Below are positions 1 through 64,000 of a DNA stretch of 64,000 nt, in pieces. The notes beneath the pieces are model-generated. The model did no database searches. It saw nothing but the letters and a program-made list of their open reading frames with translations, and was not told the DNA's origin. The stretch is from Tribonema minus (Eukaryota; Sar; Xanthophyceae; Tribonematales; Tribonemataceae), in the NCBI GenBank assembly GCA_017506865.1, contig JAFCMP010000511.1:372001-436000 (forward strand), written 5' to 3'. The stretch's first letter is position 1; each line of letters starts with the position of its first letter. A program made the position numbers and the translations under genes.

Positions 1-137
1 CCCGTTGTAAAAGGATTATGTTTTAAGCGATAATCAGCCAACAGCGGTGTTGCGCGTGCTCTGACCTCGCAGCCGCCGCCGCCGCCGACGCGGCGGCGCT
101 GGCGGCGGCGACGGCGGCAGCGGCGCGCGCGGCGGCC

Positions 138-3100
138 ATGGGCGCGGCCGGCGGCACCGGCGGCGGCGGCGGCGGCGGCGGCGGGCAGCGCGACTGGGAG
201 GCCAAGACGGAGCACTATATGACGGCGGGGGAGATAGACATGGAGGCGTCGGACTTCACGCTCGTGCAGGCGAAGACGTTTGAGCACTGCGGCAGCCGCG
301 TGACGGCGTTCTTCGTGCAGGTGTCGGGCGTGCGCAAGGGGGCGGAGGGGCTCAACCGCGGGGACATCTGGATCGTCGCCAAGACGCTTAAGGCGTTCAA
401 CAGGTGAGCGGGCGGCGCACCGCGGGGGGCGCCGGGGAGAGGGGAGGGGGGACGCGCCACCATAGAGATGCCGAGCATTGCTCACTGCCGAGGAGGACAC
501 CACCAGTGCCACGTTGCGCAGCTACATGCCTGTGTGCGGTCCGGATATTTTCTTCGCCCGCAGATTCTTAGTAGATTTCAGAGGCAGGTTCAGGGTCAGG
601 GTTTGAGTTAGAGCTCCGATGTGACCAGTAGACCCTCAGCATGGTTCTCGACTGGAAGGCACGTGGATTAGGGTTAGGGTTAGGCAGGACGCTTAGCGCT
701 CAGCGCGGCATTGCGGCGGCGAGCAGCAGTGCTCTGCAGCGCGCCCATCGACACCGCCGCAACGCAGCAGCAGCGTCGAGCGACATGTCTCCGACATCGA
801 CTGAAGGCACCTCGGGGAACCCGGTCGTCAGGTTATTGTCGTGCTGCATTGCTGCACAATCAGCGTGCTCGCAGTAAAGCACACACAAGGTGCTCGCCCG
901 CGGCACAGAGCGCCCGGCGCTGCAGCACATGCTCGCAACACGGAGACGTCATTCTTTTCCTTTTTCTGTGAAGCCCGACGCTCGGCGAAGTCAGCACCTC
1001 GCGCACCCCCCCAGCGCATCCCCAGCGCGCATATGCTCTGCCACCAGACCCTGATGACGCCCCCTCCCCCCCCCAATCCCCCAGGCTGCGCGTCGCCTGG
1101 GAGGAGGACTTCGGCGCCAACACGGTCCCCGTGGAGCCGCCGCCGGCGCGCTGGGACGGCTGCGCGCCGGACGGCTGGGACGCGCTGCGCCTTGCGGCGC
1201 TGCGCGCGCTGCTGGAGGAGGTCAAGCGCCGCGGCGCGCTGCGCGCCTCGCAGGACCTGCGCCACTTCCTGACTACGGACCGTGTCGCGCTCGCGGGCGG
1301 CATGATCAATGCCAAGACCATGAAGCCGTACCTCGACGCGTGGGTCAAGACGTCGAGCGAGCCCGCGTGGACGCAGTCGCTGCCGCCGCTGCCGTCGCTC
1401 GCGGACGCGGCCGACGGCGGCGGCGGCGGCGGCGCCAAGCTGCCCGCGCCGCGGCCCGTGCCAGGTGATAAATTGACCTCAACTTGCATTTTATGCATGA
1501 GTGCGACAGATACCCCCTTGCCCCCTTTCTTGCTCGCTCGGTTCCAGCAGCGGCTTATTGCTGCCGCCATGCTTCGCTGCGTTGCATGGCTCCATGCTGC
1601 GGTGGCGGCACCAAGCTGCCCGCGCCGCGGCCCGCGCCAGGTGACGCCACATTGAGTTCAACTTGAAGTCAACACATCATGCGTGTGACGTTGCGCCCCC
1701 CTCACCCCCTTCCTGTTGCCTTGCTCAGACTCGCGCACCCTCCATTGCCATACCACCTTCCGCTGATCACGTCCCGATCTTTGGCACCGTGAGACAGCGG
1801 CCTACTCCTTGGCACGCGCTCACCACGAGCGCCGGACAGCGCGGCAGTGCTCATGCCCAACACACCCTGTTCTGTGTGGCCTGACGCAGCGCTCACACCT
1901 GCCATTTACCCCCCCCCCCCCCCCGCTCCACCCAAGAAACAGAAACAGCCTGTTCTGTGGTGAATGCTTACTCAGGGGGCCGGATGGCGCAGCAGCGCTC
2001 AAGCTCAATACCCCCCTTTCTCTTTGTCGTAAAGCGCTCCACCACCAATCACTCCAGGCTGACCCTTCCCCCTTCCCCCGCCCTCCCTAAATTATCTGGC
2101 GTTGAACCCTCACCGGGAGGGCCGGACGGCGCAGCAGCGCTCAAGCCCAACACCCCTCTTTCTCTCTGCCCTAGCGCTGTCCACTACCAATCACTTCAGA
2201 CTGACCCCCCCCCCCCCTTCAAATCGGCCCGTTCTCCCCTCAGGGGGGCCAGACGGCGCAGCAGCGCTCAAGCCCAACATCCCGGGGCTGCGGCCGGGCG
2301 ACGAGGCGTTCGGGCTGCTGACGTCGCGGCGTCCGCGCACGCGTCGCAGCGACACGTTCGCGCAGATAGGCGCGCTGGCGGCGGTGACGCGACAGGAGGC
2401 GCGTCTGGAGGTCGGGCGCAAGGGCTGGAGCGAAGAGGGCATGAAGCTGCATCTGCTCACGCAGGTGCGCGATGATATGCTGTTGATTGTGGATGTCGAT
2501 TATGTGCTTGGTATGTGTTGTGGTTGTGTACGCTGGGTTCAACCTTGAGGTCGGCCGCAAGAGCTGGAGCGAGGAGGGCATGAAGCTGCACCTGCTCACG
2601 CAGGTGCGGTGCGCAAATACGTAACCCTAGCTCTAATCTAACCCTAACCCTAACCCTAACCTAATCCTACTGCTCGGTGTGCACATACGCAACCTAACCC
2701 TACCCCTAACCCTTAAGCCTCGTCCTGAGGATTTGTGTGTTGCTTGCTGGAACGCACTAGCCTACCTAATTGTATCATGCTTGAATCATGCGCAGGTGCC
2801 TGATGTCCAGTGGCGTACATCTGCACCTGCTCATGCTGCGCGTACGTGCGCAGGGATGTCGTCAACTAGTTGTTATTGAACACCCATGCCTCGAACGCTA
2901 ACAAGCTTGCACACAGAAGTCTTTTTGCCTACTGCGGATATGGTGGCACTGTTTGACTCGTGGCTAATCACTGCAGCAGCAGCGACCACGGTTATTGGTG
3001 GGAGGCACTTGCGGCTAACCATCCCTTGTCACCTAGAGCTCAACGATCTTTTGATTCCTTTCCATCATAATGTCTGGAAGACACCAAACTCTGACCAAAA

Positions 3101-6100
3101 CCCTATATCTAACCTAGGTCCAAGTTGTCGTGACCGAGACCAGCAATGAGAACAGTGGTGATTCATCATTGACAATGGCGTTTCATGAATATGGTTGTTC
3201 AGATCAGCAGGCAACGCTCATGTGTTATGTCCACCAGCCTCCATACATTTTTGCTTTGTGTGAATATCTTCATAGACGTATCCAAACACGGCTGCAGGCT
3301 ATGATGAGTGCAATGGGGGGTCTGTGTGCGGCAGGTGGAGGTAGTGGCTCAGACAGCAATATTACACAGGCTCATATTGGGTGAAGCCGCCCCGCAGCAT
3401 GGGGGGGGGGGGGGAGGGCTATGAGGCCGGGCGTAACAGCTGCATCGGGGGGGGCGCGCACCTGCGAGTGCGCATACATGAGCGCCGATGAGATGGTTTT
3501 GTACACTGCTGCGCGAGTTGCTGCGCAGGGGACGACGACCATGCCGTTGCGGCCGTGGCAGCTGCGTTGAGGGGGGGTACGCACCCGTACAGTGCGCATA
3601 CACGAGCGCTTTTGCTGCAATTTTGTGCTTTTTCGTGCACGTGCGCATACATGAGCGCTGGTGCTACAATTCTGTGCTTTTCGGTGCATGGCGCTGCGCA
3701 GGGGGGGACGACCCCGGGGGGCTGCGGCGCAGCCAGCGAGAAATGCGTGTACGCGCGCTACTACAACGTCGCCAGAACAGCTGCTTTCAGGGGGGTACAC
3801 ACCCGTGCATGCGCATACATGAATGCTGATGAAATGGTGATGATACGAAGGTGAATTTGTGCTTTGCTGCGCAGGGGGGGACGACCACGGGCCTGCGGCG
3901 GCGCAGCGAGAAATGTGTGTACGCGCGCTACTACGATGACGCCAGCGGCGGCGCCAAGGCGCTGCTGCAGCGCGGCTCGTACAACCAGATGAAGTTCGAG
4001 ACGCGCTTCAACCTGGAGAAGGTGAGCGCTGACGCGTGATGATGCGCGTGTAGATATGTATGCGTATAGGTAGGTATACGTAGCTCCAAAGGTGCTGCTG
4101 CAACGCGGCTCGTACAACCAGATGAAGTTCGAGACGCGCTTCAACCTGGAGAAGGTGAGCACTGATGCGCGATGATGCGCATGTAGGTATGTACGTTACC
4201 ATACCACTCATACCTACGCCCCCCCCCCACCCCCCCCATGAGCAGATCATGTACGGTCGCATGGAGTGGCTCTCGCGCTCGCGCGAGACGGAGATGAAGT
4301 ACGCGCTCTCTAGGTATGTACGTGACCATACCGCTCATACCTACCCCCCCCACCCCTCCCCCCCCCCCCCCCACCCCATGAGCAGATTATGTACGGGCGC
4401 ATGGAGTCGCTCTCGCGCGAGACAGAGATGAAGTACGCGCTGTCCTACACGCTCAAGAAGCGCGAGGATGCGGAGCGCGGCAGCAGCGGCAGCGGCGCCG
4501 CCGCCGATCGCAAGAGCAGCACCGGCGGCGGCTCGCGGCGCACCTCAGCCGCCGGCAAGCCGACGCAGCCCTTCCGCAGGCCATCGCCAGGAGTAAACAC
4601 GGCGACGGCGGCGGCGGCGGTGGCGGGAGGGGGGGTGGCGGGGGCGGCGGGAGGGGGGGCGGCGGCGGCGGCGGGCGGCGGCGGCGGCACCGGCGGCGCG
4701 CACGTCAAGAAGAACACCATGTTTGTGCTGGACGCGCTGGCGACGCGCCTGGAGAATATCACCAAGGTGAGCACTGCTGCTGGTGATGGTGCTGCTGGTG
4801 GTGGTGGTGCTGCTGCTGCTGCTGCCTCGGCGGCGGCTGACTGTGGTTGCGATGGTGGTGGTGCTCCTGCTGCTGCTGCTGCTGCTGCTCCTCGCGGTAG
4901 TGGTGCTGCTGGTGGTGTTGGTGGTGGTGGTGGTGGTGATGGTGCTGCTGCTGGTGTTGGTAGTGGTGGTGGTGGTGGTGCTGCTGCTGCTGCTGCTGCT
5001 GCCGCCGCCGCCGCGGCTGACTGTGGTTGCGGTAGCGACGCGCGCGGCGCGGCCCGCTGCCACTGCCATGGCGAGCGCTGTCACGGAATTGTGTGCGTGG
5101 GGGCGTATTCTCACAGAAGCGGAGGGTTTGGCGGGGAGCGCAGGGGTATGGAGTCTCCCGTCACTGGTGTCATATGCCGTTCTAATGCCGCCATTTAGAA
5201 CTAAGCTGATGCCCTTCTCAGCGACCCATGGCACTTCAGATACAACAGTGCCTTGTCGTACTACGATTCTGCTATTGCATCGGCGGGGCATGAGCATGCC
5301 GTTGACCGCTGCCGCCACAACCTTATCCCAGGATACTGGCAAAAGCCAGTTGATCGCTGCCAATTTCAGCAGCTTTCACCCCTCTTCCCCCGTGCCCTCC
5401 CCCGGTCGCCAACTGCACCGCATGCCGGGCCAATGGGATCGCGTCGGCAGGTCATGAGGCCGCTGTCGGGCGCGGCCACTACGTCCACATACTTATGTTG
5501 TACTTAAAGCAAACTATCACTACTATTTCTGGTCCTCTTAAGCCCCCCCCCCTACATTGCCACGCTGTCCGCCAAAAATGCCAGGCCAACGAGATCGCGT
5601 CTGCGGGGCGCGAGGCCGCCGTGGAGCGCTGCCACTACGTCTCGCGCATCCGCGGCCGCAGCACCATGCCGCTGCCGGCGCAGCTCGCGGCGCTGGAGGA
5701 GCTGGCGCAGGAGAAGCTGGAGCACTGGGTGGCGGTAGCGTGGCCCGCGATGGGAGCCGCGAACGTGTACAACCGCCTGCGCGAGATTGACAACTTCCTT
5801 GACAAGCGGCGCGTGCGCTGCGCGCAGGTGAGTGCGCGATGCATCGCCTGTTGAAGCAACGGCAGCAGTGCGTGTGCAGTTGTCCTACTAAACGTAATTC
5901 AGACGGCAGTGAGCTAGCTGGATTACCTTCTGTGTTGCCTCAGCACAGTTACAGCTGCGCGCAGGTGCGGTGACACACATTGGCACGCACAGGGCCTGTG
6001 CACACAAACCTCCATCTTCTTGCGATTTGCACTGCTGTTGAGCACTAGGCTGAGGCCCGCGTGCCCCCCCCCCCCCCCCCCCTTCAATGCTGTTCAGTTC

Positions 6101-9100
6101 GCACACTGCGCCCGCTCGCTTGCGCTACACCCTAACCCTAACCCTAACCCAGTCCCTGCTGCCAGCCATGCGCCAATCCCCCCCCCCCACCGCCCATCCC
6201 CTCAAAGGCACTCGCAACGCTCATCCGACGCGACCTCCCTGCGCCCCCTTGCACGCTCAGCATTGCCGTTATCGTGGCTGTAACATTGTTGTCACATCTG
6301 CTGCCGTTACGCCGGCCCCCATCGAGCCGCTCGTACCCGCGCTTTCCCTCGCCGCCGCCTGCCGCGCATTTACGTCTTGCACCTTCACCCCTGCGCCCCC
6401 TTGCGTGCTGAGCGCTGCCTCTCACATGCACGCAGCTCCTCCTGCAATCTCCGCGCGCCCTCCACTTGATGGAATAACTGCAGACACGGTTCACTTGCAG
6501 GAATCACTGCAGCGAGGGTTCACACCGCCAACGTTGCACACCGGATGCATGTGTGCACGCAGGTAGTGCATGTGCTGCTCATTGACATACCCCCCCCCCC
6601 TCTCCTCGCTTGCCCCTTGTGCTGCCTCTACCCTACCCCTACCCCTACCCTTATCTCTAGCCCTCAACCCTAATTTCAGACCTTAACCCTAAGTAACTCC
6701 AACCCTGCATGGCTGTGTGCTCGCAGGTGGTGCGCCTGATGCAGGAGGCGCGCGCCCCCGAGGAGAAGGTTCTCATCGCCGTCACCACGTGTGCGCGCCT
6801 CACGGACGCTGTGGAGGCAGAGGAGCAGGTAAGCCGCCATTTGCATATTGTCACAACCTTTCAGGGTTTGACGTGGGGGTTGAGGTAGGTTTCTAAGGTT
6901 AGGTTAGGGTTGGGGTAAGGGTTAGGTTAGGGTTGAGGAGGAGGTGCTCATCGCCGTCACCACGTGCGCGCGCCTCACAGATGCCGTCGGGGCGGAAGAG
7001 CAGGTAAGCCGACATTTGCATATTTTTACAACCTTTCGGGGTTTGTCTTGGGGTTGAGGGTAGGTTTGGGGTTAGGTCAGGGTTAGATGAAGGTTAGGTC
7101 TGGAGTAGGGTTAGGTTAGGGTTGAGGAGGAGGTGCTCATCGCCGTCACCACGTGCGCTCGCCTCACAGATGCCGTCGGGGCGGAAGAGCAGGTGAGCCC
7201 TCATGTGTGTGTCACCCCATTCGGGGGTAGGCGTAGGGTCAAGAGGTAAGTAGGGCAGGGCAGCTCCTGCTTCTGTGCACCATGTTATTGCATTTAAGGG
7301 CTGCTCCTGAGTCTTGCACTCCGCACCTAGACCATTGCTGCTGATTTCAACATTATTTGCGCACGCATCTGCTGCCGTGCCGCCGCCATCGCCGCTGCCG
7401 CCACCGCTGCCGCCACCGCTGCCGCCGCCGCCAGGGCCTGTGGGCGGCGCTCGAGCCGCAGCTGGACGCGCTCAACTTCAAGTATAAATTGAAGTCGATG
7501 CACTCAATGCCGCGTTGCTGCTGCCGCCGCCACTGCCGCCATCACCAGGGCCTGTGGGCAGCGCTGGAGCAGCAGCTGGACGCGCTCAACTTCGAATGCC
7601 AATTAAATAGGTCCACTTCAAATGTCACTTCCATTCTCCATTGAAATTGGTGCACTGAAACCGCCGCGCTGACCTCGACACTATCCATTTGCGCACGCGT
7701 CTGCTGCCAGGGCCTGTGGGCGGCGCTCGAGCCGCAGCTGGACGCGCTCAACTTCAAGTATTCATTGAAGTTGACACACAACAGTAGATTTGCCGCGCTG
7801 ACGTTTTGCGCTTGTCTGCCGCCGCTGCCGCCAGGGCCTATGGGCGGCGCTGGAGCCGCAGCTGGACGCGCTCAACTTCGAGCGCGCGCGCCTCTGCAAG
7901 TTTTCATTGCAGTTGACACACTGAAACCGCCGCGCTGACCTCGCCACCGTTTGTGCGCGCGTCTGCCGCCGCCGCCGCCAACGCCGCCGCTGTTGCCGCT
8001 GCCGCCGCCGCTGCCGCCGCCGCCGCCAGGGCCTGTGGGCTGCGCTGGAGCCGCAGCTGGACGCGCTCAAACTTGGAGTATGTGTGTATACATTGAAGTT
8101 GACCCACTCAACTGCCGCGCTGACGTTTGCGCACACATCTGCTGCTGCCGCCGCCATCGCCACTGCCGCCGCCGCCGCCAGGGCCTGTGGGCGGCGCTGG
8201 AGCCGCAGCTGGACGCGCTCAACTTCGAGTATACACTGTAGTTGATGCACCGGAACCGCCGCGCTGACCTCTATACTGTTTGCGCTTACGTCTGTCGCCG
8301 CCGCTGCCGCCGCCGCCGTGGCCATTGCCGCCAGGGCCTGTGGGCGCTGCTCGAGCCGCAGCTGGACGCGCTCAATTTTGAATGCCATTTGAATATGGTC
8401 ACTTCAAGTGTCACTTCAAATGTCCATTGAAGTTGATGCACTGAACCCGCCGCGCTGAACCTCGACATTGTCCATTTATGCATGCGTCTGCCGCCAGGGC
8501 CTGTGGGCGGCGCTGGAGCCGCAGCTGGACGCGCTCAACTTCGAGCGCGCGCGCCTGTGCGCGAGCGCGCTCGCGGCGGAGGCGCGCGCGGAGGAGGCGT
8601 CGCGCGGCTCGCGCAAGGCCGCACGCGAGGCTCACGCCGACGTGCAGCGTGCGCGCAAGGCGCTCGGCTTCATCTCCAAGGCCGTGGTCAAGATCCGCAA
8701 GGGCGGCATCAAGCCCGACAAGTTTGACCAGCTCGCGGAGCGCCTCGACGCGGCCGCGGACGCCGCGCACGAGGAGTACCGCGACGCCGTGCGCGACGCC
8801 AAGCCCGCGGGCGCGCATGCCGCGGACGCGCTGCGCCACATGGAGGCCGCCGAGCGCCATTACGAGGTGTGTTACTTCTGTGCTGGTTGAATTTGGAGTT
8901 GCATCAAAGTTGAAGTTACATCAAAGTTGAAGTTGTTGCTGCCGCGGACGCCGCGCACGAGGAGTACCGCGACGCCGTGCGCGACGCCAAGCCCGCGGGC
9001 GCGCACGCCGCCGACGCGCTGCGCCACATGGAGGCCGCCGAGCGGCATTATGAGGTGCGTTTGATCTTCATGAAAGTTATTGAAGTTACACTGAAGTTGA

Positions 9101-12100
9101 AGTTGCATGAAAGTTGAGGTTACATTGAAGTTGAAGTTGTGCGTGCGCGACGCCAAGCCCGCGGGCGCGCACGCCGCGGACGCGCTGCGCCATATGGAGG
9201 CTGCCGAGCGGCACTACGAGGTGTGTGTTTTCTTGTGTGATGGGTGAAATTGAAGGTACATTTGAAGTTGAAGTTACATCAAAGTTGAAGTTGTTGCTGC
9301 CGCGGAGGCCGTGCACGAGGAGTACCGCGACGCCGTGCGCGACGAGGTGTGATACTTCTGTGCTGGTTGAATATGGAGTTGCATCAAAGTTGAAGTTCTG
9401 CACGTGCGACGCCAAGCCCGCGGGCGCGCACGCCGCGGACGCGCTGCTCCACGTGGAGGCCGCCGAGCGCCACTACGAGGTACATTCAGTAGTATATAGA
9501 CTACTGTATAGTTGATGTAATGACAATTCAAGTTGAAGTTAAATGCCAAGCCCATGCCCCACGCCGTTCTTTGTGATAGTTGAAGTTGAAGTTGCATGGA
9601 GGGACGCGCGGACAGTGCCAGGCCCGCGGGCACGCTGCTCCACGTGGCAAAGCTCAAGCCGCCCCGAGCGGCACATTGCTCCATTCTCCTCCGCTGTCAC
9701 CGCGCCAGGGCCTGGACGAGCTTGGCACAGCGGTGTACGACTGCATCGAGGTGATCGTGGTCGACGAAGACCTTGGTGAAAGCCAACCTGATGTTATCCG
9801 GCAACTGAATGCATCACAACTTCAATCCCGCTCCCAAGGCGCCAGGACCTGAACGAGCTGGGCACCGCTGTCTACCACCGCATCAAGGCGGTCGAGGAGG
9901 ACGAAGACCTCAGTTGAAACATGTTGATCTCCCATATGCAAACTTCAAACCCCTCTGCGTGAAACATTATGTCAAGAGTAGCTCTCCTATCCCCTCTGTT
10001 GTCATTGCGTCAGGACCTGGACGAGCTCGGCACCGCGGTGTACGACCGCATCCAACCTTGGTGAAAACCAACTTGACCTTGTTTGGCAACTTGGCGTTAT
10101 CCGGCAAACTTTGATACACAGCAACTTCAGTTTTGATATACGGCAACCTTAATCCCTCTGCTCTCAACGCGCCAGGACCTGGACGAGCTCGGCACAGCGG
10201 TGTACGACCGCATCAAAGTCGTGGAAGAGGACGAAGACCTAGGGCTCGCCGCCGACGCCGCAGGCAGCGACGACCCCAAGGCGCGCACCAAGAAGCGCGA
10301 GCTCGCGCTCGTGCAGGAGGCGATCGAGGTCGCGCTGCAGATGGCCAACAACGCGTACGAGCTCGCGAGCCGCGCGTGCGACAACGCGCGCTTCGACATG
10401 CAGGCCGCGCTCGCGGAGGTCGCCAAGGTGCGCGTTTCGCGGCGCCTGTAACTTCAACTTCAACTTCAACTTTGCTGCCAAACCTAACCGCGCGAGCGTC
10501 TGTGGCACAAGTGGTAGAGCGCGCGGGCTGCCATGGAAACACAGCCAGTGTTGTAACTTCAAGTACAACTTCAATGTGCTGCCATCTGGCGGTGGCATGC
10601 CACGTGACAGCAGCTGCTGCGGAGAATCGACAAATACGCGCACGCCAGCCAATGACTCACAACACAAGTGACTCGTGATAGTAACGGTTTCAGGCCTGGT
10701 CACGACGCACAGCTCTTGTGAACAGCAGGCGGAGAAGACCATTAAGCGCGTGGAGCTCGAGGGAGCGGCACGCGCACAACAACTCATGACCCACCCATAC
10801 GACTCATGTCCCACTCATGACTCACAACAACTCGTGACTTTTGACCCGCACGCGCAATGAGTCATCACTCACTCATGACTCATCTCAAGACTCATGATGA
10901 CTCATGACTCTTGAGAATCGCAGGCGGAGAAGATCATCAAGCGCGTGGAGCTGGAGGAGCGGCGCGCGCGCAACGACTCATGACCCACCCGTACAAATCA
11001 TGACTCATTCATGATGCTCATCTTCTGTGAACTGCAGGCGGAGAAGATCATCAAGCACGTGGAGCTGAAGGAGCGGCGCGCGCGCAACGAGTGCGACGCC
11101 GTGCAGGGCTGCCCCCCGGACGAGGACCTGCCTGATGACTCATGACTCACTCATGACTCACTCACAACTCACAACAACTCATCTTGTGAATGGCAGGCGG
11201 AGAAGATCCTCAAGCGTGTGGAGGAGTGGCGCGCGCGCAACGACTCATGACCCACCGACACTACTCATGATCCACCCACATGACTCTTGACCCACTCACA
11301 TGACTCATGACCCACTCATGACTCATTCATGACTCACAACGACTCATCTTGTGAATGGCAGGCGGAGAAGATCATCAAGCGCGTGGAGCTCGAGGAGCGG
11401 CGCGCGCGCAACGAGTGCGACGCCGTGCAGGGCTGCCCCCCGGACGAGGACCTGCCCGACGACTGCCCCTTTGCCACGTGGTCTGCCGAGATGCGCGAAC
11501 TCATGGAGACAAACCTCGCCAAGTTCGTCAAGGACGGGCAGTACCGCGTCAATATCGACAACCGCACGTTCAAGGTGGGCACGATTATCACGGTGCTGCA
11601 CTATGAAGGGCATAAGTTAAAGTTGAAGTTAAAGTTGAATTCAAGTTGAAGTTGGAGTAGCGTTGGTGAAGAGCTCATGGAGACGAACCTCGCCAAGTTC
11701 GTCAAGGACGGGCAGTACCGCGTCAACATCGACAATCGCACGTTCAAGGTGCGACGCGCTACGCACGAAGTCCACGCAACTGCTAGTATCTGAATGTTCA
11801 GAAGTCAAAGTTGAAGTTGAGGTAGCGTTGGCAAACATGCACGTGAGCTCAAGGAGACGGACGTTGCCAAGTTCGTCAAGGACGGGCAGTACCGCGTCAA
11901 CATTGACAACCGCATGTTTCAGGTGAGAACGCGCCCCGCAAAACGGATGTTGAAGTTGTAAATGTACAATTGAAGTGGAAGTACCTATTGCGACGTGGTC
12001 CGCGGAAGCGGCTAATGGAGATATGCTGGGGTGGAAGCCGCTGCAGCGACAGCAGCCGCACATGTGAAGTGCGGCACTTAACCTTAAGTAGCCCTAACCC

Positions 12101-15100
12101 AGTGTTCCCTGCCGCGGGCGCACATGGCCCGGAGGTCTGCATTACTTCTCCTGGCCTCCTCGGGATCAGCAAGTTCCTGACCGGAACACCCTGACCCTGA
12201 CCCTAACCTCAACCCTAATCCTAAACCTAACCCTAACACTGCAAAAGCTGGGAGCAGCCGCTGCACTCTGTCCCTCCCAAAGCAACACCCCCCCCCACAG
12301 TAAATCAAAACTCGTGTGATGGTAGCAGCAACACGCCTGAAGTCCTGCCGCGCCGCCTGGGTTAGAGTTAGGGTTAGGTTTAGGGTTAGGGTTAGGGTTA
12401 GGGTTAGGGTTAGGCTGCCGCTGCGCGCAGGGTTCAGAGGACTGCATGATGATGGTGCTGTTGGCCAAGGACCAACGCACTAACGTGTTTGTACTACTGC
12501 AACCACATGTGCTTGTACTTCAACAAGTATGTTTTGAGCAACACGTCTGCAGTGCATCTCAGTTCAATTATGGTGCGTTCTCGCCGCTACGCAGGGCTCG
12601 GAGGACTGCATGATGATGGTGGTGCTGCTGGCCAAGGCGCAGCTGATTTGCGACCTCAATTTTCAGAACCTCAACTTCCATCGCAACTTCAATCGCCGCA
12701 ACGCAGGGTCCTGAGGACTGCATGATGATGTTGGTGCTGCTGGCCAAGGCGTAGCTCATTCACATATATCATCCTCATCTGCATAACTTCTAATACTTGC
12801 AGTGACACGTGACAGGTCTCAAGTCCCTGACCCTAGCCGTAACCCTAACCCCGCCGCCGCCGCCGCCGCCGCTGCGCCTAGGGCCCTGAGGACTGCATGA
12901 TGATGGTGGTGCTGTTGGCCAAGGTGCAGTTGATTCGCGACCTCAAGGCGCTGCGCGACGCCAAGGCGGAGGAGGAGAAGCGCGCGGACCACGACAAGAA
13001 CGTGCAGGCGTCGCGCCTCGCGCACGCGGACAAGGGCCGCGGCAAGGCGCCCACGCGCGCGCAGACCAAAGGTACGGTAGTGTATGTTACTACAAGTTTA
13101 AAGTTATGCAGCCACGACAAGAACGTACAAGGGCTGCGGCAAGGCGCCCACGCGCGCGCATACCAAAGGTGCGGCGGCTTGTGATGATTCACTCGAAGAT
13201 TTCCAAGTGTTTGGCACAACGTTGAGCCAAAGAGACACCAGCTGCCCGTGTGACTACCAGTGAGCTGAAATCCAGCAGCAGGGGGCACAGGGGAGGTGAT
13301 GGTCTTGGTGTCTAGTGCAGGGTTTGATGTGAGAGAAATGATATGCTCACGCTGACTTGTACCATGACGTAGCACATACATAAGGCAATGCAGAGTGTCT
13401 GACCATGACGCGAACGTTCAGGCGTCGCGCCTCGCGTTCGCCGGCAACGGCTGCGGCAAGGCGCCCTTGCGCGCGCAGACCAAAGGTGCAATGCAACGCT
13501 GATGATTGAGAGAAGGACTTCTCGGAGTCATCCGCAAACTCACCTGTGCTGTTGCACGGGACTGAAGGCAATGTAGGTTACTTTTGAAAAGTATGCAGCC
13601 ACGACAAGAACATCCATGCGCGTGCAGACCAAAGGTGCCCCAAAAAGCAACATTGCAGTATACAATAGCAGGATGCTAACCTTCACCTGACCCCAACCCC
13701 AATCTGACCCTAATTCTAAACGTTAATCTGCCTTTGGGTGTGCACAAGCGCTGCCATGGTGCAATGGTGGTGCGCGAGGTAAATTACAGTAGCAGGCGCA
13801 AGGTGCGGCAGCGTACGCCTCACAGCTGTCTTGCAGGAATACTTCGAGGAGTGGATGCGTACATGTGCTGGTGCCATGGCACGACATAGAAGGCACTGCA
13901 TAGGAGTATGCAGCCGCGACAATACTGCTGGTGCGTCGTACCCTGCGCATTGACACAGGCCGCGGCAAGTCGCCCTTGCGCGCGCAGACCAAGGGTAGGT
14001 ACGTACGTGTCCATTTAGGGTCAGGTAACCCTAACCCTAACCCTACTTTTAAGCAAGCTTGCCGCCATTGCGCCTGCCGGCACGCACCGGCCGCCATGCC
14101 ATAGCACACCCTATCGGGAAGCTGTGTTCACATCCACTATGACACAGAGTTAAACCCCTCTCGTCCATCGGAGCTGACATTACGGTAATGTCTTCTCGTC
14201 ACGCGCAGCCGCCAAAGCCGCTGCCGCCGCCGCCGCCGCCGCCGCCGCGGCGTCGCCGCCACGCTCACCCGCCGCTGGCGCCGTGGAGGACGCGCCCAAG
14301 TCGCCGCCCGGCGGCGGCGGCGGCGGCGCGCGCGGCGGCGGCATCGTCATTGACCCTAAGCTGCTCGCTGAGGATGGTGGCGGGGGGGATGAGACTCCGG
14401 CGGCGGACGACTTTATTGATGGCAGTGACGACGAGGAGAGCGGCGAAGGGTCGCAGAGCGCGTCCGGCGACGAGGACGAGGACGGTGCGTGTCAGTGCTC
14501 AACGTAACATCAACCCCAAGCCTAACCCTAAGCCTTCGTAAGCGTGGTGTGTGGTGAAGGCAAGGTGTACCCTGACCCTATCCACGACCTTGCAGCTAAC
14601 ATTCAGCATGGTGTGTGGTGACGGCTGCGATTTTTATTGGCGGGTGTGCAGGCTACCGTGATGCGTGCGGGTGGGCAAAGGCCTCCTCGGGGGTTGAATC
14701 AGTCAGTGGCAAGGCCTCTGTGGGTATTTCGGGGGGGGGAGCAAGATGCGTGAAGCGGGCGGGTGGGTATGGAGGCGCGAAGGAGGCCATCACGTGTTGT
14801 CAATTCTCGAAGTACAAGCACTGGCATGCAGCAGGCTCTTGAGCCTCCATCGTTTGCCCCTCTTGTCTGCCACAGACAGTGATCACCGTGACACTGCTGG
14901 AACCCACTTACCACAGCGACAACGATGATGACACAGGCAACGGTAGCGGCGACAATGCTCACCGAACCTGACGCACCCTCGGAAGTCGCCCAGCAAGCTG
15001 TTGTAAATCGTAGAGCTGCCGCGTCTCACATGCGCTCTACAGGCAACGGCGCCGTTGCTCAGCGTGCTTCTCTACAATGCGTATCGCTGCTGCGTCTCAC

Positions 15101-16794
15101 ATGCGCTCTGCAGCCAGCGGCGACGACGACGGCACCGGCGACGGCGACGAAAACGACAAGAATGATGATGATGACGATGACGATGACGAGGATGAAGAAG
15201 ACGATGAAGGCGGCGACGGCAGCGCGCACTCTAGCGGCGGCGGCGGCAGCGGCGGCGTCGCCAAGGGGCACCCGCGCCGCAGCTCCGTGGCCAAGGTCAA
15301 GAAGCGCATGGGGGAGGGCGACGCCACGGCGACGCGCCTGCACGACGCGCTGCGCACGCGGCTCATTCAGGTGAGTTCATCTCAGGCGGCAGGTTGCGTG
15401 CAGCCGCTGAGGGTTTCGGTGTTTTTAATGGCGCGAAGTCAAAGTCAACGCGCTGGGCACGCCTCTCTCATTCAGGTACGTCACTTCAGTCGGTTGCGAG
15501 GAGCAGCTGAGGGTTTCGGTGTCTTTCATGGCGCGCAGTCGGAGGCGACGCGCTGTGCACGCGGCCCGTTCAGGTGAGTTCAGTCAGTTGCAAGCAGCAG
15601 CTGAGGGTGTTGGTGCGTCTCCCAAGCCATCGCGCTGCGCACCCGGCTCATACAGGTGAGTTCAGTCAGCGGGTTGTGCGCGGCAGCTGAGGGTGTTTGG
15701 TGTCTCTGTGTCATGGCGCGCAGTCGAAGTCAATGCGCTGCACACCCGGCTCATGCCGTATACGTCAGTTCAGTCGGTCGTGCGCGGCGACTGAGGGTGT
15801 TCAACGTCTCTCTCATGGCGTGCAGTCGGGGGCGACGCGCTGCGCACCAGACTCTCGTACAGGCAAGTCAGTCGCGTGCATGCAGCTGAGGACTTCGGCC
15901 CCTCTCCATGAGCGTTGTCTCAACCTGCCGCAAGCATTCGAGGCACCGCGCATCAGGGCGACTTAGGTTTAGGGTTACAGTTACGCCTTTGGACCATGCC
16001 GTGCGTGGCGAGAGCGTCAGCAATATGCACGTGAGAATCGTGCATATGTCGATGGACCTCAAGGCTTGGCACGGCTGCTGTTGCTGTGGCATCGAGGACC
16101 ACCTCGGCGGCGGCGCAGCGCGCTGCACACGCAGTGCATGTACATGAGTAAAGACTGTTACGGTGGCTGCCTGCTTTGACGCTTCTATGCGGGGTGAACG
16201 TGCGGCCGCTTGTGCGGGCGAGGTGCGGTTGAGGCCCTTTCAAGGCTGCACGGCTCGCAAGAGAGACCGTTGTAGCGCAAATACTGGCGTCGTTATCTGG
16301 AAGGGGGACCGACAGCGACCACCTCACCGCACGGTGCTGCAGCACCGCTTCCTGATCAACAACGCAACGACACGCCCCCCATTTCTCACGCGCCCTCCTG
16401 CCGTCTGCCGTCGATGTCAAAGGCGACGTCGATCTGCAGCCGGCCGCGCGGCACGGGGGCGGCATGTCATCCGAATTGGACTCGCAGAGAAGGAAGCTAC
16501 GCGCGCACTGCATTGCATGGGCGCTGACGCTCTCTCGGCGCTACACCGCTGCGCGCATTTCATTCGCAGGACACCATCGGCACGCACAAGTCCATCGGGC
16601 GCAAGAAGCTCTCGGAGGCGGTCGCTGCGGCGGCGGCGTCGCCCACGAGCGCTGCTGCGGCGGCAGCGCGCAGGTCGGCGCGCTTCGCCGCCGGCGGAAT
16701 TCCCGCGGTGCCATCGCAAGGCGCCAGCAGCAGCAGCGGCGGCGGCGGCGGCGGCGGCGGCGATACGGGCGGAGCTGCCACCGCTGGCGGCTGA
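138..16794 (+). CDS. Unrecognised large charged protein, 14 exons
   Basis: Exons by GT-AG and phase: 138-403, 1085-1464, 2265-2464, 3875-4021, 4386-4766, 5585-5827, 6727-6828, 8498-8866, 10176-10427, 11362-11574, 12882-13071, 14209-14484, 15114-15370, 16570-16794. The sum is 3,501 nt (about 1,166 residues) and every joint keeps frame, which is strong support for the model. The start is the ATG at 138 in a GCGGCC-ATGG context. I do not recognise a family. The N-terminal exons are globular-looking (GDIWIVAKTLKAFNR), exons 5 and 12 carry Gly/Ala/Ser linkers, exons 6-11 are helix-rich with many Glu, Lys and Arg (likely coiled coil), and exons 12-13 hold long Asp/Glu runs followed by basic patches (AKVKKRMGEG). 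Acidic tracts beside basic patches are common in nuclear, chromatin-associated proteins, so a nuclear role is an inference only. Introns are packed with copies of exon edges. Confidence 0.75.
1465..5584 (+). repeat. Exon-edge copies in introns 2-5 of the first gene
   Basis: Intron 2 (1465-2264) holds a copy of the end of exon 2 at about 1602-1648 (with GTGACG donor) and copies of the exon 3 acceptor edge at about 1975-2005 and 2112-2150. Intron 3 (2465-3874) holds an exon 3 end copy at 2549-2610 and exon 4 start copies near 3531-3560 and 3690-3775. Intron 4 holds an exon 4 end copy at 4092-4157 and an exon 5 start copy at 4242-4314. Intron 5 holds exon 6 start copies at 5268-5320 and 5425-5490. 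Each copy ends at a GT or begins after an AG. Confidence 0.8.
4784..5035 (+). repeat. GGT/GCT trinucleotide tract in intron 5
   Basis: About 250 bases of imperfect GGT and GCT triplets start directly downstream of the exon 5 donor (4767). In one frame it would read as poly-Gly/Ala and in another as poly-Val/Leu, but it follows a GTGAGC donor and the next exon joins in phase without it. It is therefore taken as an intronic triplet expansion rather than coding sequence. Confidence 0.75.
6829..8497 (+). repeat. Intron 7: two donor-edge and seven acceptor-edge copies
   Basis: Copies of the exon 7 end with GTAAGC or GTGAGC donors lie at about 6937-7005 and 7120-7195. Seven copies of the exon 8 start (GGCCTGTGGGCGGCGCT and following) lie at about 7433-7480, 7546-7600, 7706-7760, 7833-7895, 8026-8080, 8179-8230 and 8331-8385, each preceded by a GCC-triplet tract ending in CAG. 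Most copies leave the exon sequence at the same place, after about 45 bases. Several then continue with a possible donor (GTATAA, GTATTC, GTATGT, GTATAC), so they look like bounded mini-exons. Confidence 0.85.
8867..10175 (+). repeat. Intron 8: four donor-edge and three acceptor-edge copies
   Basis: Copies of the exon 8 end lie at about 8943-9058, 9147-9222, 9300-9352 and 9408-9480, each stopping at GAG followed by GT. A more decayed one lies near 9598-9680. Copies of the exon 9 start lie at about 9706-9775, 9842-9915 and 10014-10062. Spacers are mostly a TTGAAGTT-type simple repeat unrelated to the exons. Confidence 0.85.
10428..11361 (+). repeat. Intron 9: four acceptor-edge copies in a TGACTCA-rich spacer
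   Basis: Copies of the exon 10 start (GCGGAGAAGATCATCAAGCG) lie at about 10728-10770, 10921-10975, 11037-11135 and 11197-11245. Between them is a spacer built of ACTCATGACTCA-like units (10780-11345), which repeats the heptamer TGACTCA many times. Confidence 0.85.
11575..12881 (+). repeat. Intron 10: donor and acceptor copies with telomere-like tracts
   Basis: Copies of the exon 10 end lie at about 11669-11752 and 11845-11924, with GTGCGA and GTGAGA donors. Copies of the exon 11 start lie at about 12428-12472, 12594-12645 and 12707-12753. CCCTAA-type repeats lie at 12187-12237 and TTAGGG-type repeats at 12358-12416, so both orientations occur in one intron. Confidence 0.85.
13072..14208 (+). 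repeat. Intron 11: four copies of the exon 11 end
   Basis: Copies of the segment around GCGCGCAGACCAAAG, each followed by GGTRYG-like donor sequence, lie at about 13105-13172, 13398-13488, 13597-13638 and 13935-13996. The copies are progressively shorter or more altered than the exon itself. Confidence 0.8.
14485..16569 (+). repeat. Introns 12-13: copies of exon 13 edges
   Basis: A copy of the exon 13 acceptor edge lies at about 15025-15056. Five copies of the exon 13 end (CTCATTCAG-GTGAGT and variants) lie near 15450-15480, 15545-15578, 15627-15662, 15735-15775 and 15830-15868. The remainder of intron 13 (15870-16569) shows no gene. Confidence 0.75.
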
Positions 16795-18222
16795 GAAGCG
16801 AGAATGCTGTGGTGATGCCTTGCTGGCCTGACGCACGGTGGCTGGATTGCAATTTGAGCGCTTGGAGCCCAGCGGAGGGTCGGCGGCAGCTGGGGAAGGC
16901 AGTCGCAGCGGCAGGAGGCGGCGGCAGCAGGCCAAGCGGCAGCTGCGCCGCCAACACTGTCTGTAGCCGCTGTATCTCTGTCGCATACAGTGTGGTGCAG
17001 AGGTGCTTGCGGCGCCGTGCTGTCTTGCTTTTGACGTTGCACTTTGAGCCCGTGCGGTGGCAGCGGCGTTTGCAAGCGGCACTTCGCTGACTGTAGCGTT
17101 GGGGTACTGGCCAGGTGACGGGCAGGGGGTTGGCAGAAAGGCGAAGGCGTAGGCGTTATAGATTGCTTGTGGGTGAGTGAGAAGGGAGGGGCTGCGGCGG
17201 TCGCTGAGCCCTGTGCTGCGCCAATGGCGTGTCTGTCTCTCTTTGGTGTAGTGTGAAGTAGCGTCTTGCATGCTTGCTTGACGTCATGAATGGCCAGGGC
17301 GTTCCGATTAGTTGAGCGTAAAACCTCAATACAATGCAGGTTCTAGCCCTGTGGCTTGATGTGTCGCTGCGTTGTGCTTCGTTGTGAGGTATGCTACGCA
17401 GCTCAAGGTCGAGCCAGTCTTCAGTCTGCGGCAGCAGGTGAATCGCGCACATCAGCAGGGCGAGCAATGCTGCTGTGGTTGTGGACAATTTCAAACTTGC
17501 GACTTGGCAGCCTGCTAATCATAAGCTGCTGCTCGTGGTGCGTGTTGCTCGCAAGTTCAAACTTTGCGTATGACCGGCTGCTCATTGCTGCAGGCGGCCG
17601 CTGTCAGGCTGCGTATGGGACCAGTGTCACTCAAGCGTGTGCGCAGAGTTTGTTGGAATGTGGACCTCACTCGTAGTCTAGTGTCAACAACCGTCAGTTA
17701 CTGTTGTGTGCGTTTTCCCCTCTGCGCTGCGCTTGTGTGCACATTTTCGTCAGTCCATGTCCCCTTACATAGTCAAACCGAATGAGAGCAACGATCAGAC
17801 ATCAATGGCTCACCGGCCAGATTCCTGTGACTTTTGGCACGCCCGAGAGTCAACTTCCTCTACTAGCGCAGTACTTGAAGTTGCACCAGGCGTCATATCC
17901 TACCATGGGAAGACAAAATGATGATCGGTTCAATTGAAGTTCCGTCAGTGGAGCCTTAGATGCTGGCTAGTCTCTACAATGGTTTCACGGTCGCTGTCCA
18001 GCGTTGTGACCCTGAGACTGAATTCTGATGTGATGAGCGGGCCATGCAACATACCATTAGCTCTGCAGGTCTGTGAATGACAAACACATTTTTAAGTTGC
18101 GCGCCGTGTACACATGTGAGGGTGCGTGTATGTCGATTATGTACACCAGTTGCCATGAACGGACTTTCATGTAGGTAATGTATCACTGATGTGATGCAGG
18201 CAGGCCGCGCTTTGTGCGTGAG
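16757..18222 (+). repeat. 1.45-kb segmental duplication, left copy
   Basis: This block begins inside the last exon of the preceding gene (about the last 13 codons) and runs through its 3' flank. It matches 19776-21262 in the same orientation with many substitutions and small indels. Shared landmarks include TTGAGAAGCGAGAATGCTGT-like sequence near 16795 and 19817, a matching segment near 17290 and 20290, and GGACTTTCATGTAGGT near 18162 and 21189. Open frames on the opposite strand of the two copies do not correspond, so I see no conserved gene in it beyond the exon tail. Confidence 0.85.
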
Positions 18223-18277
18223 CACGCCCCCCGCAACCACTCAACCACCAAGGTCGTCACTTGTTGCCAGGACTGCT

Positions 18278-18371
18278 ATGAAGATTGCTGCTTTTCTCCT
18301 GTTTGGCGGGGCTGCTCTGGTCGATGGCTTTCTGACCGGGCCAGCTACTTTCACCCTCGCTCCTGGCCGGC
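18278..18371 (+). pseudogene. Truncated first-exon copy of the plastid-protein gene
   Basis: ATG at 18278 opens a copy of the signal-peptide exon found at 18895 (MKIAAFLLFGGAALVDGF). It runs to about 18371, where it abuts an inverted copy of the same exon. No second exon follows in the right place, so it is a fragment. Confidence 0.75.
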
Positions 18372-18640
18372 TGCAGCTGTGCCATCTGATCTGAATGAAA
18401 AAGCAAGCCGCTTTAACTAGCCCATGCATTCAGTTTCTCTTACCTTCACCCCGGCTGCCGCTCGGGCGCACGCTGCTGGTGCTGGGCCTCAACATCGGCA
18501 GCCGGTCAGGAGCGAGGGGCGATGAAAGTAGCTGGCCCGGTCATAAACCCATCGACCAGAGCAGCCCCGATAAATAGCAGAAAAGCAGCAATCTTCATGG
18601 CAGTCCTGGCAGCAGTCCTGTCAACAGGCGACGACCTTGG
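18372..18640 (-). pseudogene. Inverted first-exon copy of the plastid-protein gene
   Basis: On the minus strand, ATG at 18598 begins MKIAAFLLFIGAALVDGF, and the match continues past the donor into intron sequence (GGTGAAGGTAAGAGAAACTG). The reading frame meets a stop within the exon before the donor region, so this copy would not encode the protein. With 18254-18371 it forms a fold-back of about 115-bp arms and a loop of similar size. Confidence 0.75.
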
Positions 18641-18894
18641 TGGTTGCCCCCTTCATTATTGTGACCATTAATGGCGACCGAAGTTGTTCAACTAAGCAAA
18701 GCACGTTGTCAAAAAGAGTATGCAAGTCGGAGCCCACCTGGTCGCAGCTTCTTGCATGATGATCAACGTCTCTGTCCCAAGAGCAGCACGTTCAACGTCA
18801 CCTTTGAACTTGGTACGTGAAGTTCGTCGGTGTGAATAAACCGAGTTACCGTGTGTACTCCCACCAAGGTTGTCACTTTGTTGTCAAGACTGCA

Positions 18895-19675
18895 ATGAAG
18901 GTTGCTGCTTGTCTCCTGTTTGGCGGGGCTGCTCTGGTCGATGGCTTTCTGACCGGGCCAGCTACTATCACCGCCCTCGCTCCTGGCCAGCTGCCGATGA
19001 CGAGAACCAGTACCAGCAGCAGCGTGCGCTCGAGCGGCGGCCGGGGTGAAGGTGAGAGAAACTGAATGCATGGGTTCTTTAAAGCGGCTTGCTTTTTCAT
19101 TCAGATCAGATGGCACAGTTGCAGCAGCAGGCACCAACAATGAGTCATACCGTGTCGTAGCGCAAGTGCCTTCGCAGCGTTTGTTGGCATGACATGAGTG
19201 AGCTGCAGCTTTACCCTGCAACACGTGGCAGTGTCTTCTTACAGTCTATCCAACTTTAGCCATGTTCCTGCCTTTGTCGCTGCACGTCTGACACGGCAAG
19301 TACTGCTGCTGCTGCTGCAGCAACCTGTTGTTAACAGTTGCGCTATACTCGAAGCCTCGTGTGGAATTCAGAGCTGACTGTTTACTGATCAGGTCGCCTG
19401 CTGCTGCTGCTGCTGCTGCTGCTGCAGGCTTCAAGACTCTGCCTGCGCATGGGTGGGGTGGCGCAGACAAGAGCGTGCATGACCGCCTGCGTACCATCGA
19501 GAACTCGGTCAGCGAGCTGCTGTCGGAGTTTGCGGTGTTCAAGTCAAAACTCGACACTATCAATGAGAAAGTTTCCATAGTGCCATCTTGGTCAAACACC
19601 GACACCCTCGTCGGTGTATTTCTCGGAGCTGCGACAACCATCATCGTCATGTCTATTATGGACGGACCAAAGTGA
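18895..19675 (+). CDS. Predicted plastid-targeted membrane protein
   Basis: Two exons, 18895-19051 and 19428-19675, join in phase 1 (donor GTGAGA, acceptor CTGCAG) to give about 134 residues. Residues 1-17 form a signal peptide (MKVAACLLFGGAALVDG) followed by Phe, like the cleavage-site Phe of two-part plastid presequences in algae with red secondary plastids. A Ser/Thr/Arg-rich stretch follows, suited to a transit peptide. Exon 2 encodes a short helical, coiled-coil-like region (DRLRTIENSVSELLSEF) and a C-terminal membrane segment (VGVFLGAATTIIVMSIM) ending in DGPK. Function is unknown; anchoring in a plastid membrane is an inference. It sits between two copies of a 1.45-kb duplication, and two broken copies of its first exon lie just upstream. 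Confidence 0.7.
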
Positions 19676-19775
19676 GAGTGTTGCACCTTAGGCCGGCGCG
19701 AAGCATGACCTGGGTATGGCGGCGATACGAGCTGGTGTCAGTAAGTGTCGACACACGGGCATACCCCCTTGCAGC

Positions 19776-21262
19776 GGCGGCGGCGATACGGGCGGAGCTG
19801 CCACCGCCGGCGGTTGAGAAGCGAGAATGCTGTGGTTATGTCTTGCTGGCCTGACGCACGGTTCCAGTGACTGGATCGCAATGTGAGCAATTGAAGCCCA
19901 GTGGAGAGTCGGCGGCAGGTGCTGTGGAGTGCAGTTGCGGCAGCAGCGGGCGGCGGCCGCTGCGCTGCCGACACCGCCTGTTGCCGCAGCATCTCTGTCG
20001 CATACAGTGTTGTGCAGAGGTGCTTACGGTGCCGTGCTGTCTTGCTTTTGACATTGCACTCTGAGCCCATGCGGTGGCAGCGGCGGTTGCAAGCAGCGCT
20101 GTAGCGTTGGGTTCTGGTCAAATGACAGGCAGGGATTGGGCGCGAAAGCAAAGGCATAGGCGTCATAGATTGCTTGTGGGTGAGTGAGAAGGGAAGGGCT
20201 ACCGCGGTTGCTGGGCCCTGTGCTGCGTCAATAGCATGTCTCTCCTTGGTGTGGTGTGGAGTAGCGTCTTGCATGCTTGACGCCATGAATGTCCGGGGCG
20301 CTCCGATTAGTTGAGCGTAAAGCCTCAAAACAATGCAGTTTCTAGCCCTGTGGCTTGGTGTGTTGCTGCATCGTGCTGCATTGTGAGGTATGCTGTGCAG
20401 TCTCATTCGCGAGCCAGTCCTCAATCTGCGGCAGCGCGGAGAGCCGTGCACATCAGCAGGCGAGCAATGCTGTGGCGCCAGGGCATCAGCATATGCTCGT
20501 ACTTCCAGTGGTTTGTGGACAACTTCAACTCTTGCTTTCCAGCTGCTCATGCTGCAGGCGGCCGCAGTCAGGCTGCTCACAGAACTAATGTCAGTCTAGC
20601 GTGTGCGCTGAATTTGTTGGAATGGGGACCTCACTCATATTCACGGTGTCGGCACTTCTCAGTTGTAGTGATAGATGATGAAGCACCTTCGACTGACTGC
20701 GTTGAACATCACAGTTATAAAACGGCTGTAAAAAGCTGACAGCTGCCTGCGGCAGTTCTGCATCCCCCCCGTATGCACTTTTTTTCAGTTGCTCTCCCTA
20801 TTCTGGCCGACTAGGAGTATGTAAAGATCAGACAGCCACTGCTCGCCTGCCGGCCTCAGAGCATGACTGCACACATTCATGTGGCGTCCGTCATCTGGAC
20901 GCTGGAGAGTCAACTTACTCAAATACTACTTTGAAGTTGCACCAACGGTTCAAAGATGATAATCGATTTCATTTGTAGAGTTTGACGCTGGCTAGTCGTC
21001 AGGGCTGGTGTCGCTGTCCAGGGTGGTGGCCCTGAGACTAACTGTGATGTGACAAACGGGCCATGCAGCACATGCCATGAGCTGTGCCGGTGTGTAACAC
21101 CAAGCGCAAGTTGAAGTTGCACGCCGTGTACGTGTACATATGAGGGTGCGTGTATGTTGCTCATGTACCATCAGCTGTCATGGACGGACGGACTTTCATG
21201 TAGGTGATGCACCACTAACATCATGATGATGAAGGCTAGCCGCGCAAAGTGCCGGGTGTGCG
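19776..21262 (+). repeat. 1.45-kb segmental duplication, right copy
   Basis: Right-hand copy of the block at 16757-18222, including the last 13 or so codons and stop of the 14-exon gene. The exon tail here has no upstream part, so it is a dead fragment. The copies flank the plastid-protein gene as direct repeats. Confidence 0.85.
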
Positions 21263-21506
21263 CTTGTTCAAGCCCACGGGCAGCGCCTCTGTACACTGTA
21301 CAATGACATTGTATGTGGCAATGGCGCTGGGCGGGGATGATGTGGCGCTAACAAGACATTGGCCATATGCCAACGGCGAAAAGCAGCCATGTCTAGACGT
21401 ACAGAACAAGCGCTTTATGCCACACATGGCGGAGTCCAAAGGGGCTGCACAAATGCACGACATCATGGGGGGTGAGATGCCAGTTGGCGTTGTCATTTGC
21501 AAGTGA
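21249..21506 (+). CDS. Possible coding fragment, unrecognised
   Basis: An open frame of 85 codons begins at the right edge of the segmental duplication and ends with a stop at 21506. Its residue make-up (for example ALTRHWPYANGEK and MPHMAESKGAAQMHD) looks more protein-like than that of neighbouring frames. There is no clear splice context, no family match that I recognise, and the start could be upstream. It could be a remnant of an element or a chance frame. Confidence 0.25.
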   Translation: MPGVRLFKPTGSASVHCTMTLYVAMALGGDDVALTRHWPYANGEKQPCLDVQNKRFMPHMAESKGAAQMHDIMGGEMPVGVVICK

Positions 21507-22602
21507 GCGTCAATGCGCATTGAGACACGTTCAAGTCACAGGTACATGTCGATATATCTGATAGAGCAAGCTTTGACATCTACGTCTGTGCTCATTTATA
21601 AATGCAAGAGTGGTGAGAAGTACAGAGCCGCACATACATGGGCGGCGACAGCACAGCCGTTTAGCTTGAACTGCTAGGGACGAGACATTGGACACACCAA
21701 TGGCAAGTGGTTGGTCTCTGCACCCATATATATCGCTTGGAGGGCTGACAGTTTACCTGTTCATTGCCATCGCCGATGCCAGCGTGCGTTTGTTGACTCA
21801 AGTAAAAGTCGATTGGACGCTGTCACAACGGATGATCTCTGACCGCGGATAGAACACGGAGCATGTGCAAATGTGCGTATGTGATACCTACTAGTACCTG
21901 CAAAGCCACGCCACGGCACTCGCCAAATTCTCACAGCGTGGCACGCTGCTGGCGGGTGGCAGCAAATCGCAGTTGCGCGCTCTGTACAGCGCGTTGTGCC
22001 CAAGTATGTAAGCGCGTGTTCGATTCGCTGTAGACAGCTGTAGACAGACCTTCTTTCTGCGCAATATGTACATGGTCTGCGCTTTCGCTGTGTGTCGGGC
22101 AAACTTGTTGTCACCACTTCAACGTTGAAGGATCTTGAAAAGGCAACCCAAAGCTAAGCGCCTGACGCTGGGTCGATCGCCGCCGCGCGGAGCGTAAAGC
22201 GCCACTAGTCCTAGCATGCATTCTTTGCATTCGCTTCCGCTGCAGCCAGGCTGCAGTCCGCTGCAGCTGCGGGCAAAACCAAGTCGCATTACCCCCCCCC
22301 CTCATAATCCCCCTCGTGAACGGGGTTCCCTTTCCCCGCTTTTGCGGCTGAGCTTGATTGCACCTCGGATTCACATTAGGGGCTGGCCACCACTCGCAGC
22401 AGGAAGGAAGACACCGCTCTAGTGCGGCCTCAGCTGCAGCTCCCACAGGACACACAAGCACAGCTGCTGGACAGTCAGACAGGTGTCAAAATAGCTGTCA
22501 CACAGGCAACTCGCTCTAGAACCTGAACACCTTCACACAGGGCGACTCACAGGCACCAGCACACGGCACCAGCAACCAGCCAGCGGCGTCAGCTAAACAG
22601 CC
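21507..22602. other. Intergenic stretch, no gene seen
   Basis: Lower-GC sequence without convincing exons. A C-run lies at 22291-22302. The last 150 bases before 22603 are probably the 5' flank and leader of the small gene that follows. Confidence 0.4.
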
Positions 22603-23040
22603 ATGTCCTCCTACATCGAGTACAGCGAGCTGAGCTCCGCGGGCACATCGTACACCCTCAGCGGCAGGCCTTCCGCCACCAGAAAGCACTCGCAGTCAAA
22701 GCGCGCAAACCGCCCTGCCTATTTTCTCAGTCAATATGACGCTGAAAATGCTTTCGACGAGCCCTGGAACCGGCACAGCTCCCGCGCCCACAGCCCCATC
22801 GCCATCCCCGTGAGCCCTTCCAAGGCGGATCAGGACTTGGCTCAGCTTGAAGCGGAACTTGCTGCGAGAGCATGGCGGATGTACGAGACTGTCAATGCAG
22901 CGCACGGCACTCTCATCCCTTCGCCAGCCGAGGAGAAAGCGCTGGCTCGCTACGCCGAGCTGGCGGGCGAGCTCGCCGGGGCGCCCCTCGAGTCTGCTCA
23001 AGATCTCAGCCGCGAGGACATATTCAACTTGGAGTGGTAA
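22603..23040 (+). CDS. Small intronless hypothetical protein (145 aa)
   Basis: The single open frame from ATG at 22603 to TAA at 23040 has a clean start and a normal residue mix. The N-terminal third is Ser/Tyr-rich and polar (MSSYIEYSELSSAGTSYTLS), then a basic Ser-rich stretch, then a predicted amphipathic helix (DQDLAQLEAELAARAWRMYE) and an acidic C-terminus ending in FNLEW. There is no signal peptide, membrane segment or family motif that I recognise. Unlike the large neighbours it shows no intron and no exon-edge copies. It is probably real because third-position bias towards C and G holds over the whole frame, but its function is unknown. Confidence 0.5.
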   Translation: MSSYIEYSELSSAGTSYTLSGRPSATRKHSQSKRANRPAYFLSQYDAENAFDEPWNRHSSRAHSPIAIPVSPSKADQDLAQLEAELAARAWRMYETVNAAHGTLIPSPAEEKALARYAELAGELAGAPLESAQDLSREDIFNLEW

Positions 23041-24766
23041 TTCAAGCGCCCAAGTTGCGGCGCGGCGGGGTCCCGCTGCATCTGCGGACAGCAGCTGCAT
23101 GTAGTAAGGTAACAACACAGCCAAGATCAGAGGGGCGGGCCGCAATGGTGCGGGGGGGTCAATGCGCCGGAGCCATATCTCTCCGGCCACCCCCCCGCGT
23201 TGCAGCCCTGCTCTGCAGCCTATTTGTCAATAGCTTTATCCTTAGCACAGCACCAGTGTGCATGTTATACCCATTAAAGAGCGACCGGTGGGGCACCGTA
23301 GAACCACGCGCGCCAGGCGGGTTGGGCGGTGGCAGCAGCAGCACCCATTTCTTTCCACAAGTCGGGGGTCCCTCTTGCGGGGGCGGCCAGTAGCACCTAC
23401 ACCTGCGCTCAAGGAAAACAGAGAGTGCAGCACACAGCAGGGGGGGGGGGGGGGTGCACACGGGCGGCGCCACTAGCTCTCCACGCGCTCTATATACACT
23501 AAGTGATAGGACTTGGCGGGCGATACAGAACAGGCAGAGCAAGACCAGCAGTAAAGCAAACAGGGGGGTCGAATCTGACAAGCAAAGCGTGCATCGCACG
23601 CCTCTCTCCATGTCCACCGCAGTACCCTCTATAGGTGCGTGTTACACACTCATGTGCGTGGCAATGATGTGTGATTGGCGCATGTGCGCTCCATTCAAGC
23701 ACGGCTACGAGGAGCCCATGCGCCGCGCTCCATATCTTTAGTATCTAAATGTGAAGGTGGTGATTTGACTCCCGGCAATGCGCACAACCCCCTCTCCTGG
23801 CGTTTTTGCTCTTGCGCCATGACCTTGCTGCTCGCTTGCGCGTCGTTTGTCTGCGCTGCGCGCTGCGATGGAGGCGCTTGTCTGCGCGTGGCGGGGCATG
23901 TGCCCCCCGTATGATGCATGTTTGCCTGCGCTGCGCACTTGAGATAGAAGTGCTTGTTGTGCATGCACCGCATTTGCCGGTGACAATGGTTGATGCTATC
24001 GCGTAAGCAGCAGCCTCTTGAGCATTTTCTGTTGTAATTTGTGTTGTATGGCCACCACTTGGTGCGTTGACAACGACAGTCACACTCACACTTGCACTTG
24101 GCACCATATCCTGCAGTGCCGGCTTTTGGTGCACGCATTCCTTCCGACAAAAAAGCTCTTTGTAGAAGTGCAATACCAGCTTTCTTGTCTGCGCGCCATT
24201 GAAAGCAAGTACGCCAATGTCATGAAGTCAATCACTGCCGAGGACGCGGAACTGCGCAAGCCCTCATTCATGGTGAGTTTTTGCAAAGCATGTTGTCCAG
24301 CTCTGACAACTGCTGAAGGCAGCTGGCGACTGCACTATACTGCCTCCAGCGATATGCAAGAAGCCACGTCAAGCAGCTCATGTCATGTCCACCATAGCTG
24401 CCAATGTCAAACATGTATATGGTCTTGAGCTGTGTCGTACTAATGCAACACTTCCCAGTATTGCAAGGTTGATCAAAACATAGACATCACCCATTAGTTG
24501 AGCCATGAAACCATCAACCATTTGCGTACATCAACAAACAAGGTGCTGCGAAATCACAGAGGCACGCGGGAAACAAAAACAGAGGCGGCGGAGCGACCCT
24601 CTATGCCACGCGTCTATTAACCCATGTGCACAACGACCCACTGTGCATCACCCACTTCAGATACCATGCAGGAAAAAATACTGATACACCAGAGTACAGC
24701 AGAGTACCCACCCCCCCCCCACCCCAACGCCCCCCCCACCCCCCAAAGGCACTACATACCTACCCG
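23041..24766. other. Intergenic stretch with one doubtful exon
   Basis: No complete gene seen. At about 24140-24270 (+) an open stretch reads like helical protein (LFVEVQYQLSCLRAIESKY) and ends at ATG-GTGAGT, so it could be an exon of an unmodelled gene or a relic. A G-run lies at 23441-23453 and C-runs lie at 24710-24745, the latter just past the kinase gene stop. Confidence 0.3.
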
Positions 24767-25938
24767 CTATGGGCACTCCACCGCGCTGACCCCCGCCAAC
24801 TCGGCCGGCGAGCGCGGCACGCCCGCCGCGACCACCTCCGCGCGCGCGACGCCAAACAGGTACGAGCGCAGCGCCGCCATGTTGTCCTGCTCCATGAGGC
24901 GCCGAAACGGCTCCGCGGGGATGACCAGGACCTCCGCGCCCTCATCCTGAGCGCTGCTGCTGCTGCTAGGCACGGCGATGACGCCGTCCGCGCCGCGCTC
25001 ACCCGCGCGCCCGCTCAGCTGCTCCAGGTCGCCGCAGAAGCAGAAGTCGCCGGCCTGGAGGATCTCCGTGCGGTCTGCGGCGGAGGCGGCGCGCCGCCGC
25101 TGCCGCGCCGCGGCGGTCGCGGCGGCGGCGTCCTGCGGCAGCGCGCTGCGGGCGCAGCGGCGGCGGCGGCGCGGCGGCGGGGCGCTTGAGGCGTCAGGGG
25201 GGGGTCAAAGGGGCAGCCAGAAATTGCGTGCTCATGTAGAAGTAAAGCGTCTGCGCTGCTTCGCCGTGTGGTGACGCATGACACAGTGCTGTGCATGGAG
25301 CCAGGGAAAACCGCCGGTCCAATGCAGGTGATGGCAGCGGACCGCGGCGGCGCTCACGCATCGCCTTTCTTGCGACCAGGGGACTTATGGATGGACACGA
25401 AGCAGCAATGACTGCATATTTTGGGCGCCACTCAGGCATGGCACAGCCCACTGCCCCCCCCCCCCCCCCACAACACAGCACCCCTGCCGGCACGACATCG
25501 TCTTGTCAATGGGCAACACTCGAGCCGCCGCCGCGCACAGCCGAATCGTGTCCGGCAGATGCAGGATGACAGTCCATCTCAACCGACCACGCCTCGCAAT
25601 GCGACAGCAGCGCACAATGCCGCAGCGCGCAGCGACTGCCAATTAGCCCCCCGTGCGAGGACCTCACTCAGAGAGAGCACCCGCCGCAGCGCGTCCACCC
25701 CGCGACACACACATCAACTTGAAGTTCATCAAAAGTACACTTGAAAATTAAAAGTCACACTTGCAGTTAATCAACTCACGCGTCGGGCGCCGACGGCGGG
25801 TGCAGCGGCGGCGGCGCGGCGTCGTCCGGCCACGTCGCGGCGACGCGCCCGCGCAGCACCACCACGGCGCACGCATCGCCGCCGCCGCCGCCGCGCGCCG
25901 CTGCGCCGCCGCCGCCGCCGCCGCCGCCGCGCGCCGCT

Positions 25939-25983
<45 letters not shown>

Positions 25984-28900
25984 AATGCAGCCTCGCCGGG
26001 CGCGAGTTGCCGCGGCGCGACGCCGAAGCCGCGGCGCAGCACCTCGCCCGCGAGCAGGTGGAGGCGCAGCTTGGTCTGCGCCTCGATGCGCCCGCGCACG
26101 GACGAGAAGACGTCCGTCAGCAGCGCAAAGAGGTCGTGCGTGACCGCCAGGAGCTCGCACCTGCGCAGCGCGCGAGGGGGGGAAGGGGGGGGGGGCGTGA
26201 GGGCGTGTGGGGGGGGAGGAGGCGTGAAGGGGGGGGGAGGGGGTGAGGCAGCGTTCGGGTGGGGGCTGTTGCCGGGTGCACGGTGTTATCTCGCATGACC
26301 GTACATGGGCAGATGGGGGGGGCAGGGAGAAGGCTGGCAAGTGCAAGCAGCGTCGGTAGAAAGCGGCAGCGATGAAGAGGGTGGAGGCTGCGCTTGCGAT
26401 GCAATGTGATGCGCAGTAAGCACGCACTCCGGCGGCCGCAGCGCTGCGCGCGCGCGCGTGTGCGCGAATGTTTAGCATGCGAACGCCCCTCAGCAGCAAA
26501 CCAGTATGCTGTTGCGGGTGCGCCCCCTTTTCTCTGAGCCCCTGTCGTCAGCGCTCGGCAAAGGGTGGCAGAAGCGCTCCCCTCTCGGCATGCATCCTGG
26601 TATCTGTGAGACACTCGCTTCGTGCAGCTACCGGAGCGCGTTTGTGCCGAGGACACCTGTGCGCGCGCGAACTGAGCGGGCAGCAGCAGCAGGAGCGCTC
26701 ATATGGCCCACTTTGCGTGCCATCACATCAGCGCTCAACAAGGGCTGCAGCAGCGCTCACCTCTCGGACGAGTCCGGCGCTAACCCTAACCCTAAGGTGC
26801 ACCACGGCCCTCTTAGCCCTCTTTGTCATCAGCGCTCAGCAAGGGTGCGGCAGCGCTCACCTCTCGGCCTGCATCGTACGCTACAGTGGTGCCTGTCCAA
26901 CACTCGCGTCGTGCAGCTACTGGAACACGTTTGTGCCGAGGACACCTACGTGCGCGTGCATTGAGCGGGCAGCAGCAGCAGCAGCGCTCACATGGCCCAC
27001 TGTTCGTGTCATCACTGCTCAACAAGGGCTGCAGCAGCGCTCCCCTCTCGGGGCGGGTCCAGCGCTAACCCTAACCCTAAGGTGCACCCACGGCCCTCTT
27101 AGCCCCCTTGTCATCAGCGCTCAGCAGCGGCTGCAGCAGCGCTCACCTCTCGGGCGAGTCTGGCGCTAACCGTAACCCTAAGGTGCACCCACGGCCCTCT
27201 TAGCCCCATCGTCATCAGTGCTCAGCAAACAGCTGCGGCAGCGCTCACCTCTCGGGCGAGTCCGGCGCGCAGCGGCACGAGCACATGCGCGGCAGCACTG
27301 TGCCTGGCTGCTGCATGAGCTCCACCTCCCCAAATGAGTCGCCCGCTGAGAGGCCCTGCCAATCGAAGAGCATGAAGACCGGCGCACGCTTGGTGAGTAC
27401 ACTGGGAGTTCGTGGTCAGTACAGCGTACTCACCCCGAACGAGTCGCCTGCTGAGAGGCCCTGCCAATTTTGAGAGCGCGAACACAGCAGTGCTTGGTGA
27501 GTACACTGGGAGTCCACGGTCAGTACAGTGTAGTCATGGGGAGGGCCTAGAAGCCACTGGCAGAGCTCTGCTTGATCGCGGCACACTGGCAGAGCTCTGC
27601 TCGGTCGCAGCATGCGTCAGGCGAACGTGGCACTCCTGCCAATGTGATGGTTTTTTTGTGCACGAGAGTATTTATTGATAAGGAAACTGGCCTTCAACGC
27701 TGAATGGCGCTGATGTATCTCCTCAAACGCCATGCGAAATTGCAATGCCATTGTAGTGTGCCAGCAGGAATTACATGATACTTTGGAGTATGTCCACAAT
27801 CCTAGATTGGAGCGCGAAAAGCCCAGGTGATTGTACTTGGGGCGCAATTTACAAATCACTGTCGTATTACCACAACCAGCCAATCACAGACTTCAATCAT
27901 GTAGCACAGGCGCTGCCATGCACAAGACACAAAAATTACTAGCAAAGGTGCCCTTGTGAGCCTTCACACTTCCTGAAAGTGTCCAAGCATCACATGCGAA
28001 CATGCACGTCAAAACATGAAAAACTTGGATGGGGCGGTGCGAGGCGCTGAGCGCTGAGGCAGAAATAGACGTCGCATAATCACAGTTAATGCCGATCGAG
28101 CAACGGATTCTCGTCTGACGCGAAGCTCCCATTACACGCACCATCACGATTGAGCACCGTCATCTAATTCAGCACGAGCCTCGCTCTGATGCAGCTGCAA
28201 GGTGCTGAGCGTTGACGCAATGCCCGCCCCCCCCCAGTACACGAGTGATCGCGGTACCTACCTCAAAGCACCAAGCGACATGCCTCAAAGCATCGGGCGC
28301 CATTCCACCCATTCAATGCAACTTGAAGTGTCTAGCCGAGCGTTGACGCACCTGCAGCACCTGCTCGCAGTCCGGTTTACGCATGGTCACGATACCCGCC
28401 TCGATGCATCCAGTCAACATGCCTCGGAGTGTTGGGCACCGTTCCGACTCATCGTCACGGCGCAAGTCTCTAGCTGAGCGCTGACTCACCTGCAGCACCT
28501 GCTCCCCTGCAGGCGAGCCGATGCCAAACTCAATGTTGCCGCGCTTGACCAGGAAGAAGGAGTCGTCGCGCTCGCCCTCGCGGTACACAACCTGCGGCAG
28601 CGCAGCGATGGCCGCAGTGCGACGAGTGCAAGCCATGAGTGACGGCATTGAAGTCAGGCAGGGGACCGAGCGACTCTTTTGGCAAATTCTGCAGCGTACG
28701 TGCCTCGCGTACGCAGGAGGGTCTCTGACCCTGATCTACCGCGGCAGTGATCAGTGTCACGGAAACCGAAGCGATGCATTCAAACGCTGAGTCCCGGGCC
28801 TCCATCGTTCGAGGAGGAGGAGGGAAGTCAGGGGACCGAGCGCACTCATCGCCCTGCTGTGACCAATGAGTGACGGCCTCCAACAGTCGGAATGGGGGGG

Positions 28901-31900
28901 GGTGGGGGGGCAGGCGCAGAGCGGGCGCGCAGCGACGAGCGTAAAGGACGAGCTCAGGATCTCTTTTCGCAGGTTGCTCTGGGAAGCGCGGGTTCGAACC
29001 ACGTTGCTCCTGGATGCTTCTGTTGCAAGAGATCCTCAGCTCTTCCTTGACTACCAGGAAGACGCAACAAGCACACAGGCTCCAAGCAGTTCTCGTCACC
29101 CGCAGGGTGTGCACTCTGTGGTGGTGGTACAGAAATGCAATTTTTGGGAATGCGCGAGGCCAGAGGGCGCTGCAAATGTGTCTGCACCAGTGGGGAGGCG
29201 AGTATCATCGCTAGGGTTAGGGTAAGGTTGGAGTTAGGGCCAGTGACCTCGACGCCTGGCGACACGCTATACGGTACGTCAGGGTTAAGGTTAGGGCAAG
29301 GGTAGGGTTGAAGCTACAGAGAGGGGACGCTTCGCTCACACGTCGAATTGTTAGGTTTGGGTAGGAAATAGAGTTGAAGTTACCAAGAGTGACACTCCGC
29401 TCACCTCGCCAGGCTGTACTTGCGCGCGGGGCACAGCGGCGGCACGAGCCGCGTCATGTGGTCGTACGTGATCTGGCACATTGAATTTTGAGGTTAGGGC
29501 ACAGCGGCGGCTTGAGCCGGACATCTGGCGAAATGGCACTTCAGGCTTTGAAGTTGGAATAAGGTAGGGTTGAAGTTACAGACAGTGACGCTCCGCTCAC
29601 CTCGCCGGGCTGGTACTTGCGCGCGGGGCACAGCGGCGTTGACTTCTGGCGCCACGCTATATGGCACATCGAACTTTGAAGTGAGGGCAAGGTAGGGTTG
29701 AAGTTAGGGCCAGTGACGCGCTGCTCACCTCGCCGGGCTGGTACTTGCGCGCGGGGCACAGCGGCGGCACTAGCCGCGACATCTGGTCGTACGTGATCTG
29801 CCCCGTGGGGTTGGGTCCAAGCGGATCGCCGTCTATCGCCTTGAGCATGCTGTTGATGTCCTCCTGGGATAGGCGCTCGCCCATGGCGCGCATGACGGCG
29901 GCGAGGTCGTCGCCGTCAATGTAGCCCTGCGCGCACGCGGCGCAAAAGTATGGACTTAAAATGAAGTTTTCTGCCGAAGGTGTTAGTCTATGTGAAGATG
30001 TTTTCAAATCACCGGGTACCATATATGACTGAAATCATCATCATCACTACTGCACCATGTTGATGTCCTCCTGGGACAGGCGCTCGCCCATGGCGCGCAT
30101 CACGGCGGCGAGGTCGTCGCCGTCGATGTAGCCCTGCGCGCGCGCGGTGGACGCCAAGGACACCAACATTACCATCATGTGTTGAAGCACAGCTTCCTTT
30201 CCTCAGCATCATCGTTGGCAAATCACTGGGGTATCATTCATGATACGGAAGGCATCAGAGCTGTTGATGTCGTTTCTGGGACAGGCGCTCGCCCATGGCG
30301 CGCATGACGGCGGCGAGATCGTTGCCGTCGATGTAGCCCTGCGCGCGCGCGCCACGCATGCCAATACATGAAATATATCAGTTGAAATGATGTTTATTTC
30401 TTCGCTGAAGATGTTTTCAAATTATGCACGAACATCATCACTAATGTAACATATTCATGTCATCCTGGGATAGGCCCATGGCGCGCATCACGGCGGCGAC
30501 GTCATCGCCGTCGATGTCGCCCTGCGTGCGTGCAGCGCATGCCCTCATTTCACAGACAGAAGTATCAGTGTAAGTGAGTTGTGTTCTGCCGGAGATGTTT
30601 TCTGAAGATGTTTTCAAATCGCCGGGTATCATTCATGCATGAGATCACCACTGATGCTGTTCACGTCATCGTGCGCGCATCACGGCGGCGAGGTCGGCGC
30701 CGTCGACGTAGCCCTGCGTGTGCGTGGTGCACGCCAAAGAAATGAGCATCATTCACGCACTCTGCCTGGCTCATGTGCAGAGCCAGGGGTGTGTGGGAGG
30801 GAGAAGGGGGGCGCTGAGCGGTGACAGCGCACTTCATTCGGAGCGCTGCCTTTGTAACCTAACCCTAACCCTAACCCTATGCAAGCGGCGCGGACGCGCG
30901 CGAGCGGACCGAGTGAATCAGCGTGACAGTGCTCGTTTCATGGCATCAACGCGCATGCGCGCAACGGAAGGCTGCCTACGAACCTTGCTGAAACCGAGCT
31001 TGCATGTGCTGGATTTGAGGTTGGGGTTGAAGCTAACGGGGGGCGTGCTCATTGCCAGAAGATGTGATGAGCACCATGACAACAGACGCGCATCGAGGAG
31101 CGCTTGTGCGCAAGGCAGTGCAGCGCATCACCGCGCCCAGAAGGCTACCTACTTCAAAGTACATACTTGCATACCATGCTGAAACTAACTACGAGGTTGC
31201 ACGCGACGGTGCGGCTCCCTACAACGCTGGCTGAAATTGCGCTTGCATGCGACAGTGCGGCCGCCAATGCGCCTCGCCAAAACTGACCCTGCGCTCGCAT
31301 GCAACGCCGCGGCTACCTACATGCATACCTCGCCGAGACGGTCCATGAGCTTGCACGCGACGCCGCGGCTACCCACATACATACATACCTTGCCGAGACG
31401 GTCCATCAGCTTGCACGCGACGGTGCGGCTGCCGATGCCGTGCGGCCCGAACCCCAGCCGCGTCAGCGCTCGGCGGCCTTCGTAGAACCCGCTCGTGGTG
31501 TCGCCGCCGCCGCTGCCGCTGGCGGTGTCGGCGCCGCCGCCGCTCGTGTCGATGATGCCGACCATCACCGCGAGCAGGCACGCCTGTTGGGGGCAGTGCA
31601 GCGCAGTGCGAGACAGTACAGGGGCAGTGCAGCGCAGTACAGGACAGTACAGGCATGGACTGGTGGGTCATTGTGGTGTGGCGTGGAGTGAAGCGGCTGA
31701 GAGTCGCATTTGTGTAAGAAAGTATTGCTGTTAAGTCCAACGGACAGGCGTATGCTGTCGAGACCCGGTGCGGAGCAGCAGCAGCCGCTGAAAGCAGGCG
31801 GCGCAGCGCAGCAGCGCTGTCGAGCTCAGGCGCACCGCCTCTGGCCCTTGCAGCCGCTTTCAGGCAACAGTGCTGTTTTGCACGCACCGCGCACGTGTTG

Positions 31901-34900
31901 CGGCATTGGGGCTGAGCACTAGGGTAGTAGACCGGCAGACAGGCTTAGGCTTGAGCTGTTGAACGGCAGCATCGCGCTGCGCTCTGACGCTCGGGCAGTG
32001 TGCACTGCGTTTGATGCGTAGGCGCACCTGGATGCGCCGCCGCCCCTCGCAGTAGTAATGGCACGCGTCCTTTTGATGAAGGCACGTACCTACCTAATGC
32101 TCATCAGTCGCCAAGGTATGACTACGTGTCACGTCAAACATGCGTACCAGATGTAAACATGGAACCAGAGGCAGGCGCGCACGCTGGATCAAGGCACGTA
32201 CGTCATGTCACTCGCTACAATCCTACCTCGTCACGCCATATACACATGCTGCCTATGCATTAACACAGAGGCAGGCGCGCACCTTACCAGCCTTCACAGA
32301 AGCGGTGGAGCATGCACGGAAGCGAAACCCTACATGGACGCACTTGGACCAGACACAGGGTGCACCTGACACCCGCAGCGACAGATGTCCCGTAGTGTGA
32401 AATTCACAAAATGAAATACGGGCGCACCTTGATGCGCCGCCGCCCCTCGCAGAAGTGGTGGAAGGCCTCGCACGCCTCCGCGGGCGTCGCGCGGCTGTGC
32501 TGCTCTACGCCCTCAAACCACGGGTGTGCGAGCGCCTCTGTGCACGTCGGCCGCACCGTAGGGTCCTGGCGGCAGCGGCGGCGGTAGCAGCGGCGGCGGC
32601 GGCAGCGGCAGCGGCGGCGGCGGCAGTGGCAGCGGCGGCGGCGGCAGGAGCGTGCGCGGCGCGGATGAGTTTCACGGCCACATATATACATGTACTTCAA
32701 AGTACTTGAAGTACTTCGAAGTATGTAATATAGTGCACGTCGGCCACACCGTCGGGTCCTGGCGGCAGCGGCGGCAGCAGCGGCGGCGGCAGCAGCAGCG
32801 GCGGCACGAGCGCGCAGCAGGCGAACAAGTCTCATGGCCACATACATGTATATGTCACATATGCAGCGCTGTAACGCACAATTGTGTACCTTGCTGAGCA
32901 TGCGCTTGATGAGGTCGATGGCCGCGGGCGACACGTCGCTCCACAACGGGTCGCTGAAGTCCGGCTCGCCGCGGCAGATGTGTCTTTGAAGTTCATCTTC
33001 ATCTGCGCCGGGATCCATATCAAAGGGGTGACGCCCCGCAATGAGTATGTACATGAGTACCCCCAGCGCCCACACGTCTGCCTTCGGCCCGACCTCCACG
33101 TCGTCGTCGCCGTCCTGGTCCAGGACCTCCGGCGGGGAGTACGCCTGCAGGCACGCAATGAAACAGCGCTCAACTCAGTGAGATTGATGCCTCGTACATC
33201 AGTGTTCCGCCAAGGGTACAGGCTCCCGAGTAAGTTAACAACCTTCATTATGAAGGCCCGACCTCCACGTCGCCGTCAGCGTCTTGGTCCAGGACCTCCG
33301 GCGGCGAGTACGCCTGCGGCACAGGCGCGCATGCAGCAGCGCTCAATGCGTGTTGTCGGCTCGTACATTGGTGATTCCGCCAAGATTCTAGGCAAAGTTT
33401 CAATTATGAAGGGCCGACCTCCGCGTCGTCGCCGTCCTGGTCCAGTACTTCCGGCGGGGAGTACGCCTGCGGGGATGCAGCGGCCAGCGGCGTGCTGAGC
33501 AACGGCGCATGTGCGCGTGAGCACTGCGGTTCACAGTCAGCGCACGTCATACGTCAACATCAGTCAATGTCGTCGTCGCCGTCCTGGTCCAGGACCTGCG
33601 GCGGCGAGGACGCCTGGGTGCGGCGCGGTGCAGCACATGGGGGCAGCACTGAATGTGCGCGGCGGGCGTCAACTGCAACTGTTGTCAACTTCAACAACCG
33701 CTGTCGCCGTCGCCAGTCCTGGTCCAGGACCTCCGGCGGTGAGTACGCCTGCGCAGAAACGAGTGAGGGCACGGTGCTGAGCAGAAATGGTGCGGCTGGA
33801 GATCCATGCGCGGCTAAACCTAGCCCTAAACCTGACCCTGATCCTAATTCTCATGCCAACTTCAACTGTTGTCGTCGTCACCATTCTGGTCCGGAACCTC
33901 TGGCGGCGGTTTCTCCTGCGAGCATGAGGCGGCGCTGAGAAGTGATCAGCGCTGCACGCGCGTGTGAGGATCTGTTGTTGGCATAGCAGCTGAGAATTAA
34001 ACTGCATAACTTCAACTTCACAACTTCAACAGTGGTGATCGCCGCCGTCCTGCGCCAGGACCTCCGGCGTGGAGTACGCATGCAGCGGCGACATGCGTAA
34101 CAGAAGCTAGGGGGATCTGACTTCCAATTTAGCTTTGCTTTCCCCCCGCGCGATGCTGAGCATCATTGCCGATACTCACCACCGTGATGCTGCTGGAGCC
34201 CAGCAGCTGGCCGCGTCCGCAGAGCCCCCCCTCCCTGCTCCACCAACCTCGACCACACTCGGTGTGCTGAGCAAATTGCAGTTCTGCCCCTGATGATGAA
34301 GGCTGGTGATCATCATCATCGAGGGCACTCACCACCAGCCCTGCAGCCTGGGCACCGCTGGCGGAACCTCCGCTGCTAACTTCAACCCTACTGAGAGCCC
34401 AGTCGTACTCAATTGGGTCATCTGATCAAATGCTGCGCATCAGCGCTTCAGAAACTCACCACCCTCATGCGGCTGGAGCCCGACAGCGTGGACAGTTCAA
34501 CGCCGTCGGCCACCTCCTCAACTTCAAACCCTAACCACCATCCTGACTGACCCAGTCAGTTCCCCTGATCAACTGCCGAGCATCATCATTACTTCAAAAA
34601 ACTCAGCGACAAAAATTCTTACCACCGTCATGCGGCTGGAGCCCGCCAGCTTGGCGCCGTCCGCGGACCCCCACTGCCAACTTGAAGTGTAACTTCACCT
34701 TTCTGCCGCCCCGACAACTTGGCCGAACAGCAGCTCGTACTCATCGCTTCTTTGCATTTTCCTCACAGGTACACCATGATTGATGCTGAGCGTCACCACC
34801 ACAGGCACTCACCACCGTCATGCGGCTGATGACCCGACACTTTAACGCCGTCGGCGAAGCTTTTCTTCTCAACTTCAACCCTCACCATAGCGCTGTCCTA

Positions 34901-37900
34901 CCCAACACGTTCCCCTAATCAATTGCGGCGCATCATCACTTTGAAAAACTCAGACAAGTAACTCACCACCGTCATGCGGCTGGAGCCCGATAGCTTGGCG
35001 CCATCTGCGGACCCCCCGCGCCCCTTCTGCCCCATGACCTCAAACGCCGTGCCAAAGTCGCCCAGCCGCACGTCTATGGTGCTGCTGTCCTCCGCGATCA
35101 TGATGTTTTCCGGCTGCGGCCGAGGGAAGAGGAGGAACGTATCATCGCTGGGGTTTATGTTACACAGCTCGACTTTAGAGTAGTGAGTGTAAATTTCGAC
35201 CTCAGAGTAGTGAGTCAAAGTCGCCCAGCCGCACGTCAATGGTGCTGCTGTCCTCCGCTATCATTATGTTTTCCGGCTGCGGCCGCAGGAGGAGGGGTAT
35301 AATGTAGCCAAGAGTTAGGGGCGAAGGTTCTACATAAGAGTGGTAAGTGTATCCAATGCGGTCTGGTGCAGTGTACGCTTGCAGAGCTGACTCTGACTCC
35401 GACTCTAATTCTACGGTGAGGCACGTAACGTGGAGCATCGGGAATTGTGCACTGCTGCTGTCCTCCACTTTCACAATATTCTCCGGCTGCGGCGTTGTGA
35501 TGAGCCAAGAGGGAAGGAGCAGCAAAACCACCGCCGAGAGTTAAGGTCCAGGGTCTGAATATGGGACCTGGGGTTAGGTCCAAGGGTTAGGGCTAGGATT
35601 AGTGTACCGAATGAAAAGTGGGTGTACTCGATGAACTGACTCTGGCTCTGACTCTAAGAACTGAGCACGCGGGGTCGTGTACTGCTGCACGCGCAGCTGC
35701 GGCGGCGTCTCGCGGTTGTTCGACATGCATGTACATGTGGGCCACGATGCCGCGTGGCGAAGCAATTCTGCGCACAGAGGCACGAAAGCCTGGAGCGACT
35801 ATTTGAAATCTGACCCTGTGCGTGGCGTGAAGATGCAGATGCAAAGGTCGAGCGAAGAGAGCTCTACGCTTCAACCCAAACCCTAACCTTATTCGCAGCC
35901 TGCATGTGACCAGCCGGCAGCAGAATGAGCTGCGTTTTCTCTCAAGGCGACCCTGCAGGGGCAGTCGGCGACTCGCATAACACACATGCATACCCCGGTG
36001 TTGCGAGCCTCCAGCACTGTTGATGTTCCGCTTCAGACGTCCTGCACGCCATCGCTTACGCCGCTTTCGTGGCGCGCTGTGCCGCACAAGTGCCGCGCCC
36101 AACCCTAAACCTAACCCTTAAGCTAACCCCAAACATGCAGCAGTGCTCAACACAATGCTGCACAGCGCTAGACCGCATCTGCAAGTCGCCGCCGCTTCAC
36201 AGCACGCGCAATCATCTTGCTGGTGCCGTAAACACAGTGTCACATGCAGCAGCACTCCACGGGGCACCGTGATCACTACACAGCGCGCTCAGCAACAGCG
36301 TCGCCGCACAACTTCAAGCGCAGCAGCGCTCATGCAAATGCTGCACAGTGCTCAGCAACGCAGGGCGCGCACCTTGATGTCGCCGTGCACAAGTTGTGCA
36401 TGTGGAGGAACTCGATGACAACTTCAACTGCAGCAGCACTCATGCAAACAGTGCTCAGCAACGCAGTCCATGAAGGCTAAACCTTACAACAGAGTCCCTT
36501 CTTTTCTTGAACTTGAAAAGCTGACTCAGAAAAGTTGTCACTCAACGGATGAAAGTCAAATCGCGCGCACCTTGATGTCGCCGTGCACAATGTTGTGCAT
36601 GTGGAGGAACTCGATGGCGTGCAGGAGGTCCTGCATGACCTTGCACGTGTCGTGCTCCGAGAGCAAGCCCTTGTTGACGATGCGGTCAAACAGCTCGCCG
36701 CCGTGCGCCATCTCCATCACCACATACCTGAGCAAAATGCGTATACGCGTACGAGGTCATCAATACATAGTGCACATAGAATTTACATTTACAAACGCCC
36801 AGTGTGAGGCTACACGTCCACTCATATCAGTATTATGTATATCACGTGCTTTTATGGTGGACGCGGCCGTGCGCCATCTCCATCACCACGTACCTGAGCA
36901 ATGCGCACGCGTGTGCGCATGAGGTCAAACACCTACTTCCATATTTGAAGTATGAGGCTACATGTTCATACATATCAGCATCACTTCTTTGATGACTGCC
37001 GCCGTGCGCCATCTCCATCACCACGTACCTGTGCAACGCGCATATGTGTATGGGGCCATCAATACATAGAAGTATATTTATAAAAGTACATGTGGATATG
37101 CCCATACCTAAAGTATGAGGCTACACGTACACTCAAATCAGTACTATGTATATCACGGACTTCTATGGTAGACGCCGCCGCGCGCCATTTCCATCACCAC
37201 ACGTGGGCAATGCGCGCACACATAAGAGGCCTACAATACACGCAAACACATACTTCCCATACTTGAAGTATGACATGCCGCCGTGCACCATCTGAATCAC
37301 CATGTACGTGGGGAAATGCGCACGCAGCGCGGCGCAGTGATCTTTCGCACATGGGGGGCTTCGTGACAATGCCAGCCAGCACCTCAGGTGCATGCATGGT
37401 GCGTGCTTCATCAGCTGCAATGCAGGAACGTCTGCCGCGCGCTCTGCGCAGTCGACAAGTTGGCCCTGTTCCAGTAGTGTATGCACCAGCATGTGTACCC
37501 CCAACATACCCGTATTGCCACCACCACAGCGCTCCGCAACTGACGCACTCACCACAGGTCGACGTCCAAGAACAGGTCCATGAGGCGCACAATGTGGCGG
37601 TACTAGGGATAGTTAGCATTTGAAAATTGCATCAGCATCAGTGTGTATGACCGTACATACATACCCATAGCACCGCCACAGCGCTCCGCAACTGACTCAC
37701 CACAGGTCGTCGTCCCAGAACAGGTCCATGAGGCGCACAATGTGGCGGTGGTCGCCCGCGACGCGCAGTATCTCCACCTCCGACATGACCTCCTTCGCGG
37801 ACACGGCGCTGCGTGGTATCTGCTTCACCGCGACGACCTCCCCCGTCTCGCGGTGCGCTGCCGCACACACCGTGCCGTACGCGCCCATGCCTATCGGCGA

Positions 37901-37934
37901 CGTCTTCTCCAGCAGCTTGTAGAAGTCGTCGAAC
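24767..37934 (-). CDS. Protein kinase with EF-hand pair and two cNMP-binding domains (5' incomplete)
   Basis: Eleven exons read from high to low coordinate: 37934-37701, 36727-36571, 35113-34967, 33144-32890, 32565-32428, 31583-31389, 29926-29729, 28591-28490, 27388-27249, 26160-25780, 25145-24767. Phases agree at each joint; about 775 residues. The kinase has a glycine loop (IGMGAYGTV), VAVK lysine, a helix-C Glu (VMSEVEILR), a catalytic loop HGDIKPENI (Gly where HRD kinases have Arg), DFG, and PPEV in place of APE. Next comes a degenerate EF-hand pair (DRLGKGYIDGDD, then DGDPLGPNPTGQIT with an insertion). Then a cyclic-nucleotide-binding fold (PGEVVYREGERDDSFFLVKRG, GDSFGEVEL) and a second, divergent one with a poly-Gly insert (LAPGEAAF, VVVLRGRVA, AGDFCFCGDLE). 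It resembles calcium-dependent kinases in kinase-EF order, with cyclic-nucleotide domains added at the C-terminus. A start exon, ending in phase 2, must lie above 37934 and was not found. Confidence 0.85.
26161..28489 (-). repeat. Exon-edge copies around the first cNMP-binding exons
   Basis: The 27388-27249 exon end (donor GTGAGC, plus-strand GCGCTCACCTCTCGG) recurs at about 26750-26775, 26852-26870, 27034-27060 and 27138-27160, each set among CCCTAA repeats and GGTGCACCCACGGCCCTC spacers. The start of this exon recurs at about 27420-27495. The end of the 28591-28490 exon recurs at about 28338-28375. Confidence 0.75.
28592..31388 (-). repeat. Exon-edge copies around the EF-hand exons
   Basis: Copies of the end of exon 29926-29729 lie at about 29397-29475 and 29592-29640. 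Copies of its start lie at about 30060-30140, 30265-30345, 30455-30530 and 30655-30722. The end of exon 31583-31389 recurs at about 31320-31352, with weaker traces at 31190-31310. Confidence 0.8.
28941..29051. repeat. Imperfect 110-bp palindrome
   Basis: Arms of about 54 bases are centred on GGTTCGAACC near 28991-29000. The outer parts pair best: AAGGACGAGCTCAGGATCTC on the left against the complement of GAGATCCTCAGCTCTTCCTT on the right. It lies in the intron between the EF-hand exon and the first cNMP-binding exon of the kinase gene. Confidence 0.75.
31584..34966 (-). repeat. Exon-edge copies in the kinase C-lobe introns
   Basis: The end of exon 32565-32428 recurs at about 32022-32060, and its start recurs at about 32735-32775. 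The start of exon 33144-32890 (plus-strand GGTCCAGGACCTCCGGCGG and flanks) recurs six times, at about 33264-33325, 33413-33472, 33568-33620, 33705-33755, 33872-33920 and 34035-34082. The end of exon 35113-34967 (CACCACCGTCATGCGGCTGG) recurs near 34175-34205, 34458-34500, 34618-34670 and 34808-34850. Confidence 0.8.
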
Positions 37935-38245
37935 CTGGGCGGCAGAACGGCGAATGCAGTGAACCCCGATGAGCCATGAGTTCAACAACAGTTCACAGGT
38001 GTACTGCCTGTCGGCAATGTCTGATCCAGCAGCTTGATGGAGTCGTCGAACGTGCGCGAGACGTGTGTACGCGGCGCTATGAGTAGCAGAGGGCGGTGCG
38101 CCACAAAGTGCGCGCAGGCGTCCGAAGCACTTGTGAGCGGTGCATGAGGCGCTAGGGCTGCACTGAAGTTCAATGACAGTCCGCAGGTGTACTGCCCAAT
38201 CGGCGGCGTCATCTCCAGCTTGCTGGAGTCGTCTGGGCTGCGCAT
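35114..38245 (-). repeat. Exon-edge copies in the kinase N-lobe introns
   Basis: The start of exon 35113-34967 recurs at about 35215-35285 and 35452-35492. The end of exon 36727-36571 recurs at about 36363-36418, and its start recurs at about 36868-36903, 37000-37035, 37178-37205 and 37275-37310. The end of exon 37934-37701 recurs at about 37548-37605. Its start recurs at about 38005-38060 and 38190-38240, which shows that an intron continues above 37934. Confidence 0.8.
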
Positions 38246-40113
38246 GGCTGCGGCGCGGTGAGTTCGGAGGCCACCGTTGAGGTGCACACGCACGCGTGCG
38301 CTGGGAACCTGCTCCACAGGTGTACTACGGAGCTCCATTACAACCCGAAGGGTACTGTGGAGTGCAGACGGCACCCCAAAGTCTCACTCAGCGGCTTGCA
38401 GAAGTCGCAGAACCTGCGCGCGGCGCGTGTGTTTTCAAGGGGACAGAGCAGGCGGCGCGCAGCGCGTGCGACGATGCGCCATCGAGTGTAGTGACCAAAT
38501 ATTGCGGAGTGCAAGACGAGTGCACGCCTTCGTGCGGCAGCGGCAGCGGACGTGCGGGGCGGTTCATGAGGCGCCATGGGTGTACTGCGGAGTTCAAGAA
38601 CAGTCCACGACCGTACTGCAGAGTTTCCGTCCTCTGAGGCGAGTGCGCGGGCCCGTCTAGGCACCGTGCAAGCGTCGAGCGGCGCGGCGCAGCAGCACTC
38701 ACACAGTGCTCAGCAAATGCTGACGTGATGGCGCGGTTCGCGTACCAGCGATCCCGCACAGTTGTTTCCGTGCAATACTTCCGCGTCTATGTTACTCGGG
38801 CATACTTCAATTACCAGACCTCACAAATCACCAGCCAAGCTCAGGAGTCCAAGAAGCCGAGGTGGGCGGGCTGTGGCAGCAGCAGCGCAGCGCTGCAATC
38901 TAGTGATTGCCGGCGTCATAACGATCGCTTCTCGCATGCAACATGCTCTCTTGGAGACTGCCAGAGGCAGCTGCACAGGGCAACTAGTGCAATTCAGTCA
39001 TTACACCTGTGACAATCAGCCAACTAGCTAGCTGTGTGTATACCGCCAGCTGACTGTGCTATAGCTGTTCCCAACTGCCATTTCGGATATGACAGTGACA
39101 GCGCACAGGACGTAATCCTGCTGCCGCAATGTGCTCTGGTCTTGTGCCTCAGTGCGTGACAACAACGTCATGTTGCAGCGGCTTGCCAGAGAGGCATAAC
39201 ACATCTGCAGTAAGGCTGTGTGGGGGTTCATTACTAGTTGACACTGTCGGAAATAACTTTCATGCAACATTTGGAGTCGGCCTCGCACCGCGCTGCGAAG
39301 CGATCGCCGCACAGCTGAAGAACCAAAGAGGTGTAGCAATTTGACGCAAACGCCATTGCACAATGAGCAAAGCAGCTGCAAGAGCCGCGCCATGTGCGGT
39401 CCGCGCAGGTGTTGCAGTTCAACATGCGCACCGAGATTGTGGAACATGCACGTCCCAGCACCCTGCGTGCTGCTGGATCTGCGCGAACACTATTAAAGAG
39501 CAGCAACAACTCTATACACTTGCATGGGGCCTTGGTCAAGTCTGTACCTGCGATAGTGGCACCGGGATTTGTCGCCCTCCGAATGTATGCCCGCGACTGC
39601 TACAGAGGCAGCTCCCGCCAACAGCAGCCATGGCACCGGTAGCGCGCCAGAGCTCCTATGTTGATGATGGTGCCTGCTGTTTTGAACTTGTTGCAGCGTC
39701 ACGCAACCCGCTCCCAATGGCCTCAGCCGCCTCCTGGATATTGCTCTCGATGCCGCGACGATGCTTCTCCATCGCAACATGTGGAACCAGATCCTCCTCC
39801 CCCCCGCGCGCTCCACCAACCCAAACTTACTTTAGAGATGACCGCTGCAGCAGCAGCACCGGCTTCGGCCGGCAGCAGCTGTAAGCGCTGCCTCAGCCAC
39901 TACCAGGCCTATGTTCACACAGTCGCCAAAATGAACGTACTTCAACTGTCTCTTGGATCTGGATCTCGCTTTGCAAGCTCGTACTGTAGACCAAGGCATG
40001 ATCACGACATTGATCGTCAACAAGTGATGGACTGGACAGCTGAAAGCTTCTGAAGAATCTATTGGTTCGCGTCTTTGGCACAAGGTCTGTGCCGAACTGT
40101 GCAGAGGGGCAGC
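38246..40113. other. Stretch between the kinase and OST3 genes, no exon resolved
   Basis: The kinase start exon should be here or above 37934 on the minus strand, and the OST3 promoter and leader should be at its right end. I could not pick a convincing ATG exon ending in phase 2. A protein-like but unrecognised frame at 39129-39344 (+) is short and unsupported. Confidence 0.4.
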
Positions 40114-43100
40114 ATGATAATGAGGGCGGTGCTGCTTTTGATGATGCTGCTGGCCGGTGAGTGGTTCGATGTATTCTTGGATTCTTCTAGTTCGACGTAC
40201 CAGTACCTTACTTGCCCGAGTTAATTTGAAGCTCTTGACTAATTCCGCATCAACTTGAGCTGACCCAACGTATAGGTCTCTCTGTGTTGGGAGTCGTATC
40301 TTCGCAAGACGGCAGCTCTGGGTGAATGTACTTTTATTATTATATTCCACTTGTGGCTGTGGAAATGCCATGTTGTAGGTGTGTCGCCTTGTTCTCACTC
40401 TTGGATGTAGCATGCAAAGCTTGCACGCCACACCCCGCCCCCCACATCACCCCCAACAAAGCACCCGCAAGCGACTGTCCCCCACATACTAGCAGGGATA
40501 CCAAACAAAGCTACAAGACTCTCCCCCCACAGACAGACCCGTCTTAGGGCCACCCAGCTCCACGCAGACTCCATCTCAAAGTTTTCATGCAGGCCAAGGT
40601 CACCATAATGGGCCCTGAACTGGAGATTGTGGCGTTGTACATGTTCGTATTTGAACAAGTAGGAACTTTTAGCTGGATAAGACGTGGACAGAACCTGCGG
40701 TGTCTCCAATACTTCACCAACTGCCTCGCAGACGGCTCGGCTTGAAAATCAGCCATCTTGATGTGACACCTAGTCGATGTACTTGTAGTGTGCAGGGTGA
40801 TAGGGCCACAGTGGTTGTGGTTGTCCCGTGCCGCTCAACTTCAAAGTTGACTTTAGCATGCGGAGCACTGCACCGTTGCGTGTGCCTTCCCCCCTGCAGC
40901 CGCCACCGCAGCAGCAGCAGCAGGGCGCAGCTGAGGAGGTCGCCGAGCGCGATGTGCTGCAGCAGTCACTAGCTTGGCGGCCCCAAACATGTAATGACAT
41001 GTATGGAGTCTCAAGTTCAGAGCCTGTGCTGCAGCGCGTTTACATCACGTCACGAGTACTTGATTCAGATGAGTAATGACACTCGCACATCCTTGCATTT
41101 CCACACCTCAAATCATTGCACGCCACTGCCCTCATCGCGTCCTGCGCGCCTCCCCTCCCCTCGTGCCCCCCGCAGCTGCGCGCGCCGCCGACGCCGCCGC
41201 GCCACCACCCGCCGCCGCCGCCAGGAAGGTCGCCGGCCTCGAGGCGCTGCGGCGCTCGTCCGGCGGCGGCCCCGCGCTGCGCGCCACCGACGCCAACCTA
41301 CACACCTACCTGGCCACGGGGCCGCGCCCGTACGACCTCTTCATCATGTTCACGGCGCTGTCGCCGCAGTACCGCTGCGCCGTGTGCCGCGCGGGCGTGC
41401 AGGAGTTCGAGGTGGCGGCGGCGCAGCACGCGCAGGCGGCGGCGGCGGCGGGCCGCGGCGGCGGCGGCAGGGCGGCGCGGCCGGCGTTCTTCATGGTCGC
41501 GGACGTGGACCTGAACAGGAAGGTCTTCCAGGGCTACGAGGTACGGCGGCTAGGCACTGATGCTGAGCACTGATGAGCACTGATGCGCTCGTTGCTTGCT
41601 GCGCTCGCAACTGGCTGCTGCTGCTGCTGCTGCTGCTGCGGCTGCTGCTGCTGCTGCTGCCGCTGCTGCTGCTGCTGCGGCTGCTGCTGCTGCTACGACT
41701 CCTGCTGCTGCTGCGGCTGCTGCTGCGACTGCTGCTGCTGCTGCTGCTGCGGCCGCTGCTGCTAGCCTGCTAGCTGCGAATGCCGCCGCTGCCACGACTG
41801 CGCTTGCATTAAACCGCCGCTGCCCCTGCATCAGTGCTCAGGCAGCAGCACGGTGCAGCTCTCACTTGTGTCGTGTCCGCCACTCGTGCATGCCGCCGCC
41901 GCATCTTCCCCCCCTCTTTCCCCCACCACCACCACCTGTGCCACTGCCAGTGTCGCTGACGCTGCATCCGCCGCTTGCGCACGCTGCCGCTGCTGCCGCC
42001 GCCACTGCAGCTGCAATCGGTGCCCCAGGTGGCGCACTTTGCGCCGGAAGCGGCACCGGGGGCTGGCGCTGGCTGGCCGCAGGCGGACATGATGCCTGTC
42101 ACCAAGCTCTTCACTGCAGAGGACATCGCTCAGTTTGTTGGCGACAAGACGGGGTTTCGGTGAGGGTTAGGATTAGGGCTAGGATTAGGGCTAGGGTTAG
42201 GGGGATAGGGATAGGGTGAGCGGACACGATGCCTGTATTTAAACTCTTCACTGCGGAGGATATTGCTCAGTTCGTGGGCGACAAGACGGGGTTTCGGTGA
42301 GGGTTGGGGTTAGGGTCAGAGTTAGGGCTTGGAGTACGGCTAGGGTTGGGGTTAGCGTGAGCGGACTTGATGCCTGTCATCAAGCTGTTCACTGCGGAGG
42401 ACATTGCTCAGTTTGTGGGTGACAAGACAGGATTTCGGTGAGGGTTGGGGTTAGGGTCAGAGTTAGGGCTTGGAGTACGGCTAGGGTTAGGGTTAGCGTG
42501 AGCGGACTTGATGCCTGTCACCAAGCTGTTCACTGCGGAGGACATTGCTCAGTTTGTGGGTGACAAGACGGGGTTTCGGTGAGGGTTAGGGTTTCGGGCA
42601 GGGCTAGGGTTAGAATTAGGGTGAGCGGACATCATGCCTGTTGCTAAGCTCGTCACTGCGGAGGACATTGCTCAGCTCGTGGGTGACAAGACAGGGGTTC
42701 GGTGAGGTAGATCTTGAAGTAGAGTTAGGGTTAGGGTTAGGGTGAGTGGACATGATGCCCGTCTCCGAGCTGTTCACCGCGGAGGACATTGCTCAAGTCG
42801 GCAACAAAACGCCGTTTGAAAACGGGGGTTCGGTTAGGGCTAGGGTTAGCGTCAGGGCTAGGGCGGGGTTAGGGTGAGCGCATGATGCCCGTCACCGAGC
42901 TCTTCGCATCGAACGACACTGCTCGGTGTGTGGGCGACAAGACGGCGGTCCGGTGACGGTCAGGGCTAGGGTTAGGGCTAGGGCTAGGGTGAGCACACCG
43001 TGCGACCATGCGCGCTGCCGCGTAACTCGTACTGCTGGTCTGCGAAATTACGACGGCGACAGCACACGCGGACGACGCCAAACTGGAGCTTGCCGGATTC

Positions 43101-45307
43101 CCTGAGCTCAAGTCGTGGTGGCACACGCGTGTGTTGCGATACGATACTGCCGTTTCGGAGTGTCCAATACCAATTGGTGAAGTACACTCAAGTATACTTG
43201 AACTTGACCAGATCACAGCAAAACGCCCCCTCCCTCTGCGTCTGCGCGTGTCGGGGTTGAAAGCGCGGCGCCCACGTTGTGGAGCACAGCGCTGAAGGAG
43301 AAGGCGGGGGCGCTGCGAGAGCGCTGCGCACTTCTCGGTGCACCGTGCAGATGGACTGCGCTGGTGCAAATTTACATGGTGCAGACGTGCTTCACACGTT
43401 GCCGATTGCAGCTTCCATTACGCCGACTGGCAGCAGCGGCGACTGACGCCAATGACGCTGCTTGCTGATCCCTGCCTCTCATCTGCCGCCCCTCCGCTGC
43501 AACGACAACACCGGCTAATTTGCGCAAACGCTACCTACCTATCACCCCTCCCCCTCCCCTCCCCCATGGCAGCTACACCATATACTAACTGCGGCGGCCG
43601 CTGATGCATGAACACTGCAACGGCAACGCCGGCTCATCTGCGCAAACGCTGCCTATCACCTCCGCCCCCCCTCTTCCACCATAGCAGCTACACCATATAC
43701 ATGCGGCGGCCGCTGATGCATGAACACTGCAACAACAACGCCGGCTGATTTGCACACATTCTGCCTATCCCCCCCCCCCCCCTCCCCCTGGCAGTTACAC
43801 CATCTACCGCTCGCAGTTCGCGGCACGCATGGCGCTGCTCGCGCTGCTGCTCTTCCTGGTCGGCGCGCTGCGCACGGCGATCACCAATGTGGCGCTGGTG
43901 CTGCGCGTCGTCCGCAGCCCCACGCTGTGGCTCGTCGTCTCGCTGCTTGTGTACACATTCTCTATTAGCGGCGCCATCTTCGACATCATACGCAGCCCGC
44001 CGCCGTTCGTCATCAGCGCTCAGGTGACAACGCTTGGATGTAGTCTGTGCATTTGACATCAGAATGCGGTGCTAAAAGTTGAAGCGTTAGTACATTAAAG
44101 TGTAAATTTGGTGCCATCTTTGACATCATCCGCGGCCCGCCGCCGTTCGTCATCAGCGCTGAGGTGACGATGCTTGGAGATGCGCACGTGCAGTGCAGCA
44201 GCCTTGCGCCGCCAGTCGATGCAGTCGCGTGCTGTGGAGCGGCAGTGCGCCGCTGCCGCCGCCGCCGCCGCCAGTCGATACTGTCACGTGCTGTGCTGCC
44301 GAGCGGAAGTGCTCTGTTGCTAAGAGCCGCTGTTCGTCATCAGCGCTCAGGTGGACGTAGACTGTGCATTCGATGTCAGAATGCAGTGCTCAGAGTTGAA
44401 GTTTATATACATTCAAATGTGACTTTCCGTGCAGCATGTGTTGTGCGTCATCAGCGCTCAGGTGACGGCGCGCTGCAGCTGCTGCCGCCACCGCCGTCAG
44501 TCGATATTGTCATGTGCTGCCGAGCGGCAGTGCTCTGTTGCTGAGAGCCGCTGTTCATCACTAGCGCTCAGGTGACGGTGCGCCGCTGCCGCCGCTGCTG
44601 CTGCTGCTGCTGCCGGTGCGCGGCACATGCACGCTGCCTCCGCAGTGCTTCTTCCGTGGCTGCCAATGTCGCCATGCTCTTTGGAATGAGCTGTTGTTCT
44701 TTAGAAGCTGTATCGACGGTCGTCCGTTGTCGGCTGATGTCAGTGTCAAGACTGTAGAAGCACCGCGGCGATGTGCAGTCTTTACAATTTTTCATCAGAC
44801 GCGTTGTAAAGAGCGCGCCTGCCTTGATGCAGCACTGCGCAGGCCCAGTCTTCAAGTTTGCGTCACGCGTCGCAGTGCTCAGCTCGCCTCGTGACGACGG
44901 CAAGCAACTGCCTTAGCACTCCCATGAACTCGCTTTTACGCAGCACACGTTGAAACGGAAACAGAACTGGAAGTCAGTTCGGCAGCGACGCACGCGCATC
45001 ACTGCTCACCCACACACCCCTATACCTCCCCCCCCCCCCCCCCGGAACCCCCCGCCTGCAGACCAGAAAACCCGTATACTTCAGCCCCCAGCCCAACTCC
45101 CAGTACGTTGTGGAGGGCTTCATCGTGGGCATCCTCAACCTCACCACGGCCTTCTGCGGCATGGTCGTGGTGGCGATAGCGCCGCGCATCAAGGCGCGCG
45201 CGCTGCGCCAGACAGTTACGCTCGCCGCCGCGGCGCTCTTCGGCCTCCTCTTTGCGCTGTCGGTGACCATCTACACGTGGAAGAACCGCTGGTACATGGC
45301 GCGCTGA
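40114..45307 (+). CDS. OST3: OST3/OST6-type oligosaccharyltransferase subunit
   Basis: Five exons, 40114-40156, 41176-41540, 42011-42159, 43795-44023 and 45062-45307, join in phase to 1,032 nt (343 residues), the usual family size (MagT1/TUSC3/Ost3). Residues 1-18 are a signal peptide (MIMRAVLLLMMLLAAARA). A lumenal thioredoxin-like domain follows, with the CxxC redox pair CAVC near residues 82-85 after DLFIMFTALSPQ, and the family's VPQVAHFAP strand. Exons 4 and 5 encode four membrane segments, with FSPQPNSQYVVEGFIVG before the third. The protein acts in the ER membrane, holding acceptor proteins by mixed disulfide so that the oligosaccharyltransferase can glycosylate Asn sites near cysteines. 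The start is set by the only ATG exon whose donor phase makes the signal peptide continuous. Introns 3 and 4 carry arrays of exon-edge copies. Confidence 0.92.
41608..41766 (+). repeat. CTG-triplet tract in OST3 intron 2
   Basis: About 155 bases of imperfect CTG/CGG/CCG triplets follow 68 bases after the exon 2 donor. Its frames read as poly-Leu, poly-Cys or poly-Ala, but it is spliced out in the model and family alignment leaves no room for it. Confidence 0.8.
42160..42960 (+). repeat. Array of six OST3 exon 3 end copies with TTAGGG spacers
   Basis: Copies of the last 77 or so bases of exon 3 lie at about 42221-42297, 42362-42438, 42503-42579, 42625-42701, 42747-42833 and 42877-42954. Nearly all end in CGGTGAGG-like donors and start after GTGAG, GTTAG or similar. 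Spacers of 40-70 bases are built from TTAGGG variants. In the first four copies, most differences from the exon are at third codon positions. Confidence 0.9.
43555..43720 (+). repeat. Two copies of the OST3 exon 4 acceptor edge
   Basis: Segments with a C-rich tract, AG, and CTACACCATATAC (compare TTACACCATCTAC in exon 4) lie near 43566-43585 and 43680-43702. The GCGGCCGCTGATGCATGAAC spacer is repeated too, so here the duplication unit includes intron sequence. Confidence 0.8.
44105..44580 (+). repeat. Four copies of the OST3 exon 4 end in intron 4
   Basis: Copies of the segment ending GTTCGTCATCAGCGCTCAG followed by GTG lie at about 44110-44163, 44328-44351, 44445-44462 and 44548-44572. The first is the longest and covers the end of the second membrane segment. 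Spacers contain repeated CGCCGCTGCCGCC and GAGCGGCAGTGCTCTGTTGC units. Confidence 0.8.
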
Positions 45308-47031
45308 GTTTGTGGAGCACTGCTGCCAGACGGCTGCGCGCGGCGCCCCGCTGAGACTGCGCAGGGGGGGGGGCTTGAGGGGCGGCCGCGGCCACATAGG
45401 CGGCGGCGGCGGCGGCCGCGGCGGGGGCAGCGGCGGCGGCTTTCCACACTCGCGCTGCGGCACTGCAGCAGCGGCGGCGCGCGTATACACGCTGCTGCTG
45501 CTGCTGCTGCTGCTGCAGCAGCAGCAGCACGCGCAAGGTGGCGTTGGGGCCGCCGCGTTGGCAGCAGCGCACAGGCGCTGGCATGCACCCCCGCAGCGCC
45601 ATCTAGGGATACGCACTGCACAGAGCACGCGCCATGTGTGCAACGGCATCGTCCGCCACGACGTGGACACGGGCTGTGCATTCGGCGCGTCGCGCGACTG
45701 CAAGTTGAACAATCTGAACAGCCTGCTCCCGCGCTTGCCGCGGAGGCACCGGTGCGGCGGCCGAGAAGCCGTTTCACGTGACCATATTGGCGTGACAGTG
45801 TTGCAGGGTGCGGGACAGAGTTATTGCATGCCATGGCGCACCATGACACGGGTTAATGCACACACTGTGCATCTGTGCGCGCCGCTCACATCTGCTGCCA
45901 CTATGCTGCACGTGGCACACACACACGTACGCCTTGAAGGATGATTGGGTGCATGCTTGCATACGTAGCTGGTGCGCGCATGTCTAGCTACATGGCCACA
46001 ATGCTCTTGGGCCCACCCTAATGCATGTGATGGGTACATGTGTAGGCAGCAGCCATGATCCATTTCACCCGCCCCAGTCATTCATGTCCTCAATCTTGTG
46101 AGTTCATCCATCAGCATGATACAATATGCCGTGCCATGCGAGCCACTGATACGAGCTGTGGTGCGTATTCGCAGCGCTTTTGTTGGGGTTGTTCATGAGC
46201 GCCCCCCATACATGTGGCCCAGAAAACTCTGTGCGATCTTGCAGTCAGGTACCAACACACCCACATGCAGGTATGTAGCGTTTCACATGTCGAAATGTGA
46301 AATGTTGGGGTGGACTCGGAAAGCAAGGGGTGGAGGCTACTGCTTCATCGCAGGTGTGATTCGTAGCATGAGCATCAGCATTGGGGTGCATCACAAGTGG
46401 CCTGATTTCCTTCAGTCATTAGAATTGAGGCCTGTTCCCCCTTTCCTTTGCTGTCGAGCCAGATGTGTATGTACAGCTCTACCACCAGCATGCGGAAGGA
46501 CTAGGTCAGTGTGCTCTCGAGGCTGTCTGTAAAATCACAGGGCTGAAGATCGAGCCCTGCCTGGGTCTGGCTCATGATTTTTTTCTCGGTCGATTCATTT
46601 CTTTCTAAAGAATAGTCACACACAGGTGCATGCATCGCAATGATGACATTCAAATTTTTCTAGCTGCTTCATTTGGAAAGCTTTGCCATCATGTGCGAAT
46701 TGCGTAATCTATGACTTAGGTGTGCTGCCGAGCCCTGGCACTTACCTCTGCAGCTTTGGCAATTGCCAACACTTCTATCTTGCTTCTCTGTGCGTGTGGC
46801 ACTGCCAGGTGAACACTGCGGCGCGCGAGCTACGTGTACACCAACAGCAGCTCTGCGTGCACGTTTGCGAGCTGACTGCCTTGCAGAGGCCAGGTCAAAT
46901 CTCCAGCAGAAAACAACAGCACGAGCAAACACAGACGCACACACACCAGTCGGCCGCATCAGCATGTGTGTCATTTGGTGTGTTGGTATGTACAGGTCGC
47001 ACGTGCTGAGCCGTGGCGCACTCCGCTCTTG
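45308..47031. other. Region between convergent OST3 and p24 genes
   Basis: 3' flanks of two genes. 45360-45540 is low-complexity GGC/GCC and CTG triplets. No supported gene is seen; open frames at 45312-45944 and 46098-46532 lack splice or family support. Confidence 0.4.
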
Positions 47032-49342
47032 TTAGATCAGTTTTCGCTTCTTGAAGAAGCTCTTGAGGTATTGCACCTGGAATATGCCCGCCACCACCAG
47101 AATCGTCATCTGCACCATGGGCCACCAGAGCGCCGTGTAGTTCATTTGAACGCTGCGCACGCACGGAGAACAAGAGCCGATGACGCAGAGGCACAGGACA
47201 TGAGTTAGCGAAAAGCGCCATCAAACCAGTGTCAATTTCAGGTGCACACTGCGAGCGCGCACTGCAATGATGGTGTATGTAGCATGCGATTGCATCCTGT
47301 GGTTTCCAGTACTGACGTGCATGTCAACACGTGCGGCCGTGGAGTGCCTCAGTCAAACGATGGCTGAAAGCCTGCGCTACTTTCAGATGCCTGCGACCAT
47401 TTGTACTTGCAAGTTGAAGTAGCAAGCTGTGTGTACTTTGAAGCAGCATACACACGCACTCGCTCGCCCCCGGTCTGTGCTGGGCACCTGCCCCCACCGG
47501 CGGCGCGCAGTCAATTACGCAATTGTGCGATAACCTGCTCAAATGCGTGGCATTGCTCGGCCACAGGCCTCAGCGTTCAGCCCCACACTCCCACACAACG
47601 TACCCGACAATATGCCTCGGATACCTACGGTAACCCTAACCCTAGCCCTAACCCTGACCCCAAGGCCCGGGTATCTACAGTACATGCATGAACAAGCCGC
47701 ACGTATACATTGACATGCCGCGGATACCCACCTTGTTCTATGGACATGCCAACTCCTTCTCCTGCATATACATAGTCCGCTGCGCGTTGGTGGGTACGGT
47801 GACTACGCGGCAGCCCCGGCATGAGCTGCACCTGCGCCCGCATAGCTATATAGTACATACCTACGCATATGCATGCCTACCTTGTTCTGTGGAAGTCCAC
47901 CTCCTTCTCCTTCATGTACTCGCACTCGTCGATGACGCGGGCGCTGAGGCAAGCTGCTACATCTTGTAACATACATACACATGCCGTGTATACCAACCTT
48001 GTTTTGTGGAAGTCCACCTCCTTCTCCTTCATGTAGTCAGCCTCGTTCAGTATCGCAATGACGCGGTCGCTGAGGCGTTCCAGCTGCACCTGCACTGCGT
48101 CCAGATTGTTCTTCTCGGCCTGCTGCTCGTAGTACTCGTCGTCCTGCGCGCGCCAAAACAAGAAGCAGCGTCACACTTGAAGTAGTTGAAGACAGTGCAA
48201 CTACACAGACAGCGGTTGCGTAGCTACGGAGTTCAAAACATCGCATCAGCGCTTGTCGCAGGGGCCCACATCATACGCAGCAGCGTCACACTTGAAGCAG
48301 TTCTGCTGTAAGAGGGCACTCGCAGCAGCGGCGCTCGGCATGGCGGCTGTATACCTACTTGCCGCATGCTCATGCAAGGGCCACGGATGATGACATGTAG
48401 ACAACAAACCTACTACTTCAAGTTGAATTTGAATCTACTGCACAGCGCCGTCTCGCGTGAAGCACATGATAGTGTGAGGCCTGGTGACAAGGCTGTTTGT
48501 TGTCTGCTGTAAACGCGCATGCCAGGCATTTAAGCACTACACCGTGTAAGCTCCTGTCCGTCATCAGGTCTGTCATCACTTTTACATGCAAACGCAGGCC
48601 TCGGGACACCCACCATCTGAGGCCAGCAGGAAACTTCAACATCACATGTGACCCCCCCCCCCCTCCCCGCCTGCGCGCGCACCCCGCCATGAGCGAACGG
48701 CGCCCAAATCTCTCTCAAACCTACAAACGTATACACGCACATACTCAAGACCCACACACACGCGAAAAATACCCATACCAACCCACGACCCCAGCCCCAT
48801 ACACACCTGCCCCAGCGTGATCTCCAGCTCCACGCGCCACGCCCAAACACACATACATGGAAAAAGAATCAAAAGACCAAACACGTATACAAACAAACAT
48901 ACATTCATACCCAACACCCACATTTCCGACATCATCATCATCAGATGCTCATACCCTACGCACGATTCGCACAGATACATACCTGCCCCAGCGAGATCTC
49001 CAGCTCCACGCGCCACGCCCCCGCCGGCGCCGCCCCCTTCACCCCCACGCAGATCCCATACTCCCCGCTCTCCGGCACCTCATATTCATACGTGCTCACC
49101 GCCTCCGTCACCGAGTACTGAACCGGCTTAACAGTTGCGGCGCGCCCTGTGCGCCCCGTTCGCGCAGCCGGCCGCCCCCCCCCCCCGCCCCCCCACCCCC
49201 CCCCTGCGGCAGCGTCGAAGGGGGACACCTCGATCTCGAGCCCCCTCCCCTCGGCATAGTCCAGGAAGCGCGTGCGGATCTGCAGAACGGTCTCCTCGGG
49301 GCGCTCCTCTACGAAGCAGCGCCGCGGCACGACCTGCGGGCA

Positions 49343-49380
<38 letters not shown>

Positions 49381-50422
49381 CGCGGAAGCGCGTGGGGTTT
49401 TATTCATCGCTGATCTTTTATGTATGACACCGTCAGCGAGGTTTCCGCAATAGCAGCAGCGTCGGTAGGAGTGAGTATGTGGTCAATTTACAGCCGTTTC
49501 CTCGGGCCGTTGTGTCTCAGGCAGCAGCATATGTACGTAGCCAGAGGGCGGCGGGGCAGGCACATGGGTGTCCTAGCAGCAAATGCTTCATTGGCAGCGG
49601 CAACGGTGGATGCCTGCATCTGGTTTGAAACCACAGTTTCCATGAGCGGCTCTGCCAGAAGCATAGAAAGAGCTCCAAGGCACCACACCCTCTGCGGCTC
49701 TGCGATTGACCAGACATGTAGGTGAGAGGCTGCTGACGCCCGCTGACGCCTGTGCGTCGCTGTGCCACTCATACCTTATAGTCAGTATGCAGCGCCAACA
49801 GAAACTCGGTCCATGTCATCTGTCTGAGGCATCTTCAACTTGAGACTTCAAGTCTCTCCTCCGTGCAGCATAAACATGCGGTTGCCAAAGTCCGCAGCAT
49901 GTGCAGCCGGGCATCTAGCGCAAGCGTGGCATCATCTCGACCATGAGAAATACGGCATTGGGCTGTTACAACGCGTGCTGCACAAGCAGATACCCAGCGT
50001 GCAGACACTCGACAGGCTAGTGTGACCCAAGTCGTCGCGTTGAACGTGAGCCGCAACATCGGATGCAACAGCAAACAGGTGTCTATTGCACGAAAGAGAC
50101 ACAGAGATCGCAACATTCCTATGCACATACGCCAAAGGGGGCGCGATCCCAGAAAGCCGCCGGCGAAGAGCCACATTGCCGAGTCATTGTTGAGTGACAG
50201 ATCAGTATCTCTCTTTGATGTGCCTCTGCTTGCAAACTATGAAACATTGCACTCGCGATGCAGATTGCTGCAGCATAGCTCGTAGCTCGCAACTATGCAT
50301 CACAGAAGCACAGCTCGATTACTTACCTTGCCAAGCAGGAAGTACAATGCTTGAGCTGGTTGCAGAACCCCGCAGACTGCCAACACCAGTTGAGGCGCCA
50401 GCAGCCGCCACCTCCCACCCAT
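47032..50422 (-). CDS. p24/TMED family cargo receptor (GOLD domain)
   Basis: Four exons, 50422-50327, 49333-48983, 48143-47998 and 47152-47032, join in phase to 714 nt (237 residues). Residues 1-26 form a signal peptide (MGGRWRLLAPQLVLAVCGVL then QPAQA). The mature N-terminus ALYFLLGK plus RRCFVEERPEETV is typical of the TMED4/TMED9 (alpha) branch. The GOLD domain holds two cysteines (about 38 and 126) expected to form a disulfide, with a Gly-rich insert between. Exon 3 is a coiled coil (ERLSDRVIAILNEADYMKEK). Exon 4 gives one membrane segment and the tail YLKSFFKKRKLI, with a diphenylalanine for COPII and a basic RK pair for COPI return. It would cycle between ER and Golgi as a cargo adaptor. 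Exon 3 uses an unusual donor, GTTGGT; a nearby exon copy has GTAGGC. Confidence 0.9.
47725..48850 (-). repeat. Exon-edge copies in the p24 introns
   Basis: At about 47883-47950 a copy of the exon 3 end (YMKEKEVDFHRT) is followed by donor GTAGGC. It lacks exactly three codons relative to exon 3, so frame is kept. A decayed copy lies near 47728-47762. A copy of the exon 2 end (VELEITLGQ) with donor GTGTGT lies at about 48808-48850. Confidence 0.8.
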
Positions 50423-50454
50423 AGTGTAGCCCCCTTCCCAACAGCGGCGATCCG

Positions 50455-50501
50455 TTCCAAAAAGCTTTTTGGAAAAGAAACCTCAAGTCATGTTTGAGGT
50501 T
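50455..50501. repeat. Perfect 20-bp palindrome plus adjacent hairpin
   Basis: TTCCAAAAAGCTTTTTGGAA at 50455-50474 is its own complement. Directly after it, AACCTCAA and TTGAGGTT (50479-50486 and 50494-50501) pair around a seven-base loop. They lie 33 bases upstream of the p24 ATG, so they fall in its promoter or leader. Confidence 0.85.
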
Positions 50502-52093
50502 GTTAATAAGCTTGTTTAACCAGCTAGACCTGGGCAGGACTCTTTTTTTTTACCACTTTGCATAATGGATGGTGCATCTGTGGTCATGCCAGTCCTGTGA
50601 AGCACGAAAAGCGAATGCCTCGTGCTTTCATGGCTACGCATTTCGGCAACCTACGCATTGAGCGGGTTGCTCTTCGCAAACAACCGTTGCTTGTCTGACA
50701 GACTCAAAATCCGCATGCTGATGAGGGATCAGCAGCACACATGCATCAATCAGCACAAAACATTAGGCGCTGCACGAGCAAACATGTGTGAGCATACCAG
50801 CATGTACGGTATCATCGTCTATTCAAGTGACTCGTCGCGAGCACAGTCCAACGTGGCACCCTGCTGTATATATACGGACACACACGCACGCGTAGCAACA
50901 ACGTCAACTTCCGCGCTGCCACTGGCAGACAAACAGGGCACAACTATACATGGCACCCCCTGCAGCTGCAATACCTCAGCGTCAAGTCGTCGAGTCGAGT
51001 AAGCGAGTCATGCCGTGACTGCGCCCCACGCCGGTGTAGCCAGGCGCGCAGCATCCCGATACCGTACACAAATTATCAATCGCATGGGCCAGGATCAAAG
51101 TGCAAGTGTGACACTCCACGACTACGCCTGCCGCAAAACAGCGGCCGGGACAGCCAGCACGCACCAAGAGGAGGAACAGTCACGAGGCTCTCTTACAGCA
51201 GGTCGAACTGATCGCGCTGGGTGCCTGCGGCCCTCCCCGCGTCAAAGGACAGGAAGGCGGCATGCTATGTTGTCACAGCGTCCGTTGCGGTGAATCGCGG
51301 CCTCGCTGTGCGCAGCACACACGGAGGCGGCTGGCTCCGCTGAGCGCGGATGGCTGCGCCGTGGCACCGCGCACCGGCGCGTCACCGCTTGAAGTGCACT
51401 CGTCTGCACATGTGTAGGTTGAGCTTGGCATCGCATGGCGCTGCCGCTATGAGTCAGCACATCAAGAGGTGCTCTCATCGAGTCCGCGCGCGCAGTCTGC
51501 ACTCGTGTGCAACGGCCAGCAGTCTGCAGTGCTGTATGTGCGGAGACGGGGGCGCGGGGGGGGGGAGGGGCATGGGGGAGGGGGACGCCGCGAGGGTGCA
51601 ACGCATCGAACGCCTGCGTGTGCGCTGCCCGCCGCTGCTGCACGGCAGCTATGCCGGCACCTAGGCAGACTGCCTCACTGAGGCAATGCCCGCCGGTGCT
51701 GTGCCCGCCAACTACTGTGGTAGCGCGCTGTACCGTGTTGCGCCGCCGCGACATGCCCTCAAGCGCCGAAAAAAACTTACTGTCAGACGCGCTATCAAAC
51801 TCCGAGTCCCTGACTCTGGTTACGACGTGCGCAATAGCGCGCAACTGCCGCCCCCCCCCCAGCAATTGAGTGCATTCGGCAGCACTCAGACAGCCTCTGA
51901 CTGCGGCAGCGCTCCGCTGCAGTGAGCTCCCGTGTGCTCATGCTGCACAGCGGCCGCCAATCACAGCGCGCCCCAGCGACGCACCGCGGCAGCGCCGCCT
52001 CCCCCCCCCCCCCCAAACTAATGCTCCCCGCGCAACTACTTAATGCTTCGCGCCCGCTTTGTAACATGGCGCCAGCGCAGGCTCCGTCGCGCT
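50502..52093. other. Intergenic stretch, no gene seen
   Basis: Contains the p24 upstream region and the 3' flank of the NYN ribonuclease gene. Several open frames overlap (for example 50622-51002 on plus), but none has convincing composition or splice context. A C-run lies at 52003-52014. Confidence 0.4.
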
Positions 52094-53495
52094 TCACTGC
52101 AGCGGCAGCGCGCCCCTGCGCTGCGCCTCCGCGGTGACGAGCGCCTCCTCGCGCTGCACGGCGGTGGCGAACGCGCCGGCCTCGGGCGCGCCGCCTGCTG
52201 CAAGGTACGCCTGCACCGCGGCGGCGTGCGCGTGCATCTGGTGGTCCGGTGCCGCGCCGCCGGTGAGGTTTACGATCTCCGTGCTGTCGCGCAGCGCGAG
52301 CGCCGGAAGCGCGAGCCTGCGTCGCGGCGGCGGCAGCGGTGGCGAATACGAGATGGCGTCACCATCAGGTTCGGAGCGCGGGTTTTAAGCAAGGGCGCAG
52401 CGATCCCGGGGCTTGAGCTTGGTCTGTACGCGCGCCCCCCTTCCACCCTCACTGATGTGCCCAGACGAGCATACGCAGCCAATGCTGGCAAGCGTGTGAC
52501 GTGCTGCCCGGCGGTAGCTTCGGTTTGCGTCCGTGCAGAGCAAGCACGCTCTCGCTGCATACTGCGGCGGAGGAGAGGACGTGCGATACGCCGAGGCCAC
52601 GCACTCACACGCCTGGCAACATCATGGTCGCCAAAGCTCGCGCCGCTGTGGCAGCTGTGCCCCCCCCCCCCCCCATGCAAGCACGCCCGCACAGGCACAT
52701 CATCGGCCGCACACGCTCGGGGCGAGGGTTGACGCGATCTTCACAAGCCAAGGCACATGATCCAGGTATGTACTGTATGCATGGAGTACATGGAGAGTAT
52801 GCAGACCTACATGCACTGTGGTATACAGCAGGTCGAGAGAGTGCGCACCTTCCAAAGCACACGCTCCTGCGCCAGTAGAGCTCCACGCGCGCGCGCAGCA
52901 GATCCTCGGCGCCCCGCCCCCCCCCCCCCACGCCGCTATCCATGTGCGCCATCGCCTGCAGCGCGCGCGCGCACGACACCGCGGCGCCGAACCAGTCCCC
53001 CGCCGCAACCTCCTGCTCCCCAGTAGCGCGCACGGCGTCGCACAGAGAGTGCGGGCTGCTGCCGAAACGCGCATCGTGGCTGCTGCCGAGTTGGTGGTGT
53101 GGCGGAAGCGCGGCAGCGACGGCTGCATGGTGCGCCATCGGCTGCTCGGCGTAGGGCGCGGGGCAGGCGCCGTAGTCGCTGTCGGAGTCAGCGGCGGCAG
53201 TGTCGATGCGCATCATGTCGTCCTCCGAGGGCTCGTCAGCATCAGCCGAGGAAGCGGCAGCAGCAGCAGCAACAGCACCAGGAGCAGCGGCAGCAGCAGC
53301 AGCAGGCTCTATGTCACCGCTGCTGCGCTGATCGGTCGGAGCAGGAGCAGCAGCAGCGCCGCTCGCCGCACTGCTGCTGCTCAGATGCTTATCAGCCGCG
53401 ACGACCGGCCTGCAGCTCATACCATGCTCTTCAGCAGTGACAGCATTTGCAGCATGGCTGCTGCAGCTGCCGCTACCTCCGCCGCTGCCGCTGCC

Positions 53496-53528
<33 letters not shown>

Positions 53529-55435
53529 GCTGCTGTCACCGCTGCCGCCGCCGTCGCCAGTGCCACTGCCGCTGATGGCGCCGCCAGAACTGCTGCTGCC
53601 GCCGCCGCCGCTGGTGCCACCGACACTGCCTTCACTTGCAGCACGACCGCCAGCATCGGCGAGCGTTGCCGAAGGCTGCTGCTGCGGCTTGATGTTGCCA
53701 CTGTCGCCGGTGCCACTTTCGCTACTAGCACGGGCACCTGCATCTGAAGTGCTGCCGGCGGCATTGATCGGTTTTGTTACAGACGGCTGCTGCGGCTGCG
53801 TTCTGCCGCTGCTGCTGTCGCCACCACCGCTGCTGCCGTTGCCACCGCCGCTGCCGCCGCTGGCACTATTACCAGCTTTGCCTTCGTTTGCTACGCTGCT
53901 GCCAGCATTAGCGGGCGTCTCCACAGGCTGCTGCTGCAGGCCCACGCTGCCGCTGCCGCTGCCGCCACTCGCCCCCCCTGCAGCGTTGCTCGCAGATGAA
54001 GCGGTGCTGCCAGCGTCAACGGGTGTCGCCACAGGCTGCTGCAGCAGCTCGATGCTACTGCCGCTGCCTCCGCCGCCGCCGCCGCCGCCGCCGCTGCCGC
54101 CGTGCGCCGCGCTGCCGCCGGCGCTGGTGAGCATCGCGACGGGCTGCTGCAGCAGCTTGATGAGCGGGTGCGCAGGGTTTGGGAGGAATTCGTCGCGCAC
54201 GAACGCGAAGGAGATGCGGTAAGTCGCGACCCACGCCCTGAGCGCGGCGCCCTCCGCCTGCGCGATGAGCATCAGCGAGAGGGAGACAGGCGGTTTGAAG
54301 AGTGTAAGCGCTTTGCACTGTTGGCGTCAGGGGGTTGTTCCTATGTACTGCAGGTCTGTGTAATGTTTGTGCGCCTGTGGGGCGTTTGCGTGCCAAGGCC
54401 AGCCAGCGCGTACGCTACGCGTACGCTAGGCGTCCCTGCCCGAGTAAGTGCCGCGCCTGCTGTGGCTGTAGGACTAAAGAGGGAGCATCGTGGCCTGCAG
54501 CTGCTGATACACATGCCTCTTGAGCCTATGTTGCCAGCCAGAACTGAGCATGTTGGTCTTGCGATAAAGTGCTTCGGCTCAAGCAGAGAGCGCACAAAAC
54601 TACGTTGACTGGCCTGTATACGCTCTGCTGGCCACAGCATGAGCTTGGCGCCATGTATTCGAGATATGCAGCTCTGGCTACTGCTGAGATTTTTCCTTAC
54701 AGGTTGCCTGCTGCCGCTCACCGCGCCCTACGTGTGCTTGAACACTGTCCCTCTGCATCAGCGCTCAACATGGAGTTCAAGAGCTTGCGAGCGCGCCGTC
54801 ACGACACGCGACGGTACCACACATAGAAGCTGCCTACGCACGTCGGCACCCCCGCTTCGCGCAAATCACAATGAACGCCACGCACCAGGCCGTCCGCGTG
54901 CGCGTTCCTGACGTGGTCGCGGTACTGGTCGTTCGACACGACGTAGCCGCGGTGCGCGCACGCGTAGCTGATAATGTACAGGTCGTCCGCGTCCGTGCTG
55001 GGGATGGGGACCACGTGGCCGTGCGCGCGCGCCGCCGCGAGCCGCGCGCGCACCGACGCGTCGCCGCACGCGAGCGCGCCGCTGGTCCCGCGCTGCGTGA
55101 CGAAGACGAAGGCGTCCAGGCCGCGCGACAGGAACCACTCCAGCGCGGTGAGCATGCCAGCGGTGAAGCCGCTGGCGTGGCTGCTGCCCACATTGGCGCC
55201 GTCGATGACCACGACGCCGCGGCCGTGGCCCGGCTCGCCGCCGCCGCCGCTGCAGCCACCGCCGCCTCCGCCATAGACGCTGCCGCCGCTGCCATGGACG
55301 CTCCCGCCGCCATAGCCACCGCCACCAGCGATGCCATAGACGCTGCTGCCGCCGCCGAAGCTGCCATGGCCGCTGCCGCCGCCATAGCCGCCACCGCCAG
55401 CACTGACACGCCCAGCAGCGAGCGGCGGCGGCGGT

Positions 55436-55468
<33 letters not shown>

Positions 55469-55554
55469 TTTGTGATCTGGGCCGGCATGGCAGCATGCAG
55501 GCTGCGGCCATCGCCGCCACCGCCACCGCCAGAGCCGCTGCCGCCGCCGCCGCC

Positions 55555-55592
<38 letters not shown>

Positions 55593-56757
55593 CGTCGCTG
55601 CAGCCACCGCCACCTCCGCCATAGACGCTGCCGCCGCTGCCATGGATGCTCCCGCCGCCATAGCCGCCGCCCCCAGCGATGCCATAGACGCTGCTGCCGC
55701 CGCCGAAGCTGCCATGGCCGCTGCCGCCGCCATAGCCGCCACAGCCAGCACTGACGCGCCAAGCAGCGAGCGGCGGCGGCGGCGGCGGCAGCGGCTTTGT
55801 GATCTGGGCCGGCATGGCAGCATGCAGGCTGCGGCCATCGCCGCCACCGCCACCGCCAGAGCCGCTGCCGCTGCCGCCGCCGCCGCCGCCGCCGCCCGCT
55901 GCTGGGTGCGGCATGCCAGCATGCGGGCTGCGGCCATCGCTGCCACCGCTGCCGCCGCCATGACCGCTGCCGCCACCGCCATCACCGCTGCCGGCGCCGC
56001 CTTGCATTGCTGGGCCTGTGGTCTCGGCTGGCATGCGAGCTTGAAGACTGCCGCCGCTGCCGCCAAAGCCGGTGCTGCTACCATTAGCTGCTGTGCCTGT
56101 GGTATCAACTGGCATGCAAGCGCTGAGGCTGCGGCCTGCGCTGTCGGCGCCATCGCTCATCAACGCGTCGGCCGCCTCCTGTGCGTGAGTGGCTGCATTG
56201 ATTGCCGCCGCCGTGCTGATGCCGCCGCCGCCGCCGCTGCTGCTGCCTCCATGTGCGGCGTGGTTATGCACTGGGGCAAGCATCGAGTGCTGCGGGCCAG
56301 GCAGTGGGAGCCCAGATGCGTAGCAAAATACACCAGGTATGTAGGCATTGGAAAGGACAGGAACTGAGACTGCTTGTTGAGCTGTGCCGATGGGATGATC
56401 GGCCCAAGTGGCGCTTCTCCTCTTCTGACCGCGGCCGTCCACTGCGGCAAGCCCTGTGTGCTCCGGGATTGGCACCGGGATCCCAGAGGTATAGGACATC
56501 ACCCCAGGTACGTAAGACACGGCGGGGATCGATGCGGCAGCGATCGGCATGGGGGCGGTATCGATCATGACAGCGTCCTTCTTTTCTTTCTTCTTTGCTT
56601 TCTTTTTTGCTGATTGCTGAGAGTCTGCCATCTCAGCATCTTCAGCAGCACGATCAGCAGCGGGCGACTGCAGTTGATTCTGCTGTTTCTGCTCCTCATC
56701 GTCGGTGACAATGGGGTCATGACGCCTGACTACGTAATGCAGCTCCGCGTAGCTCAT
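52094..56757 (-). CDS. NYN-domain (Zc3h12a/Regnase-like) ribonuclease with Gly- and Gln-rich tails
   Basis: Three exons, 56757-54886, 54257-52849 and 52316-52094, join in phase (donors GTGCGT, GTGCGC) to about 1,167 residues. The N-terminus is acidic and Lys-rich (KKKAKKKEKK, a likely nuclear signal), followed by about 300 residues of Gly-rich GYGGGSGHGSF-type repeats with poly-Pro. The RNase domain spans about residues 514-665: VVVIDGANVG, STDADDLYI and VVSNDQYRDH supply the acidic metal-binding residues, and the second exon completes it with ISFAFVRDEFLPNP, like the end of the Zc3h12a domain. After that come about five Q-rich repeats of roughly 40 residues (LLQQPVATPVDAGS and kin) in Ser/Gly linkers, then a short helical C-terminus. 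It is probably an RNA-degrading enzyme; no CCCH zinc finger was seen. The start ATG at 56757 is preceded by an in-frame GTG. Confidence 0.85.
55247..55872 (-). repeat. Coding direct repeat of about 300 bp in the NYN gene
   Basis: About 55247-55548 and 55594-55872 are near-identical in frame. Each encodes a DGRSLHAAMPAQITKPLPPP segment, a poly-Pro run, RVSAG and the GYGGGSGHGSFGGGSSVYG Gly-rich block. Partial copies of the HAxMP segment continue at 55905-56050. It extends the low-complexity arm without breaking frame. Confidence 0.85.
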
Positions 56758-57707
56758 CACGGCCCCTTCAAGAAATTTTCAGGGTGTGGTGGCGCTTGCT
56801 GGCCCGTCATTCGGCAGCTAATCGTCAAGGCGACAGGGAGTTGAACAAAAAAAAACCCTGAAAGTCGATGTTTGTAGCCAACTTCACCTCTGAATTGAAC
56901 CGAGGCGTGATCCCGGACCGTGGGTGCCTGCGCGCTCAGTTTGCTCTGGCGGTGGCTGTCTGCGCAGCATCGTTACTGCATCAGCCTTACAATGTCATCT
57001 GAGTGCCAGAGTAGTGGAAACCGAGGCTAGTGAGGAGCCGAGGAGAGTGAAAGGATCAACAGGACCCTCCAAGAACGCTACCGACACCGCTGACACCGGT
57101 TCAATCTCCTAAGCCGACCAAAACCCGGTGGAAAACCAACTCATATGCCAAGCATCGGCTAGCCGGTGTAGCCGAGCCGACTGGGACCCCGACGGGTCAC
57201 CTCGTCGACGAACAAGCGACAAAAGGCATCGGCGACAACTTTACTGCATATACCTCCACTTGTTGGGAGCAAGTGAGTCACTGACTCCGCAACTGGCTCA
57301 TACTAGGTACGTGTCATCAATAGTGTGTAGGCGGCTCAACAGCACTGCACCACGCCCACTAGTAGCGTTTTGACATGTTCAAGGCATGCAAGATGCTGCT
57401 TGCATTATGTACTCACTCCCAGTCTGCAAGTAGCTGGACCAACAAAGCAACCCGAACGACAATAAAGGGGTGTGCAGTATGACCATAGAGCACAACAATA
57501 GAACATGGCATAACAGCAGCAGCAGCACCAGCAGCAGCAGCAGCAGCACAGGCGACATTTTTGAGCGGTGAACGCAATTAGTCCATGCAATGTTCTCGAT
57601 TTGAAAATGCTAACCTGCCACTATACCAATGCATTGCCCTACTAGTATGAGCAGCACATCCAGGCTCTCCGAGGGGATGGCTGCAGGGAATGCAAACAAC
57701 CAGATCA
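56758..57707. other. Intergenic stretch with CAG-triplet tract
   Basis: Upstream of the NYN gene and downstream of the membrane-protein gene. A tract of CAG triplets lies at 57511-57550. No gene is supported. Confidence 0.45.
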
Positions 57708-58652
57708 TCAGTGCGAAGCAGCTACTAGTCTAGTAAGCTTCAGCCCTTGCTGGAAAATGTCAGCAGCAACCCTCAGGCTGGAGCCTCTGCTGATTGAGGG
57801 TGCATCGATACTGAACACCTCCCTCAGCATGCGGTACTGAACGTCATTGATTTCGCAGACAATCTTCCACTCCAATAGAGTGAAGTGAGACCATCGACCC
57901 CGTGTGACGGTGCGGCGATAGAAAAACTCAGGCAAGCATCTACAGCAGCGCCACTTGGCAAAGTCGGCCTTTTTGTCTTCGGCCTGCTCCCGGAACGCTC
58001 GAAAGAAATCCATGCGCGTGCTCACTATGCGATAGACACCAGCCATCAAGGCTTCGCTGGTGTGCCATCCCACAGTGTCTAAACGTACATCGAAGTCCGG
58101 TGGCAGTAAGTCGCTGTCATGGTCTACATAGCCATCGTAATCGCAAAACTGCGCCTGCCCGTAGAGGATGAGGGCATACAGGACTAACACGGACCACAGG
58201 TACTTAACTTCATAGAATATTGCAACCAGAGGAGGGGGCGGAATATCGCCGCCGATTGCGTACGATGCCCACAATATATCATCATGGAAGACGAAGAGGA
58301 GGGACGCTACCGCCATCAGGACAAAAGTAGTCAGACGGAATCGGAGCCAATTCCGGTACGTCCTACTTTCCTTGTGGCGCTCAATTCTGATGACGCTGTT
58401 GACGGTCACGCGAGGTGCCACACCCAAGAAGCAGATGTCCACCAAGATGAAGAAGGCCATCAGCGATACGTCCAACATGATGGCGCCAAGCGTGTTGAAG
58501 CGGAAAAAGGGCCAGATGGGGTATGCGACCGAGAAACTGAACAGGCGGTCGTTGTAGAGGACCAGCCCATTGAGGATTGCCCTGAGCACATCGCCAACAC
58601 CTGGAAGTTTGGGCTGCAGAAACACGCATGCAAGTAAAAAGAGCAAAGGCAT
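57708..58652 (-). CDS. Multi-pass membrane protein, unrecognised
   Basis: An open frame of 314 codons starts at ATG 58652 (MPLLFLLACVFL, hydrophobic). Further membrane segments lie at about residues 43-78 (LGAIMLDVSLMAFFILVDIC), 105-130 (LTTFVLMAVASLLFVFHDDI) and 145-165 (YLWSVLVLYALILYG). The C-terminal half is soluble and charged, with a Cys cluster KWRCCRCLPEFFYRR. I do not recognise the family. The codon mix is much less GC-rich than in the big genes. A CTGCAG acceptor at 58614-58619 would allow an upstream exon instead of this start, but the donors I see upstream are not in the needed phase. Confidence 0.6.
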   Translation of the reverse strand: MPLLFLLACVFLQPKLPGVGDVLRAILNGLVLYNDRLFSFSVAYPIWPFFRFNTLGAIMLDVSLMAFFILVDICFLGVAPRVTVNSVIRIERHKESRTYRNWLRFRLTTFVLMAVASLLFVFHDDILWASYAIGGDIPPPPLVAIFYEVKYLWSVLVLYALILYGQAQFCDYDGYVDHDSDLLPPDFDVRLDTVGWHTSEALMAGVYRIVSTRMDFFRAFREQAEDKKADFAKWRCCRCLPEFFYRRTVTRGRWSHFTLLEWKIVCEINDVQYRMLREVFSIDAPSISRGSSLRVAADIFQQGLKLTRLVAASH

Positions 58653-59753
58653 GGGTGGGGTTTACAAGCCGTGCACATCACATGCGGTACTGGTGGCGAT
58701 GTTGACTCTTGATTGTTTGTGAAGGTACGTATCTTGGAAATACGCACAGGCCGTGCAGAGAGGAGACGAAGGTAGACCTGCCGCAGGCAGCCCGCAGGCG
58801 CCAGCGCAGGCGCCGCGCCAGACCAGAACAACGAACAGTAAGTATTTACTAGTGTCGTGAAGCGGCATCTTCGCGTGCATGAGGATGATAGTTGCATGTC
58901 TTGGTGGTAGCACGCCTTGGGTGGCAAGGGCTCAATTGGAGAGTTGAGCTCGTATCTTGTTACAAGTCACCTCAAGAATGATGGCAGTGCTCAGCTCATG
59001 CTGCCGTCATGTGCTTATTGGTTTGTAATCATTCGACACCTGTAAAACCATGCTATAAGCCTTAGCGCCTTGCTCTGCTTGTACTTGCCAACCATGGTGG
59101 CCTACTTGGGTTATTATGGGAGTTAGGGGGCACACCCTTTCTCACGGCACACGGGTCATTGCTGGGTCGAGGTAGGAGCGGGTCAGGTAGTCAACAGCGA
59201 CTGGTAGCTACACACACGGCATACACACACACAGGAGACTGGCGCACCCCAGTTCCCACATTGGCAACCAACAGCAGGTTTTTGAGCCTGCCGCCTGGGC
59301 TGGCGTCCGCGTGCTTGGACGAGAGAGCAGTAATCCGGCTGATTTCCGAATTTCCGCGGCTGCATATCTTTGGCACCAGCAAGCGACAGCGACCCTCCTT
59401 GTCGCTGCTGGCGCTCCTGCGGCGTTCTTATACGTCTGCGGGAGCCGCCTTGCGTGGCGAACCGTCCGTAGCGGCTGTGCGCAGCGTGTGCGCTCTCTTT
59501 CTTCTGCTTCAAGTTCCTCGTGGGGCTCGGAGAGGTGCGAGGTGAGGCACTGCGACCACGTGCTAACGACGGGTCACGCAGGTCTTGTTCTACTAAAACT
59601 ACTTCGCTCAGGTTTCGTCCACTTCGTTTGGGTGTGCTGTCACAGTGGTGAAACACTTGCTTCGCCGTCGTTGCATCAGCTTCGACGTCGGGGGGGGAAT
59701 CTTTGTCACAGCACTAAACAAGCAAGGTTCGAAAGTTTGGCCAAGCAGTGGTA
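58653..59753. other. Intergenic stretch between divergent genes
   Basis: Lower-GC sequence between the membrane-protein gene and the methyltransferase unit. A signal-peptide-like minus-strand frame near 58870-58750 (KYLLFVVLVWRGACAG) is noted but does not join in phase to a known exon. Confidence 0.4.
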
Positions 59754-62045
59754 ATGGAGCAAGCTGGAGTTGATGCGTTTGAGCAGGGCAGTGCTGGTTT
59801 TGAGGAACAGCGTGAGGTACCTAGGGAAGTAGGCCCGCTGAGGACGTCTGATTCGATGACGACCTCGAGAGGGACGGATGCGGATGAACGCCATGCCCTG
59901 CTGGACAAGGTAGCGTTGGTGAAAGATGCTGGGCAATATCGTGCAGGCAGCGAACCGTATAAGTTGCTTGAAACAAAGGAGATCGAGGATAAGATTCGCC
60001 TATTCTGGCGGAAGTGCAGGTACCCCGAAACTTACTTGCAAGGCAGGCAGGAAGCTGTAGCTGACTTGAGGGAGAGGGACAAGCTTAACAACTTCTGGAA
60101 TGTCCACATGCGCACAGTTGAGAAGGGCGTACGAAACCCATATCATGCAGGCGATTTGATAGTAGTGCTGCAGGCTGTGCCGCAGAAGCGGGCTTTGGAC
60201 AAGTATGTCATGTCCATGGGCATGGTGGGACGAGATGCAGAGGGTGTCATGCACATTGAAGGAGTAGACGCGCTGAACCCAGTCAACACGCCGCGCAAAC
60301 CCCTAGTTCTGCAGGAAGAGTCGGGGATGGACAGGTTGAGAGTGTGGAGGCCTGCTGGCTATGAGTGGGCAATATACCACCGTGACGCTAATCTACTAAG
60401 TCAAACTGCGATGACAGAGATTGTGCAAGTGGCACCAGCGTGGGCGCAACCTAAAGGCCGATTCCCCCGGCACCACAAGATGGGGGACTACGTCACCGTT
60501 AGTGCTGAGGAGCGATTGCTTCTGGTGCCGACTCATACGCTCACACCATTGGTGCTCCCCAAGGGCGCACAGGTCAGGTTTGCGCTCGCAGCAGGTGACA
60601 AGCGGACTCACTTTGGCACCGTCGTGGAGGACTTTGTTGCTGCCTCAGAGAAGCTGTTTGTCAACCACTTGGATGCAATCAACCCGTATGTGTGGGTGCG
60701 AGACAACGACGGGGGTCGCACTTGGCAGGTGCCAGTGTCAGAACTCGACTTGAGGGGGGATGCATGGTGGTCACGTCCGGTGCTGCCCGTAGCGCCATTC
60801 AAGGGCGAAGGGTGGAACTTGTGGCCTGGGCCCACACTGGCCTGGCTCGTAGAGAATGAGGAGGACACCTCGGTGGCCCTGTCCATTAAACCCGCTAGGT
60901 TGCGTTGGGGGATTCCAAACTACGCCCGCAAGACTGGTAGGACTATGACGATTGAGCATGTGCCAGTGCGTGCGGAATTCCTGTTCAGTGGGTGGCAGCA
61001 GGACAAGCGCAGTCCCGCGCCGGTGCTGAGGGTGAAAGATAGCGCGATAGCACCAAATTCTGGGTGGGAAGTGAGGCAGGCAATGGGTGGCAGCAGTGCG
61101 CAAGGGGAGCGGGCCGGTACAAGTGCGCACGACGTTGAAGTTGAAGTTGAGCCGCAGCGCAAGCTTAAGCCTCCTCCAGGGCAACCACCAAGTAGTGCAC
61201 GCTCATCGCTTGGGCAGCGCCAGAACGCTGCGAGCGGTAGCGGTGGCGGCGGGGACAACGCTGATGCACGCAGTACACGCTCATCGCTCACGCGGCGCCA
61301 GAACGCTGAAAGCGGTAGCGGTGGGGAGGGTGACGATGGTGACGCGCGCAGTACACGCTCATCGCTCAGACAGCGCAAGAACGCTGCAGGCGGTGGCGGT
61401 GGCGGTGGTGGTGATAACGATGATGACAGTTCAGACACGGATGCTGATGCGCGTCACGACAGGTCCTCGCGTAACCGCAGTAGAGATGCAAGAGGCGGGA
61501 AGGGCGATAGGCCTCCGCGGCGTGCGCAGGGCAGATCAGGCGGTGGGGGTGGTGATGACGGCGGTTCGTCAGGAGATGGCGGCGGTGTTGAGGAGGATAG
61601 TGAGGGCGAGAGTGAAGTTGAAGTTGATGCCCTCGCCGACAACGCAGAGTTTGGCGCAAAGTCGGGGACTCACATTGTTGCCACGCAGGTCATCAAGGAA
61701 ATCAAGGGCATTACGCACCCCACGCTGTACTTCAGCAAGGAGCCGCCAGATGCTAACACAGAGTACAAGAACGTTGAGAACAAGGTTGTGAGTCAGGACT
61801 CTGTGACGTGCATCATGTCAGAGTGGTTGAGCTCTTGCGAGAGTCGTGTAGTGGCAGGCGGGCAGCGCATACCGGGGCCTGGGTCGAAGGAAAGGACATG
61901 CCCAGGCTTCATTGTTGTGCTGTGGCATCAAGCTCTGTCCACTCAGCTGCGCAAACGCATCCATGCCTGGCAGAGCACCAACTGTGAAGATGGCAACCTG
62001 TCTGGTGAGCAGGTGCAGAAGTTGAAGTGGCAGTTGGTGAGCTAG
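59754..62045 (+). CDS. Intronless protein upstream of the methyltransferase, unrecognised
   Basis: A single open frame runs from ATG 59754 to a stop at 62045 (763 residues), with no introns and no exon-edge copies, unlike the large host genes. The N-terminal 430 residues look globular (EDKIRLFWRKCRYPETYLQG, HLDAINPYVWVRDNDGGRTW). Residues of roughly 470-620 are a low-complexity arm with three repeats of an ARSTRSSLRQRKNA type and acidic Ser/Gly runs. A globular C-terminus follows. I do not recognise the family. It runs directly into DNA-methyltransferase sequence on the same strand, so it is best read as the N-terminal part of that unit. It could belong to a mobile or virus-derived element or be a horizontally acquired gene. 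Confidence 0.6.
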   Translation: MEQAGVDAFEQGSAGFEEQREVPREVGPLRTSDSMTTSRGTDADERHALLDKVALVKDAGQYRAGSEPYKLLETKEIEDKIRLFWRKCRYPETYLQGRQEAVADLRERDKLNNFWNVHMRTVEKGVRNPYHAGDLIVVLQAVPQKRALDKYVMSMGMVGRDAEGVMHIEGVDALNPVNTPRKPLVLQEESGMDRLRVWRPAGYEWAIYHRDANLLSQTAMTEIVQVAPAWAQPKGRFPRHHKMGDYVTVSAEERLLLVPTHTLTPLVLPKGAQVRFALAAGDKRTHFGTVVEDFVAASEKLFVNHLDAINPYVWVRDNDGGRTWQVPVSELDLRGDAWWSRPVLPVAPFKGEGWNLWPGPTLAWLVENEEDTSVALSIKPARLRWGIPNYARKTGRTMTIEHVPVRAEFLFSGWQQDKRSPAPVLRVKDSAIAPNSGWEVRQAMGGSSAQGERAGTSAHDVEVEVEPQRKLKPPPGQPPSSARSSLGQRQNAASGSGGGGDNADARSTRSSLTRRQNAESGSGGEGDDGDARSTRSSLRQRKNAAGGGGGGGGDNDDDSSDTDADARHDRSSRNRSRDARGGKGDRPPRRAQGRSGGGGGDDGGSSGDGGGVEEDSEGESEVEVDALADNAEFGAKSGTHIVATQVIKEIKGITHPTLYFSKEPPDANTEYKNVENKVVSQDSVTCIMSEWLSSCESRVVAGGQRIPGPGSKERTCPGFIVVLWHQALSTQLRKRIHAWQSTNCEDGNLSGEQVQKLKWQLVS

Positions 62046-62099
62046 ACGACAACAGGCGCACAGGACATTACCCGAAAGGGGGGGGCGCAGAGTGGGTGG

Positions 62100-63245
62100 T
62101 GGCTGATTGCCACCCTGAGCGCTGGGGACTGATCTCAGCGGTGGAGCGCGGTGAGTACCCTGACGTGCCAGACATGCAAGTGGCACGGTGCCACTGCCTA
62201 ACCTCAAGGTGGTAGATCTGGGGTGCGGCATAGGTAGCGCTGTAATGGGAGCGCTCATGGCAGGCGCACAGGTGCAGCTGGCGGTGGATGTTAGTGAAGA
62301 ATACGCTGCCATCTTTCAACGCTCTCACCCGCATGTGCCGTTCATGTTGGGAGACTACACTTCGGAAGCCGTGTGGAGGAGGATTGACGAGGTGGACACT
62401 GACATGGTACTGGTCAGTACTCGGTGTGAAGAGGTAAGCGCCAACAAGTACAGACCGAAGGGTAGCCAGGTGGTGGAGACTGAAATTACCGAACGCCCCC
62501 AAAGCTTGTGCAGAAAGCAATTGAGCACAATGTGAAAGTGCTCTTGCTGGAGAATGTGCCACAGCTGGGCACCACCGTCAATGGCGTGCACGCGCTGCAG
62601 GCCGCGCACGCGGCAGAGTACCACATACTCTCGTTTCTGCTTGCAGGCGAGGATGTGGGCTTCCCGAACTTGCGCAAGCGCGTCTTCTTCCTGATGGTGC
62701 GCGGCGATGAAGTCGTTGTTGACGCGTTGCGCCGCGTGGCAGGCTCACTGGAGGCGGTGAAGCACCGCAGAGGCAGCCTACAGGTAACCCTGTGGGGCAT
62801 CAACCATCCTGTGTACGTGCTGCTGCCCCGCAATGCGCAGGCACGCTGGACGCATGACTCAACCACCAGTGTGGTGACGCTCGTCGCCCGTCACTTTCAT
62901 GCCTTTCATGAGCCCGCGCAGGCTGACTTGCGCAATGCCGATCTGCGCTACCCGGTGGAGCAGCGCTATACACCGTCTCAAGCTGACTTGCTGCGCGCTA
63001 ACGGTCTGTGGTGGTTGAAGGTGCCGCCTGGTGTGACGCAGTCAGTGCTCGCCAAGGGCAGTGGGCAGATACTTCTTGCGCCTGTCATGTCCTTCATCTT
63101 GCGCACCCTGCGTACTGAACCCGCGCTGTTTGACAGGCAGCACCAGCGCGCGCGCATCGAGCCGCGCATGCTGGAAGACGGCATCTTTGTGCAGACGCTC
63201 GGCCCATATGACTTGAGGATCCGCTCCGCTCATCCGCGACCCTGA
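62100..63245 (+). pseudogene. C5 cytosine DNA methyltransferase domain, broken
   Basis: The domain begins with an S-adenosylmethionine motif (VVDLGCGIGSAVMGALMAG) and later shows the ENV motif of cytosine-5 methyltransferases (VLLLENVPQL) and the FPNLRKRVFFL region, with a long C-terminal part ending at 63245. It is not contained in one open frame together with the protein upstream, and I estimate two or three breaks over the whole 59754-63245 unit. It therefore looks like a decayed copy unless assembly errors are involved. Cytosine methyltransferases have been reported inside eukaryotic retrotransposons in some algae and dinoflagellates, which makes a mobile origin plausible. I see no integrase, reverse transcriptase or clear terminal repeats in the window. 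Confidence 0.65.
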
Positions 63246-64000
63246 AACCCAAAAAGCAACCGAGCACTTATGCTATAGTGAAGTCAGTCAAGACACTCAA
63301 ACTGATGAAGTTTGACAATGGTAGATTCTTGGCCTCACTTAGACGCACCAGAAGAGCTGTTGGTTGTTGAAGTTGAAGCGGCTTACCTTGCGATGCTGTC
63401 ATGAATGCAAACAAGCAAACTGGAAGAGCAAGACAAGTAGACACGCTTCAGAGAACTAAAATGAATGTCGTGCGAAAGGAAACGCAATGCGCTCACCGGA
63501 TGTCTTATTCTGCTGCTGAGAGACGGAAGGCTTGGGGCTGGACGACGGCAGGCGCAGCAAGGTTCGGGCTTGCCGCTTGCAAGGGAGGTTCTTATACTGC
63601 GCAAAAGCTATAGGCCTCAGTGTGGCTTTCTACATGCAACTAGGAACTGGCACCACACTGAGGCTTCAACCGCCACTCAGTACTGAAGTCTAACTGGAAC
63701 CCCTAACTGGGGCATTGTGAACCTGATCCGCCCCTAAGCCGTATCAGATCCCCCTTCTTTGCTGAGCATCGCCCTCGATGCGGACTTGAACTCGAAGCAG
63801 CAGATCGCGGTCCCTTGTGTAGTTGCAGCATGCTCGCACTATGTGCACTACTAAGCATGGAGGCCAATATATAACTGGTTGGAAACCCCATTAAAAACCT
63901 GGGAGGCAAACCTGCTAGTCAGGGAAATCCTCTCTGCAGGAAAAGGGAGTCGCCGGCCTCAGCTTTGACTCAACTTGAGTCCCCACAACTACTTCGCACT
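63246..64000. other. Right end of window, no gene seen
   Basis: Lower-GC sequence after the methyltransferase unit. A possible minus-strand donor (GTAAGC) lies at 63387-63392. No feature is supported. Confidence 0.35.

Follow-up and report, generated by a model that had tools for sequence, protein, structure and literature searches.

Intronic copies of exon edges in Tribonema minus look like remains of small local duplications across splice junctions

In a 64,000-nucleotide stretch of Tribonema minus DNA (the window), introns contain additional copies of the edges of their neighboring exons, and the question is how these copies arose. The exon models on which we address it were made by hand and are backed by an open frame and Pfam matches in three of the four genes concerned. 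Gene A (138-15370, forward strand, hand model) comprises exons A1 (138-403), A2 (1085-1464), A3 (2244-2464), A4 (3907-4021), A5 (4386-4766), A6 (5585-5827), A7 (6727-6828), A8 (8498-8866), A9 (10176-10427), A10 (11362-11574), A11 (12882-13071), A12 (14209-14484) and A13 (15114-15370). Its frame is open across A1-A3 and separately across A4-A13, the connection between A3 and A4 being an assumption, and the gene may extend beyond A13; a Pfam search gave no family match for A4-A13. Gene B (24780-37934, reverse strand), a protein kinase with a cNMP-binding domain, comprises B1 (37934-37701), B2 (36727-36571), B3 (35113-34967), B4 (33144-32890), B5 (32565-32428), B6 (31583-31389), B7 (29926-29729), B8 (28591-28490), B9 (27355-27249), B10 (26160-25780) and B11 (25145-24780). 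These 11 exons join into 759 open codons matching PF00069 (E = 3e-64, profile positions 2-263) and PF00027 (E = 3e-13); the weakest boundaries are the 5' edges of B6 and B11. Gene C (41174-45308, forward strand; C1 41174-41540, C2 42011-42159, C3 43795-44023, C4 45062-45308) is OST3/OST6-like, with a match to PF04756 (E = 7e-61, profile positions 6-292 of 294) that runs over the exon joins. Gene D (47035-49342, reverse strand; D1 49342-48983, D2 48143-47998, D3 47152-47035) is p24/EMP24-like, with PF01105 matching residues 83-203 of the joined model (E = 6e-25). The start positions of C1 and D1 are provisional. An Rfam search of the window returned nothing at gathering thresholds.

Searching the 27 introns of the four genes with 60-bp exon edges (Smith-Waterman score of at least 36) gave 79 own-intron matches on the same strand, including two doubtful low-complexity ones (B10 donor and B11 acceptor, 25148-25195, reverse strand, 76-84%), against 1 in reverse. 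This bears out the initial annotation, which had placed copies in four genes on both strands. The same edges gave 20 matches summed over the 26 other introns, counting at most 3 per query and intron, and lowering the score to 30 gave 87 same-strand, 5 reverse and 42 other-intron matches. At least one copy accompanied 33 of the 54 window junctions (61%), short of the "almost every junction" first claimed, and the maximum was indeed seven, at the A8 acceptor. The polarity described earlier was also recovered: the first half of the intron holds 36 of the 38 copies of donor edges, and the second half 33 of the 41 copies of acceptor edges. Matches to the opposite edge were also counted, with 2 and 5 for the window, 2 and 0 for the flanks, and 0 and 0 for chaperonin loci. 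The junction is reached by 68 of the 79 copies, and these retain GT in 31 of 32 cases and AG in 31 of 36. Exon middles could have been copied as often as edges; however, 30-mers at least 100 bp from an intron-facing edge yielded 0 copies in 552 window tests. Same-strand 30-mer matches numbered 113 upstream and 105 downstream, compared to 0 and 10 in the reverse-strand control.

In gene A (forward strand; percentages are identities), donor-edge copies follow A2 (1596-1640, 91%), A3 (2544-2603, 92%), A4 (4095-4154, 98%), A7 (two, 6944-7003 and 7133-7192, 83-85%), A8 (three within 8995-9479, starting at 8995, 9161 and 9420, 92-93%), A10 (two within 11689-11918, 94-97%) and A11 (three within 13124-13992, starting at 13124, 13426 and 13952, 87-93%). 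At the A4 donor, the unit 3956-4060 matches 4089-4193 at 93%, intron part included. Acceptor-edge copies precede A3 (three, 1831-1862, 1975-2014 and 2119-2156, 84-95%), A4 (3737-3775, 90%), A5 (4246-4310, 83%), A6 (5429-5485, 81%), A9 (three within 9711-10055, 82-95%), A10 (four within 10729-11243, starting at 10729, 10924, 11038 and 11197, 83-98%) and A11 (three within 12437-12761, 87-92%). The seven A8 acceptor-edge copies span 7435-8381 (starts 7435, 7549, 7711, 7835, 8030, 8182 and 8335) and are 89-100% identical to the exon over 47-59 bp.

In gene B (reverse strand), the single donor-edge copies of B1 (37553-37601, 96%) and B2 (36373-36417, 98%) have homologous intron flanks, past a small and a large indel, respectively. 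Further donor-edge copies belong to B3 (four within 34180-34856, 75-92%), B5 (32028-32069, 83%), B6 (three within 31194-31373, 87-92%) and B7 (three within 29405-29638, 88-100%). Acceptor-edge copies belong to B2 (four within 36862-37302, 88-97%), B3 (35217-35276, 95%), B4 (six within 33255-34079, at 33255, 33411, 33569, 33703, 33871 and 34039, 83-93%), B5 (a short one, 32733-32758, 92% over 26 bp), B7 (four within 30074-30713, at 30074, 30279, 30474 and 30673, 90-95%) and B9 (27433-27460, 89%). In gene C (forward strand), six donor-edge copies of C2 form a tandem array of units of about 140 bp (42241-42949, 75-92%), with a period of 141 over 42083-42593, and C3 has two (within 44110-44350, 91-96%). 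Gene D (reverse strand) has donor-edge copies of D1 (48807-48844, 97%) and D2 (two within 47732-47929, 79-92%).

The window was picked for showing the pattern, and copies are richer there than elsewhere. Outside it, 66 of 216 junctions (31%) had copies, 135 in total and 0 reversed (score 40). These junctions were predicted by a gene finder trained on the window itself, where it kept 34 exons, 22 of which agreed exactly with the hand models (31 exons). Low-complexity query windows were removed from this analysis and from the seeded searches, repeat-rate, intron-spacing and simulation analyses. A kinesin search, with 122 of 191 candidates scored, gave a few similar partial matches.

The initial annotation had stated that in many copies similarity to the source is confined to the exon part, and had derived from this a case for conversion, selection or splice-site targeting. 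Seeding with exon edges (244 edges, 26 low-complexity queries dropped) gave 180 copies, 141 of which had an alignable intron flank. As 160-bp flanks can overrun into a neighboring exon-edge copy, we masked exon-derived sequence: 121 of 180 copies, and 25 of 41 in single-copy families, kept an alignable flank, whereas the background at unrelated junctions was 1.8% (donor) and 5.0% (acceptor). A detectable flank was absent from the remaining 59 of 180, and in simulated neutral tandem duplications it was alignable in 59 of 77, 80 of 137 and 91 of 137 copies (58-77%). Conversely, seeding with intron flanks (213 flanks, 57 low-complexity queries dropped, 11 matches short of the junction) gave 91 copies of the converse class, with identities of 0.805 in the intron and 0.684 in the exon. 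The per-edge ratio of exon- to intron-seeded copies was 1.7, about 2 being expected from half the divergence. Exon-only copying is thus ruled out for two thirds of the copies by the intron-seeded search and indel-tolerant alignment, and the exon-only similarity is largely explained by the exon seeding of the first search, together with indels in the intron part. This removes most of the basis for the unusual alternatives, of which a weak form of targeting survives (see below).

Copies differ from their exon by about 8%, and their intron parts have diverged faster. The intron/exon divergence ratio was 1.83 (exon-seeded) and 1.77 (intron-seeded) after masking, and 1.90 and 1.78 before. Simple reckoning with the exon alone constrained gives 1.6-2, although simulations through the same masked pipeline gave 1.11-1.26. 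Additionally, indels are about 6 times rarer in the exon than in the intron parts of copies, compared to 1.1-1.6 times in simulations.

Could selection keep the copies, as decoys for the splicing machinery or as alternative edges of exons? In families of at least three copies, the 275 private changes were split 92:71:112 among the three codon positions and included 99 synonymous ones (86.0 ± 6.6 expected); of 90 gaps, 76 had lengths not divisible by three. Such changes appear near neutral overall, and outermost copies show 36:36:28. An initial distribution of 76:64:195 had looked like strong coding selection on the copies; when it was split by copy number, much of the excess lay in differences common to several copies, which indicates changes in the exon. 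Indeed, 84 of 122 such differences were synonymous (31.8 expected), which fits an origin in the constrained exon later than the copying. The splice sites of copies are also weaker on average (donors 6.32 in exons and 4.71 in copies; acceptors 5.96 and 3.59), and only 24 of 76 acceptor copies score at or above their own exon's site. We therefore consider selection on the copies quite improbable, although some observations favor it: in non-outermost copies more changes are synonymous than expected (75 of 175, expectation 57.1 ± 5.7, z = 3.1), exon-part indels are rare, 57 of the 99 donor copies equal or exceed the score of their own exon's donor, and 62 of 68 junction-reaching window copies retain the splice dinucleotide. 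The earlier suggestion of selection is thus not supported for the copies as a whole and keeps some ground in the inner copies and the rarity of exon indels.

Gene conversion from the exon, repeatedly refreshing the exon part of copies, would account for those few indels and for the divergence among copies, which is 0.103 over exon parts and 0.131 over masked intron parts although neutral copies should show the same value for both. It would also fit the lack of a clear fall of exon identity with copy rank (mean rho -0.29, negative in 10 of 16 families). However, the 122 differences common to several copies and absent from the exon persist, and the divergence ratio is explicable without conversion on the simple reckoning; we regard conversion as improbable. 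A conveyor-belt decay with rank was tried as well, and that same rank trend was too weak for it.

The copies have a preferred size. Their spacing has a median of 156 bp (interquartile range [IQR] 132-188, n = 204), and for intron windows free of exon-derived bases the distance to the nearest copy downstream has a median of 163 (IQR 112-222, n = 425). For first copies (42 families, exons of at least 200 bp), the median spacing was 165, with an exon part of 56 (IQR 45-76) and an intron part of 98 (IQR 79-123). Breakpoints placed uniformly relative to the junction were rejected (KS p = 2e-5, n = 39 families with spacing below 230 bp), a result that concerns the random version of the duplication model alone. 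The exon extent of copies was concentrated at a median of 54 bp (n = 97), compared to 85-93 in three simulations. Copies were found for 0.46 of intron-flank and 0.36 of interior windows in the window, and for 0.23 and 0.20 elsewhere, whereas five uniform-duplication simulations gave 0.11-0.26 and 0.23-0.44. A threefold junction boost (0.25 and 0.20) fitted these rates but left exon-edge copies at 0.44 per junction, below the 0.70 observed elsewhere and the 1.52 in the window. GT or AG was retained in 0.88-0.91 of real copies and in 0.58-0.77 of simulated ones, the deletion and indel settings of the simulations being guesses and on the harsh side.

It is therefore conceivable, if doubtful, that the splice junctions of transcribed genes attract or phase the duplication, which would come in units of about 50 bp of exon and 100 bp of intron, nucleosome- or Okazaki-sized. 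This would add a cause of placement to tandem duplication and not replace it. In addition to the unit register and the boost of at least 3 that the simulation requires, local direct repeats occur in 0.27 of intron windows against 0.08 of other noncoding DNA, a class that may contain missed introns and transposons, and telomere-repeat tracts are tenfold denser in introns (0.425 against 0.045 per kb). A unit of this kind perhaps formed through breaks whose repair plants telomere repeats is, in our view, rather unlikely. Breakpoints are not clearly closer to telomeric hexamers (0.137 against 0.095 within 20 bp), too weak a difference to place such tracts at the breakpoints. Furthermore, repeat rates near and far from junctions are alike (0.23 and 0.19 elsewhere, 0.36 and 0.38 in the window), indicating that junctions are not the sole site. 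Short exon parts could also result if long ones were purged as pseudo-exons and shorter ones fell below the score threshold, and the link to nucleosomes or replication is conjectural. The proposal that the process targets splice sites thus stays tenable in a weak form, for units in register and for the excess at junctions over uniform simulation, and not as exclusive targeting.

Other origins are much less probable. Intron gain by coding-sequence tandem duplication with a proto-splice site, or through introner-like elements, is very unlikely for these copies, although the former is a published route as outlined in part of one article (PMC2891723). It predicts the upstream exon end at the 3' end of the intron, opposite to the position of the donor-edge copies, and introners would share sequence across introns, whereas other introns gave 20 matches and own introns 79. 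Such origins are contradicted for the bulk of the copies, and a subset could exist. An assembly artefact is hardly credible, given the difference between copy and exon, the distinct flanks, the obedience to splice polarity and the occurrence in loci on other contigs. Whole-exon duplication, or mutually exclusive exons, would require a whole exon with both splice sites, in conflict with the interior tests.

We conclude that the copies probably originated in local tandem duplications of about 150 bp across splice junctions, with the exon held by selection. Introns would gain local duplications, direct and head-to-tail, some 100-200 bp long. Where the duplicated segment crosses a junction, the copy joined to the exon body would still be spliced and stay under purifying selection; the other, with its piece of exon edge and a GT or AG of its own, would drop into the intron and decay. 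Further rounds would add copies or re-duplicate older ones, until arrays reach as many as seven copies. A duplication that stays inside the exon would make the coding sequence longer, which would explain why no interior copies are found. As read from the sequence, the copies are direct, near and in the same gene, polar and restricted to edges; two thirds share the intron flank, intron parts diverge faster, private changes look near neutral and spacing is about 150 bp. This supports the simple tandem duplication initially suggested, with the exon-body copy staying in use. We infer that one copy is spliced and that duplication is the physical process, with slippage, break repair or re-replication as its presumable cause. 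Random duplication leaves unit register, junction excess, scarce exon-part indels and repeat concentration in introns outside its reach.

These data suggest that introns here grow by duplications of roughly 150 bases. Intron lengthening is usually hidden by the fast decay of intronic sequence; with the constrained exon as a reference, a single genome suffices to measure the rate, size, placement and decay of such events. Should the register on the junction have a mechanistic basis, it would connect duplication with the chromatin, replication or transcription of splice junctions, and introns would grow from their ends, with stacks of decaying exon edges as a record. In practice, copies with splice sites and coding-like sequence may mislead gene predictors, and an exon HMM search returns some of them as extra matches.

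Among the titles and abstract openings covered, with subscription papers and preprints mostly outside this scope, we found no description of such copies. Exon fossils, left by exon duplication, are decaying duplicated coding sequences within introns. The copies described here are also of this nature, but each is an exon edge of some 40-70 bp that carries a single splice site, and not a whole exon. Satellite or minisatellite arrays in introns consist of head-to-tail units of preferred length. The same is true here, except that the units take in a constrained exon part and are in register on the splice junction. Introner elements are described in Amoebophrya in an article that, in the part considered, also mentions Micromonas and Aureococcus (PMC7789003). 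To that extent, the common feature is repetitive intron sequence in a unicellular eukaryote; here, however, no family was seen to be common to the 27 introns, and the copies match their own exon with canonical GT-AG. Intron gain by tandem duplication is reportedly the subject of Gao and Lynch 2009. Part of Lehmann et al. 2010 (PMC2891723) deals with the gain of introns from tandemly duplicated coding sequence that contains proto-splice sites. As far as this route is outlined there, it and the probable process here are both local tandem duplications that turn exon sequence carrying splice sites into intron, but here it is existing introns that appear to grow, at their ends, with reverse polarity and in many rounds per junction.

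The assembly is eukaryotic (158 Mb, 554 contigs), with TTAGGG-type telomere repeats at the start of contigs C2 and C3; the window covers positions 372001-436000 of contig C508. Using splice consensus and reading frame, we set by hand the exons of four intron-rich genes: gene A (138-15370, + strand), gene B (37934-24780, -), gene C (41174-45308, +) and gene D (49342-47035, -). The 11 exons of gene B joined into 759 codons without a frame break. In Pfam, the joined models of genes B, C and D matched Pkinase (E 3e-64) and cNMP-binding, OST3/OST6 (E 7e-61) and EMP24 (E 6e-25), respectively, and no family was found for gene A.

Several other features were noted. A direct repeat of about 940 bp (16748-17678 and 19771-20642, 78% identity, about 3 kb apart) lies between genes A and B, as does an equally spaced further pair (17990-18210 and 21010-21245). 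Long open frames without evident introns occupy 59718-63242 (+), the later part carrying motifs that we take to resemble a putative C-5 cytosine methyltransferase. A 317-codon frame at 57711-58661 (-) has the appearance of a putative membrane protein, and a long Gly/Ser-rich open frame contains a 348-bp tandem repeat of 1.9 copies at 55236-55893 (-).

Comparing the window with itself (E 1e-5, low-complexity filter on) yielded 117 direct and 6 inverted pairs, with a median offset of 276 bp for the direct ones. When 60-bp exon edges were searched against their own intron (score of at least 36), we obtained 79 same-strand matches and one on the reverse strand; 26 other introns together gave 20. 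Two of the 79 (25148-25195) are low-complexity and doubtful. The initial annotation had reported such copies near almost every junction; they do occur at many junctions of the four genes, but only at 33 of 54. Its polarity was confirmed, since 36 of 38 copies of donor edges (exon 3' edges) lay in the first half of the intron and 33 of 41 copies of acceptor edges (exon 5' edges) in the second. The junction was reached by 68 of the 79 copies, and GT was intact in 31 of 32 and AG in 31 of 36, so that most copies, though not every one, keep their own splice dinucleotide as proposed. As also proposed, it is edges that are copied and not exon middles: 30-mers at least 100 bp from the facing edge had 0 copies in 552 tests against the window introns (reverse-strand control, 0 vs 113 same-strand matches upstream and 10 vs 105 downstream). 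Because interior copies are lacking, whole-exon duplication is contradicted.

Exon-edge copies are real, and they are also present on the same contig beyond the window and in chaperonin loci of other contigs. For 200 kb of flanking sequence and seven chaperonin loci on five contigs, exons were predicted with a gene finder that had been trained on the window. Copies (score 40) accompanied 66 of these 216 junctions, and none of the 135 copies was reversed. In the flanks, 20 of 83 acceptors had copies, as did 31 of 85 donors; in the chaperonin loci the counts were 6 of 23 acceptors and 9 of 25 donors (score 40 for both). Opposite-edge matches numbered 2 outside the window and 7 within. A Pfam Cpn60_TCP1 profile search, which is independent of the gene finder, gave 56 matches, with partial additional hits adjoining exons on three contigs: profile 52-88 and 53-81 upstream of an exon matching 51-147 (C51), 177-224 downstream of 155-224 (C5), and 242-278 upstream of 241-322 (C135). 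Kinesin exons with adjoining partial hits resembling exon-edge copies were seen at G000:C511:561699-562092, C246:700950-701488 and C479:315317-316192.

Adjacent 40-mers were 0.88-0.90 identical on the exon side and 0.61-0.65 on the intron side (floor, 0.34), a hint of exon-only copies that is unreliable because the measure is exon-seeded and broken by indels. For eight close pairs, the intron-intron alignment exceeded all 200 shuffles in seven, the exception being the pair left:38044; what aligned in left:11936 (471 bp) was itself a further exon-edge copy, and part of the alignment reached into such a copy in A8d and B7a. Searches seeded with exons recovered 180 copies from 244 edges (identity 0.884 exon, 0.671 intron), and those seeded with intron flanks recovered 91 from 213 (0.805 intron, 0.684 exon). 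With indel-tolerant alignment, 141 of 180 unmasked 160-bp flanks were alignable, at a corrected divergence ratio of 1.90 (1.78 for intron-seeded copies). Since such flanks may contain neighbouring exon-edge copies, the alignment was redone with exon-derived sequence masked. An alignable intron flank remained in 121 of 180 exon-seeded copies, including 25 of 41 copies in single-copy families (background, 1.8% and 5.0%); the view that many copies share only the exon part thus fails for two thirds of them. Masked divergence was 0.084 for exon and 0.147 for intron parts, a ratio of 1.83 (1.77 for intron-seeded copies), and simple reckoning, with the exon constrained and all else drifting, predicts 1.6-2. 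Neutral duplications simulated through the same pipeline gave a similar alignable share (59/77, 80/137 and 91/137), but a ratio of only 1.11-1.26, and their gaps were nearly as frequent in exon as in intron parts, whereas real exon parts had six times fewer. Therefore, either introns here change faster than simulated, or the copied exon parts have a degree of protection.

Differences between exons and copies showed a third-position excess (76:64:195 by codon position), and we split them by origin (215 copies, 100 families). Those common to at least two copies were synonymous in 84 of 122 cases (31.8 expected), which fits exon changes after copying. Private differences in families of at least three copies were synonymous in 99 of 275 cases (expected, 86.0 ± 6.6; positions 92:71:112). 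In outermost copies 24 of 100 were synonymous, against 28.7 expected, consistent with neutrality; the other copies had an unexplained synonymous excess (75 of 175, 57.1 ± 5.7 expected). The frame was broken by 76 of 90 gaps, and a stop occurred in 7 of 157 ungapped copies. Mean splice-site scores decreased from the exon's own site to the copy, from 6.32 to 4.71 for donors and from 5.96 to 3.59 for acceptors; 57 of 99 donor and 24 of 76 acceptor copies equalled or exceeded the score of their exon's site. Between copies, divergence was 0.103 in exon and 0.131 in masked intron parts.

Local direct repeats are spread throughout introns. The share of intron windows with a copy was 0.36 at 0-60 bp from a junction and 0.38 beyond 300 bp in the window, 0.23 and 0.19 elsewhere, and at most 0.014 for reverse copies. 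Over 264 kb, direct repeats were found in 0.27 of intron, 0.13 of exon, 0.08 of other noncoding and 0.07 of long-ORF windows, and inverted repeats in about 0.01. Successive exon-edge copies were spaced by 156 bp (IQR 132-188, n=204), and for intron windows free of exon-derived sequence the closest downstream copy lay 163 bp away (IQR 112-222, n=425).

Interstitial TTAGGG/CCCTAA tracts of both orientations (29 sense, 18 antisense) reached a density of 0.425 per kb in introns, about tenfold that of other noncoding sequence in the window and flanks (0.045 per kb). Introns held 47 of the 51, in 30 of 98 introns (e.g., 2622-2669, 12188-12237, 12359-12414 and 42159-42202), and no clear association with duplication breakpoints was seen. 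The motif TTGAAGTT, repeated in introns of several genes (e.g., 8893-8934, 9080-9138 and 11614-11658), may be a dispersed low-complexity element.

We also simulated tandem duplications of 156 ± 38 bp under exon constraint. In five uniform runs, junction-flank windows had copies about half as often as interior windows (e.g., 0.16 vs 0.32); the real shares were 0.46 vs 0.36 and 0.23 vs 0.20, and a threefold junction boost gave 0.25 vs 0.20. Exon-edge copies per junction amounted to 0.44 and 0.95 under threefold and sixfold boosts; the real data gave 1.52 for the window and 0.70 outside it. Copies included a median of 54 bp of exon (IQR 45-69, n=97 of 103) vs 85-93 in three simulations. In 42 families with exons of at least 200 bp, the first copy was 165 bp away (IQR 145-182), with 56 bp of exon and 98 bp of intron, and uniform breakpoints were rejected (KS p=2e-5; 39 of 42 families, spacing < 230 bp). 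Either duplication units keep a fixed phase relative to the junction, or those copies that include much exon, and could be spliced in as pseudo-exons, are lost and very short ones escape the search. GT/AG retention was 0.88-0.91 vs 0.58-0.77 in simulations, whose indels were harsher than those observed in exon parts.

Overall, the copies are mostly ordinary in kind, as fossils of local duplications spanning junctions, which stand out because the exon is constrained and the intron drifts. They are unusual in how dense they are, in being concentrated in introns, in favouring one unit length, in lying in register with the splice junction and in carrying few indels in the copied exon parts. Among the titles and abstracts listed by literature searches covering few subscription papers or preprints, none described exon edges stacked in introns. 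In one published route of intron gain (PMC2891723), exonic sequence is duplicated and then becomes intronic, with a polarity opposite to that of the present copies. Introners (PMC7789003) are sequences common to different introns, unlike the copies found here.
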